A stretch of DNA of 64,000 nucleotides from Paratrimastix pyriformis (lineage: Eukaryota > Preaxostyla > Paratrimastigidae): the NCBI GenBank assembly GCA_027972325.1, contig JAPMOS010000008.1, forward strand, positions 682,001 through 746,000. Reading direction: 5' to 3'. Below the pieces are notes generated by a model. The model did no database searches. It saw nothing but the letters and a program-made list of their open reading frames with translations, and was not told where the DNA came from. A program made the position numbers and the translations under genes. Of the stretch, positions 1 to 64,000 are shown piece after piece (within the stretch, counting starts at the first letter, position 1; the number at the start of each line of letters is the position of its first letter).

Positions 1-1
1 C

Positions 2-2428
2 CCCTCCCCGCCAGCTCGCCCCTCCCTCCCCTGCCCAAGCTTCCCCCCCTGCCCAGGCTGCCGCCCATCCCGCTCGGCGCCCTCGCCTCGCTCGTCTCCA
101 CCAGCGCCACCCCTCCGCCCCCCGAGCGGGCCCCTCTCCTCTTCTCCGCCCGCCTCTCCTGCGGCCCCGGCCACCGCATCGATGGGGGACGAGGCCGCCC
201 CTGACGTCTTCCTGGGCTTGGACAACGACCCGGGCCCGCCCCCCGCCGCCACCGCTGCGCCCGGGGGTTCGGCGACGGCCCCCTCCGAGTCGGTGGTGGA
301 GGGGGGGCCCCCCGGGGTCATCATCGAGAGCGACACCGGGCCCGGGGGCGACCTCCCCCGGCCGGCCCCCCGCCCCAAGCGGGACCGCCAGGGCCCCGAG
401 GGCCCCCAGGCGTGTGCCGAGGAGGCCAAGCGCGCCCGAGCCCGCACCGAGCGGGATGCCCCGGGCAGGGGTGCGGATGGCGCCCCGAGTGGGGACCCGT
501 CCCCCGCAGCCCCCGCCGATGCCGCCCAGGGCTCATCAATAGCCGAGGGCCCCGCCGCCGCCCCCACGGCACCGGCGGCGGCTGTGGTGGGTGACGCCGA
601 GCCCAAGGCGCCCGAACCGCAGCGGGCCGGCCCCACGATCACCGAGACCACAGCGACCGCCGAGCGGGCCGGGCCCCCGGGGGACGGCGAGTCTGCCCCC
701 GCCCCGGCCGTGGGCGAGGACCCCGCTGCTGCCGAGGGAGCCGAGGGGGACCGGCCCTCGGAGATGGACGACGCGGCCGCCGCCCTGGTGGCCGTGGCCG
801 AGGAGAACGCCGAGGCCCTGGGCGACGCCGAGTCCGAGCTGCAGCCCCAAACTCCCACCGGGGCGGGCGACGAGGCCGGCAGCGGGTCGGGGGGCGAGGG
901 CGAGGGCGAGGGCGCGGCGGCCGAGGAGGAGGAGGAGGCGACCGAGGATGACGAGGCCAAGCCGGCCAAGGCGCGCCCCCGGCGGCGCTTCCTGACCAAG
1001 GAGAACCCCGAGGACGCCGAGGACGAGGACGACGACGAGTGGGACGCAGCCGAGGACCGCAGCTGGAGCGCCAGCAGACGAGCGGACGTCCCCTTCGGCG
1101 GCAGGCGGCGCAGGCGACCCACCAAGCGACCGGCCTCCACTGCGGCGGCGGCGGCTGCGGCTGTGGCTGGCTCGGAGGGCGAGGATGACGAGGACGAGGA
1201 CGAGGGCGAGGGCGAGTCGAGCTCGTCGGCCGGACGGGCCAAGAAGTCCCGCCCCAGGAAGAAGAAGACCAAGAAGGCCCCCGCCCAGGCCCCCAGCCCC
1301 GCCCCGGCCAAGCCCGCCGCCGCCCCGGGACCCCCGGCGCCGGTCCGCCCCTGCCCCGACTGGCGTGTCCCCATCGTGGCACATCCTCGTGGGCGTCGTT
1401 CTCACTGGGCCGGTGCGTGGGGATGGGGATGCGGTGGGCTCCCTGCAGAAGTGTCCCTCGCCCCCGCCCGGTTCGGCTGCTCTGGCGGGCGCCGGGGCGG
1501 CCATGAAGACGCTGCTGGGGGGCACCTTCGACCAGTTCTTCGCCCAGTACTGGGGCCGCTGTCTGGCCTACCCCGCCATGAAGGCCATGCCCGCCCCCAT
1601 GCAGATCGCCTACCGGACCCAGGTCGGCACACACACCGGATGCACTGACTGGCACTGGCACTGGCACTGCCACGCCGCACTGCCACGCCGCACTGCCACG
1701 CCGCACTGCCACGCCGCACTGCCACGCCGCACTCCAGCCCCTCCCTTACACTCGCCCTTGCCCCGCTGATGATTTTCGTGGGTTGGTGGGCTGCCGGGCA
1801 GCTGCGGGTGCAACTGGAGCTGCAGTGGAACCTGGCCCGCGCCCGAGCGGGACCCTCCCACCCCTCCCATGCCCCTCCACCCCACGGCCTCGGGGGTTCC
1901 GCCCCCTGCGGGCCTCCTGGTCCGCTCGGCCTCGGCCTCGGCCCTCGCCGCGGTCGCCCCGCCCCCGCCCCCGCTGCTCCGGCCTCGGGGGTGCCCCCGC
2001 CCCCGGGCTTGGTGACGACCAAGCCAATCGTGCCATCCCCCTCCCCACCCTCGGCCCTTCCCCACCTCCCGCCGCTCCTCGCCGGTCGGCCGCCCCTCAC
2101 CGGCCTGCCTCTCCCCTCGCTCGCGGTGCCCACCCTCAAGAGGGTGGACACCCCGCCTTCCTCGCCCACCCCGACGCCACCCGCCAGCCCCGCCCTCCTC
2201 GTGACCATCCGACAGACATCCTCCAACAAGGAGCGAAAGCAGCGCGTCGACGGAACTTTCGACACGATGGAGGCCCTCCGCGCCAGGCTCCACCAAATTT
2301 CAGAGCCACTCGGATGGGGGACAATGGACGAAGCGGTGGAATATTTCGATGCCGACTTTAACGAGTGGGTCTGTCTCGTTGGCCCCAATTCATCACACAC
2401 TCATTTCCATGTAGGTGGATCTCACTGA
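2..2428 (+). CDS. Unrecognised Pro/Ala/Glu-rich protein, 5' partial, PB1-like C-terminus
   Basis: The gene enters from the left edge. Its first exon is open from base 2 to 1342 and is rich in Pro, Ala, Glu and Asp, with an acidic stretch near 900-1060 and basic RRRR/KKKTKK clusters that look like nuclear localisation signals. Two introns keep the frame: 1343-1448 (GTCCGC...CTGCAG) and 1623-1801 (GTCGGC...GGGCAG). Between them a small folded segment (LGGTFDQFFAQYWGRC) stands out from the low complexity. The last 70 residues are ordered and lower in GC; they contain FDTMEALRARLHQI and AVEYFDADFNEWVCLV, which resemble the start and end of a PB1 domain. That similarity is weak and is my inference. 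The frame closes with TGA at 2426-2428. I do not recognise the protein; the acidic and basic blocks suggest a nuclear, largely disordered factor. Confidence 0.55.
1668..1732 (+). repeat. Intronic 13-bp minisatellite (5 copies)
   Basis: Five exact tandem copies of TGCCACGCCGCAC lie inside the second intron of the first gene and follow a short run of TGGCAC hexamers. Confidence 0.9.
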
Positions 2429-2932
2429 AATATCGCAGGTGGCCAAACCCCTTGCGAAGATAAGGATATCCTGTAAATCATGATCGTTCAAAAATTGATT
2501 GTTCACTCGCAGTCGTCGTTTCGAGATCAGGATGCGGTATGTTAGATCAACCTGAAGTGTTTTGTAGACTATTCCAGGAGGTTTGGGCACTTTTTTGCTC
2601 TGCCAATTCCGAGCCCATTTTAGGTTTTTATTTCATTAAAGTCAACTGAGCAATAGATCTTCACTACCGGGATCGACAGCCCGTCCCGGGACCTCTTCCA
2701 AAGCTCGTCTTCTCGGGTCGGCCTTCTTTCCCTTCTCACAACTCTGAGGTTCTCATGTATATATAGCCGTCGTCAGGACCAGTTACCTGCAGCAGTCTGT
2801 TGATTCATCGCCCATGTCCACCAACCATTTTTCTGCGCCCCTTCCGGGATAGGGATCTGGTACTGGAAGCCCTCGGGCCGGTCTGTTCCCTTTCTTTCAC
2901 AGTTTCTGATGGCGCCATCATGAACTCTGCAG
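2429..2932. other. AT-richer intergenic stretch, presumed promoter of the next gene
   Basis: No coding or RNA gene is visible here. Base composition falls clearly below that of the flanking genes, as at every other gene start in the window. A TATATA string occurs at about 2758-2763 (catgtatatatag), roughly 170 bp before the first likely coding exon of the next gene. It could be a promoter element, but that is speculative. Confidence 0.5.
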
Positions 2933-5900
2933 CACGACATCGTGGAAGCGTTGACGCTGTCTGTCTCATCGGAGTTATCTCATCATCTCCCCCGGCAGTT
3001 ACGCTCCTCCAACGACAGCATCTCCTCGGAGACCTCGTCACACGGTCAGGCCTATCTGGCCCCGGCACATCTCCCTCCCCTCCCAAATACGGCTGCCTCC
3101 CCGACCCCGGCTCGTCCCCCGAGCGGGATGGACGTGATCTCCCTGATCAACCCGGCCGACATCCCCGACGGTCTGTGGGCTGCGGCTGGGCGTGGGGCCC
3201 CTCACTCACGCCACCCCGGACGCCCAGGGTCCCGATCGCCGGACATCCCCGAGCCGGTCTCGCCCCCCAAGCGGCTGCCCACCCTGCGCGAGAAGCCCGT
3301 CCTGCCCCCGGTCGTCACCAAGCCCGCCGACCTCGCGGCCACCCCGGGGGCGAGCCCGGCCCGGCCCAGCGGGGGGCTGCTGCCGCCGCTCACCGAGGGC
3401 GGTGCGAAGCTGCCCCCCGTCTCGCTGCCCCTGGGGCCAGCCGCGCCGATCTCCTTCCGTCAGCCGGGGACCCTGCCCCTGGTCGGCAGCCCGCCCCCCG
3501 TGGCCCTGGTCGGGCGGACCCCCTCCCCGCCGCCCCTCGCCCTCGTGCCGGCGCCTGCTTCCCCAGCCCCCCTGGTGCCCTCACCCGCGCCCCCCGACGT
3601 GTCCATCCTCCCGCCCGCTCCCGCCCCCGCCGACGCGTCCCCGGCCCCGGCCTCGTCTGCCCCCCCCGACCGGGTGCTGCCCCCGGCCCAGCCCCCGCGC
3701 CTGTACTCGCCTCCCCCTCTCCCCACGACGGGCGACCCTTCCCAGCCAACGCGGCCCCACGAGCCGGGCGTGACCCTCACCCAGCTGCTCATCATGAGCG
3801 GCCCGGCGGCCACCCCGCCAACGGGCGCCCCACCTCCCTCCGCCGCCTCCCCCGGAGGCGGCGAACCCCACCCTCCAGCGGCCCCGGAGGCGGAAGGGCC
3901 CCTGACGGGCACAACTGCACCCAGCCCCGGCATGGACAGCGCCACCGAGCCGCTCCTGATGCCCACCCCGGCCGCCAGCCCCGGGCCCCAGGGGTCGCCC
4001 CCAGAGGCGGACCGGACGCCGCTGCTGCGGCTGCCCTCGACGGCCGACACGACCACATCGGGCGCCCCCTCGGCCGACCGGAGCGGGCTGGCCACCCCCG
4101 ACACGGAGGCCCACCTGCTGGCCTCGACCGAGCTGCTGCTCCCGCTGACGACCTCCGCCTCGGTCGAGGGCGACCAGGGCCCCCTGCCCCGGGCCGGCCG
4201 GTCGGCGGGGCTGGGCCTGGGGCTGGGCCTGGGGCACGGGGGAGCCTCCGAGGCGGACCTGCTCGTCCAAGAGGTGGCCGACCTGACCGCCCTGCCGGCC
4301 CCCAGCCTCCGGTCCCGCCCCAGCGGGCCCACCTCGTGGCGGCCGCTGGGCCAGTCGGCCTCCCAGCTGGGCGACATGCTGCTGACCGCCGTCGAGGAGG
4401 CCCCCGAGCCCGCGTCCTGCACGGCCCCCGGCACCCCCGGGGACGCCCCCACCATCGAGCAGGCCGCCTGGCGCCGCTCCTCCAGCGGGGCCCTGGTAGC
4501 CACGGGCACCCCGCGCCCCACCGACCAGCAGCCCGGTCCGCCACCCCCCTCCCCCCTCCCAGGGCACCAACCAGCGGCATTGGGAGGCCCCTGCCTGCGA
4601 GGAGGGCACGCACCTCATCCGCTCATGGTGGTGATGGGCGCGCATCACGGTGGGTGGGGCAGGTGCCGCAGCGGCTGCCCTGGCGACCCCCGCCCGGGTC
4701 GGGGCGGCGATGGTCATCGAGGAAACCCCAGCCGCCCTCCAGTCCGCCCTTGAGCCCTTGAGCCCTGCCCCTGCCCCTGCCCCTGCCCCTGCCCCTGCCC
4801 CTGCCCCTGCCCTGCCCCTGCCCCTGCCCCTGCCCCTGCCCCTGCCCCTTTCCTTTCTTCCAGGCCCCAGCCGCCTCGTACCTTCCACCGGTCCGCAGCA
4901 CTCCCCCGCCTCGCCCGGTCCTCCCTGCCACTACCCCCCCCCCCCCCCCCCCCCCACCATCATCTCAACGGGAGCTCCCGGGCGGCCGCCCCTCCCGCCG
5001 ACAGCGGCGGCGGATGCCCCGCCCCACCCGACCGCCGGCGCCCATGGGCCAAGCCCCCCACCATCATCGGGCTCGGCCCACCTCCTCCTCCTCAGCGCCG
5101 CCCCCTCCGGCCGCGGCCGGCCCCAATGCCGATATCCCACAGCCGGCAGGGGGCCGCTCGGGTTCCCCAACGGGCTCGCCATCGCCACGGGGCTCCCCCG
5201 GCCACCGGCACGCGCGCACCCGGCCCTCGCATTCCCGGTCCCACCACCGGCGCCACTCGCCCTCGCATTCCCGCTCGCACTCTCGGTCCCGCTCGCGGCC
5301 CCACTCGGGCCGGCCCGACCTGAGCGCCACCCCGACCGCCGGGGCCCCCAGTCGCAAGGCCGCCCGACGCCCGCGGGACGCCCCATCACCCGACCTGATC
5401 GGCGAGGCGGCCGGCGGGGGCGACGAGGCCCTCTTCGCGGCCCTCGGCCTCCCCGACTTCGGCTTCCGGTCCGCCAGACGCCCCCGCCTCCCACGCTCAC
5501 GCCCACACCATGAGGGCCTTGGCCACCCCTTTTCTCGTGTTGTCCTGACCCGGTTGCCCCGTTGCAGGAGCGCCGAGGGGGCCGAGGCGGAGCCGCTGCA
5601 GGCCCTCGATGCGCTCCTGCGGCCCTTCATCGCCACCCAGCCCCCCGGCGGCGGCCCTGCCGACATGCGGTCCGCCTGACCCCCCCATCCCCCCCGTCTG
5701 GGTTGCCTCTCCGTCCTGCCCCACTGACCGGCTGCGGGTCCTGGTGGTCCGGAGGGCTGCAGGTCGGCGCCGAGCCTGGAGGACGCGCCCCTGATGAGCC
5801 CCCAGGGCGACGAGGGGGCCCCGGAGGCCGAGGGTCCGACCCGCTCGCTGGCCGTGCCCACGCCCCGCAGCTACGACGACGAGCTGGCCGCCGTGCAGAG

Positions 5901-6093
5901 CTCGCTGAACGTCTCGACCGAGCTCAAGCCGGGCGCCCCCGAGGCCCCCGCCGCGGCCCCCGAGGGCACCGCCCTCACCGAGGCGCCCGCCGCCACGGGG
6001 ACCCCCCTCCGCCACGGCAGCAGCCACGGCAGCGGCAGCTCGCCCACAGCCGGCAGCTCCCGCATCCTGAGCGAGGGTCCGCCTGCCACCCCG

Positions 6094-6188
<95 letters not shown>

Positions 6189-7919
6189 GTTGCATGGCCA
6201 TGCGCAGGTTGATGATCATACCCACGCCCCCGGACCAGGGAGGTTGTCTCACCATGCGCATCCTCTTCGCCTTTTCCGCCTTGTGCAGTCTCTGGGGGGG
6301 TCAAGCCACCCCGGCCCAGCCCCATCGACGTCCCCGTGCCCGCCGCTGTGGCGCCCCGAGCCCCCGACCGCCAGGTGACCACGTCCGCCTCCCCGTCCCG
6401 CCGCATGCCCCTCCCCGCCACCATCTCCCCGTGGGCCTCACGCGCCCCCCGCCACATGCCCCCGTTGGCCGCGCAGGAAGGAGGGCGCCACGGTGCTGGT
6501 CATCGAGCCCGTCTCGGTCCGCAGCCGCCCCCGCTCCTGCCCCTCACGCCCTGCGTGCCCCGTGCCCCCGCCCTGCCCCCGCCCGACCCCGAGCCCTCTT
6601 TCTGGCCCCCTTCCCGGCCCTCTTTCTGGCCCTCTTTCTGGCCCCCCCTTCCCGGCCCCCTTCCCGGCTGACGATGTCCGACTTTGGCGGACCTGACCGG
6701 GGCGCATGGCTGGGTGTGGCCGCAGACGATGGAGCTTGCCCGCTCGCTGCACCCGCCCACGGGGGGCGCCCTCGCGGCTCCCCCCAAGGAGCGAGGCCCC
6801 CGCTTCCTGAGGGCGGACGAGGTCCCGCGCTTCCTGGGTCCGCCCCCAGCCCCCGCTTCGGCCCCTTCCCTGTGAATGTACAGGCCAGGCGGGCCCCCAG
6901 GTCATCCAGGGAGCTCCAGGCCCATGTCGGGTCCGCTCCTTCAGCGGGGGGGGGAGGAGGGGAGGGGAGGGAGGAGGGAGGGGAGGGAGGGAGGGGAGGG
7001 AGGGGGAGGGGGGAGGGAGGGAGGGGAGGGAGGGAGGGGAGGGAGGGGGAGGGAGGGGACTCTGGCTGACCGATGCTCTGACTGGCCCCGGTTGGCCCTG
7101 CTGGGGCGGGCAGAGATCTCCCGGGCGCCCTCGGCTGCGGGGATGGACTCGGGTGATGCCGGCTCGGAGCGGGGCGCGACCAGCCTGAGCCACATCGCCC
7201 CCTCCTCGCCGCCCCTGGGCACCGGATCGCCCATGATGCCCGCCGGCTCGCCCCCGCCAGGGGCCGAGGTGCCCTTTGGGACCGTCGCCAGCCGTCTGTC
7301 GGCCCCCCGCAGCCACCCGCCCCTTCCCACAGGTTCATGAAACCCCACCCACCCACCCATCCCCAACAACGCAGCCATCATGAGCTCGCCGCCGATCGGT
7401 TCTGGGGGACTCGCCGGTCTGTGGCCACGCTCCATTCGCCCGCTGCCGCAGAGCTGACCCGTTTGGGGCCGGGCAGATTTGGCCCGGTTCCCGAACACGG
7501 CCCTCTCGAAGCGCCTCAAGAACCGCCAGCTCCGCCAGGCCACCGACCGGGTCCGTGCCGCCGCCCCTGTGTTGCTGGCCAGGCCACCCCCGCCGCCACC
7601 TGTGTTGCTGATCAGCCATCTCCCGCCTCTAGGAACGGAAATATCAAATGATGACCGAGGCCAACCACGAGCGGGGTGTCACCGAGGTCTGTGCGGTCAG
7701 GCGCGCCAAACCTTCACACCCTTCTCCTCTCCGCTCCCCAAGTTGCCCCGCGCGGTCCACATCCAGATCGTGGAGGCTGCCTATCCGATTTGCTACCAAA
7801 CCGTCAAGACGTACTTGAAGGAATTGGGGCCCAAGAGCGCAATCACCCAAAAAGCCTTCACCCATCTGCAAAAGTTGGCCCACATCTTGAACAGAAGGGT
7901 CGATATCAAGCTCAGGTGA
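2933..7919 (+). CDS. Unrecognised long Pro/Ser/Ala-rich multi-exon protein
   Basis: The 5' end is unresolved: the first convincing reading frame follows a CTGCAG acceptor at 2932, so a first exon with the ATG may lie nearer 2813-2920. Most of the protein is Pro/Ser/Ala-rich, with an SR/SH-rich patch near 5220-5300. The last three exons are ordered and moderate in GC: 7480-7549 (RFPNTALSKRLKNRQLRQ), one starting at about 7633 (ERKYQMMTEANHERG), and a final exon ending in a helical segment (HIQIVEAAYPICYQTVKTY, then LQKLAHILNRRVDIK). They are joined by introns with GTCCGT and GTCTGT donors, and TGA is at 7917-7919. The C-terminal helices look like an interaction domain, but I cannot name the family. 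The introns carry several tandem repeats, listed separately. The gene lies 17 bp from the tRNA. Confidence 0.5.
4764..4850 (+). repeat. (CCCTGC)n hexanucleotide repeat
   Basis: Tandem CCCTGC/CCTGCC units fill a probable intron of the Pro-rich gene, just after an in-frame stop at about 4751-4761. The same unit recurs independently in the CMTR1 gene at 61572-61815. Confidence 0.9.
4934..4955 (+). repeat. Poly-C tract, 22 nt
   Basis: Uninterrupted C run on the sense strand of the surrounding gene. It is probably intronic and could act as an extreme polypyrimidine tract. Confidence 0.9.
6095..6188 (+). repeat. (CCCATG)n hexanucleotide repeat
   Basis: About 15 tandem copies of GCCCAT/CCCATG. It could encode Pro-Cys or Pro-Met repeats if exonic. 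The flanking sequence (conserved-looking exon ending near 6085, acceptor-like CAG downstream) favours an intron. Confidence 0.9.
6945..7060 (+). repeat. Purine-only GGGA/GGGAGG tract
   Basis: About 115 nt of nearly pure A/G (GGGAGGGAGGGG variants) on the sense strand of the host gene. G-quadruplex or triplex formation is plausible. Confidence 0.85.
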
Positions 7920-7936
7920 CGGCTTGATTTTCAAGT

Positions 7937-8010
7937 GGGCTACTGGCCAAATTGGATAAGGCACCTGACTACGGATCAGGAGACTGTAGGTTCGAGTCCT
8001 GCGTAGCTCG
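7937..8010 (+). tRNA. tRNA-Arg (anticodon ACG)
   Basis: The 74-nt cloverleaf is complete. The acceptor stem GGGCTAC/GTAGCTC has one G-T wobble, the D arm lies around GCC...GGC, and the anticodon stem CCTGA/TCAGG encloses loop CTACGGA, giving anticodon ACG (A34 presumably edited to inosine, reading CGY/CGA). The T stem GTAGG/CCTGC carries loop TTCGAGT. There is no intron and no encoded CCA. The internal B box GGTTCGAGTCC is intact. The gene is squeezed between a stop codon 17 bp upstream and the oxidoreductase ATG 83 bp downstream. Confidence 0.95.
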
Positions 8011-8015
8011 AGTAA

Positions 8016-8020
8016 TTTTT
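8016..8020 (+). terminator. Pol III terminator (T5) of tRNA-Arg
   Basis: TTTTT begins six bases after the tRNA discriminator base, the usual position for RNA polymerase III termination. Confidence 0.8.
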
Positions 8021-8093
8021 CCCTCCAACGTCTGAGGTAGTTCTCCTCCCCTTCTGGCAGTGGAGACTCTTCCTTCGCGATTTTCCATCTTTT

Positions 8094-9343
8094 TTGACAA
8101 TGGCGACCAACGCAACGATCCTCTTCACCGAGTTCAAAATTCGTAACATGCTCCTCAAAAATCGTTTTGTTCGGTCTGCCCAAACTGACGATAAATTTGT
8201 GTACGACTTGCATCATCTCAGATCAGCCACTCACGAAGCTATGGCCACCCAAGGGACGGGAAGAATGACTCCTGAGTTGGTGAATCTCTACAAAGCATTA
8301 GCTGAAGGAGATGTGGGCTTGATCATTTCTTCTCACGCAGCGGTGACCAGCCAAGGCCAGGTTGGCCCGCGCCAGCTCCTGATCGAATCTGATGAAGCTA
8401 TCTCCGGTTTCAAGGAATTGGTTGATGTGTGCCACCATTTTGGCGCTCGTATCGCCATTCAACTTGCTCACGGTGGTGCCAAAGCCAAGCAGGCCGAGCT
8501 GACTGGCTTAGGTAACCTAGTTGTGGATACCTTGACCAATGAAGATATTGCCCAGGTCACAACCGCCTTTGCCGAAGGGGCCCGTCGGGCCAAAGCGGCT
8601 GGTGCTGATGCAGTGCAGATTCACTGTGCCCACGGGTACTTCCTTTCGCAAACCCTCTCGCCCGCCTTCAACCACCGCACCGACCGATATGGGGGTGACG
8701 CTGCATCTCGGGCCACCATTGCCCTCGAGGTTGTGCGTGCAGTGAGGAACGTTGTTGGCCCCGAGGTCAGTCCGCCGTGTTCGCGATGCTTTCATGGTCT
8801 CTTTCGCTCTTAGATGGCCATCTTAGTCAAGATGAACAGCCAGGATTTCATTGAACCGACCCCGGAGCAGCCATCAGTGGGCCAGACGATCGCTGACACC
8901 TGCGTGGTGGCTCGGCTTCTTCAAGAGGCCGGAGTCGATGCCATCGAGCTCAGGTCTGCCACGCTCACGCTGCACTGTCATCACCTGCCGTTAGTGGAGG
9001 GATTGAGCGGGGCCTTTTGGCTCGGACCGGCCTCACCCTGGCCAAGGAGGCCTACCACAAGGATTACGCACGCGCCGTGAAGCAATCCGGCGTGACGGTG
9101 CCCCTCATCTTGGTGGGCGGGATTCGATCCTTTGGGATGGCTGCCGAGCTGCTGGAAGGTGGTGTGGCCGATCTCGTGAGTCTTTCACGCCCCTTCATCC
9201 GGCAGCCAAGCCTCGTCAAGGATCGGGAAATGCTCCAAATCGAGCGCGTCGCGTGCATTTCATGCAACCGGTGTTTCCCAACCCCTGCTGTTGGGAGCCG
9301 CATGGCATGCCCATTTGCCCAGGTCGCCCCACCTTCGTCTTAA
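8094..9343 (+). CDS. Old Yellow Enzyme family NAD(P)H:flavin oxidoreductase
   Basis: FMN-dependent ene-reductase/NADH:flavin oxidoreductase (PF00724-type TIM barrel). It reduces activated C=C bonds or related electrophiles with NAD(P)H, probably in the cytosol. Visible motifs in order: N-terminal FKIRNMLLKNRFVRSA, barrel strand IAIQLAHGGAKA, active-site segment VQIHCAHGYFLSQ followed by HRTDRYGG, FMN-phosphate-binding LILVGGIRSFGMAAELL and LVSLSRPFIRQPSLV, and the C-terminal cysteine cluster CISCNRCF. Two introns keep the frame and restore conserved motifs: 8766-8813 (GTCAGT...TTAG) and 8954-8994 (GTCTGC...TTAG), the second rebuilding AIELSGG. With both removed the protein is about 386 residues, normal for single-domain members; there is no C-terminal pyridine-nucleotide reductase domain. 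The start at 8094 gives the conserved N-terminus directly. Confidence 0.92.
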
Positions 9344-9883
9344 TCGGAGTGCTCTCGTGTTTTTTGCACGGTACGGAAAAAGAACAGAGAAACCATCCAG
9401 AGCGAAATAAACGACAAAACCCTCCAGACGAGAGAACGCACGCAAGTGTGTTATTTGCGCCCATTGCGTAGAGTAGGTCAGGAAATATAAAAAGGGTGGA
9501 AGGAAGGCGCCATCCGAGGGCGCTCGTTGTGATGAATATAAAACGAAGAGCGAAACCCGGCACTCCAGTTGAGATCTGTCTCTCGAATTGAAATGGTTGG
9601 AACAGGGCTCCATTCAACTGGAACGTCTAACACCCTTCCCTCGCGCAGGCCAGGAACGGGACCTGACGGTACATCATTCGCGCTGCGATTGTCGGCGAAC
9701 ACAGAATTGGGAGGATACGACTCACGTTGTTGTTGCGCTCTGATATCTAAAGGAGAGGATTCGGGTTGTGCTGAGACTGGTGGACAGACAGTCTTTCAAA
9801 GTGAAGCAGAGCGGAAAGTCCTTAGAGGCCGAGGATGATGCAGGCTTGGTCGTCTTGCTCATTGCTAGGGAAACTTGAAATGA
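9344..9883. other. Intergenic, AT-richer, no gene seen
   Basis: 540 bp between the oxidoreductase stop and the DET1 start. A TATAAAAAG string at about 9488-9496 and an AATATAAAAC string near 9535-9544 could be core promoter elements for DET1. I see no RNA gene or coding sequence. Confidence 0.45.
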
Positions 9884-12800
9884 ATGACCTCGGCGACAAG
9901 AGTTCAGACTCCTGATAACAAGAGGCAAAATGGCGAATTCCGGGGGCTGCTACGAGGGCAAGGTCGTCATGTGTCAAGGCTACATAACACTTTCGGGATC
10001 AGTCGACTCGTCTCGACAGCCCTGACAGATATCGTTCCTCCTGGACGCAGGTTTTCGAAATATTCAAACACTCCTTTTACAACGCGAGTGCGGATTGCGT
10101 CAATTTGCCCATGGTGGGGGCGCGGTGGCCCGACAGGAACGCCTCTTTTATCGGGCCGTTGTTCCTTCCACCACCCTGGCGGAAATAGATTTCCCGTCCT
10201 CTCTTTACATTCGAAAATTTAGCCCTGACGGCCAGTTGCTCATTTGCTTTGCCAGGACGCACGATCGTGTTCTGGCATTTCGATACTGCGGCGCTCCCCC
10301 CGTGTCGTCGACGGACGGGGATGACGATTCCCTCCCTGACCAGGCGTTTCGTTTCGAAACTTACTTCAAGAACATGTTCGATCTGCGCGTGACAACGGAT
10401 CCTCGCGAAATGCTCTTCCGCGATTTCTGTCTCTTCACTGAGAATGGCTTCGTCCGTTCATTGATCGGCATCACTCCACGACCACATCCTCGTTAGCTTC
10501 TTGTCGCATCATCCATGAAATCCGCTCCCACCCGAGCGGCTCCTCCGGATCCGCACGCATCGGCCCTGGAGATGCCGACCTATGATGTGACCTTCCACCT
10601 GCTCAGTCTGAGCGAGGGCAAGGTCATTACCAAAACTGGTGCGCCGTGTGGTCATCCTTTGTGCGGGGGCGGTAGGTTGTCGACCAGCTGCGGTTCCCCA
10701 ACGACTTCATCGCCCTCGCCCGGCACAGCGGGGTCTCCCTGCTGGGGCCCCGGCTGGGGATCCTCTCCGTCCGCCACCAGACCATCCACATGTACTGGGT
10801 GGCGGTCCGTCCCCGGCCCCTTGCCATCGGGATGACGGCATCCCCCCCCCCCCCCCCCCCCCCCCCCACCCGCCGCCCAGGACGAGGGCCGGTTCGTGCG
10901 GGTGTCCCGCATTGGGGCGCATTGCCGAGACGATGATGAGCTTGTCCTGGCGACCCAACAGTACGCCGAGCAGCGCACTCTGATCGCAGCCGCCGGCCGG
11001 CCGATGCACAGCGATGATGTCGAGGGCCGGCGGGCCCAAGAGGACGTCCGCAGCCGCCCCATCGCCCGCCCCGATCCGTCCCTCATTACCTCTCTGCATG
11101 CCCCTTCTCACGAGACCATCCGTGTGCTCTGGGCAGCCCGGCCCGGCTCGGGGGCGCCCCCCTCAACTACCGAGGCGAGCCGCGACCGACCCACAGGCCT
11201 TGGCCTCCTCGGCGCCCCTTGCCGCGTCCCTTTTCGCGCGGCCTGGTCATCCTCCCGTTGCTGCTTCCGGATCCCCGCCTTCACCCGCCCTATCAACGGG
11301 GCCACCGCTGAGCCGCAGACCTGCGACAGGAGAGGCCACGCCACCCCGGTCGCTGCCCATCGCGCCCACCCAGACCTCTCCCGAGGGTCGTGAGGCGCCC
11401 CCTGCTGGTGCTCCTCCTCCGACTCACACTCCTCCTCCTGTTGCTGCTGCTCCTCCTCCGGCTGCTGCTCCTGCTGCTGCGGCCGCTGCTGGGAGTGGGT
11501 CTTCCCCGGCCTCCGAACCGAGGCCTTCGTCGGCGCCCCTGGGACGGGCCGTCCCGCTGTCTCGGGGTCTCTCCATGCCCAGCGCCCTCCTCCGGCGGGG
11601 CTCCCTGCAAGACGCCGTCCTGCCGCGCCCGACCCGTCCCCGGGCCCCATCCCCGTCGCACGACCTCTCCCCGCAGGCCTCGTTGCCGCCTCCTCGGCCG
11701 GCCCCCTCGGTCCCCCCGACGGCCAGGCCGCCACCTTCCCCCGGGCTGCCCGGCCCCACCGCCGGGGGCTCGCCATCGGCTGCGCTGCTTCTCGCCCGGC
11801 ACCCGGCCGCCCCGCCAACGGACCCGAACCCCTTGGTGCTCCCACCACGCAGGCACGCCCGCCCCGACCTCTTTCCACTCGCCCAGCTCCCGCCCCCCCA
11901 TCAGGGCCCGGGCCCTGCTGCTATCCCCCTCGTCGGACGGCCTTCGGTCCTTCATGCCCCCCGGATCCCAGGCAGCGGACCCGCGGCCCTTCCAGCCATG
12001 GCCACGGCAGCAGCGACCGGCCCGACCGGATCGGGTACTCCCGCGGAGGCTGGGCCCCCGACTTCCTCCCCGGCCGCTCTGCCCCCGATTCTGATCAGCC
12101 CCCGGGCCGTCCGCCACGTTGGACTTGGCACTGCCCTGCCCGCCCGCCCCGACTCGCCGGGCCTCGTACCCGAGCCGGACGACGAACCGGACTCCCCGCC
12201 CGACCCGCGGCAGCAAGGCGGCGGGCCCCTCTGCGCCATCGGGTCTCGCGAGAGCCGCTGCCTGTGGCGCCGCCAGCCGGCTCCCGCCCCAGCCCCATCA
12301 TCGGCCTCCGGAGGTCCCCCGCACGACGCGCAGCCACCCCCCGCCCTCCCTGGTGCAGCCCCTCTTCCCGCAGGCCCCACCGGACCTGCTCCGATCGCGG
12401 CCCGGGGGCACCTGCCGACCCCACCCCCGCCGCCGGGCACCCCGGAGGGCAGCCTGGAGGAGCTGCTGCGGGGCGGGCTGGACGACGAGGATCTGGTCGA
12501 CGATCCGGACCTCATTCGGACACCCCCGCCCCCGCCCCCAACGCCTCCGGCCCCGCTAGGGCCCACAGCCCGACCCGCGGAGGGTGCCGCTCGGAGGGTT
12601 GCGACCGCGCCCGCCTCGCCGCCGACCACGGAAGGGTCGCCGGGAGGGGCCCCCGCTGCCCCCGCTGCCCCCGCTGAGGCCCGCGCATGTGCCCCTTTCC
12701 CCGCCCTCCTGCCTCCCCTCCGCATGACAGCGCCGCAGACAATCACTGGCACCCTTCCCTCTCGTTGCGTGCTGCGTAGCCGCCCAGCCCAGGGCCCCTC

Positions 12801-13110
12801 GCGGCGCTGCAGCACCGACTGCTGGCCTACTTCGCCCGCCAATCCGCAGCCTCCCCGTCCGCCGGATGCCGCGCCGCCCAAAACCCCCCTTTGCTCATCT
12901 TCAGCTCCCCTTTGCTCAATGGATGTGGGGGCTGGCTGCAGCACGCAGGGAGGCCTCTACGCGTCCATGTACCCCTTCCTGGCCAATATGCTCCTGGTGC
13001 GCTTCCAGTTCTTGGGCCCCGACCGGCTGCTGGTCAAGTTCGCCATGCCCACCGACCACCTTCCCGTCCGCTGCCCCCCGCAATCTTGTCTCGGGAAGCG
13101 ACCGCGGCCT

Positions 13111-13146
<36 letters not shown>

Positions 13147-14385
13147 AGGGTGCCCAGGCACCGCTCTCGGTGTCGATCTTGAGTCGTCTGTTTCTGTCTG
13201 TGTCTCCTTGCGTGTGTGTGTGCGTGTCGATGTCTGTGTGTCTGTGCCTGTGTCTGTGTGTCTGTGTGTCTGTGTGTCTGTGCCTGTGTCTGTGTGTCTG
13301 TGCCTGTGTCTGTGTGTCTGTGTGTCTGTGTGTCTGTGTGTCTGTGTGTCTGTGTGTCTGTGTGTCTGTGTGTCTGTGTGTCTGTGTGTCTGTGTGTCTG
13401 TGTGTCTGTGTGTCTGTGGGGTGCCTGCAGGTGCCGCTGCTGCTGACCCAGACCCTGCCCCAGACGCGCTGCCTGCTTGCAGTTTACGATCTGGCCGAGC
13501 ACATCTTCGTCGCCGTCCACTCGGATCTCTCGCCCGTCTGTCGCAGCGCCCTTTTCCCCCTCGACACACGCGCACACACGGTGCGCCTGTCCTCACCGGC
13601 GGGCCTCCCGCTCGTCTGTGGGCGCAGGAGCTCTTGCGGCTGACCGAGCGCAGCCCGGACGAGCTGTACGGGGTGGACAGCCCGGTGGCCGTGGGGCCGA
13701 GTGCCCTGCCGCGCTGCTGGCGCCCGCTGGCCCTGGCCTCGCCCGCCGACGACTACCAGGCCCGCAGCCACCAGGAGCGCCTCGTCCGCGCCATGGCCGA
13801 CTCGGCCAGGTCCCGGCCGTCCCTTCCGGCCCCGCCCACCCACCCGGCCCTCGCATCTGCCCCCTGGCGGGGCGCCCTCTCTGTGCTCGTTGTTGTGCCC
13901 ATCATTCTCCGGTTTCTCGGGGGCCGGTGGGTGGATGGGTGTGCGTCTTTGGGTGGGATGGATCCGAGTGCCCCCCAGGTGCCGCGAAAACCCGGCTCTG
14001 CTCACCCGCCTGCAGTTGGCCTGGCTGCCCGCCCCAGCGCAACTGGCCATGCACAGCCCCTACCTTGACCGGGCCCTCTTCGGGTACGACCCCCACCTGG
14101 CGGGGCCCCTGGAAGCGCCCAAGCCCTTCGCCACCCGAGTGCGCTTCTCGCATCTGCCCGAGGGGACCCTGGCCTTCGAGCTCTTCATCCAACCTCCGGA
14201 TCGGGGCGAGCCGGACGAGAAAGCCCCCTCACGGTCAGTTGGTTTACCGACTTTCTTTCGGCTGACCTGCCTGTAGTCGCACGGTGGCCTACCACTTCAA
14301 CCCCGTTTTCCCCATCGTGATTTCAGTGGTGCATCTTGGACCTCGGTCGTACGCGACCAACCTGCATCTTTGGGCCCCGGGGTGA
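9884..14385 (+). CDS. DET1: DET1 homologue (CRL4-associated) with long Pro-rich insertion
   Basis: DET1 works with DDB1/COP10-type factors and CUL4 ubiquitin ligases in the nucleus. Family landmarks run in order across the exons: [16 protein letters not shown], then LFTENGF|LLVASS joined over intron 10452-10496 (GTCCGT...GTTAG), [17 protein letters not shown] joined over intron 10805-10880 to [30 protein letters not shown] (about 12792-12836), [49 protein letters not shown] and the C-terminal [18 protein letters not shown]. The first intron, 9963-10050 (GTCGTC...ACGCAG), keeps the ATG at 9884 in frame. Between about 11.0 and 12.78 kb lies a Pro/Ala/Ser-rich insertion of several hundred codons, absent from the DET1 family as I know it, with one acidic patch ([17 protein letters not shown]). 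Remaining exon borders inside 10.6-14.2 kb are approximate. The stop is 26 bp from the stop of the opposing TLC gene. Confidence 0.9.
10842..10867 (+). repeat. Poly-C tract, 26 nt, at a 3' splice site
   Basis: Sense-strand C run in DET1 intron 10805-10880, ending 13 nt before the CAG acceptor. It occupies the position of the polypyrimidine tract. Confidence 0.95.
13112..13145 (+). repeat. Poly-C tract, 34 nt
   Basis: Sense-strand C run near the 5' part of a long DET1 intron, upstream of the TG-rich microsatellite. Confidence 0.95.
13190..13419 (+). repeat. TG/TGTGTCTG microsatellite in DET1 intron
   Basis: About 230 nt built of TGTC, TGTG and GCCTG blocks, settling into a TGTGTCTG octamer. 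It ends just before the acceptor GTGCCTGCAG at 13420-13430, after which the conserved DET1 exon [11 protein letters not shown] begins. Confidence 0.9.
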
Positions 14386-14411
14386 GCACTACCCTGCAGG
14401 GCATGACCCGG

Positions 14412-15428
14412 TTACTCCTCCTTTGTGCGCGTCTGCACCATCCGCTTGGCGACGCGGATGACGCCACGCGTCATGAGAGCGAACCAGTACACGTCCAGAC
14501 CCGCCAGAATCAGTGCCGTCCCGAATGTTGCGGCGATGTACGGTGGCGGCAACGCATGGAAGTAGGCATATCGATGGCGATGGACTTGGACGGCGTACTG
14601 TGAAGCCGAAGTATTTAACGCGGAACACCCAACGATCGGACCTCAAAGATGGATGTGGACCGCACCACACCAAAGACGATCCACATGAGAATCCCGTTGA
14701 TGGCCTCCGTGCGCGGAGAGAAGGAGAGGATGGCAGAGTACGCGGGGGAGGCAGCCCCATCTGCGAAGCTGGCCCTCTGCAATTCAAGAGATTTGTGCGT
14801 CTCCCGCATGACCTGTAACCACAACAACACAGGGAATCGGAGGAGTTGGGGTCGTGCGATCGGACTTTGAAGAACCACCGCTGGTTGACGAAGGGTGTCG
14901 AGAGGTCTTGAACCAAGAGCAGGAGTGCGTAGCCACTGAGGACGCGGCCCCAGAGGCAACAGCAAAGTCCGTATATGGCCGCAATGTGGTGGATCAAAGC
15001 ACCATGCGAGCAAAGTGGGGTGCCGCGATGGGCAAGCATGACAATCAAATCGCTAAAATGGAAGTTGAATCAAATCGAGATTGCACAGAGATGCCGACTT
15101 GACGTAATACGCCAATAGGATAACAAAAAAGCGATCCACCCAGGGATGAGTATAATGGACCGGATCATTGAGAGCCCGAGTTTGGAGGAGAACAATTGCG
15201 GAGATCATGGCCGTTACAAAGGCCACACACGTTGAGATGATACGGGTGCACCATTCCGCACGAATCGTCTCCGACGTAAATCGAAACTGTGGGAAAAATC
15301 TGGGCGGATCACCTGCTGATTTCAATTACAAAGGACACGGCAGACTTTTCCGAAAAACGAAACGAAACAAAGTAGAAAAAAGCGAAAAAACTTAGAGAGA
15401 GGATAAATATAACCGCATTCACTAACAT
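14412..15428 (-). CDS. TLC-domain membrane protein (TLCD4/TMEM56-like)
   Basis: Multi-pass membrane protein of the TRAM-LAG1-CLN8 family; TLCD4-type members have a poorly known role in membrane lipid homeostasis. Exons joined in frame give an N-terminal hydrophobic segment (MLVNAVIFILSLSFFAFFYF), EWCTRIISTCVAFVTAMISA, LIVMLAHRGTPLCSHGALIHHIAAIYG with the HH pair, the hallmark LSTPFVNQRWFFK, INGILMWIVFGVVRSTSIF and a final helix TFGTALILAGLDVYWFALM before a KEE tail. Introns: 15287-15329 (GTAATT, phase 0), one with donor GTGCAA rebuilding ASLDLIV, and two with donor GTCCGA. The Met at 15428 is preferred over 15515, which would run into the opposing F-box gene. The two start codons are 63 bp apart, implying a shared promoter. 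Confidence 0.88.
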
Positions 15429-15491
15429 TGCTCCCGACGCCTGAGCCGGCGGATTTGCTTCAAGGCGCTGGGGAGAGGAGGCTATCCTTTT

Positions 15492-17246
15492 ATGTTGGGC
15501 ACACACCGAAAACACACTCTCCCACCCGACGTTGTGGGTATAATTTTCGGTTCACTCAACGCTCGTGACCTGGCAAACGTCGCTTGCGTTTGTCGGTCTT
15601 GGCACGAGCTTGCCAAAAGCGACTACTTTTGGGAGCGTTTGTATCACCTGAAACCTCAGTGGGACGAGCCAACGTATGTAAATACTTGGCGCGATGCTTA
15701 TAAAAACAAATTTTTGAACGAGAAGCAGGTCCGACCGTTTGTGCACGCCCTTCGTCATTCCTCGCCTAGCGAAGGAAAGAAGCTGGTTTGGCAGCTCTCA
15801 GAAGTCTGAATGCGCAAAAGCGAGAACGCGTATATCAAGATGTTGGTAACGCCTCCTACCCGCATGGACTTTTCTTTATGCCCTTGATGTCATCCCTCAT
15901 CATCACGTTCTTCGTCCTCGCCCCAATGAAGTCTGCGCGGTCTCACTCCACAAATGGCAAAACGCTTTTCCCTGATTTCCCCGCACCCTCAGGGCGGATG
16001 GCTGGCTGGACGGGCTCTCGTGGGGGTGGGTGATCTCCTTCCTGGTGTTTGGCCTGGGGTGCCTGTCGATCATCTGCACCTACCTGACGGTCGACCTGGC
16101 CCGGGGCTCCGACCACGACAGGCTGCTCATCATCGGGGGCATCTTTCTACCCATCCCGGGGACGCTTTCCTTCCTGTTGGTGGCCCTCCGGGCCCAGGTC
16201 CGCCCCATGCCGGCCGGGGTCGCCTCCGCACGGTGGCTGCCGCCCCTTTTGCCTGACGCCTTCACTCGATACCCGCCCACCCGCCGCGCCCCCGTAGTTC
16301 CCCGAGTGGGTTGGGCTGCCTGTGACGGTGTGCTTCGTGCCCGTCTACCTGCACGCCCTGTACGCCCTGGGGGTGCTGCTGTGGTTCCTGCTCAAGGAGG
16401 GCGAGCTGAGGAAGGTCCGTGCTCGTGCACCCGCCCCGCCACATGCACCCGCCACATGCACCCGCCACATGCACCGCTTCATGCACCGCTTCATGCACCC
16501 GCCCTCGCTCTGATGTGACGTGGGATGGTCGGGGGAGGATGCTTGGCACAACGTCCCCTGGGACCCACTGCCCCGCCGCTCACCGGGCGCACCCCATTCC
16601 TCTCCGGCTGGTCGGGCGGGCGGGCGGGCGGGCGGGCGGGCGGGCGGGCGGGCGGGCGGGCGGGCGGGCGGGCGGGCGGGCGGGCGGGTGCAGTGGGTCA
16701 TTGTGGGCATCCCCTACGGGACGGTGGCCCTGGAGTTCCTGGTGCAGCCGCTGCTGGTGGGGCTGCGCTGCGACGGCTTGCTGGGGGCGGCCAGCTGGTT
16801 CGTGCTGCTGGTGCCCACCTGGGTGACCATCTTCGGGCTGGTGGTGCTGACCCTGTACGTGATGACCGAGTTCCGCCGGTGCCGGCTGGTGGTCTTCGTG
16901 CTGTGGTCGTTCGTCTTCTGGATCCCGCTCACCGTCACGGCCGTGCTGCTCTGCCTGCGCCTCGACGGGCTCTGGGGGATCCGCTTCGTCTTCATCCTCA
17001 TCCCGCCCTACATCTACCTCGTCGGTCCGCACCCCCGCACCCGCACCCGCCGCCGTCAGGCCTTCCGCGCCCTTGCCCCCTGCAGCGCTCATTATTCCCC
17101 CTTCCCGGGCTGGGGCAGTGCTCTTCATCACGACCCTGGTGCTGTTCGGGGTGGCCATCTACGAGACCAACCGCCACTCGACCTGCCCGCGGGTGTGCTG
17201 CTTCTGGTGCTACTGCTCGTACGCCCTCTGCTGCCACGCCGTCTGA
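15492..17246 (+). CDS. F-box protein fused to TMEM185-like membrane domain
   Basis: Residues 1-70 form a clear F-box (LPPDVVGIIFGSLNARDLAN, CVCRSWHELAKSDYFWERLY), the SKP1-binding module of SCF ubiquitin ligases. Later exons encode a polytopic membrane region: GWVISFLVFGLGCLSIICTY, RLLIIGGIFLPIPGTLSFLL, VTVCFVPVYLHALYALGVLL, and two repeats with the TMEM185 signature LR-x-DGL followed by aromatic residues and a Pro in a helix (LRCDGLLGAASWFVLLVPTW; LRLDGLWGIRFVFILIPPYI), ending LFITTLVLFGVAIYE and a Cys-rich tail. I infer an SCF receptor anchored in an internal membrane. One donor is AAG|GTCCGT at about 16416. Intron borders between 15.78 and 16.0 kb are uncertain. An intron at about 16.5-16.69 kb carries a GGGC repeat. 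Confidence 0.8.
16612..16689 (+). repeat. (GGGC)n tetranucleotide repeat in intron
   Basis: Nearly perfect GGGC array that runs directly into the acceptor GTGCAG at about 16688-16693, before the TMEM185-like exon beginning WVIVGIPYG. Confidence 0.9.
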
Positions 17247-17610
17247 CGGGCCGCCCGCGGCGACACCCCGTCCCGCCCCCAACCCCAACCCCAACCCCTT
17301 CCCATCCTCCCCCGTCCGAATGTACAGCGGCACAGAGACCGATTGTCCCAGAGGATGCTGTTCGGGTTGTCGAGCAGGAGGGGCGGCACGGAAAGGCTCC
17401 ACGGGGTTCGTGGGGCTCCAGAGGGAGCAGGAGCAGGGCGCCGGACAGGAAGCCAAACGAGGACGAGGGATACACCAAAATTAATATGGGGGGGGGAGGG
17501 GATGGAGGGAGGGGATGGAGGGATGGGGGAGGGGGCGCGCCGTATTCACAGAGCCCGAGGGGGCCGCCTGGCGCCTGGCGGGGTTTATGCCCTGCGGCAG
17601 CCAGGCCGGG
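17247..17610. other. Convergent intergenic region, no gene
   Basis: 364 bp between two stop codons facing each other. It contains an AATTAATATG string and a GGGA-rich tract, presumably overlapping 3' UTRs. GC stays high, unlike the gene-start regions. Confidence 0.5.
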
Positions 17611-18608
17611 TCATCGGGGGCTGACCTCCTCGCCGCCCAGGGGGCCCAGCGGCCTGAAGGTGAGCCGCGGCGCGGGGGGTGGCACCAGCGGCCGGCTGCC
17701 GTCTTCGGGGTCGGGGTCGGCGGCAGACAGGCCGCCCCAGGGGGAGTGCTCGCCGTGCCTGGGGGTGGTGGTCGAGGGGGGGCCCACCCCCATCGCCGAG
17801 GCAACCGGGCTGGCCAGGGGGGTCGCGGTCGACGGTCCGTAGGGGGCGCCCGAGCGGCCCAGGAATGGGGGCGCCGGGGGCTGCTCGGGGCTGGGGGAGG
17901 CGGCCGAGGCCGGGGTCAGGGCCGCGGCGGGCGGGGGGGAGTACATGGCCAGGGCCGGGGTCGACACGACCCGGGGCGAGGTCGTGGTGGGGGTCGAGGC
18001 CCCGGGCACCGGCCAGCCGGGCTCCGTGGCGGCGGCGAGGATGGTCGAGGGCTGCTGCTCCAGCTCCTGCTGCTGCCCCTGCTGCTGGGCCGACCCCGTC
18101 AGGGTGATGGAGGCCGGCCCGGCGGGCAGGCTCGTCTCGGGGCTGGAGGGCGACGCTGCGGAGGTGAAGCTGGCGTGGTGGCTGCGCAGGGCGGGCCGCG
18201 GGGCGGGCTCGGCCGAGGGGGGTGTGCGCCCGGTCTGGGTGCGCGAGAGGATGCTCGTCCGGGCCTGGGGGGTGAGGAAGGTGATCGGCGCGGTGGGCGT
18301 TGGGGCAGCCGGGGGCTGCGAGGGGCTGACCGTGGCCTTGGGGCTGCCCGGCGGGGTGGTGGAGGGGCGCTGGAAGGGGGGCGGGGCGGGCGGGCGGGGA
18401 GGGGGCACGAAGGGCGAGCGCCAGGGGGTCGGCGGGGGTATCGAGGGCATGGCCGAGTGGGGCGGGGTGCCCATCATCTCCCCGTCCTCGGGGGGCGGCG
18501 GGGCCGTGAGGGGCTCCTCGTTCTCTTCGTCCCAGAAGACGCTGGCGGGGCGGGCCGTGGGCCCGGTCCGGGGCGGGGCGCCCAACAGGGGCATCTCCGA
18601 GAGGACCC

Positions 18609-18643
<35 letters not shown>

Positions 18644-20665
18644 TCGGGCTCCTCCACCCGGGGCCGCAGCGAGTCCACGGGCGAGGGCCCCGTCGGGATG
18701 GGCCGCAGCAGCCGCGAGGTGGGGGTCGTGCTGCCGCCGCTGCCGCTGCCGACGCCACCACCCGTGGTGGCGGTGGTGGCGGTGGTTGTGATGATGGAGG
18801 TCAGCGCGGTGGCACTCGTCGAAGTGCCGGCGACACCTGCTGAGGATTTCGGGGTGGTGGCACGAGGGGCGAGTCCGCCGACGCCCCCGGTGGAGGGCGA
18901 GGGCCTGAGCAAGGGGTGGGCGGAGGTCGAGGGCGGGGCGAGGGGGTCCATCTCCTCGGCCGAGTAGACCACCGTCGCGGCGGGCGAGATCTGGTCGGGC
19001 GGGCTGCCTGCCGCCCCGGCCCGTCGCGCGGCCACCGGGATGCCGGGAGGGATGGTCGAGCGGGGAAAGAGGGAGGAGGGCGTCGAGAAGGCCGTCAGAG
19101 AAGAAGGGGCCGGCGGCATCCGCTTGGTGGCCTGTGTGCGCCGGAAATCGTCGTCGTCGTCGCTGCTGCTGCTGGCCACGCCGCCCTCCTCCTGGTCCTC
19201 GTCGTCGGCCGGCCGGCCGGAGGAGCCCCCGGCCTCGTCGTCGTCGTCGTCGTCGTCGTCCCAACCGGGTCTGCACGGAGGCCCGTGTCTTGAGCGGCGG
19301 GGGATGACCCGCTTCTCCCGCTCGGCCTCGTCGTCCCAGCGGGCGCGGTGATCCTGGGCGTGCGGCAGGTGGGACTCGACCCCGAACAGGGACGAGATGG
19401 CGGCTGCGGCCCGGTGGGTGGCGGGCGAGTCGGCCGGAGAATCGTCACCGCTGCCGGTCTGAGAGGGCGCCTGGCCCAGCCGACTCCGAGCGGGCAGAGT
19501 GGCCGAGCGGCTGAGGGAGGAGGAAGCCCGCGGGGGAGGAGGGCTGCGCCGGAGCCGGGCCGCATCGGCCCACTTGAAGGGGTTCGGGGAAGCCGGCTTC
19601 TCCCGTGTGGGCCCGGTGGCGGGCGAGGTGATCGTCGTCGGCTTGGCCGTGACGGTCCCCTCGGGCGGCACGGTGCCCTCGGGAAGCTCCACAATCTGCA
19701 CGCGGGGCGGCGGCGGCGGCGAGGGTGTCCGGCTGCTCGAAGTGACAAAGAAATGCTCCAGCACAGCGTGCAGCTGCTGGTCGGTCATCCCAGTCGGGTC
19801 GATGGGCTCCGCTCCGCTCCGCTGCCCGTTCATGTCCTCCTGCAGGGCACGGACAGCCGGCCAGGGAGCGCAGATGATCGGCAAGAGCCAGTCGATCAGG
19901 GGGTGTGGGGAACCAGAGAACAGACAATTATTTTGCGCATGCGGGCCGTGGCGTGCACCGATGGCGGCTCGCGGTAGAGGATGAGGTCCTGGCAGACGGC
20001 AGGCCGCCGGAAGATGGGCGCCCTGCTGGGAATGCCACAATGAGCGGCGCGGAGCCCAAGACCCCCCCGACGGACAGATCCTGGAGAGGCCCCGAAGCGA
20101 GGAGACGCAAAGACTCGGGGATGTCGATGTTCCCCCCGCGGAGGAGCTCCTCAATGTTGAAATGGGGCGTGCTGGAAGGGCGGCGGGTGGCGGTGAGGGG
20201 CTCATGGAAGAGGGACGGACAGACAAGCTTTTGACCTCCCCGGCTTCTGTAGGCGGCACAGCCTTGGGGATGGCAAGACGAGGGGAGGCGTTCCGAGGTC
20301 TGGAGCGGAGATGTTCATCCGGTCCTGGAGCGGTGGGGACGCGAGGCGACGAGATGTTGCAACGGTCGAAATCAAAGTCCGGTTCGAAGATCGAACCCAA
20401 TCTGACGAAGCAGAAAAGGTGAGGTTCCAATGCGCACGAAGGGAGGCAGACTTCTGGGGTGGTGGTGGGGAGGGAACCCCCCGCTTTTTGGAATGAGTCT
20501 GGAGCGAAAGGGTCTCAAGCTTCTGAGTCATCAGCTGAAAAGGGAACGTTTACGCATGGTAATCACTAAAAGATCCCAGACATCTGAAAGGAAGCGTTTG
20601 TTGACGTGGAGGTTGTCATTCAGATCATCTCGTGAATGTTTGAGGCGACGTCGGAAGGCTTGCAT
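17611..20665 (-). CDS. Unrecognised Pro/Ser-rich protein with Asp runs
   Basis: Proposed start at 20665: MQAFRRRLKHSRDDLNDN, followed by an intron with donor GTCTGG and acceptor TTTTCAG, then LMTQKLETLSLQTHSKKR. Further short exons near 20.4-19.9 kb include FNIEELLRGGNIDIPESLRL and a folded-looking piece, QDLILYREPPSVHATARMRK, followed by IIVCSL. The remainder, down to TGA at 17611, is one long Pro/Ser/Thr-rich exon with two acidic runs (eight Asp at about 19236-19259; five Asp near 19150) and a short DEDEDED stretch. A helical N-terminus with an acidic disordered tail faintly recalls PPP4R2-type phosphatase regulators, but I would not assign that. The N-terminal exon borders are provisional; the reading frame of the long 3' exon is much safer. 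Confidence 0.55.
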
Positions 20666-22129
20666 TGGATCGGGGGGGCAGAAGTGCCCGAAATCCTAAC
20701 CGGCAATCTAGGAGAAAGCAACGCAAAAATGCAAGCGAACCGACTCGTGCAGCAAACCTTTCTTTATCAAAAATACTGGGTATGATGCCGAGGCAAGTGC
20801 GCTTTCGCGCCGATTTCCGAGTAGGACGGGATTGCGTCTGAAGGAGTGGTTTCTGAGGAGTTGGGAGGAGCGGCTTCGGTTGATGCGGGGCTGACGCGAG
20901 ATTAGGGACTGGGGACTTGGGCGCCTCGGGGTGAGGCGGTGGGAGTTCGGTCCCCTTACGTATGTACCTAAGGTTTTGAAAAATTCCAAATTTTGACAGG
21001 GTTGCGTCCGCCGTTCAGGCCGGAAAGGATATTTCTCTTGGCGTTCGGACGTCCTCGTGGTCTTCTGGAACGGACATAAGGTGAAATTGATCCCCAGTGA
21101 TTGAGTCCGACCCGCGACCACACAAGACATCGATGGCCGTTATCAGGTTTTGACCGCGAAGCGGTCGCAGGGGAGCCCAAACACCCGTTGCATTGAGGGA
21201 AGGCACCTTTGCTACATTATTGCGAGAAAAGACCATTGACTTCCGGCCCCCGCTGTCGGGTCCCTCGCAGTTTGCGCCGGTGTCATGCTGCTGGGTCGTC
21301 CGGTGGGTGTCGGTCATCACTCGGCCCACCTCTTGGCCCGCTGCGCCCAGCGCCACGCCCCCAAGTTGGCGCATTCGCTAGAAGCCCCCCTCGGTGCCCC
21401 GGGGGAGCCCGGCCGCCCCGCCCGCGCCCCCTGGCTGGCCCGGGCCTCGCTTCCCCTGTCAACTTTTCCGCACCCTGTGCTCCCTCATCACGACAGTGTC
21501 CGGGTTCGCGAATGGTGGGATCTGCCATTGATCCTCCGGCAGGATCTCGGGGCTGGGGGCTCACGAGTGCGACGGTTGAAAGAGGCGGCCCGCTCCGGAT
21601 CGCCCCCATCGAGAGGTTCGCATCGAGGTGGCCGTCCGGGGGGTCCCAGGGTGAATCGACTGGAAACGCGACATCCTGCCAAGCGGCAGATCCAACTTGC
21701 CTTGCGTTCGGCACACCACACCTCCTCCCTCTGGCCCCTCGGCCCCCGTCGACCCGACGGCAGCATCCCCATCTGGTGACGGACCTGACCCAAGTAGCGT
21801 CCACGCTACTTGACCCCCGATGTTTCTGTGTGGTGTCACCATCCCCCCGGCCCCCCCTGGAGGGAACCCAAGATACCACTGTGTAGCCCCACTCAGCCTC
21901 GTCAGACTACGCTAATTGTATTGGGCCTTCGGTGGGAGGCGGTGGGGACCGGAAGGGGCTTTTTTCAATCCTGAGGTACATTAAGGGGGGTGGCCACACG
22001 GAAGTGGTGGAGGTGTTTCCCAATCGATGAGATGTTTTCATTTCCTTATTACGCTCAACACGATTCAAACATCTAAAAGATGGGGCAGCCTTGCGGAAAA
22101 TAAAACCCATCGTGGGGTTCGTGCGTACT

Positions 22130-22168
<39 letters not shown>

Positions 22169-22189
22169 GTGGGGGAGTCCAGATCAACC
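20666..22189. other. Intergenic or unannotated, about 1.5 kb
   Basis: No recognisable protein or RNA. Composition is low-GC from about 20.67 to 21.2 kb (the presumed promoter of the minus-strand gene), GC-rich from 21.25 to 21.88 kb, and low again at 21.9-22.1 kb. The GC-rich block is open in two plus-strand frames (for example 21285-21779) and one minus-strand frame, none with a familiar motif. A small minus-strand frame beginning MGFIFRKAAPSFRCLNRVER near 22.1 kb lies in the second valley. A short unannotated gene is possible. Confidence 0.4.
22132..22167 (-). repeat. Poly-G tract (poly-C on the minus strand), 36 nt
   Basis: Uninterrupted G run on the plus strand, 23 bp beyond the proposed stop of the minus-strand macro-domain gene. 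It is therefore C-rich in the transcript sense. Confidence 0.95.
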
Positions 22190-24187
22190 CTACCTCCAGG
22201 ACGAGGTCGGGACGATTTCCTCATACGGAGCGCCAAGAGACCGTTTCCGAGCCTCTGAGCAGAAGATCTGTACAGTTGGGTCCTAGGGTCATCGCAAGCA
22301 TGAGGCCGGCGGCAAAAAAAGGAGGCAAGAGCCAGACGTCGAGGTTGGTAAACCGGACACATTTCAGGGTGCGAGCGGGGCTTTGGAGAAAGCGGATGGC
22401 GGCATCAATCAGCACCGCAGCGCAAAGAGGCTTGGGGAACCCGAAGATCCCTATTTTGGACATTGGGGGCGAGATTGGCCGGCAAGGTGCGGGAATGGCC
22501 AGACCCGACGAGATCGCGGGGATGGCAATGGAGCGACACCCGGGGAGAGAGGCGGCGTATTCCAATGCATGTTCAACGGCGCCGCGAAGGATCAGGACCT
22601 CGCCGGAGCGGCCATCTTCCCATGTTGGCCCCACCGCGTGGATGACCCATTTGCAAGGGAGCAGTCCGGCCCCAGCGCACATGGCCACCTGGCCAGGCGC
22701 GACCGCCCCGCAATCGCGGACATACTGCGTGCACTCGGCCTGGATGGTGGGCCCGCCGGCTTTCGCGATGGCCCCCTGAAGAAGAAGAGGCCGTGAGACC
22801 GGGGGCAACGAAGATACGAGGAGACAGACGGCCACTCCGGCGCCGTGGGACAGGTATTCGTTGGCCGGGTTGACAATGGCATCGGTGCGCTCGCGGGTCA
22901 GGTCGCCCTGCCGAACTTCGATCGTCGCATCTGCAGGACGGTGCGGCCACGGGTGAGCACGGCTCCCTCCGATCGATCGAGAAAGGCCACGAAAGGGGAG
23001 AGACGAGCCACAACCAGGGAAAGGGGCGGTCCGGACCTCCGACCGGGAACGAGAAGACGAGCCGGCTCTCATCGAGTGCGGCAGGAGGCACAGGGGCAGC
23101 GGCAGCGGCAGGGAGGCCATCAACAGCTGGAGCTGGAGGCGCCGCAAATGAAGGCTCGGCAAACGGGGCCCCGGCGGCCCGCCGACGGGCCTCTGCGTCA
23201 AATGCGGTCGCAGTCAACTCCTGGCGCAACGGGGACGGGCGGGACGGTGAAACAAAACACAGAACGGGAACAGAACAGAACAGAACAGAACAGAACAGAA
23301 CAGAACAGAACAGAACAGAACAGAACAGAACAGAACAGAACAGAACAGAACAGAACAGAACAGAACAGAACAGAACAGAACAGAACAGAACAGAACAGAA
23401 CAGAACAGAACAGAACGGGAACAGAACAGAACAGAACAGAACAGAACAGAACAGAACAGAACAGAACAGAACAGAACAGAACAGAACAGAACAGAACAAA
23501 CAGAACAGACATGGTGGAGCGAGAAATGAACATGCCGAATGCCAGAGGGTCGGTCCAAGTTGAGGAACTGGATGACTGCGTCGAGCGTGACCGCAGCGTC
23601 GAGGTCCTGGGGATACCCGTTCCCCTCTGACAGGGGTCGAGAGACGGTCAGAGAAGAGCGGGCAGACCACTTGCGGATGGAATCGCAATGGAATCACAAT
23701 GCAGATCATCGGCACGAGCAAGACCCTGCGTCAGCGCCTCCTAGAAACCGGAGAATTGCACACGATGACGAAGGTTAAGGGAGCAGGGCCAGACTCGGAG
23801 CGCCCTCACTTCGTTGTTCTGGCCGCCTGCCCAATCAGGAATGACACAGTGTAAGATATGCTTGCAAGAAAGTTTGCCGGGGGCCGTGCCGCAAGCCACC
23901 GTGCCGAAAACTGGAGGATGAGCCTGGATCTCGCGCCGGTACTGGTCCCGAATCTCGGGACCTGCCCCGACGAAAATTGCATCTTCGATTTTCCCGGGTA
24001 AAGAAATAATGGCAGCAGTCCGCTCTGCCCAAACATCCGTGAGCCAGATTTGGAGAGTCGCGCCACGAATCGGGAACTCATAGAGAGGTCGGCGAACCGG
24101 CTCTTGTCTGGAGGCTTTAAGACACGAATTACAAAAACCCGAGCCGTTTTCATAAGACCCGCAACCCGGAGTTCGACACTTGGACAT
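22190..24187 (-). CDS. A20-type zinc finger plus two macro domains
   Basis: Macro domains bind or hydrolyse ADP-ribose linkages; A20 fingers bind ubiquitin. From the Met at 24187 the protein starts with an A20-like finger CRTPGCGSYENGSGFCNSC (CX4CX9CX2C). A first, diverged macro domain follows (LQIWLTDVWAERTAAIISLP, HILHCVIPDWAGG, and after an intron GNGYPQDLDAAVTLDAVIQF, HVHF). The next intron holds the AACAG pentamer array. An Ala/Pro linker leads to a canonical macro domain: IEVRQGDLTRERTDAIVNPA, N-E-Y-L, G-A-G-V-A|G-A-I-A-K-A-G-G over a GTCTGT intron, KWVIHAVGPTW, SIAIPAISSG|IFGFP over a GTCTGG intron, and VRFTNLD|PTVQIF over another GTCTGG intron. The second domain keeps the NPAN and AISSG loops; the first lacks NPAN. 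A role linking ADP-ribose and ubiquitin signals is inference. Confidence 0.82.
23257..23508 (-). repeat. (AACAG)n pentanucleotide array in intron
   Basis: About 250 nt of AACAG (TGTTC on the coding strand) with one interruption (AACGGG at about 23414). It sits in an intron between the two macro domains. The coding-strand form TGTTC is pyrimidine-rich. Confidence 0.95.
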
Positions 24188-24382
24188 TGCGTTGTATCGG
24201 TAGTACACTGAGGTTTTTCTCACAAATCCGCTGGTTTTCCGATTTGAATTTTGTTACGATCGGTAGGCGGACTGGACTCACAGAAGGACCTTGTGAGCTT
24301 TCTCTTACTAAACTTATTTTCAACGAAATGCATTGTCAGTGCGGAGAAGCTTGGCTGATTGATTGTTCACCAACCCATTTAG

Positions 24383-27300
24383 GTTCCGCTCGCTCATTCC
24401 TCGATTTTTTTTGTGCGCCCTCGCCAACTGTTTCCAGAGGGCCCAATAAAATTCACTCCAGAAGAAATATCTGGCCTCCTTCACCCTGATTCCTTTCCAT
24501 CTTCTCGGGTGATTGTCCTCTTGGGTCTTTCCGGATCGGGGAAATCCCTCGTGCTCGAGGCTTTGGTTTCTTCTCAGGTGCAGACATCCTCTGTCTGTTT
24601 CGCCAGTGCCCGCGACTTGTTCATGCTTCCGCCTCAGAATCCCGGTCTTTTCAGGGCCTTCTTCCCCTTTTCGTCTGTATCACACCTTCGTGCTCCATTC
24701 CACCCCACACACACACTTTGCTCCTCCGTCTTCTTCACCACCACCCTCACTCGATCCACTCCTCTCCCACCCCCACTCACTGTCCTCCCCCATCCCAACG
24801 GCTTCGATCCATTCGCCCCTCATCGCCCCTCATCGTCCCTCATCGTCCCTCATCGTCCCTCATCGCCCCTCATCGTCCCTCGTCGCCCCTCATCGTCCCT
24901 CATCGTCCCTCATCGTCCCTCATCGTCCCTCATCGTCCCTCGTCGCCCCTCATCGCCCCTCATCGCCCCTCATCGCCCCTCATCGCCCCTCATCGCCCTC
25001 ATCGCCCCTCATCGCCCCTCATCGCCCCGCCTTGCCTGCCCGTGCCAGTCGTGCTTCTCGGACGAGCGCGCCGACCTGTGCCCCTGCGCCTGCCCACGGC
25101 CCGACCGCCCCGAGGACTCCATTCACATGGTGCTGCTGCGGGCCCTGCGCCAGGCCCCGGCGGCGATGCTCGAGTCGCTTGGCCTGCACCCGCCCCCCCA
25201 CCGGTACCGCTACCTGGGCGCCGACCCCCTGCAGCCGCTGGCGAGCGAGCCCCAGGATGACAGCCAGGCCGAGGGCGGGCCCCTCTGGAGGAACCTCATG
25301 GTCCGTCCCGCGCGAGCCGCCCTCCCTCCTGTGCCCTCCTCCCCACGCCCGCTCGCCCGTGCGCGGCTGCCCCGGGCTGCCCTCCTCACCCCGACCGTCC
25401 CGTCTCGTCCCGTGGCTGGCTGGCTGGCAGGCGCTCCTGGGGGCGGCCGGCGTGACGACCGAACAGTCGGCCTGCCTCTTCCACCTGCTGGGGGCTATCC
25501 TGCTCCTCGGGTCCGCCCCCGCTCCATACGCCCGTCCCCGGCCCCCGCGCATCTGCCCAGCCCTCATTTTCCTCTTCCTCTCCACGCATCCGCTCCCGGG
25601 CCAGTGAGCTCTCCTTCTTCGACCTGCCCGCGCCTCCGCCGTCCCCCGATGGGCCCCCAGGGACCGCGCCGGGCTCGTCCAGTTGGCCACCAGGCGCCCC
25701 CTTCCCCCCACCCGCGGCCGGCCCGGCAGCCCCTCGTGGCCCGGTGGCCGCCCGTGCGGTGCCCCTCGAGCCGGCCATCGTCGATGCGGTGGAGGCCCTG
25801 CTGGGACTGCCCCCGGGTCGCCTCCTCACGGCCCTCACGTACGCGGACGCGGTGCGGCCCCTCTCGGCCACCCAGGTCGGCGCCGGGTCCCTTGCAGCGG
25901 CCTGCCCCCGCTCTGGCAGCATCCCATCGCGGCACATGGGGGGGCGGATGCTTCCCCTGGGTGCTCACAACCACCACCGCGACCACCACCGCGACCGGGT
26001 GGGGTTTCGGGTCGCAGGCCTCCCACGCCCGGCACCTGCTGGCCGGGGCCCTCTACACGGGGCTCTGCCAGTGGCTGGTGGCCCACCTCAACCGGGCCAT
26101 GCAGCCCCGCCCCGACCGCCCCGGGGAGGACGCCCAGCCGCCCCTCCGCGCGGTGACCGTCATCGATGGGCCCGGCTTCGACCGCTACCAGGTCCGCTCG
26201 CGCTCGCCCCCCCCCCCGATCCCTGATCGTCGATCGTCGATGGGCGCCGCCACATCGGATGTTCCCCACTCCCCGTTCTCTTTCCCGGCCCAGCACTCGA
26301 TGGGGGCCCTCCGGTCGCGGGCCTTCGAGGACACCCTCCACGCGGCCGTCTATCGGCTCCTGGTGCTGGTCCGCCGCCCCCGTCCCGCCCATGCCTCGCC
26401 CTCGCCCTCGCCCTCGCCCTCGCCCTCGCCCTCGCCCTCGCCCTCGCCCTCGCCTTCATCCTCGCCCTAACCTCGCCCTCACCCTCACCCTCGCCGGCCC
26501 TCTGGCGCAGCATCCCCTGCGGGAGTACCGGCGCGAGGGCATCCCCCTCGTGGTCGCCGAGCGGTTGGTTGAAGCCCCGCCCGCCCCGGGCCTCCACGGG
26601 GAAGCCACATTCGACCTGCTCTTCGGGGTCCGCTCTGGCCCCAGCCCCAGCCCCGCCCCTGCCACCCGCCCCCGGTGGTCTTTGCCCTTTGGCCTCACCG
26701 TTGCCGGTGGCGGGTGGCGGGCCCCGCAGACCGAGGGTCCGGGGCTGCTGGCGCTGCTTGAGGCCTCGGCCATCTCGTACCCGCAGCTCTCGCCCGCCCT
26801 GGTGGCCCACCTGCGGGCCGAGGAGGGGCAGCCCCCGGGGGGCCCCGACCGCGACCCGGGCGCCCTGCTGGGGGCCACCGAGGCCGGCATCACCGTCCGC
26901 CACGCCGGCGGCGAGGTCCGCGCCCACCCGCCCACCCCCATCCGCCCTCGCCGGCCCCGAGCGGACGGCCGGACCTGAGATCATCCCCTTGGGCCCGCCT
27001 CTGGTCTGCAGGTCTTCTACCCGGCCACCCAGCTGCTGCCCCCGTGCGGGTGGGCCCCCGGGGCGGCCCACTTCGCCCCGCTGCTGCAGGAGATCCTGGG
27101 CCTGGCCGCCCCCCAGCAGCCGCCCCCCGGCGATGGCGGGCCGGCCCCCTTCGGCCAGGCCGGCTGGGCCCCGCCGCCCGTGCCCGCGTCCTCCTTCGGG
27201 CCGCTGCTGGGCGACCTGCGCGAGGCTGCCGGCTCTGGGCGCACCGTGGGGCAGCTGGTCGCCAGCTGGTTCGACCCGCGGGTCCGTCGACCCGCCCACC

Positions 27301-30300
27301 GCCCGCCCACCCGCCCCTCACAGGGCAGCCGCCTCGGGGTTGGGGCCAGCCGCCAAGTCCCCCCTCCGGCCGTTGTTCACACCCCACGCTGCGGTCTGGG
27401 GGTGGCTGGGGGCTGCTGGGTGGCTTGCCTTGGCGGCGGCTGGGTGGTTTGCCTTGGCGGCGGCTGGGTGGTTTGCCTTGGCGGCGGCTGCCAGCGGGCC
27501 CTGGGGGCACTGCTGAGCCCGCTGGAGGGACTGGCCGAGCCACCCCAGGTGGTGCTCTGCCTGGCCGCCCTGCCGCCCTGCTCGTCGCCCATCCGCTTCC
27601 ACCCACCGCCCCCGCGCCCACCAGGGGCCCGCGACCCGCCCACGGTCTGTGCTCTCCCCTCCCCTCCCCTCCCCCTGCTTGCTTGCTCGCTTGCGGGCCT
27701 CCTGCGGTCGCTCACCGTCTGCTTCCCGGCCCACGTGGGCGATCGGGGGCGGCACGGCTAGGACACGGGGCTGCGGCCGGACTACGAGCTGCCCCACTTC
27801 CGGCCCAAGGACCTCGTCCTCCGCCAGCGGGGGGCCGGCCCGCCCTGCCCCTCGCCGTCCCCCGTCCTGGGCGGCTCCCCGCTGGGCCCCTGGCGCGAGG
27901 GGCTGCCCCTGCCCATCGGTCGGCCATCCCTCCCCTCGCCCCTCCTCTCCTCGCCCCTCCCCTCCTCACCTCGCTCCTCCCTCCTCCCCTCTCCTCCCCT
28001 CCCCTCTCCTCCCTCTGCCTGGTCGCCCGACCGAACCCATCTCAACCCAACCCAACCCAACCCGGACCGGACCGGTGCCTGCGTGCCTGTCTGTGTGCGT
28101 GCGCGCAGAGCGGCTTGCGCAAGGCCATCTGGAGGCGACCCTGGGGCGGCCCTCCTCGCTGGGGCGCATCCTGGCCGCGATGGGCCTCTTCGAGGCGGCC
28201 GGCTTCCCCGAGTGGGTCCCCTGCCCCGCCTTCGCCGACCGGTCCGCACCCGCCCCGTCGCCGCCGCTCCATGTCTGACCCCTGTGGCCGGTCCACACCC
28301 TCCACCCCACGTCCACCCCCCCTCCACCCAGCTATGGCTGCGTGCTTCATCTCCCTTCCACCCCCCCTCCACCCAGCTATGGCTGTTTGGCGCCGGGCGA
28401 CTGCCCCCCTGTGCCCAGGCCCGCCCCTTGCGTGGCGAGCGAGGCCGATGGGGAGCCAGGCGGCGACCTGGCTTCGGTCGACTCGGAGTCCGCTGCCCCC
28501 GACCGGCCCGCCTCCCCGGGGCCCGCGGTCCGGGGCCGGTGCGCAGCCGTCTGCAGGCTGGCCGTGGGGCTGCTCTCCCCCCAGGAGCAGGCCAGCGGGC
28601 CCCTGTGGCACGTCGGCCGCTACCACGTCCTCATGCGCCGGGGCATGGTCCGTCCCCCCGGCCCGGCACCCCCTAGTCCTCCATCCCCATCCCCACCCCA
28701 GCTGCCAAGAGGGGGGCCGGTTGGGCCGGTGGACTGATGATGCCTTGTTGGGGTTGGGGGGCGCAGGGGACCCTGCTGGAGGCCGTCCGGGCCGAGTGCC
28801 GCCAGTGGGCCGCCACCTCCATCCAGGTCGGCCCTGCCCCGCTCCTCCCTGCCCCGCCCCTCCCTGTCCATGCCCTGGCCAGAGCCATCCCTGCCCCCAG
28901 AGCCATCCCTGCCCACAGCCATCCCTCGGCCCATCGCGCCGGCCTTCGCACGACTCATCGTCCCGCGCCTTCTCGCCGGCACACCCGGCTGGCCGCTCGC
29001 CCTCCAGCGCACCTTCCGCGAACACCTCGCCGCCGCCCGCTCCCAAGGGGACTCGCAACCCCAGCCCCAACCCCAACCTCAACCTCAGCCCGAGCCCGGG
29101 CCCCAGCTCCAACCGGATGTGACGGCCGCTGGAGCAGCCCCTGGCCCATCTTCCCCAGTCGGCAGCCCGGCGGCCGGCTTGCTGTCGGCCTCCCCGCCGC
29201 TGCAGCACGGGGGCCTCCGAGGTCGTCGCCAGCCCCGACGCCATCCCTGTTCCACGCCTCCCTCCCCGTTCCACGCCTCCCTCCCCGGCCCAGCCTTCCC
29301 TCCCCGGCCCAGCCTTCCCTTGCCGGCCCGCCGAACTGGGTGTGTCTTCTCCGGGGGATGGCCGCCTCACCCTCCTCCCCGCCTGGTGGCTTTGGGTTTC
29401 CCCCCTGCAGCCCTGCTTGCGGGCCACGCGCGGGCGGGGCGGACCCCGCCGCCTGCCCCAGTGCGACTGCCCGAGCTGACCTGCCTGGCCCCCATCCCCC
29501 GGCCCGCCCGGCCGGTGGGCGTCCCCCTGCCCAGCCCCGGCCCCGCCCCCTCGGGCCACCCGGGGTCCCTGCCCTCGGCCCCAACCCCCGCGGCCACAGC
29601 CGCTTCCCCAACCGATGCGCCCACTGGCGACTCCATGCGGCCTGCCCCAGTCGCCGGCGAGGGCGCGGATGATGAGGGCGAGAAGGAAGGTGAGGAAGAC
29701 GAAGACGAGGACGAGGACGAGGACGAAGATGGCGAGGTCGAGGGCGAGGGTGACACCGCCCCGCCTGGGCGCGACCGCCATCGGGGCGGCGGGGACGGGG
29801 CCACGGACGCGGCCCTGGCGGGGCTGCTGAGCCGGGACCTCTCGGCCGCCTATGCGCTGACCCTGACCCACTTCACCATGTCGCCCCCACGCCCGGCCCT
29901 CGTGGGCGGGAGCCCCGCCCCTGCAGCCACCCCGACCGCAGCCGCCCATCAGCGGGGCGGCCTGGGGCCCTTCGAGCCGGCGACCCCGCTGCCCGTGGGC
30001 CAGACGCCCCTCCCGCGGGTGCGGCCCCCCGCGCCTCTGCCCCTGCCCTTCCAGGAGCCCACCCCGCGGGCCTCCCCGCCCCCGCCGCCCCCCCAGAGCC
30101 CGTCCAGCAGCCTCGCCGCTCGGCCGGCCCTCGTGCCGCACCCCTCGCCCCGCCAAGGGCTCCCCGCGCTGGCCCCGCCTGCCCTGGGACGGTCCTCAGG
30201 CCTCATCCCGCCGCCCTCGCCCCCCCGCCAGCCCACCACCTCCTCCTCCTCGCTGCCGCTGCCTGCCCCGGCCCCCGGCGTGGCCCCTGTGGTGCTGGGG

Positions 30301-32186
30301 CCGCCCCTGGACCCGCTGGCCGCCATCCCGGCCGCTCAGCCACCGCCGCCCCGGCCCCGCCGCACCAGCCCCACCCGGTCGCCACGTGTACCCTCCGCCC
30401 CGGCCCCGCGGTCGCCCCTCCGGTCCCCGGGCCCATCCCCATCGGTCTTCTTCACAGGCGGGGCCACCCCCGGGCCTCGTCCGGTCGTGGGGCAGCCCCT
30501 CGCCCTCGCTGCCCCGACATCTGGTTCCGTCCCTGCCCCTGCCCCTGCTCCTGCTCCTGCCCCCGCCCCGGGGCCCCTGGAGACCCCAGCCCCACCCTCG
30601 CTGCGCCCCTTCCGGGCCGTGCCGCCCCAGGGGACGACAGTCGGCGCCGATGATCAGGCGGCCCTCGGGGGGGCGCTCCCGGAGGAGGACTCGGGTCCCT
30701 CTGCGGCCCCGCCCCTCCCGACTGCCCAGCCCCCAGCAGGCCCCGCAGAGGCCATGCCCGAGGTCGCCTCCACGGCGGTTGCGCGGACCCCTGCTGATGC
30801 CACTGCTGAGGCCCCGACCGCGGGCAGCGAGATGATGCCGGCGCTCGCGCTGCCCCCCCTGGCGACCAGTGTCGTAGAGGGCACCTCGCCCCCGGCCCCG
30901 GAGCAGCCAACGACCCCGCACGCCGATGACCTTGCCGACGCGGATGCCGGCGCGGATGCCGTTGCCGACGCGGATGCCGATGTTGATGCCTGCGCGGATG
31001 CCGTTGCCGTTGCCGTTGCCGTTGATGTTGACGGCGGTGCTGATGCCGATGTCAACGCCTCTGCCTATGCCGACGCCAACGCCTCTGCCGATGCTGCCGC
31101 CGAAGCCGGGGCGGACGCCGAAGCCGGGGCGGACGCCGAAGCCGGAACCCAGGAGGCACCCGATGATGCAAGCACGAACGGGGCCCAGCAACCCCAGCCA
31201 CAGCCTCAGCCACAGCCTCAGCCTCAGCCACAGCCACAGCCACAGCCTCAGCCACAGCCTCAGCCACAGCCACAGCCACAGCCACAGCACCCGGCCGCAG
31301 AACCAGGGGGCGGGGCGGTCCTGCAATCCTCAGGTGCCCGTGTCGAAGCCGCTCCTCCCGGTCGGCCCCCGCTGCCCTCGAGTGAGGCCCCGCCCGCGGC
31401 CGCCCCAGCCTCGGCCGAGGGAAGCCTGGGGGTCCGCTCACCCGCCCGGGGCGGCGGCCCGCCCTCGCCCCTGCAAACCCTGCTGCGCGAGGCGGCCCTG
31501 CCCCCCGCCGAGCACGGCGACCTGGTGGGGATGGTGCAGGCCCTGCTCGCCCGCCAGCCGGGCCTCCTGCAGCCCCTCGTCAGCGAGCTCAAGGCCCGCG
31601 TGGGACCGCCGCCTCCGCCGGGCGAGCAGCCCCTGCCCCTCCAGCCACCCGAGGATGGCGGCGGCGACGAGGATGCTCGCGGCGCCCCGGAGGCCCCTCA
31701 AGTCGCCCCGGGGGAGGAAGCGGCCGACGAGGGGGCTGCTGCGCCTCTCGCCACTTCCCCCGTGTCCCCGCCGTCCCACACGAGCGCCCTTGCTGTGGCC
31801 CCCGCCCCAGAATCGGCCGCTGGTGCCCCCTGCGCTCCTGGCGGCCCCTCGGACCGGACCCCGGTTGGCGCCGCTGCCCCGGCCCCCGCCGGCCCGTCGG
31901 ATGAGCGCCCGAGTGCCCCCGCTCGGGTCTCGACCCCGCCGCCCCTCCCGGCCGACGCCCTGCCGCCGCTGCCCATGCGGCCGATCGCCTCGCCCACCTC
32001 GACGCCCCGCTCGCCCGGCCGGCCGGCATCCCCCGTGGCGCCCCTCTCGCCCGCACACGCCCACACCCCGCCCGCACCCACCCCGCGGACACGAGCTGCC
32101 GACGCGCCGGTCGGCGGCGGTGCTGCTGGCGGCTGGCCGGCGGAAGAGGACCACGCCGATGGCCACGAGGAGCCGGGCGCTGACGA

Positions 32187-32219
<33 letters not shown>

Positions 32220-35200
32220 GATGATGGTGGTGGAGCTCATCGGCCAGCCGCCGGCCACCCCGGCGGCCCTCCGGCAGGCCCCTCCCGCGGCGCCGACATC
32301 ATCGACACCCCTCCCGGAGCCCGGCGGCACACCCGCCGTGGACCCCGCCCCCGAAGGCCCCGCCCCTGAGGCGCCCCAACCGGAGGACCCCCCAGCCCCC
32401 GCCCCGGACGACCCGACCGCCGCCCCCTCCGCCGCCGACACCGCGACAGGGGCCGGTCCTCTGGACCACCCCGCGGCCGAGGAGGGGGACGACGAGGAGG
32501 CGGAGGCGGAGCCCCTGGTGTTCGAGACCCGGGCGGCCACCGCGAGCCCCCCCGTCCATGTGACCTCCCCGCTGCCCTTCACGCCTTTCACGCCCCCGGG
32601 CCCCATCGCCCAGCCCGTCAGGACCCCGGCCACCAGCAAGCGGGCAGGGGCGGCCCCGGCCCCGCTGGGTTCGCTGCTGGCCTCCCTGGACGCGGTGGCG
32701 GCCCTGCTCCGGCCGCCCCTGTTCGCCTCGCCGCCCACGTCGGCCCGGCGGCCCCGGTTGGCGATGCCCCTGCCGGGCAGCACCTTCGGCACCCACCCGG
32801 CCCCGGCGACGGCCCCGCGGCCATCGCTGCTGCGGGTGCCCCTCCGCCAGTCGCCCCGGCCGGCCCCCGAGGCCGACCGCCCACCGGCCGCCTGGGGGGC
32901 GCCCCTCGGCGGGTCCCCCCTGGCCACCCCCGGTCGCGAGCCGCGCCTGCACATCCACACACCCGCCAGCGAGGGCCCGAGCAGCCGGAGCGCAAGCCGG
33001 AGCGTCAGCCGGAGCGGCGGGGGCCACGGCAGCCGAGCGGCCGAGCGGGAGGCCGCCTTGCAGGAGGCCCTCGCCCGGACGGCGGGCCAGCAGGCCCCCG
33101 ACGCGGCCGCCTTCGTGACCCTGCGCACGGCCTACCAGCAGCGCCTCACGGACGCCCTCATCCGCGGCCCCGCCGCCCGGCCCGAGGAGTCCGACCCCCC
33201 GCCCGCCGCCATGCCGCCGCCGGCCCTCGGCCCCGCCTCGGCCACCCCCCAGCAGCAGAGGCGCCACCACCTCCCAGCCAGCGCCCAGCAGCAGCCGCAC
33301 CATCACCACGCGCTGCACTTGGGCGCCGCGGGCTCGGTGCCGGGGGTGGGGCCCCTGCAGTCTCCCATGCCGGTCGCCACCCCCCAGGGGCGGCCCGTTG
33401 GACCCTCGCTGCTGGATGGCCTCTCGCCGGCGGGCCCCGTGGACGCGCTGGCCTCGCCGCCCCCACCGCCGCCGTCTCGGTGGAAGCTCACTCGGCAGCC
33501 CGAGGTGCTGACCTCGCCCCCGCCCGCCGCCCCGCCCCCACGGGCCACCATCACCCCCAACGGCAGCCCGCCCATGCCGGCTCCCTCCTCGGAGCCCCGC
33601 CCCGCGGCGGCGGACTGGCCGCCACCCCCGCCCCCCGCAAGCCCCGAGGGGCCGCTCAACCAGCCCCCCGAGGAGCCGCGCTCCCCCACCGACGGGCCCG
33701 TGGCCCTCGCGGCCCAGCTGCCCAGCCTGCCCCTGCCCCTGCCCCTGCCCCCGCCCCCGCCGGCCCTGTGGCCAGCCGGGCCGGCGGCCACCACCCCGCC
33801 CACGGGCCCCGACCCAGCCGCCCCACCGCGGCCCCTCTCGCCCCTCTGGGCGCCCGGCCCGCCACAGCCGGTTGACCCGCCCGCCCTGCCGGCCCCCGCC
33901 CCGGCCCCCGTCTCCGCCCCGCGGCGCCCGCTGCCCCGGCTTCAGATCACGGTCGTCTCGCCCCCGCAGCGGGGCGCCGTCACCCCGCCTCGCTCGCCAC
34001 CCGCCCCCATGCAGTTGAGCCCCGCCGCCGCCTCGGCCGCCTCCTCGGGGCTGCTGCCACGTTCCCCCACGGCGGGTGGGCTGCCCCGGCGGCACCCGGC
34101 CATCCCACTGCTGCCCCTGGAGAGCATCACCAGCCCCGCCGCGCACACCCTGTCGGCATTTCGGGCCCACTCGGCAGGCCGGGTGCGACCCCGGCCCCCC
34201 GCCGCCGCGGCCCCCCCCCGACCTGGGCCCTTCCCCTCGCCCGCAGTGGGCCGGCGCGCCGAGCCCGTGACGCCGTCCTCGCGGGTGCCGCCCTCCATGG
34301 CACCGGCCACCATCGCCGCCGCGGGCCGGTCCGCACCCGCCGCCGCCGCGGTCGTCGCATCGGCGCTCTCTCTCGGCGCCGCCTCGGCCCCCCGGCCCGC
34401 CCGGCCCCGCAGCGCCCCCCGGCTGTTGGGCCGAACCCCCGCCGCCGCGCGGCTGCCGGGCGGCTTCTCGGGCCCCTGGCTGGCCGGCCGGCTGACGAGC
34501 ACCACGGGCACCCCAGCGGCCGGCTGGGCGGGCCCTGCCGCCACCGCCCCTCAGCATTCGGGGGACGGGCGCCCCCCCACCCTGCCGCCAGTCCCCGGCC
34601 TCGCCCCAGCCCCCCCTCCCGCCGACCCGCAGCAGCGGTCCCCCCTCACCATCTTCCCGACCTCGGTCTTCCCGGCCTCGGTCTTCTCCCTCTCGACGGC
34701 TGGCCCTGGCCCGGCAGCAGCGGCCGCCCGGGGTCCGATCCGCCACGGGCACGAGCGGCTGCCCCCGCCCCCGCCCCCGTACCCGCGCTCGACCGGCGCG
34801 ACGGCCGCCCCCCGGCCGCGCTCCCCCGCCGCTCGTCGCCCCCCGACAGCCGACCCAGCGGCCCCGTCGGTCGTCCCCGCCCAGGAGCGTGAGAGGGCCC
34901 TGGGGGGCCCCGAGCCAACCGGCAGCGGGGCGCGTGGGGGCGATGGGGCCGAGCGACTGTACTGGCGGCGCCACATGATCGCCCGGCTCCTCCGCCAGTC
35001 GGGGGGCCGCATCACCCGCCTCAAGCAGCTCGCCGCCGCCGCCCTGGGCCCCGCCGCCGGCATCGCCGCCGCCACCGCCGCTGCCGCCGCCCCGGCACCT
35101 CCGACGCCCGCACCTGTGGGAAATGCCCCGGCAGATGCCCCGAGCGGCGACGCTCCGTCGCGCCCTCCTGTGACCGCACCCGCCGGACCCGCCGCCGTCC

Positions 35201-36336
35201 CCACCGCGGCCCCGCCTGCAGGCCGGCCCGACTCGGACTCCGCTGTGACCCTGGCCCCAGGCATGGCGGTGGCCGCCACGGCCCCCCACACGGAGAGGCG
35301 GGCGCTGTCCTTCGGCCACGTCTCACAGGGCGTCCTGGCCTCGCCGCCCTCCCCGCCACCCCTGCCCCCCGCCCTGCCCGGTCTGGACAGCAACCCACCC
35401 CGGACCGGGGGGACCGACTCTCTGGCGACGTCCCCAATCGCCCCTGCCCCTGCTGCAGCTTCGTCACCCCAGCGGGCGACCGCTGCCGGCGCCTCTTTAT
35501 CCTCCTCCTCTCCTTCTTCCCCGGCCGCACACACGGGGGCACCGGTGCTTCCGGCCCCGCTGCGAGAGCTGCTTGTCTCGCTGATGGGCGAGGAGGCGCC
35601 CGTCTCCCCACCGGTGGGGCTCGCCGGCGGCCCCCCGCGCCCGTCCCCCTCTACGGGCCACCTGGCGCCGCCCCCGTTGACTCCCTCCGCCATCCAGATG
35701 CCCTTCCCGCTCTTCCCGCCCGGGTCCCAGCCCGACGTGATTCCCTTGCTGACCGAGCCGCCGCCGCCGCCGCCGTTGCCGCCGCCGCCGCCATGCGACA
35801 GCGCGACTGCCGCCCTGCACGTGGCTGCCCGATGCCCCGCATGCGCACCGACGCCCCAGCCGACGCCAGCGCGGGGCCGCTCGCCCAGCCGGAGATCCCC
35901 GCCCAAGCCACGCTGGCCGTCCCCCGGTGACACAGACGAACGCTTCGTGCTGGGGACCCCGGCCCTGGGCCTGTGGACCCTGCCCGCCCACGACCCGTTG
36001 CTGCGGTCCCTGTCGCCCGCATCCCCCGTGAGGGTGTGCCCGCCCAGCCGCACTCGCGCCTCCCCACATCGGTCGGTCTCGCAGCCCCGGCGCTCCGACC
36101 GAGTCGTCACAAGAACGGTCGTGGTCCGCGACCAGAGTGGCGCGAAGCACCGCGTGACGCTCCGACAGGCATCCTGTCCGCCTGCTGTGCGGCCCCATTC
36201 CCCGACGGTCCGAGTCAACGGACCCGAACAGGCAGAGACGCCCATGCCGCCTCTCTCCGTCGCAGCGGCCCGAGTGGGCGCTTTATTGGGACAGTTGCGT
36301 GATGCCTACGCCCCAATCGCCCCTCCATTAATTTAA
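24383..36336 (+). CDS. Highly divergent myosin head with giant Pro/Ala/Ser-rich tail
   Basis: Exons between 24.38 and 28.83 kb match successive myosin motor blocks: P-loop GLSGSGKS at 24524-24547 (canonical GESGAGKT); DSIHMVLLRALRQAP and LGLHPPPHRYRYLG (the FHIFYQLL / YxYL segment); TTEQSACLFHLLGAILLLG; IVDAVEALLGLPPGRLLTAL; ARHLLAGALYTGLCQWLVAH; VIDGPGFD (switch II, normally DIxGFE); GPGLLALLEASA; ITVRHAGGEVR; LGRILAAMGLFEAAGFPEW (converter); VGRYHVLMRRGM; and LEAVRAECRQWAATSIQ, the start of an IQ motif. No switch I NxxSSRFGK is visible. From about 28.88 kb one uninterrupted frame of about 2,480 codons follows, low complexity with DA-rich and QP-rich repeats and an ordered basic patch (YWRRHMIARLLRQSGGRITR near 34.96 kb), ending in TAA at 36336. 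There is no promoter-like GC valley between head and tail, so I treat them as one gene. Two genes remain possible. Confidence 0.7.
24826..25030 (+). repeat. 10-bp minisatellite CATCGYCCCT in myosin intron
   Basis: About 19 tandem decamers alternating between CATCGTCCCT and CATCGCCCCT, with occasional CGTCGCCCCT, in the intron after the P-loop region. The T/C alternation is irregular, which suggests unequal exchange or conversion between variant units. Confidence 0.93.
26396..26458 (+). repeat. (CTCGCC)n hexanucleotide repeat
   Basis: About ten CTCGCC units in an intron of the myosin head region. Confidence 0.9.
30930..31290 (+). repeat. In-frame Asp-Ala and Gln-Pro coding repeats in tail
   Basis: Within the long tail exon, GCCGACGCGGATGCC-like units encode a DA-rich stretch (about 30930-31150). 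A CAGCCACAGCCTCAG array then encodes alternating Gln-Pro (about 31185-31290). Both stay in frame and show synonymous variation, so they look like protein-level repeats. Confidence 0.75.
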
Positions 36337-36470
36337 TGATTCATCATTTCAATGTTTTTCTATGAATTGAGAATTTTCCCCCCTCGAGCAAACGGATCAA
36401 AGGACCATCGTGCGTTTCGGGTCAATTTCCGGGGAGTTACCCACATTCATCAGTACATTTCTTGACGAAA

Positions 36471-38132
36471 ATGAGAGGCCCCAGCTGCCTCTTTGTCATA
36501 TTTGCCCTTTTCTCTCTCGTCGCAGCATACCCAGCGCATCCCCAATGCTTGATTTGCACCCTTCTGGTCAATTTGTTTGAGGTCGTCTTTTTTTTACCAG
36601 GTGTTTTCGCGGAGTTCTCACTCTTTCACGGCGACACTTAGCAAATTGCTGAACAAAAGGCAATTTCTGCCCAACAGTCTCTTGCGTATTTCTGTTCACG
36701 GCTCCCTTCTGATGTTCGTGAACAATGCGACCTCTTTGTGAAGATTGCCGGTGGAAAGCTTGCAGAATTGCTCAACAAAAAGGGTTCGAACGTTTCCTTC
36801 CAATCCTTGTCCTTTATTTTCATTAGAGCTGAATCCCGATGCAATCTGCCTCAAACTTGGCCTTTGCACAAATCCGAAATGCCAGCTCTTCCCTTCGAAG
36901 ATTCCTATGCCAAACAAGGCCACTGTGGTTCTTCCTAACTTGAGTTGGACCCCGTGGGACTGGGTCGTCGAGGCCATCACCAAGACCTTCACCAATCGAC
37001 AGCCTGCCTCCGACCATGACGGCGATTTGTTCTCAGCTGAAATGGAGACAATGCGCGGAACCCACTGGCGCGGCCGAGATTGCAACGATCGTGATCCTCA
37101 CGTCTACCCGGGCTCGCTCATCACCAATCCCGACCCCAACGTGGACTATGATTGCAATGGTATCAAGGGAGTCGACCCTGCCACCAAAAAGCCCTACAAG
37201 GTCCGTGGTTGGCCAGGGGGGTTGATTGACAGTAGTGTTTGGAGCAACGAACGCCTCATCGTTATCGTTGGAACCCCACCATCGTCACGCCGCGCACCGC
37301 AGGAACTGTTCTGCTCGGACCCGCGGACGCACCGGGGCATCATTGCCCTGGGGGACTCGGGCACGGCGCACATGCACATCCCGACCCGGTGGCTCAACGC
37401 GACCGAGTTCGACGCCCGCGACCTCATCTCGGTCCTGATGGACGAGGCCGACTGGCCCCAGGAGAGCTGGGTCACCGGCTACCGGACCGCCTCCCGCGAG
37501 ACGCCCGATACGATCGAGTCGATGTACACCCTGATGTGGCAGCGGGACCACTGCATCCACCGGAACTACCAGAACCTGGGCGTGAACAGCGCCGACAGCT
37601 TCCTGACCCTGGCCGACATCAAGAAGGGCCTCCGCTACAGCCCTGACATGCGGCCGGCGGTGGTCTTCTTCGGCATGCTGGGCAACGACATCTGCCGCTT
37701 CTGGCCCAGCCACGGGGTGCCCATGACCACCCCCCAGCAGTTCCACGACAACATCCTGGTCCGCGGCGGACCCTCTCCCGCCCTCATCAGCGGCATCGGC
37801 ATCCGTCTTCATCACCCAATCGGCATCACCACCCTTTCCTCCTCGCAGGGCGTGCTGGAGTACCTGGACTCGGTGCTGCCCAACGGGTCGCACGTGGTCA
37901 TGCAGAAGGTGGTCGACGGGCGGGTCCTCTGGAACACCATGCACGACGCCCCCTACCCCGTCGGCCGCGGCGTCACCTTCGCGGTCCGCCCCGCGCCGCC
38001 ATCCCCGCTCGCCAGCCCGCCCGCCAGCCCGCCCGCCAGCCCGCCCGCCAGCCCGCCCGCCAGCCCGCCCGTCCATCATGGATGCGCCGCCCTCGTCTGA
38101 CCCATCGGCGCACCTTTTGGCCTGTTCTGCCG

Positions 38133-38167
<35 letters not shown>

Positions 38168-38553
38168 AGGACGCGTACCGGTGGTTCTCCTGCCTGGACG
38201 TCAACCCGTGCTACCCCTGGATGACCGACAACGAGACCAGCCGCAACGAGGCCTCGGCCCTGGCGGAGCAGCTCAACCAGCAGTACCAGGCCATCCTGCA
38301 GACCCACACCTTCGCCCGGATCGTGCCGGTGCTGCTGGACATCCAGCTGGCCAACATCATCCGCACCTGGCCCGGCGAGCCCGTCACGGCCGTCGACCAC
38401 GTGGACGGGTTCCACCCCAGCCCCACCGCCAACGCCCACATCGGCCGGTTCTACTTCGACCGGCTGCTGGAGCTGCACCCGGAGATCTTCGGCCCGGTCA
38501 ACCCCAACAACGCCCGCATCGAGGCCCTCTTCGGCAACCAGGGCGGCTTCTAG
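36471..38553 (+). CDS. AOAH: Acyloxyacyl hydrolase (saposin B + GDSL lipase)
   Basis: Secreted or lysosomal lipase that in animals removes secondary acyl chains from bacterial lipid A. The ATG at 36471 starts a signal peptide (CLFVIFALFSLVAA). A saposin-B domain with paired cysteines follows (QCLICTLLVNLFE; YFCSRLP; REQCDLF; AICLKLGLC) over introns 36582-36641 (GTCGTC) and 36784-36826 (GTTCGA). Next come the AOAH-specific Asp-rich calcium segment (RDCNDRDPHVYPG, DYDCNGIKGVD) and the GDSL block IIALGDSGTAHMHIPTRW, with DHCIHRNYQNLGVNSADSF, VFFGMLGNDIC and the catalytic-His block VDHVDGFHPSPTANAHIG near the C-terminus. Three more introns have donors GTCCGT, GTCCGC and GTCCGC. The architecture is complete and all catalytic motifs are visible. 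The protein probably digests LPS of ingested bacteria (inference). Confidence 0.93.
38133..38167 (+). repeat. Poly-C tract, 35 nt, abutting a 3' splice site
   Basis: Sense-strand C run ending directly in CAG, the acceptor before the AOAH exon DAYRWFSCLDVN. A 12-bp CCGCCCGCCAGC repeat lies upstream in the same intron (about 38018-38070). Confidence 0.95.
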
Positions 38554-39487
38554 ACGCCCGCCGGCCCCCATCCCCCAACACCCCACACCACCCCCTGTAC
38601 TACAACCACCCGCTCCTCGTTTGAGGTGTGTCTCGCCTATGGGCCGACCCCCAGCCCCACTCTCCGTCCTCTCGTCCTTCGGGACTCGCCCCGGCCGTTG
38701 GCCGACGGCCCCGAACAAAAGGACACCAGGAGGGATGGAATGGCCCGGCCATGGAGGGCGAGGTCGCTGCTGTCCATGGACTGTCGACACGCGTACTTGA
38801 TGTTGTGTTTTCTCTCCGTCGCGGCGTTCCGTTCGCCCCATCCGGCTTTCGGCCGGTGGGTTGCGTTCGTCTGTGTTGGTCTGTGTCTGTGTCTGTCTGT
38901 GTCTGCCGCCGTGGGACATCTTCGTCCTCTGCTGCCCTCTGCTGCCACGGCTGCCTGCCCGGCTGCCACGACTGCCTGCCCTTCTGTCCTGCTTCTCGCA
39001 TGCATATCCTCTCCTCCCCCTCCTCGCCCCATTTTTTTTTTTGCGCATGGGGTCGAGATCCAACCCGAAGACAGGACGTGATGGGCCAGTGTCTGTCTGT
39101 GTCTGTGTCTGGTTGCCCGTCTGTCTGTTGGGTTTTCGCCTTTCGTCTGGCGATTGCTGTTTTCCTTTTTTTTGGGTCCGTCGTCTCGTCTTTCTTGTCG
39201 GCCCGCCTCGGTTCGTCTGGGCCGATGCGGACCTCGCTGCTTGGCGGCTGGCTCGCACCCGGGCCTCCTCGCATCCTTGCACTGTCCTCGCCTCCTCCTC
39301 CCTCCTTCTCCGCCATCTTCCACTTGTTGGGCGTAATAATTTGGATACCTGCCGTGCTCTCCCCCTCCCCGCCCCCCCCCCCCCCCCCCCCCCCTGGACG
39401 AGCGTCCGTGTTGTCGTTCCATCTCCATGGCGCGACTCGTTCTTCTGTGTCACAAAATCATCCGACAACGACAAGGACAAGCTCGCG
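38554..39487. other. Convergent intergenic region with TGTC repeats and poly-C
   Basis: 934 bp between AOAH and the P-loop gene. It holds several short TGTCTG runs (about 38875-38905, 39088-39130), a poly-T at about 39033-39042 and a poly-C at 39372-39394. I see no gene. Confidence 0.5.
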
Positions 39488-40102
39488 TCACCCGGCCTGC
39501 TGGGGGCTGCTGCTGCCCGGGGGCGGGTCATGGGGCTCGGGCAGGGTCAGCAGGAGGCGCGGCCCGGACTCGGGCTCCCCCTCGACCGCCCGCGGTCGGA
39601 GCCGCCCGGCCCGCAGGAGAGCCTCCACGTCCAGCCCGGCGGGGGGCGGGGGCCCCTCGAGCCAGCGAACAGCGGGATGCCCCACGTCCTCCAGCAGGGC
39701 CGGGCTCACTGGGGGCTGGACGGCCCGAGTGGGCAGCACCCAGCGCAGGTGGAACCAGTCCAGCAGGCCCGCCCACAGCCGGCTCCAAGGGCCGGCGGCC
39801 TCGTCCCCGCCCCCGCCAAGGATGTGGGCCCACTGGGGCCGAAGCAGGTCCCCCTCGAGGGCGGCCGAGGCTCGCTGGGCCTCCTCGGACAGGTCGCCGG
39901 CCCAGCCGGGCCGGAGCCAGACATGGGTGGGGACGTGGCCCTGGGGAAGGAGTGGCAAGTGGTCATCCTCCGTCCCGCCCTCCGATCGCAGACCTGGGCA
40001 AAGTGCAGGATGACCCCGCGAGCGGCCGGACTGGTGGGCAGGCGGATGGCCGTGGGATCGGCGAGGTCGGTTGCGCAAGGCGGCCGGACGAGCTCCCAGT
40101 CT

Positions 40103-40133
<31 letters not shown>

Positions 40134-41911
40134 TCGATCTCTTGCTCCCCGCGTGGGCATGAAGGAGGGCGCGTGGTGGTGGGAGTGGTGGCGGCAGTAC
40201 CGACATGTCCAGCGATCGGCTGCATTGCTACTGCGCTGCCTGAGGAAGACCCGGGGGCCGCGAGCGGGGGCCGCGAGGCCCCAGTCCACCAGGCGGAGGG
40301 CCGTCGGGCCGTACTGCTGGGCCATCAGCGGCGTGGGGAGGGCCGCCGTGGCCGCCAACGGGTCTGCCTCCTCCCGATTGCCAATGGCGGCGCCGTCCTC
40401 CAGGCGGATGAGATGCTCCTAGGGCAGCAGCGCGGTCAGGTGGGAACCGAGCCGGACGAGGGACCGCAGACGAGGAATGCCTCCCGGGTGACCACCCCAA
40501 GCGGCAGCGGGTCCGCCTGGAGGATGTGCTCGGCCGTCATCTCCGTGGCGTCCGTCACCTCGACTGCTCCCAGTCGCAGGGCATGCGCCAGGGTGCGGGC
40601 CACCTCCTCGGCATCCAGTGTGCCGTCCGGCCGGACGTGGTTGCACACCCGGACGCCGCCCACCCGCAGCCTGGCCGGGCCCAGCTGGGGGTCCGTCCCG
40701 AGGGTCTGCCCCAGCAGCAGCTCAAGAAGTCGTTCCAGCCGGCTCGGCGGGTGGCCCTCGGGGTCTGCCAGCTCCGGAGAGATGACCAACTGGGGCTCCC
40801 ACTGGGTCAACAAGGCCGGATCCAGGCCGGCGCGGGCGAGAAGGCGCCCCTCGAGGGCCCCGCCCATGGGGCATTCCGGGGGCAGCCGGGTCACCACGAA
40901 GTGCACCACTCGGAGCGGCGAAGCTGCCCTTGGCCCGAGCGAGCCCAGGTAGCGGAGGCGGCCCATCAGGCGGCCCCAGTAGCCGGTCGGCTGGGGGCTG
41001 CTCAGGTCGGCCCACAGCTGGGCGCCGTTGATGAAGAATAGCACCGAGCCCACCCGCTGGAGGAGCTGCTGCGAGTGATGCAGGATCGATGCGGATGCGC
41101 CGTCGGGCCGTTGAGGTTGCGGCGAAGGGTGCCCGTGCTGAGGGTCCCGGGTGCCCGGGCATGGGCGCTCGGCGGCCTCGAGGGCCATGAGGGCGTCCAG
41201 GTGGTCGCCGCCAACCTCCACAAATTGCAGGGCCACATAGCGGATATCGCTCGGAAAGCCGCTTTCTTGCATGCGCTGCCAGATACTCCGGGGTTGATCC
41301 GCTCCGAGGGAGGCAGCAGGGGCAGCAGGGGCAGGGGCCGCCCGAAAGCCCGGGAACTGGGGCACGGGCAGGTTGTGCTCCTCAAGGAAGAAGGCAAAGT
41401 CCTCCAAGGTCTGGAGGACAACCCCTCGGCATAGGTCAGTGTCTTTGGGAGACGTGAGGACCCCAGACAACACCGCCAGCCGCAGACCGAGGAATGGGGG
41501 CTCGTCGGCATAACGCGAGGCGTCGGAGGTCAAAAAGCGAACATTGCAAAATGACGATGAAAGGGAAGGGAAAGCACTCGAGAGCTCCAAAAATGTGAGA
41601 TGATTTGTTTGCTGACAAAAAGAGTGGATCAAAGTCGACTTCCCCGCGTTCTGCTCCCCCATCAGAAAGATAGTGAAGATGGCTGTTCCCGCGGCAAAAA
41701 AAATCGAAAACGGGGATTCAAGTTCAACCAAATTTTCATCGCAAAGGTCTGGATGACTGAAAGATGCCTGCTGGATATAGCCGTAGGGGCGCCGCTCGAT
41801 CGGGAAAAACCGAGCAGACTCAATCGGGAGAGGAGCTTCATGACCCGGGAAAGCTGGAATATAATGTAAGGACCCGGGCTCGGGCACCATTGCCTGCCCG
41901 TGCTCGCACAT
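39488..41911 (-). CDS. Orphan P-loop GTPase-like protein
   Basis: From the Met at 41911 the first large exon reads through IFLMGEQNAGKSTLIHSF, a clear Walker A/G1 loop. ALQFVEVGGDHLDALM follows at the place and with the look of a G3 motif (Arf-type DVGG, here EVGG), and after it a hydrophobic strand VGSVLFFINGAQLW. The G4 position reads VVHFVVTRLP instead of NKxD. Later exons give IRLEDGAAIGNR, AQQYGPTALRLVDWGLAA, then after a poly-C acceptor DWELVRPPCATDLADPTAIR, and finally WSRLWAGLLDWFHLRWVLPT before a Pro-rich tail and stop at 39488. I infer a diverged nucleotide-binding regulator with uncertain guanine specificity. I do not recognise the family. It shares a 149-bp start-to-start region with the SPRY gene. 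Confidence 0.65.
40103..40132 (-). repeat. Poly-G tract (sense poly-C), 30 nt, at a 3' splice site
   Basis: On the coding strand this is a C run leading straight into CAG, followed by the exon DWELVRPPC of the P-loop gene. Confidence 0.95.
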
Positions 41912-42060
41912 GTTTGTTCGGGGGTTTCAGTTGAAAGACAGAGATCTCAAATTTCTATAGACTTGGTTATCTCGATTATCTCCACCGATTTTTCCCGTGT
42001 TCGTTTCCATATTCTTTCTTTGTTTTTGCCCACCTTCGTTTAGGGAGCCGACAACTCGTC
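41912..42060. promoter_or_regulatory. Bidirectional promoter region, 149 bp
   Basis: AT-rich gap between the start codons of the divergent P-loop and SPRY genes, with T-rich runs (for example ttctttctttgtttttg). No TATA box is evident. Confidence 0.55.
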
Positions 42061-43087
42061 ATGTATCGGTTCTCTCCTGAAGATTCCGATTCGTCCATTG
42101 CGATTGATGGTTTCACCTGTTGCCAAACGGAAGCGGCTCTTGGTACGTGCGGCGCGAATTGCTGCGCTTCCCGCGGCCGCCATTATTTCGAGGTTCGTGT
42201 CGAGAAAAATCGCGGTGGAATTTTTGCTGGGTTCAGCAAAATTGGGGGCTCTTTCACAACTCGCGGGAGCGCTGGACTGGGGCTTGTTAACGAAAGGTTT
42301 GTTCTGCATTTTTTTAGCGTTGTTTTCCATAATCTGCTGACCGCAGTTGGGCCATCGATGCCATGGGCGCTGTGGGCACTGGGGGCCAGTGGAAGCCCTA
42401 TCACCGCATGAAGCTCAAGCCAGGCATGACAATCGGTGCCTTAATTGAGTTTGAAGGCTCCTCTCCGCGAATCTCCTTCTTCTGCGACGGTTCCCCCCTG
42501 GGGATTGCCTTTGACGGGCTCCCCCCGGGATACTACAGGCCTTCATGCTCGCTCAAGTACAAGGGCACGACCGTTGTCTCCAATTTTGGGCAGATCGATC
42601 CGTTCACCTTCCCTCCAGGTCTGCCGACCCTTTGGCGGGGCGGACCCTGACATGTCTCCCGCTCCCAGTGCCGGAGGTGGATGGGTGGGAAGACGTGCCC
42701 TCACCCAACGCATTGGTGGCCCCGGGGAGCCCCAGCACGGCGGGAGCCACCGTGGTGACGCCGACCCCCTCGCCCACCCTCTCGGCGGCCCTGGCCCCGG
42801 CAACGGCCGCCGCGGTGGTGGCCGGCTCCTCGGCCCCCCCTCCGGCCCCCCCGGCGGCTGTGTCCAAGCGGACCCTCAAGCAACCCCACGCCGAGTCGGT
42901 CGACCCCGATCGGGCGGCCCGGCTGAAGGCCCTCGAGGCCGAGGCCGACGAGCGCGGGGACGAGGGGATCGCCTTTGCCCCCGAGCCTGCCCCCCACCAC
43001 CGCGCCAAGGCGGCCGGCGGGGACGCGCGGCTGGTGACCAAGAACGAGAAGCTGCCCTTGCTCAGCGGCCGCTCGGGGCTTCGGTGA
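42061..43087 (+). CDS. SPRY-domain protein
   Basis: SPRY domains are beta-sandwich protein-interaction modules. Exon 1 carries the first half (AIDGFTCCQTEAALGTCGAN, GRHYFEVRVEKNRGGIFAGF). The intron 42297-42346 (GTTTGT...CCGCAG) splits an Ser codon and restores ESWAIDAMGAVGTGG. Exon 2 carries KLKPGMTIGALIEFEG, ISFFCDGSPLGIAFDGLPPG, YYRPSCSLKYKGTTVVSNFG, the full SPRY ending. A second intron (donor GTCTGC at about 42620, acceptor CTCCCAG) leads to an Ala/Pro-rich tail with a charged helical segment (RAARLKALEAEADERGDEG). The stop is at 43085-43087. There is no catalytic or RING/SOCS domain, so I infer an adaptor of unknown partner. Confidence 0.88.
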
Positions 43088-43764
43088 GCAGCTCGATTGG
43101 GCTGGCTGCCTCCGAGAGGACGCTCCGCCCCCTGTCCTGTGGACATGCGAATAACACAGACACTCTGTATATCATCTCGCCTCCTCCTGTTCTGTCCCCC
43201 GTTTGTCAATGGCCTTTGTCCATGCTGTACATTTCGCCCCTCTCCCTCTCCCCGCTCCACCCCTTCCCTCCCTCTTCCTCTCCACCTTCCTCCTCTTCCT
43301 CTTCCTCCCTCTTTCTCCTTCACCTGCCCTCCGCAACCTCCCCGGGTGCCAGTGCGGCGTCTCGGCCGACCGCGTCCGGTCGTGCCCTTCTTTGCGCCGC
43401 CTGCCCCTGCGACCGGCCGCCTGGCTGCGGCCGGCGTGTTTCCTTTGATTTTGAGATCGCCGAGCGGTGTGCCTCCTCTGCAGCCCCCTCCCTCGTGGGC
43501 GCTCTGTTCTTTGGGGAAAACTCTGGTCTCTGGTTGGTCCGTTTGGGATGAGATCCCACGAACAGATGCCCCGCGAATCCTGCGACGCCCCCTCTCGGTA
43601 GGGCCGCTTCTGCCCCGAGGGATGGACGCTTCTTCGCCCACATCGATCGGGCCGCCCCTACGGGCAACCAGCCCCGGGGGCGGCTCGTCCAGCTCGGTGG
43701 CGGTGGCAGGGCGGGTCGGTCTGTCCCCTGGTGATGGCGACCGGCCAGCCGGCCCCAGATGCGC
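43088..43764. other. Convergent intergenic region, no gene
   Basis: 677 bp between facing stop codons, pyrimidine-rich on the plus strand (CCTCTTCC and CTCCCTCT runs at about 43235-43330). Intermediate GC. No reading frame with recognisable content. Confidence 0.5.
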
Positions 43765-44802
43765 TCAGCGGTAGAGGAGCACGAGGCCGTTGAGGGGCCC
43801 ATTGGCGGCAGCGGCCACGGGGGGGCACTTGAGTTTGAGGCAGTAGTAGATGCCCGTGTACTCGCTGAGGCCCTCGAAGTTAGCCTGCCCCTTGGAGACC
43901 ACCACCTGGTCGGGCCGGCCCACCCATTGGGCCACCTCGTCCGAGTCTCGGTCGGGGCCAGTCCCGGGGGTCCCGTTGCCGATGGTCACCAGCCGAGCCT
44001 GAGCGCCGCCAGACACCGCCGGACGTGAGCAGTGAGCCCTCCCGTCTGGGTGATGCGCGGCTGCAGACCCGTGGGACCCGATCGAGACCGCAGGCCTCGG
44101 CATCGGCCAGCTGGGCATCGTTGATGATGGGCCCGCCTTTGAGGCAGATTTCGATGGTCTCCAGACCCGGATAGAGCTCCCCGATCAGCTCCAGGGCAAC
44201 TCGGTCAAATACGATCTCGCCCGCATTATCACAGAACCACAGCAGCCTTCGAGCCTGGGGGATGCGAGGAGGCACGCGTGTGGGGCAATCGGAACAAGGG
44301 TGGAGGCGACCTTGGTGAGATCCTTCTTAAATTGGTCGATATGATTAATGCTAATTTCATTCGTGAGCCCTTCACGGATGATGGTATTCGGATCCGGCAA
44401 GTGCTCGACTAGCCCAAAGTCGATCGCATTCGCGGCGGCAGCGAGCCGCATGGCGCTTTCCAAGGGGTCAGTCTGGCTCCGGACCAACTTTTGAAGTTGT
44501 ACGAGGTGCGACATCATGACTTGGTTGCTTTGTTCCTTGGCAGCGAGATACGGGTCATAACCGAGGTGATCCCGGAGGATCCGATGCATATGATGTGCTA
44601 AGGCGATGGGGCTCCTGTCCCAAGATGCAGTTGAAATAAATTGCATAACATCGCGCATAATTTGCTCTGTGGTGGCACGGGGCACCTAACGAGCGATGAT
44701 ATCAAACGGCGTATCGGAAAACGCAGGACAGACCTTCAATCTCGCACAAATTACTTGGAGGGCCCGAAAAAAGCAGGGGACACATTCTGTGTGGAGTTTC
44801 AT
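43765..44802 (-). CDS. DUF89/ARMT1-like metal-dependent phosphatase, prokaryotic-type subfamily
   Basis: DUF89 proteins are metal-dependent damage-control phosphatases acting on small phosphorylated metabolites. The start at 44802 gives the diagnostic N-terminus MKLHTECVPCFFRAL. Intron 44686-44733 (GTCTGT...CGTTAG) leads to the helical domain (ALAHHMHRILRDHLGYDPYL, KEQSN, AAANAIDFG). Then, over a GTCGCC intron, comes the metal site LLWFCDNAGEIVFDRVALEL, followed by IEICLKGGPIINDAQLADAE, and over a GTCCCA intron VTIGNGTPGTGPD and DQVVVSKGQANFEGLSE, then CLKLKCPPVAA. The Asp-Asn of DNAGE, the KGGPIIND and the SKGQxNFE motifs are intact. Length is about 285-290 residues. This arrangement matches the stand-alone archaeal/bacterial branch better than PANK4 or ARMT1, suggesting old lateral acquisition followed by intron gain (inference). 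Confidence 0.88.
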
Positions 44803-44892
44803 CGAGATGATAGCGACTGGGCGTGTCGCCGAAATGATTGAGAAGAACCAACTCAACCAGAGGTTCACTTCTCCCGGCTGCTCCTCTCCTCA
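44803..44892. promoter_or_regulatory. Bidirectional promoter region, 90 bp
   Basis: Only 90 bp separate the divergent start codons of the DUF89 and CH-domain genes, in an AT-richer valley. Confidence 0.5.
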
Positions 44893-45880
44893 ATGCAATC
44901 CCCCGATTCCGGTTTTACCATTCGTCGTCAGGATATGGCTGTCCTGAGCCTCCTCCAACGTATTTATTGCGTGAAGGCTTGGGTGGAGAAGACCATGGAG
45001 CGCATTATTCCGGAGACTCTTGCCAAGTCCTGCGCCTCTGGAACTCTTCTTTGCCAGCTTGTCAACAAGGTGCGGCCCAATTCTATTGCTGTTGTCTGTG
45101 GCTCCTTTTTCCAGCTTCGGCACAAACGTCCTTTTTTCCAGTTCCACCAAAATTCCACGTCAGTGACTCAATGTGTGCACAATGTCAACGCCTTCAACAA
45201 CATTGCCCGCCACTTCTTCGGGTTTACCGATGATGTCTGGCATTTACTCGAATATTTCTGCACCATCGACCATAGGATTGCCTCCTCCCGATGGCCATTT
45301 TCAACGGGAGTGACGTGCAAAAATTGTTGGCCTCCCTGACCAAATTCGCCGAGTCTTCCAAGACCCAGGGCCTGACGCCGACCGGGATCGAAGTTCCCAC
45401 CGAGTACCCTATTTTCACCGAGGAGGAGACGGCCGAGGCTCGTCGGATCCTGTGTCTGGTCTGTCTCCTTCCTTCAAATGCCATTTTTTTAATGTCTCCT
45501 TTCCCGATTCGCACAGCCTCAAGACGCCAGCAGGATGGTTCCTGAGTGCCCCACCTCGCCGATGCCTCCACTTCCCCCTCCCGCTGTCAACCACCGCCCT
45601 GTCCACCACCCCGTGTTCCCTACGGATATGGACGGAGAACATTCTGTCATCGCCCCTCCTCCCGCACAAGAAGCCGTCTCATCGGCCTGCGCCCCCGCCG
45701 AGAAGCGTGTTGCTGGTCCCGATGAATGCCTCATTCCCCTGGTTGGGAAGATCATCAAGAAGGCCGATGTTGTTCCGGTCCGTTTTTGTTTCTCATGCGC
45801 CCCCATTTTACCTTGTTCCATAGGCGGTTCTTTGGAGCGCCACAATCGTTCTTCTCGCGATCCTGAACGCTGTTCACTAA
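44893..45880 (+). CDS. Calponin-homology protein with C-terminal membrane anchor
   Basis: CH domains bind actin or act as signalling scaffolds. Visible blocks: VKAWVEKTMERIIPETLAKS, ASGTLLCQLVNKVRPNS, then over an intron SVTQCVHNVNAFNNIARHF, and over a GTCTGG intron MAIFNGSDVQKLLASLTKFA with QGLTPTGIEVPTEYP, the single-CH (transgelin/calponin-like) pattern. Two more introns follow (GTCTGT...TTCGCACAG; GTCCGT...TTCCATAG). The first leads into a Pro/Ala linker ending LVGKIIKKADVVP; the second into a last exon AVLWSATIVLLAILNAVH and TAA at 45880. That last exon is an 18-residue hydrophobic helix at the extreme C-terminus, the hallmark of a tail-anchored protein. I infer actin-membrane linkage at an internal membrane. 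Confidence 0.8.
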
Positions 45881-46055
45881 GGACCATGTAATTAGAGGGA
45901 TCTTTGCGTGCTGAAGGCGGCATATTTTCATTTTTGCGCTTTCTTGTTTCTTGTTGAGTGGGTTCGGGCAGACCGATTCCATCAGAATTTCCCTCAGCTA
46001 CGAGGCACAAAATCAAATTGTTCAATCCGTAATTTAGTCTTGAGCTCCAGCGGAG

Positions 46056-47854
46056 ATGGAGCAACAAAAAGAACTCGCGAGTCGCGATCGCGACTCTGCC
46101 GGTCCCGAACCAGGTGATCGGAAGCGGTATCGTTCTCCACCTCGTAGCAGCGGTGGACCTTATCCGGGTCGCGATGGACGCGCCGACCGTTATTTTGATG
46201 ATCGCCGTGAGGATGACCGTCCACCACGTCCTCGTTATGACGATTCGGAACGTCGTGGTCCTCCGCCTCCTCGCGAAAGAAGAGACGATTGGTTCGTATT
46301 ACCCCTCTCAGCTGCATTCTCATCTTCTTGTTGGTCATATTTCTTTCGGTTGTTGTAGGGGCGACCATGACCGCCCCCGTGGGGGACGTGGACGGGGTGG
46401 GTGGCGTGGCCGTGGTGGCCGTGGTTCATTCTCCGAGCGTGCCCCCCCTCCCACCTGGATGTATGATTCGGACACTCGTGGCCGGTCTGTGCCGGAGTCG
46501 TTCCACTCTTGTAATATCCAATTCCTTCCAGTGGCCCGATGCGAGGAGCACGCAGCGAGCCGTTCGACGGCCCCATGCAGACCTACAAAGAGTTTATGCG
46601 CAACCAAGACGAGAGCGTCACCCCCGAGCGATCTGCCGAGCTGTACGCCGACTACCGGAAAAAATACGAGGCAAAGCAGGCCGAGCAGTTTTGGAACATG
46701 CACAAAGGCCAGGAATGGTCTGCCTCTTGGCTCGTCTCTGGTGGCGCCTTCACATGCCGCCCCGGCACCCGCTGGGTGGCTGGGCAGGTTTAAGGAGCGC
46801 TACGACCCGGCCACGTTGGAGGCCCAGCTGGCCGAGAAAAAGGAGCGCGTCAAGGCGGCCCAGCGGCAGCTGCTTTCTCTGCTTCAACAGGGGAAGCTGA
46901 TCGCCCAGGTCGAGGAGCGCTCCGTCACCTCGGCCGGTCCGTGTCTTGGTCCTCCCTGCATGCCCGGGCATGCCGCTGATGGCTGTTCCTGTTCGCTTCC
47001 CGCAGACCGCGAGGAGTTCAGCCCCGAGGGCCAGGCGGAGAAGAGGGAGGCTGCCCTGCCGGTCGAGTGGCGCCTGCTGAAGTGGGTCCCCAAGTCTGTT
47101 CCCCCCCGTCCTCCTGACCGGGATGGGATCGTCACCATCACTCTGCTCGGCTCGCCGCCCAGGGTGCGCCCCCCAGTAGAATCTTCGACCCTGTACTTGC
47201 GCCAGTTGCCGCTGGACATGCCCCGAGCTCGCATCCACGAGGTCCGTCCTCCTCGCCCACCGTGCTCACCGCTCACCGCTCATCGGTGTGCCCTCTGGTT
47301 GGCCTGGCCAGATCTTGGGCGCCCAGGCGGGTCTGAAGCGGGTCGTCATCGGCGACGCGGAGCCGGCGGCCCTGTCGCAGGTCTCGCGGTCCATGTGGGC
47401 CGTCTTCGGGGACTCCGACCAGGCCGCCAAGGCCGAGGGGGCCGTCCGGGCCCAGCACCAGGAGCTGACCAACATCTGCATGCACCGGCCCTCGTACAAG
47501 AACCGGTTCTTCATCACCCCGGAAAGCGCCGGGGCCCGGTTGGAGCGGGACGTGGCCCAGGCGACCCAGCTCGTCGAGACGCTCGACGCCCAGGCCGGCC
47601 TGCCCAGCTGCCTGGAGGCCCTCCTCGACCCGGCCCGGCCCCTGAAGCCCGTCTCGCACGACGGCCTCATGGAACAGCTGGTCCTCCTGCCTCCCGCCGC
47701 TCCCGCCGCCACGGGGGAGGAGCCCGCAGCCGCTCCCATGCAGCAAGAGGCCGCCTCCACATCCTCGGGGGCCCCTCTGACGGTCCGTTCGGAGCCACCC
47801 CAGGCTGGCGGCCCCTCCCTCGGCAGCTCAAGCACCCGGCTGACCTGTCCCTCG

Positions 47855-47893
<39 letters not shown>

Positions 47894-49248
47894 GCTCGGG
47901 ACTCCAGGCCACCCAGCGGCTGGACCGGCTGCTGACCTACCTGCGCTACGTGCACTGCTACTGCTACTACTGCGGGGCCGAGTTCGGCAACCACCAGGAG
48001 ATGTTCGACCGCTGCGGGCCGGTCCACTACCGCGGCGTGGCCCCCGCGGCCCCCGCCCTGCAGGCCGAGGAGGGCGTCATCGACGGCCCGCCCCTGCCGC
48101 CCTCGGCCGCCCCGGGCACCCCCACGGCCACCGCCCAGCCGACCCCGCCCGAGGTCTCCACCCTGTGGGAGCGGCTCCTCGACCTGCGCATCCAAACCCG
48201 GCTCGCCTTCGACCCGGCCCGGGACCCCGGCTGGGCGAGGAGGCCAAGGCGCGCGAGATCGAGGCCTACCTGGCCCGCAACATCGTCGAGGAGGAGCCCG
48301 CAAAGTTCCGCTGCAAGGCCAAGAACTGCAGCAAGCTCTTCAAGGGGTTCGACTTCGTCAAGAAGCACTTCCTCCTCCGCCACCGTCCGTCCCGCCACAC
48401 CCCAGCGGCCTTGGGCCACACCCAGAACCCGTGGAGGGGGCCGGCCGGATGGCGCCTCCCCCCCCCCCCCTCCCTCCCTCCCGGTGTGCCTGCAGAGGAC
48501 TTGCTGCAAGAGGAGGCGCCGCGATCCTCAGCCAGCAGGCCCTGCGCAACTACCAGGCGGACCCCTTCCACATCGTGGGCCCCGTGCTGGGCCACCGCGT
48601 CAGCTTGCTGCCCACCCTGCCCGCAGACGGTCCGCGGCCTGCCTCCTTGCGCCCGCCCGCCCGCCCGCCCGCCCGCCCGCCCGCCCACCCCCCTCACATA
48701 CACTCACACTCACACTCACGCTCACTTCCGCGTGCCGTCTGCTTGGCCCCCTCGGAGCAGCGCCCTCGGACGCAACCCGGCCTCCTCCGCCCCCCCGTAC
48801 GGGGGGCCCCAACCCGCCGCCCCACCGCGAGCGGAGCCCCGAGCGGCGTCGGTCCCGGTCGCCCCCGGCGCCCCTCGCCCCCGCCGCCCTCGCCTCCCCG
48901 ACGGGCGACCGTGAGCACGACCCGCGGGGCCTGACGCGCTACGAGGACCTGGACGCGCCCCAGGAGAGCCGCCTCGAGGAGAAGTTCGACTACCTCGAGT
49001 ACTACCGGCTCATCCCGTCCCCCGGCCACCACCGCCACCACCGCCACGACCACCCCTGCCGCTACCACGGCCACCACCGACAGCGCCACCACAGACAGCG
49101 CCACCACCACCACCACCACCCCTGCCTCTACCACCACCACCAGCACAGCCGACGCCGCCACCCTCCGCCTGCCTCGGCCTCGGCCAGCCCGTCCCCCGCC
49201 CCCTCCTCGCCCGCCCCGGCCCCCGCGGCGGCTGCTGCTTCGTCATGA
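46056..49248 (+). CDS. SRRT: ARS2/SERRATE nuclear cap-binding-complex effector
   Basis: ARS2 links the nuclear cap-binding complex to RNA fate decisions. The N-terminus is charged and RGG-like (RDRDSAGPEPGDRKRYRSPP; GGRGRGGWRGRGGRG). ARS2 landmarks: PMQTYKEFMRNQDESVTP, YADYRKKYEAKQAEQFWNMH, FKERYDPATLEAQLAEKKER, WRLLKWVPKS, TLYLRQLPLDMPRARIHE, the LDRLLTYLRYVHCYCYYCGA / NHQEMFDRCGPVHYRG block, the zinc-finger block FRCKAKNCSKLFKGFDFVKK-H, and the C-terminal DPRGLTRYEDLDAP (human DPRAIVEYRDLDAP). Introns repeatedly start GTCCGT, for example at 46937, 47240 and 47782; the first starts GTTCGT. The tail after the DLDAP motif is His- and Ser/Pro-rich. The knuckle here reads YCYYCGAEF, with more cysteines than the animal protein. 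Confidence 0.9.
47855..47891 (+). repeat. Poly-C tract, 37 nt, before a 3' splice site
   Basis: Sense-strand C run in an ARS2 intron that starts GTCCGT. It ends about 20 nt before the ACTCCAG acceptor of the exon ATQRLDRLLTYL. Confidence 0.95.
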
Positions 49249-49824
49249 GGGGCCTCGTGCCTTGCTTGGCATGCCCACCCCAGCCCCGTCTCCAGCCCCG
49301 TCTCCAGCCCCGTCTCCAGCCCCGTCTCCAGCCCCGTCTCCAGCCCCGTCTCCAGCCCCGTCTCCAGCCCCGTCTCCAGCCCCGTCTCCAGCCCCGCTCC
49401 AGCCTCAGCGGGGTCAGTCTGCCGCCCGCCCACCCTCCGCGCACGCCCCCTCCCCCCCCCCCCCCACCCCCCCACCCTCCCTCACTGTTGCTGCTGCTGC
49501 TGCTCTGGGGCAGGCAGATCGCTGGACCGAAGAGGGTTTTGTTGATGTCGAAGATCGTTTGCATTTGTCTGACCCGACTGAAAGCCGATTGGCGAAGGGC
49601 GGAAGGGGGGCAGGGGAAGGGCCAGGGCAGGGGGAGGCGGCGAGGGGAACGGGCGGGAAGGGACGTAACGGGGGCCCGAGTTCGGTGGCTGCCCGATGCG
49701 CGCCAAGGGGAACGAGGGGAGGGGGGGGCGAGAGAAGGGGGAGCGCGAGCGAGGAGCTGGCGCCGTGGGGGCGGCTACCTTGGGCTCCCTTGGGCTCCCT
49801 TGGGCTCCCTTGGGCTCACTTGGG
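49249..49824. other. Convergent intergenic region
   Basis: 576 bp between the ARS2 and STK36 stops. It carries a 12-bp minisatellite (listed separately), a broken poly-C at 49449-49466, a short CTG run (GTTGCTGCTGCTGCTGCT near 49490) and four copies of TTGGGCTCCC near 49785-49815. No gene seen. Confidence 0.5.
49279..49398 (+). repeat. 12-bp minisatellite CCAGCCCCGTCT (10 copies)
   Basis: Near-perfect tandem dodecamers just downstream of the ARS2 stop codon, in the gap between convergent genes. Confidence 0.93.
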
Positions 49825-52800
49825 CTACCTTCGGTGGGCCGAGGCCAGGGCCCTGGGCGAGGGCCCGTGGGAGGGCAGGCCGCCCAGGTGGGTGGGGGCG
49901 GGGTGGCCCCCGGCGCTTGCGGGCATGAGGAGGTGGCCCCGGTCGCCCCCCGCGGCCGACATGACCCGGGGCCCGCCAGCGAAGACCGGCCGGCCGACGG
50001 CCGAGGCGGGGGGCGAGGGCTGGGGCGAGGGCGACAGGCCCCGGGCCGCCGAGCCAGGCCGGTAGGGGCCCCCCACCACGGGCGTGATCCACATGGGCGG
50101 CGGGCCCTGGGCGCCCCCCGGCGTGCCCATGCCCATGCCCAGGCCGCCGCGGCTGCCCAGGGCCCCGGCCGGGGCGGGGGTGCCGTGGGGGGTGTGGTAG
50201 AGCAGGGTCGACGAGGAGGCGGCCGGCGAGGCGGCCAGGTGGCTGCGGGTGGGCGCCCCCGAGAGCGAGCCCGGCCCGGGGGCCCCGGGGGTGCCCGTGG
50301 CTGGGGCGTCGAGCTTCTGGCGGAGGCGCTGCAGGTACTTGCGGATGAAGCTGTCCCCCTCCTGCTCGAGGGCCCCCATGACCTGCTCCAGCCCAAGCTG
50401 CCCACCCCCCCAAGCAGCCGCATCCGGGCCGGAGGGGGTCGTGTGAGGATGGTGGGCGGTGTGTCTGTGTCTGGGCCAGTGTTGTGCCTCTCTGTGTGCC
50501 TGTTGGGTGGGCGGCGGCCGTGCGGGGGGGGGGGCGGACCTGCATCAGAGCCCGGCGGCAGGGCTCGTGGGCGGCCATGTTGCCCAGGGCGAAGAGGGCG
50601 ATCCGGCGGAGGGCCAGCGGGGAGGGCGCCCAGGGCGGCAGGGCCACCAGGGCAGCCCCGGCGGGCGGTGGGGCGGGCAGGCCGGCCGACCCGTCCGAGG
50701 CGGCGCTCCCCGAGAGGCCGCTGCCGCTGCCGCTGCCCGTCCGGACGGGCCGCGGGGTGGCCTCCTTGGAGCCGGCCAGGCCTCCGCTGGCGGCCAGGCC
50801 CCCCGTCAGGGTGGCGGGCGGGGGGCGGGGCGGGATCATGATCATCTGCCCCCCGGGGACCGCCGACCCGGGCCGGCCGGGCCGGGCCGAGGCGGGCGGG
50901 GAGTGGGGCGGGCCGCCGCCGGCCATCACGAGGGCCATGCCGGGCAGCGGGCTGGGCGAGACGATCTGCAAGAGCCGCTGGGGGGCCCGGCCCTCGATCA
51001 TGTCCGCCGCCAGCTCGTCCGAGTTGCGGGCCAGGTTGCCCAGCGCCCCTGCACAGGCCCCACAGCCACCGCCGCCACCGCCCCAGGCCGCCCAGGCCGC
51101 CCAGCCCGGCCAGTCAGCAAGGGGCAGGAGGAGGGAGGAGAAGAAGAAGAAGGAGGAGGAGGAGGGCGCGGGCGGGGGGCGGACCGGCGGCGTTGGCGCA
51201 TGTCTTGGGGTCGGTGTCGTCGAGGCAGCCCAGCAGCACCGGGATGGCGCCTCGCAGGGCGTCGTACAGGGTGCTGTTGTGGAAGCCTGCCCGCCCGTCA
51301 CAGCGCCCGCCCAGATGCCGGTGAGCGAGCGGTGGCGGCCGATGGCGGGCGGCCGAGCCGGTGACGGTGGTGGTGGTGGCGGTGCTGGTGGTGGTGCCGG
51401 CGCTTGGGGAGGAGGGGAGTGGCCGTGGCCGCCGCGCGACGGACCGGCGTTGCCCACGGCGAAGCATGCGAACTTCCGGGTGGCCGGGTCGGGGTCCCCG
51501 CAGCAGCGGATGAGGGGCGGCAGGGCGTGGTACCGCTTGAGAGGCGCGTAGAAGGTGGCGTCGTGGCGGCACATGTTGCCCACCAGGTTGCAGGCCTTGG
51601 CCCGCACGGCCGCAGCCCCGGGGTACGCCAGCAGCGCCTGCACACCCGCCCGCCGCCAACGGAGGCCCACACGCTCAGCAAACCAGCCAAAGAGGGGCGC
51701 CCAGCCCAGGGGCGGGGGGCGGGGGGCTGGTGGCGGGGGGCTGGTGGCGTGGGGGCGCGGGTGCGTGCGGACGGGGAGCATGGCGCCGATCTGGGCGCGC
51801 TCGAGGGCGGGGTAGTAGTCCCGCTTGAGGCGGGCCAGCTGGGAGGCGATCAGCAGGCAGTCCACCAGCACCCCCGCCGAGGTGCCCGTCAGGGCCCCCG
51901 CGCCGCCGGCACCCCCGCCCGCCCCGGCGGCCTCGTCGTCCTCCGAGGGGCCCCCGCCCCCGGCCGCCGGGAGCTCAGGCAGCAGCGGCCCCTCGCCGGG
52001 CGGGGCGGCGGTATGGTGGGCCAGCAGGCCCTGCAGCAGGGGCGCCCCGTCGGCGGCCACGAACTGCTCGGCGAAGAACTGCGAGCTCAGCACGAGCCGC
52101 GACATGACCGCTGCCCCGCCAGCCCAGGCCCCCCCCGGGCCCGCCAAGGACCCAGCCGACAGGCGGTGAGCAGGCGCCATCGAGAGGCCACACACGCACG
52201 CACGCGCCTCTCGTCCAGCCGCGGCCCTCATTCCGCCCGTAGCAGCGAGGTGGGGTGGTGGTGATGTGGTGGTGGGAGGAAGAGGGGGGTGCGGACCGAT
52301 GGGGGCCGCGACGAGGGGCACGTGGGGGGCGCTGAGGAGGGCCAGCATGCCGGCCCCCCTGAGGCCGGGCAGCATGGGGCAGCACAGATAGCCCGCCATG
52401 TGGCCCATGAAGCGCCCCTCGAGCAGCTGCCGGATGAGCGACAGCTGCGGCTGCCCCAGCCAGTCGCCAACCGCCCCCGCCAGCCCCGAGCGCGTCGCCC
52501 GAGAAGGGAGAGAGAGAGGGAGGGAGGGGAGAGAGAGTGAAACGCACGGCCGCCAGCAGAGGGTCAGTTCACCCCATTCCAATTCCAGCCCCCAGGCGCG
52601 CCGCCCGGGCGAGGGAGGGCCAGGGGGGGCGTCGGGGATCGGGGGGCCACGGCGGAGCGGGCGGCGGACCGAGGACTCCTCGGAGGGCGGCGCCCCCTGG
52701 GGGTCGGGGCCGCGTGGGGCTGCAGGGGGATGTCCACGGCCTCGGCCAGGCTCACCATCAGGTGCGCCACCGCGTCCGGGCCGCCCCCGTGCTCGGGGCC

Positions 52801-55800
52801 TATCCCCCCCCCCCCCCCCCCCCCACACACAGACAGCAGCAGCGGCCGCAGCAGCAGAGGGTGGGTGAGTGGCGTGGACGGGCGATCCACGGCACGGCGG
52901 CGGGGCCCGAGGGACGAGGGGGGCAGGGGTCGGGGGTCCGAGGGACGGGGGGGCGGGGGTCGGGGGGTTGGGGGGCGGACCAGGGCAGCAGGGCCTGGAT
53001 GTGGGCCGGGGCCGAGAGGGCCGCCAGGACGGCCCCCGCCAGGGAGCGCCGCAGGAGCATCTCGCCGGCCCCGAGGGCCCCCCGGGCCCGCAGGTGGGGC
53101 TCCAGCAGGCCCCGCATGGCCCCCAGGGCGCAGCCCACCAGCCGCGGGCTGCACTGGCACATGTCCTCGCACCAGGCCGCCACGGGGGGCAGCAGGCCGC
53201 ACGCGCAGCAGCCGCTCGTCCCGCATGGGGCGCCCCCTGCACCGTGAGGATCCGCTGGCGTGAGCCCGCCGGCCAGCCGGTGGGAGGGCAGGGGGAGGCA
53301 GGCGGAGGGGGCGATGGATGTGTGTGGGGGGGCGGACCGGGGGCTGCGCAGTAGCAGGGGCAGGCGGCGGCGCATGGGGACGGGGCGATCGACTCGCGGC
53401 TGCCGGGCGGGGCCGTCAGCAGGGTGACCAGCCCCTGCCACAGGCCGTGCCGCAGGGCGCACTCGCTCAGCTCGGCCGAGGGCTGCAGGGGCGCGGGGAT
53501 GGGTGGGGAAGGGGTCAGGACAAAGCAGGGGCCGCGGGGGCCGGGGCGGGGGGCCGCGGGGGCCGGGCGGGGCGGCGGACCATCCGGCGGGCGATGAGGC
53601 CCAGGAAGGCGGCCATGCCCTCGAGGGGCCCCCAGGTGGACCCCTGGGCGTACGAGGTCCCCGACAGGAAGACCGCCTTGGGCTGTCGCCCCCACCCCCA
53701 CCCCCGCCCACCCACCACCGCCACCGCCCACCCATCACCACCACCGCCGTCGTCAGACGGGACATCGAAGGGTGTTAACAGAGTGCGCAGGGCAGGGGGG
53801 CGGCCGACTATGGCTTGGGTGAGGGACGGAGGGGGCGGGTGCGGATGCGGATGCGGGACGATGCTGACACTGCTGATGCTGATGCTGATGCTGATGCTGA
53901 TGCTGATGCTGACACTGCTGATGCTGATGCTGATGCTGATGCTGATGCTGAGGCTGATGATGCTGATGCTGACACTGCTGATGATGGGGCGTGTGCCGAC
54001 CATGGCGTGGCACGAGCGGAGCAGGACGGCCATGTCCCGGACGAGGCCGCTGATGCCCCCCTCGGAGGCGGCCCCCGCCCCGACGGCCCCCTGGGGCAGC
54101 CCGGCCAGGATCTCCTCCGCCCGCCAGACGGCCGTCCCCGGGGCGGTAGCGGCAGGGGCGGCTGCGGCAGAGGCGGCGGGTGGGGCTGGTCCCCCGGGGG
54201 CGGGCGGCGGCGGGTCCCACCAGGCGCACATGGCGGCCGCGAAGGACCACAGGGCCGCCACCTCGGCCGCGTAGAGGTCGCCCTCGTGGCTGCAGTGGCG
54301 CGGCGAGCCAGCCCCCGGGCGGCCCGCGGGGTGCCTGCTGGCGCTGGGCGAGGAGGGGCTGCTGGCCAGGGCCGGGCAGGTGGGCGCGGGCAGCCCGTGC
54401 AGGCCGGCGGCCACCCCGCAGGGGCAGCTGGCCACGGGAGGCGGGCCCGAGGGGTCGGGGGGCGCCGGGCCCCCGGGGGGCAGGGCCGCCAGGGCCCGGA
54501 AGCAGGCCCGGTGTCCCTCGTAGTGGGCCGCGAAGCGCAGGTGGGGCGGGGGCGCGGGCGTCACGCCCGGCCGGCCGGGGTGGCCCGGGGCGGGGGCCGG
54601 GCTGCGGCATTGGGCCCGGTGGCGGAGCAGCGAGTGCAGCTGCAGGTGGGCCGTGGGCGAGGGCGTCGTGGGGGCCGCGGCCCGGGGGGTGGTGGGCTGG
54701 CCCAGGTCGGGGGCCCCGGGGCCGCCGGTCACGATGCCGGCTGCCTGGAGGGGCGTGGGCCCGGGGGCCACCGGGGCCGGGCAGGGCGTCAGCAGGGCGG
54801 CCATGAGCATGTACAGGGCCGTCACCAGGCGGGTGTGCATGGCGGCCGCGTGGAGGCCCGTGTGGCAGAGGGCCCCAGGCCCGGGCGGCGGGGGCGGGCA
54901 CAGGTGGGGCAGCAGCTGGGTGGCCACCAGCAGGACGGCCTCGCCCAGGGAGAAGTGGCACCGGCTCCCCGCCCCCGCCCCACCGCCCGCCCCGGGCTGC
55001 TGCTCCTCCGCCGGGCCACCGGGGATGGCCGGGGCCGCCAAGCCCCCGACCCCGGCCGTCCCGCCGCACGAGCCCACGGTGGCGGGGGGCAGGGCCCCAA
55101 GGAGGGTCCCCTTGCCCTCGGGGGCCGGCCCCCCGGGGGCGGCCAGCGGGTCGCGATTGAGGGGCGCCAGGGCGAGGGGCGCCTCCGGGCAGCCGGGGGC
55201 GGGGGCCGCGGGGCCCCCGCCAGCCAATAGGTGGAGCGGGAAGGGGCCCGAGAAGGCTGCCGCCAGCTGGGCGTGGAAGGGCCCGCTGGCCAGGGCGCAC
55301 TGGCGGAAGAGCTGGGCCAGGGCCAGCAGCGCGTGGGTCGTGGGCCCGAACCCGTGGGCGGCCGGGCTGTGGGGGGCCAGCTGGGCCGCCGCCCCGCCGG
55401 CCGGACCGGGGCTGGGCAGCACCAGGTTGGCCGTCCCGGGGCGGGCCGGGGCCGGGGGACCGGGGCGGGGGCTGGGCGGGGTGGCCAGGGCCAGGCAGCC
55501 CGCCATCAGGGCCACCAGGCCGGCCAGCAGGGGCGGGGCGCCCAGGATGGCCTCGGCCACCAGCGCCCGGATCTGGTCCACCACCGGGCAGGGGGGCGCC
55601 GTGCCCGGCAGCGAGGAGGGCGTCGCCGGGACGGCGCCCCGCCGGGGCGGCCATGTGGTAGAAGGGGAACATGGCGATGGGCCGCAGGGTCGAGGGCAGC
55701 GGGGCCAGGGTCGGGTGCACCAGGGCCGCCAGGAAGTGGGCCGTGGCCATCAGCGCGCCCGCGTGGCCTGCCCAGGGCACGCACCCGGTCCCCCCCCAAA

Positions 55801-58800
55801 GTCCAAAGTCCAGACACCCGCCCAGGCCGGCCAACAGTGAGGCCGCGAAGGCGCCCGTGGGGCGGGTGGGGCGGGTCGGCGAGCAGGTCGCGGAGGGGAC
55901 GGATGGGCAGTGGGGGCAGGGGGGTGGCGATGGGGGCCACGGACTGCGCTGGGTGGCGAGGGCGCCGGCCCTGGCGAGGAGGCACAGCAGGCCGGGCTGG
56001 CTGCTGTCGGGCTGGTGGCCGGCCAGGAGGGCGCCCACCAAGTGCAGGGCCGTGGGCGGGTGCAGCTGCAGGCACTCGTGGACCACGCTCAGCGTCTGCA
56101 CGCCCCCCCACACCCCCGAGCAGCCCCACCCCGTGCCGGCCCCGGCGGTCAGCGGGAGGCGGCGGGGGCAGCGGCGGCGGGGGCAGCGGCGGCGGGGGCA
56201 GCGGCGGCGGGGCGCGAGCGGCGGCGGGGGGATGGAGACGGACCGTGGCGGCGGTGGCGATGAAGGCGAGGAGGGCGTGGGGCCCCTCGCCCGTGGCGGC
56301 GGCCATGACGCCCAGCGGGCAGGCGGGGAGCGGGTCGCCCTGCAGGGCGGCGCAGAGGTGGCCGGCCAGCTCGACGGCCATCCGGCCCACGGCCCCGACC
56401 ACCATCTCCCCCTCGGGCTCCGCCTCGGCCTTCTCGCCGTGGCCCTTGGCGGGGGCCGGGCCCGGGTTGCCCTCCCAGAGGGCCCCCAGCACGCAGCCGG
56501 CCACGGCCCGGGTGCTCTCGGCCAGGGCCACCAGGACCCCCTCCAGGGCCCGCTGCCAGCAGGCCGCCTCGCGGGGCCCGCTGCCGCCCCCGGCGAAGCT
56601 GCCCCAGGGGATGGTCGTCGCCGCCCCTGCACAGCCACAGCCACAGCCATAGTCACGGCCACAGCCACAGACGGCCGAGTGGGGGACGGGGGGGGGGGGG
56701 GGGGGGAGGGGAGGGGGAGGGGAGGGAGACACAGCAATGAACCTCGGGCGGGGCGGCCGGTGTGCGGCTGTGCGCTGGTGGCCCAGCAGAGAGCTCGGCG
56801 AATGCGTGCGGGTGTGAGGGCAAAGCGGCGTGGCGGGCGGGGCGGCGGACCCCGAGCGGCCGGGTGGGGGCGGCCACCATCATGTGGCGCAGCAGGGCCG
56901 ACTGGATGGGCAGCAGGAAGCTCGCGGCCATCCGGAGCGCACCACCGGCGCAGGTGCGGGTGCCGCAGTGGGGCCGGCTGCCCGGGGCCGCCGCCGAGCT
57001 GCGGGGGGCCGAGAGAAGCGATGGAAGGAACGGGCGAGGGTGAGGGCGGGACGACGGCACAGAGGGCCGTGGGCGGTGGGGGGGGGGGGGTGGGGGGTGG
57101 GGGGGCGAATGGGAGGGAGCGGAGGGATGGACGGCGCGCACAGACACGGGCCGAGCCGAACCGCCCTGGGCGGGGCCGCCGGTCGGGGGGCGGACGACCT
57201 TCAGGGCCCCGCCCAGGAGGGGCACGGGGGGCATCAGGAAGGGGTGCGTCAGCAGGGCCGGCGAGGGGCTCTGGCCCTGGACCAGCACCCCCAGCTGGCC
57301 CTCGGGGGGCGCCCCCTGGCCTGCATGGGCGCCGCCGGGGGGGGCGTCGGGGGCGGGGGCCAGGAAGCACGGGAAGGGGGTGAGGCCGGTCTCGGAGAGC
57401 AGGTACACCAGCAGCCGGCAGCCCACGAGCAGCCCCGCCGCGCCCAGCTGGGGGGCCTGCAGGGCCTCGAGCAGAGCCCGCAGGGCCACGCCGAGCTCCC
57501 CGTGGGCCGTCTCGCTGTGCACCCCGTAGGCCACCCCCGCCCCGCCCGGCAGGTTGCTGGCCGAGGCGCCCCCTGCCCCCGGGCCCAGCGACACCCCCGG
57601 CCGGACGCCCCACCGCTGGATGACCCGTGCCAGGCAGGCACGCAGCTCACGGGCTGCACAGGGGCAAGCGGGAGGGGAAGGGGAGGGGAGGGGAGGGAAG
57701 GTGAGAAGGGAGGGGGGGTGCAACCCGTCAGCCCCCGTGCGATTGGGAGGCAATGGGAGGGCCAGATGATGACGGTGTGGATGGGGTGGGATGGGATGGG
57801 ATGGGATGGGATGGGATGGGATGGGATGGGATGGGCGGGTGGCTGCGTGGCGGGCCGTTGGGGAGGGAGGCCAGGGCCGCCGCGGCCTCGCGTGGGGTGA
57901 GGATGGCCGGGCAGAGGCCCAGCCCCATGGCCCCCCACCAGGCGGCGTCCCCCCAGCCGGGCGCGTCGTCGAAGGGTGGCGAGGGGGCCTGCCGGGCCCC
58001 CGAGGGGGATGGCGGCGGGGCGTAGGGACGGGCCGAGGCGACCGCCGGGGCGGCCGCAACCTCCGTGGCCTGGCGGAAGGTCGACCAGAGGGGCGAGGGG
58101 CATGGGGCATGAGGCATGGGGCATGGGGCATGGGGGCGGGGCATGGGGCATGAGGGCGGGGACAGAGAGCTGAGCATGGGGAGCCAAGGCCAAGGGCGAA
58201 GGGTGGCGAAGGGGGGCATGGCGAAGGGGCGCTGGGGCATGCATACGGGCGGGGCGCTGGGGCATGCATACGGGCGGGGCGCTGGGGCATGCATACGGGC
58301 GGGGCATGCATACGGGCGGGGCATGCATACGGGCGGGGCATGCATACGGGCGGGCGGCCGACCTGGGCGGCCGCGATGGCAGTGCATGGGGCGGGGCCGC
58401 TGCCCGTGGTGGCGGTGGCCGTGGCGGTGGCCGTGGGGGCGGCCGCGAGGAGGGGCGCCTGGCCGAAGGGGGCCCGCGGGTTGCGCTGGAGGGCCCCGTA
58501 GTACTCGCGCTGGGCGGCCACCCGCTGCTGGAGGAGCGCCGCCCGGGCCTGCAGTTCGGGCCGCTGCTGCTCCGCCTCGCGCGGCAAACGCAGCTCGTGC
58601 TGCCGGCCCACCCCCAGGGACCGCCACGGGCAGTGGGCAGGGGGCGGAGGAACGGTCAGACCCCACGGACAGTGGGCGGCGGTGGCGGTGGAGGCTGTAG
58701 GTGGAGTGGCGGGGTGGTGGTGGTGGTGGTGGTGGTGGTGGAGGGCGGGGGCGGACCAGCCGGTGAGCGACGGGGATGACCTCGTCGGGCCGCTCGTACC

Positions 58801-60445
58801 GCTGCCGGAGCAGCTCGGGCGGGCAGCGCAGCCGGCGGGCCTCCCTGCACAGCGAGCGCCGACCAGGGAGGCGGGACGGTGAGCCGAGTGCCGACGACCG
58901 CCCTCGGGGCCGGCACAGGGCACAGGGCACAGGGCCCGGCGGATGGCGGATGGCGGATGGCGGATGGAGGGGGCGGAGGGAGGGAGGGAGGGTGGGGGCG
59001 GATGCGTGCCAGGGGCGGGGCGGACTTCTCGATGGGGGTCTCCTTGACGAAGGGGTGCTCGGCCAGCTGGGGCCAGTTGAGCCGCTTGTTGGGCTTCTTC
59101 CGCAGCAGCCCCTCCAGGAAGCTCTTGAACGTTTGGCTGCCCGCGCCGCCCGTCCCGACAGGTCCCACAGGTCCCACAGGTCCCACAGGTCCCACAGGTC
59201 CCACAGGTCCCACAGGTCCCAGCACCACCCCGGCCGCCCCGTGATGCCACGTGCGAGTGAGTCGGTGTGGCGGCCTGGGGGGGGGGGGGGGGGGGGATGG
59301 CGACCGGGGCTGGGCCGACCTCATCTTGGGCGGGTACTTGACGGGGTCCTGGACGATCAGCTTGACCAGCGAGACGATGTTGTTCGTGTAGAAGGGCGGC
59401 TCGCCCACGAACAGCTCGTACAGGACCACCCCCAGCGACCACAGGTCGGCCGTCTGGTCGTAGGGCTGCTCCAGCACAAGCTCGGGCGGCATGTACAGCG
59501 GCGTCCCTGCGCCCCGCAAAGCCATCCCCGCCACCGCCAGCCCCAGCCCCAGCCCAGCCCAGCCCAGCCAAGCATCGGCCCCCCCCGGGATACGGATGTG
59601 CCGATGCCGAGGCGGGAAGGGCCCGAAGGGGCGCCCGAGGGGGCGAGGGGGGCGGGGCGGACCCTTGACCGAGGTCAGCACGACCGTGCTCACCGAGAGG
59701 GTCCGCGCAAACCCGAAGTCCGCAAGCTGTGATGAGGGTGACAGACGGGCGGGGGTGTGGGCGAGGGGGTGAGGGTGTGAGGGTGTGTGGGGGGTGCATC
59801 AGCGTGGAAGGAAGGGCCGTCGAACGAAGCTCATGGCAGTCTCATCACCCCGCCCACTCACTACCCCCGCCCACCGAGGGACCCAGGAGCCCGGGAGCCG
59901 AGAGCCCGGGAGCCTGGGGGCGGACCGACCTTGACCACCCCGTCGGCCCCAATGAGAATATTCTGCGGCTTCAGATCGCGGTGGATGATCCGGTTGTTGT
60001 GTAGATATTGCTACAAGACCCAAAAAAGACGCGATGCGGCCACGACGAAGGCCGGGGGGGCAGACCAGGGCTCGAATGAGCTGTTTAGCAATCTTTTGGA
60101 CCTCAACCTCAGGGAGCGTTTTGTCATCTTCGATAATTTCATACAGATCGCCCTCCGCGAATTCGGTGACCAGAACGAAATCGGTGGGCGTTTCAAAGTA
60201 GTCCACCATCAGGATGATGTTTTCATGGGTGAGAGAACGGAGAATCTCGACTTCAGTGCGCAGGTTCTTCAGCTCCTTCGGAGTTTTGTTGGCTTTGGGG
60301 ATGTATTTCATTGCCACAATCTGCCCCGAGCCTTTTCTTCGACCCTGCGGACGAAGGTCGGATAAAGTTGTCGGGGAAACCGGACCTTGTAAACTTTCCC
60401 AAAAGAACCTTCACCAATCAGTGATATAACGTGATAGTTCTCCGT
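49825..60445 (-). CDS. STK36: STK36/Fused serine-threonine kinase
   Basis: Fused-family kinase; STK36 is needed for the central apparatus of motile cilia and, in animals, Hedgehog signalling. Exon 1 (from about 60445) gives [19 protein letters not shown]. Intron 60345-60385 (GTCCGG...CCGCAG) is followed by [17 protein letters not shown] with the ATP-binding Lys, [29 protein letters not shown], then [16 protein letters not shown] (HRD), [20 protein letters not shown] (DFG), [20 protein letters not shown] and [20 protein letters not shown]. The order and many residues match human STK36. The long C-terminal half is Ala/Leu-rich with HEAT/ARM-like helices; [27 protein letters not shown] and [20 protein letters not shown] match the STK36 C-terminus. 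A Pro/Gly-rich tail ends at 49825. The initiator Met is not in exon 1 as read (acceptor-like TTACAG precedes it), so a tiny upstream exon is likely. Exon borders in 50-58 kb are only partly resolved. Confidence 0.88.
52804..52824 (+). repeat. Poly-C tract, 21 nt (sense poly-G)
   Basis: The only long homopolymer inside a gene of this window whose C run lies on the antisense strand, here of STK36. Confidence 0.9.
53866..53985 (-). repeat. (GATGCT)n hexanucleotide array in STK36
   Basis: About 18 units of GATGCT, interrupted by GACACTGCT blocks, inside a presumed STK36 intron. Confidence 0.9.
56688..56706 (-). repeat. Poly-G (sense poly-C), 19 nt
   Basis: G run on the plus strand inside STK36, therefore C-rich in the transcript, followed by GGGA-rich sequence. 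Confidence 0.9.
57783..57836 (-). repeat. (GGGAT)n pentanucleotide array
   Basis: About ten ATGGG units in an STK36 intron. Confidence 0.9.
58085..58355 (-). repeat. Complex GCATGSGG and GCATGCATACGGGCGGG repeats
   Basis: A CATGGGG-type array (about 58100-58160) is followed by several copies of a GCATGCATACGGGCGGGG unit, the first ones joined by GCTGGG. All lie within one STK36 intron region. GCATGC units are self-complementary. Confidence 0.85.
59157..59222 (-). repeat. 9-bp minisatellite ACAGGTCCC (7 copies)
   Basis: Tandem ACAGGTCCC nonamers just upstream (transcript sense) of the STK36 exon [11 protein letters not shown]. The coding-strand unit GGGACCTGT contains no AG and so adds no decoy acceptor. 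Confidence 0.9.
59277..59296 (-). repeat. Poly-G (sense poly-C), 20 nt
   Basis: Sense-strand C run in the same STK36 intron as the ACAGGTCCC array. Confidence 0.92.
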
Positions 60446-60561
60446 CTGTAACTCGCCGATTGTTCTCCCTCACGGGAGATCAAAAAAATTCAAACTGCTT
60501 GGCTTTGCAATATTCTCCCGAGGGTATTTCCTCTAGACCTCTCTCCGTGCAGGCGCACGGC
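60446..60561. promoter_or_regulatory. Bidirectional promoter region between STK36 and CMTR1
   Basis: About 115 bp of AT-richer sequence between the two divergent genes, including an A6 run at 60482-60487. It may also hold the missing first STK36 exon. Confidence 0.5.
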
Positions 60562-63500
60562 ATGGCTGAAGACATCGAGGATCCCGATGTACTTTACAAT
60601 GACGAAAACCAGTTTTACAAACGAGGGCGCCCACATTTCGGGAGGATTCCACTCAACTTTACAGAATACCTGACAGCTCGCCCCTCGCGTGAAAAGACTT
60701 CTTCCTTCGCGATGGACCCCAAAGCAAAACGCATGATGGTTTGTACGAACTCGCATCTGCGGGCACACTCTTGACCACCACCACTTTTCAGGAAAAATCA
60801 GGTTGGGTTCGCGGCGAGACCCTCGGCCGAGGGGATCGCCCCTCGGAGTACGACGATCCCATCGAAGCCGCCGAGCAGGCAGCGCAGTTTATCGGGTCGA
60901 AGCATGGGCTCGGGTTCAAGGGGGCAGCCCCAACGAAAGGCATCCGGATTGACGTCTGGGCGGCGGGCGGCCGGGGGGTGTCGTCACGCGGATTTTGTAG
61001 GTGGCTCTCTCGCAAGACGAGGTCGATTTGAACCGGGAGATCCGCATGCAAGACGAGTACGAGATGATCAGCCTCTCGGATCCGGCCTGCCTGAGCCCCG
61101 ACTACGACTGGCACCGGGGCCTGGTCCTGGAGAATGTCCGCCCGCCCCCCACACCCGCCACCCAGCAGACACGCCCAGCCGCCTCCCGCGGCCACCACTC
61201 GAGCCGCTCACTGACCACCCCTCTCCGGCTGCCCCTCTGTTCTGCTGCCGGGGCGCAGGAGGAGCCCATGCCCGACGGGCGCTTCTGCGAGGAGGAGCTC
61301 GTCAACCAGCTCTTCCAGTTCAAGGTCCCCGCCCACCCGGCCGCCGCCAACGCCGCCCCCACTCGCCCCCCCCGCTCCCACCCGCCCTCCCGCTCCACCT
61401 CCCTCACCGCTGGGGGTCGGTCGGCGGGGGCGTTTGACGCGGGGCTTCTTCCCCCCCGTTGCAGAGCGCGTTCGATGACGTGCCCCCGGAGAAGTTCAAG
61501 GAGGCCCGCATGAAGGCGTCCGCCAGCCTCGGCCTCCTGCCCCGCCCCCCCCCCCCCCCCCCCCCCCCCGTACCTGCCCCTGCCCTGCCTGCCCCTGCCC
61601 TGCCCCTGCCCCTGCCCCTGCCCTGCCCTGCCTGCCCTGCCCCTGCCCCTGCCCCTGCCCTGCCTGCCCCTGCCCTGCCTGCCCTGCCCCTGCCCCTGCC
61701 CTGCCCCTGCCCCTGCCCCTGCCCTGCCCCTGCCCCTGCCCCTGCCCCTGCCCCTGCCTGCCCTGCCCCTGCCCTGCCCCTGCCCCTGCCCCTGCCCCTG
61801 CCCCTGCCCCTGCCCCTTCCCGGTGGCTCTAACGGCCGTTGGGGCGGGGCTGCTGCAGGAACCCCTACGAGCGGGTGGGCAAGCACATCTTCCAGAACCG
61901 GGCTGCCCTGAAGATGGCCAACCTGGACTCCATCTTCAAGTTCACCCAGACCCTCCCATGCCCGGGCGAGGTCCGCGCTCACGCCTCACCCCCGCCTGCC
62001 CAGTCTTCTCACACCCACGGCCCATCCTCACCTCACCCGTCCCTTTTCCCCGCCGCTGCCCGGCAGCCGCTGTATTTTGCGGATGTCTGCGCAGGTCCTG
62101 GTGGGTTCACGGAGTACCTGTGCTGGCGGACCAAGGGGTCGGCCGTCGGGTGGGGCTTCACCCTCCGAGGCCCCAACGACTTCAAGTTCGCGTGCCCTCC
62201 CCCCCTCACCCCCTCACCCAAAATGGTGCCCATCGCGCGGGTGGGCTGTGGGGTGGTGGGAGCTGGGTCGAGAGGACGGGCGTGACGGTGCCATCGGGCT
62301 GGAGGGCGGAGCTGCCGTGGCCGTGGCCGTGGCTGTGGTGGGCGTGCTGACGTCTGTGCGGGGGGCCTTGCGGGGCTGCAGGCTGGAGAAGTTCAACAAG
62401 CAGTCGCCCCACCACAACTTCCACCCCTACTACGGCCCTCACGACGATGGTCAGCCCTCCGGCCCCTCCCCCCCATCCTCGCCCCTTCTCGCCCTCCAGG
62501 CGGCTCTGCTTGCTCACAGGTTTCGGGGTGGCGCGTCTGTTGGCATGCGGGCGGGCGGGCGGGCGGGCGGGCGGGCGGGCGGGCGGGCGGGGGCAGGCGA
62601 CGTGACCAACCCCGACAACGTGAGCGGCTTCCTGGGGCTGATCGAGCAGCACCGGCCGCAGGGGCTGGACCTCTTCGTGGCCGACGGGGGCTTCAGCACG
62701 GAGGGCCAGGAGAACCGCCAGGAGCTGGTCATGCGCCAGCTCATCCTCTGCCAGTTCCTCATCGGCCTGGGCGTCCTCAGGCAGGGTCCGCCGCCACTGC
62801 CCAGCCCGTCCCCACTGGGCTGACCTCGGCGGGTCGGATGATGGACAGGGGGCAGCTTCGTGTGCAAGATCTTCGACAACTACCTGCCCTACACGGTGGA
62901 GCTGCTCTTCATGATGGGGCTCCACTTCGCCTCGGTCACCGTCATGAAGCCCCTCACCAGTCGCCCCGCCAACTCCGAGCGGTCCGCCAGGCCCCTCCCC
63001 CTCTCTCCACCCCACCCACGCGCTTTGTGGGAGCCTCTCCCCGTTCGTCCACCACCTGATGTCCCCTGGGTGGCGCGGGGCGCGATGCTGGCCACCTTTT
63101 AGGTACCTGGTGGGGCAAGGCCTGCTGCGGCGGAGCCCGCCCGTGGTGGGTTACATGCGCCACGTCAATGGCATCTTCAACGACCTCCAGGCGGCCATCA
63201 GGGCAAACGTCGACACGGCCCGCCTCACCCCACGGTCTGGCGCACATGTCCCGCCACGCCCCGCCGCCACCCCTCTGCCATCGGCCGGGATCGCTCACTG
63301 GGATCCGGGGGCCATCGCTGCCGTGGCGGGGTCTGATGGCGCGGGGCAGGGAGCCCGTGCACCTGTTCCCCCCGGAGGCCATCGGGGGCGGCTTCCTCGA
63401 GTACATCCGGCGGACCAACATCCGCATCGCCCAGCAGCAGCGGGCCGCCCTGGAGGAGCTCATCAAGTACATCCGCGACCCGTCCGTCCCGCCCGCCCGC

Positions 63501-64000
63501 CCAGCCCGCCAGGCGCCGAGCCCCGCCCATCGGGACGTTCGACTTGACCCCACGCTGCCGCTGGCTGCGGGATGTGTGTATGCGTGTGGCGACACAGGAC
63601 GCTCCAGCCGGTCCAGCAGGCGACCATCCAGGAAGACTGCTACCAGATGTGGGGCCTGCCCGTCTGCAGGCCACCCCACCCCCTCTCTGCCTCCCTGCCG
63701 ATCGTGGCCCCATCGCCCGACCTGACCTGACCTGACCTGACCTGACCTGACCTGACCTGACCTGACCTGACCTGACCTGACCCGACCCGACCCGACCCGA
63801 CCCTACCCGACCTGACCCGACCTGACCTGACCCGACCTGACTTGACATGGTCTTTTTCTTGTTCATTTGGCGTGGACACTGCGGCAGCCCCTCCGCCGCA
63901 ACCAGAGGGCGGCCATCGCACCGCCACCCTCGGCACGGCCCCCTCCGCCAGCCACCTCGACCGGCCCGCCGGCCACGGAGGGCCGCCCGCAGGACGGCCG
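60562..64000 (+). CDS. CMTR1: CMTR1-type cap-1 2'-O-ribose methyltransferase, 3' partial
   Basis: Methylates the 2'-O of the first transcribed nucleotide of capped RNA, in the nucleus. The ATG at 60562 opens MAEDIEDPDVLYNDENQFYK; intron 60739-60791 (GTTTGT...TTTCAG) follows. Exons then give HGLGFKG, VDLNREIRMQDEYEMIS, DGRFCEEELVNQLFQFK, RNPYERVGKHIFQNRAALKM and the SAM-binding loop YFADVCAGPGGFTEYLCWR, followed by LEKFNKQSPHHNFHPYYG. The catalytic Asp is in DLFVADGGFSTEGQENRQE, the Lys in GSFVCKIFDNYLPYTV and the Glu in TVMKPLTSRPANSER, so the Rossmann-fold K-D-K-E set looks intact. Downstream, RYLVGQGLLRRSP, LFPPEAIGGGFLEYIRRTN and ATIQEDCYQMWGLPV match the human order. Several donors read GTCCGC. 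The gene runs off the right edge after a TGACC-repeat intron. Confidence 0.93.
61545..61569 (+). repeat. Poly-C tract, 25 nt
   Basis: Sense-strand C run at the 5' side of the CMTR1 intron that also contains the CCCTGC array. Confidence 0.93.
61572..61815 (+). repeat. (CCCTGC)n/(CCTGC)n array in CMTR1 intron
   Basis: About 240 nt of mixed hexamers and pentamers, ending shortly before the acceptor of the exon RNPYERVGKHIF. Confidence 0.93.
62550..62592 (+). repeat. (GGGC)n repeat in CMTR1 intron
   Basis: About ten GGGC units, the same motif as in the F-box gene at 16612-16689, directly before the exon GDVTNPDNVSGFLGL. Confidence 0.9.
63718..63842 (+). repeat. (CCTGA)n/(CCCGA)n pentamer array in CMTR1 intron
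   Basis: About 25 pentamers: a homogeneous CCTGA block, then a CCCGA block, then a mixed block. This looks like variant-unit amplification in an intron near the right edge. Confidence 0.93.

Follow-up and report, generated by a model that had tools for sequence, protein, structure and literature searches.

A changed U1 5′ end and matching GTYYG donors suggest a rewritten 5′ splice-site code in Paratrimastix pyriformis

How are introns recognized in Paratrimastix pyriformis if they lack the usual GTRAGT donor? The question arises from a 64-kb stretch of its genome (the window, i.e. the whole of that stretch), for which an initial annotation proposed that introns begin with GTCYG-type sequences, and that this is accommodated by altered pairing with U1 or U6 snRNA or by relaxed recognition. 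The explanation of these odd donors lies outside the window, in the genes for U1. We have read the donor letters of a set of introns and the sequences of the U1, U2, U5 and U6 genes, and measured the fit between them. From these sequences, the organism very probably has an ordinary U2-type spliceosome in which the code linking U1 to the 5′ splice site has been rewritten in a compensatory switch.

Thirteen donors were read in the window, in OYE-like, DET1, DUF89, kinase and CMTR1 genes (DUF89, CMTR1 and STK36, for the kinase, are the names used in the initial annotation). The OYE-like gene (plus strand) has introns at 8174..8221 (48 nt, donor GTCTGC), 8766..8813 (GTCAGT) and 8954..8994 (GTCTGC); according to P. 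pyriformis annotation (protein P0121) the first is spliced out, and the other two junctions are as in that protein. In DET1 (plus strand) the alignment with human DET1 (PDB) runs free of gaps over the junctions of introns 10452..10496 (GTCCGT) and 10623..10675 (GTCATT, an exception to GTYYG). At 10805..10880 (GTCCGT) one human residue is unmatched at the junction, at the place of a GCG codon omitted from the query. Note that the DET1 query opens with two reading frames joined with no intron shown between them, and that the junction calls are independent of that part. The remaining donors were placed from reading frames. On the minus strand these are DUF89 introns at 44255..44310 (GTCGCC, an exception, with the acceptor chosen by eye) and 44686..44733 (GTCTGT), and in the kinase gene a donor site alone at 59662 (GTCCGC) and introns at 59727..59929 (GTCGGT, an exception; frames VVK and LADFGFAR), 60011..60065 (GTCTGC, with RAL before the junction) and 60345..60385 (GTCCGG, with GKVYK before the junction). 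The CMTR1 intron at 60739..60791 (plus strand) begins GTTTGT. In total GTCTG and GTCCG occur four times each and GTCAG, GTCAT, GTCGC, GTCGG and GTTTG once each, i.e. 9/13 are GTYYG, and all 13 have a pyrimidine at +3.

The letters reported earlier at 8954, 10452, 10805, 15329, 44733, 60385 and 60739 are present at all seven positions, and six of the junctions could be re-derived. The seventh, GTAA at 15329 in TLC, is a candidate donor, judged from reading frames. The set of 13 is separate from TLC (including 15329), AOAH, the macro gene, ARS2 and a GTGCAA donor. The OYE-like intron at 8174..8221 was absent from the earlier list.

A further 50 introns were taken from eight CCT chaperonin genes of P. 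pyriformis outside the window. They were located by a splice-aware alignment in which every GT carried the same cost, so that it was blind to intron positions from +3 onward; AG acceptors were imposed, and part of the reference residues was filled in provisionally. GTYYG begins 44 of these introns (GTCTG 24, GTCCG 15 and GTTTG 5), and GTCAG, GTTGC, GTCCC, GTCTA, GTTGG and GTCGT begin one apiece. By comparison it is found at 56 of 727 other GT sites in the same loci (Fisher p=3e-37), and removal of six doubtful introns leaves it at 40 of 44. GTRAG was found at none of the 50 donors and at 18 of the 727 other GT sites, a difference that with such small numbers is not significant alone (p=0.62). 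The GT donor end of U2-type introns is present, since 45 of the 50 junctions keep GT when all donor dinucleotides are made equally costly; the other five shift to CT, TC or CG. Together with the window donors, these introns confirm that GTCYG-type donors are used in place of GTRAGT.

When the CCT and window donors are pooled, position +3 is C in 55 and T in eight, with no A or G among the 63. The GTRAGT consensus is thus not followed at any of them. U12-type introns have the donor RTATCCTT, and A at +3 is likewise seen in 0/63. We infer that the pattern extends to nearly all introns.

Could the pattern be an artefact, produced by selection of junctions by eye or by the gene models? The junctions of the initial annotation were hand-picked, and some CCT reference residues were provisional. 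Moreover, we applied a crude gene finder, which disregards all letters from +3 on, to the window together with a 200-kb part of contig C441 in which about 7.5 kb is masked. Only 59 of the 179 introns it predicted begin GTYYG, compared with 1997/23440 GT sites. The lower share shows that the gene-finder set is noisy, with many false introns. GTRAG begins 0/179 of them, against 730/23440 GT sites. By contrast, the CCT alignment credits no letter past GT, and its junctions agree both with a transcript-derived protein (all seven in CCT4, over 459/459 residues) and with public annotation (for CCT7 the model and the annotated protein of P. pyriformis are listed as 100% identical, with 100% of the model covered). 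The U1 genes, moreover, were located independently of the donors. We find an artefact hardly credible.

To our knowledge, the 5′ end of U1 is regarded as near-invariant across eukaryotes. A covariance model located eight U1 loci in P. pyriformis, and BLAST found the identical eight. In every one the 5′ end is AUACAGACCUUG where AUACUUACCUG is usual, i.e. nucleotides 5-6 are AG and not UU, complementary to C at +3 and U at +4 of the donor. The first letters of all eight loci are ATACAGACCTTG; the canonical end AUACUUACC was found in none of the eight genes, all of which have ATACAGACC. At nucleotide 11 the genes have U in place of the G of the Rfam consensus. The matches to RF00003 score 50.8-60.2 bits (E 2e-10 to 4e-13), with 0/8 reaching the gathering score of 69.5 bits; they align over the full length of the model (1-166), in keeping with a U1 fold, and their 5′ end is complementary to the species' own donors. 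The suggestion of altered U1 pairing is therefore supported, with the nucleotides facing +3 and +4 changed in each copy. The genes are presumably expressed with the AG 5′ end, the mature RNA being predicted to start AUACAGACC.

The organism might instead possess two kinds of U1, the AG form and a canonical one lying in missing or masked sequence, each with its own introns. The covariance search scored 41 of 992 candidates in a partly masked genome of 56.06 Mb, against 56.63 Mb for the published assembly, itself 94% complete by Merqury, so that further U1 genes may have been missed. There is also a precedent, since two U1 species are described for a diplonemid (PMC12621601). Yet AG is present in all the U1 genes found, and none of 68 ATACNNACCTTG sites reads TT (a pattern that left out the form ending CTG). 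The CAAGGTNNGT tally covered the first 100 of 1777 sites, from contigs C1-C10. Finally, the lack of any purine at +3 leaves no intron class for a canonical U1 within the sample. We consider a second kind of U1 very improbable.

The changed nucleotides fit the donors closely. Of the 16 possible dinucleotides at nucleotides 5-6, AG makes the most Watson-Crick pairs with the 50 CCT donors (73/100, against 1/100 for UU), and none of the 27 single changes in nucleotides 3-11 raises the pair count. The mean number of Watson-Crick pairs per donor is 6.5 of 9 with the organism's own U1 and 5.06 with a UU version; pairing is better at 47 donors and equal at three. The mean duplex energies are -9.95 and -4.52 kcal/mol respectively, and donors are distinguished from other GT sites with an AUC of 0.93 by the own U1 and 0.72 by the UU version. 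By duplex energy, GG at nucleotides 5-6 outdoes AG (-11.48 versus -9.95). Given the better pairing with the organism's own U1, there is no need to invoke relaxed recognition. Pairing of U1 with the donor probably occurs in the cell.

A compensatory switch would work as follows. Replacement of UU by AG would make the U1 5′ end complementary to CAAG/GUCUGU. At +3 a C would pair with G6 of U1 while U would form a wobble pair with it; at +4 U would be preferred, pairing with A5, and C would be tolerated; the G at +5 would be kept. U6 retains ACAGAGA in 4/4 copies, contrary to the idea that U6 was altered, and its ACA could pair with the UGU beginning at +4, so that a GTCTGT donor would suit the hand-over to U6 as well. 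The other major-spliceosome motifs are also present: GTAGTA in U2 is usual (one of ten matches read), as is the kind of U5 loop 1, CGCCTTTTACTAG (two of seven read). There are counter-points. C is found at +4 in 20 of the 63 pooled donors and mismatches both A5 of U1 and the ACA of U6, while 6/50 CCT and 4/13 window donors depart from GTYYG. Speculatively, the frequent C at +4 might reflect a modified A5, inosine being one form that pairs with both C and U.

Alternatively, the donor letters might result from G+C-rich mutation pressure or from pairing with U6, with weak dependence on U1, whose change would then be drift. The potential pairing of GTCTGT with U6 at +4 to +6 is compatible with this, as is a +4 C that suits neither RNA, and U1 is dispensable in places, Cyanidioschyzon lacking it (PMC11732430). 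However, G+C pressure is neutral between C and G, whereas G is never found at +3, and a drifting U1 would be expected to miss the best of 16 dinucleotides. Intron G+C content does not differ significantly between C and T at +4 (0.578 versus 0.544, p=0.41), and G+C pressure was set aside as the source of +4 C. We consider this explanation very improbable too.

The compensatory switch can be set beside known systems. P. pyriformis shares with canonical U2-type introns the GT-AG ends, the four snRNA genes, U6 ACAGAGA and G at +5 and -1, and differs in U1 nucleotides 5-6 and in having GTYYG and not GTRAG donors. The oxymonad Streblomastix strix (PMC1501061), of the same phylum, also has +4 U and +5 G, but A at +3 in a yeast-like GUAUG; the two can be compared by donors alone. 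By likeness to this AUG at +3 to +5, U at +4 perhaps came first in P. pyriformis, followed by C at +3 together with G6 of U1. Donors of Giardia (PMC3510501) and Saccharomycotina (PMC10581693) likewise depart from GTAAGT and have +4 U. Giardia U1, in contrast, retains ACUUAC. In the study of fungi, compensatory U1 changes were sought across 240 genomes and ACUUACC was unchanged wherever U1 was identified (227/230 Saccharomycotina and 9/10 outgroups), +4 U being tied to METTL16 and not to U1. Fritillaria (PMC13326754) combines unusual donors, and the diplonemid S. specki (PMC12621601) an unusual U1, with an otherwise conserved spliceosome; but the Fritillaria U1 5′ end is unchanged, and S. specki has a C-rich U1 alongside a canonical one and a canonical donor logo. 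A canonical form is reported for the putative U1 of Aureococcus anophagefferens (PMC3033335). In laboratory U1 suppressors (PMC11732430) a compensatory change restores pairing to an altered donor. Those were engineered for single introns, whereas the P. pyriformis change is natural and present in every U1 gene found.

It is likely that this is a genome-wide recoding of the 5′ splice site in a free-living eukaryote, with AG in all U1, GTYYG introns and a fixed U6. We found no earlier report of such a switch in the literature searched. The U1 change with its matching introns is of the kind sought in vain in the fungal survey (PMC10581693). If correct, the U1 5′ end would be replaceable despite its near-invariance, in a natural whole-genome counterpart of the suppressor experiments. 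The co-evolution of a trans-acting RNA with cis sites across a genome would become testable, as would the division of donor choice between U1 and U6/U5, since donors and U1 have changed at the +3 and +4 pairs while the U6 box has not. Gene prediction programs that expect GTRAGT donors may break down in lineages of this kind.

Some minor features of the introns were observed. Exon and intron pairing show no significant trade-off among the CCT introns (rho -0.23, p=0.11) and a weak one when window donors are added (rho -0.27, p=0.03). Introns with C at +4 are longer than those with T (median 107.5 versus 63, p=0.039). In a search for branch points, CTRAY was present within the last 60 nt of only 8/50 CCT introns, and TCAC-type words were enriched.

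The genome searched, which includes the window, comprises 56,060,509 bases in 495 contigs; the available text on the published P. pyriformis assembly gives 56,627,582 bases in 633 scaffolds (PMC10703272). By taxonomy look-up the organism is a metamonad of the Preaxostyla, and the top protein match of the OYE-like gene in the window is a P. pyriformis protein.

Donors were sampled independently of the junctions in the initial annotation, using eight CCT chaperonin genes. The exons were located one by one with Pfam PF00118, and aligned to mammalian CCT sequences from PDB alignments, five short stretches being filled in from outside those alignments. In the spliced alignment every GT had equal cost and GC was slightly dearer, so the procedure was blind to +3 onward. 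This gave 50 introns, with 24 GTCTG, 15 GTCCG, 5 GTTTG and six other donors, including a doubtful GTTGC intron of 30 nt. GTYYG is found at 44 of the 50 donors, compared with 56 of the 727 remaining GT sites at the same loci (p=3e-37). GTRAG occurs at none of the donors and at 18 of the 727 other sites, a difference that alone is not significant. When all donor dinucleotides were costed alike 45 of the 50 junctions stayed put, and GTYYG accounts for 40 of 44 donors once six doubtful introns are dropped. The initial claim that GTCYG-type donors replace GTRAGT is thus borne out in the CCT genes.

The CCT4 model has its best match in EukProt, to a protein from GAFH01001239.1 that is identical at 459 of 459 residues and covers all seven CCT4 junctions. 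We take GAFH to be a P. pyriformis transcriptome, consistent with this identity and with 74% for the next match, from P. eleionoma. The CCT7 model (contig C28, eight junctions) corresponds to an annotated P. pyriformis protein with 100% identity over 100% of the length; that annotation incorporated RNA-seq hints, according to the available text (PMC10703272). Together CCT4 and CCT7 have 5 GTCTG, 5 GTCCG, 4 GTTTG and 1 GTTGG donors.

In the window, the OYE junctions at 8766 and 8954 match the P. pyriformis annotation, and those of DET1 are consistent with human DET1. The annotation also removes an OYE intron absent from the initial list (8174-8221, 48 nt, donor GTCTGC); its length is a multiple of three and it contains no stop in the exon frame, so that the unspliced message would still be translatable. 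The DUF89, kinase (STK36) and CMTR1 junctions are based on reading frames and the gene names first assigned. The only GTAA donor listed initially, in TLC (15329, minus strand), may not be real, as its exon is without homology support. Combining 13 window donors with the 50 from CCT genes gives 63, a small sample of the genome's introns. Position +3 is C in 55 and T in 8, and a pyrimidine at all 63 is the sharpest statement on these donors. The counts are T35 C20 G5 A3 at +4 and T33 C21 G6 A3 at +6, while +5 is G in 57; by class, 53 are GTYYG and 47 GTCYG.

There are hints of the same preference more widely. The pattern CAAGGTNNGT occurs 1777 times compared with 981 for the reversed control, and among 100 listed of these 1777 sites +3 is C at 48, G at 18, T at 28 and A at 6, with one GTAAG and three GTGAG. 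A crude gene finder, applied to the window together with 200 kb of contig C441, placed GTYYG at 59 of 179 introns, against 8.5% of GT sites overall, and GTRAG at none, against 3.1% (p=0.007).

A search with the Rfam U1 model, in which 41 of 992 candidates were scored, finds eight loci in the genome; a BLAST search seeded with one of these loci returns the identical eight, all matching from U1 nt 1. All score under the Rfam gathering score, and they are called U1 on the strength of their full-length fold, their E-values (2e-10 to 4e-13) and their fit to the donors. The 5′ start is ATACAGACCTTG in all eight, compared with the usual AUACUUACCUG (Rfam consensus; PMC3033335, available text). The differences are AG for UU at nt 5-6, and U for G at nt 11. 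Yeast U1 also has U at nt 11. Nucleotides 5 and 6 lie opposite donor +4 and +3 respectively. With the 50 CCT donors AG makes the most Watson-Crick pairs of the 16 dinucleotides (73 of 100, against 1 of 100 for UU), and the number of pairs is not increased by any of 27 single substitutions at nt 3-11. This U1 pairs better than its UU version at 47 donors and equally at three, with mean duplex energies of -9.95 and -4.52, although by energy GG would be better than AG (-11.48). The change to AG is very probably the cause of the unusual donors. A pattern search found no ATACTTACCTTG among 68 ATACNNACCTTG sites; 12 have the AG form, comprising the eight U1 genes and four other places. The same search revealed tandem ATACATACCTTG units at C465:94496-94938, including one ATACAGACCTTG, that look like a simple repeat rather than U1.

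An upstream element near CCCATAA lies ~50-65 nt 5′ of the RNA start in U1 (8 of 8), U6 (4 of 4), U5 (two read) and U2 (one read). This is probably a common snRNA promoter element, suggesting that the promoters are genuine, and the U1 genes are likely to be expressed.

In a literature search covering mainly open-access papers, such a U1/donor switch was nowhere reported. In the available text of the sources, ACUUAC is retained in Giardia U1 (PMC3510501), ACUUACC is invariant in every U1 identified in Saccharomycotina (PMC10581693), one diplonemid has an additional C-rich U1 (PMC12621601), Streblomastix introns conserve A, U and G at +3 to +5, termed yeast-like (PMC1501061), and candidates for all five Monocercomonoides snRNAs are mentioned as data not shown (PMC6679479).

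Apart from U1, the splicing machinery looks ordinary. The initial suggestion of altered pairing with U1 or U6 therefore holds for U1 and not for U6, which carries the ordinary ATACAGAGA in four copies. U2 carries GTGTAGTATC (one match read) and U5 CGCCTTTTACTAG (two matches read). There is one match to zf-U1 (U1-C), a search in which the E. coli control also matched, and one partial match to SNRNP27. The ACA of U6 is complementary to GTCTGT at +4 to +6, so that the optimal donor suits U1 and U6 together; C at +4 (20 of 63 donors) is mismatched with both U1 A5 and U6 ACA. A METTL16-like gene with an NPPF motif is present at C332:38824-39153, in a family that includes bacterial enzymes and has matches in five control genomes. 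P. pyriformis keeps this gene though A is rare at +4 (3 of 63), in contrast to the reported link between METTL16 and +4A in yeasts.
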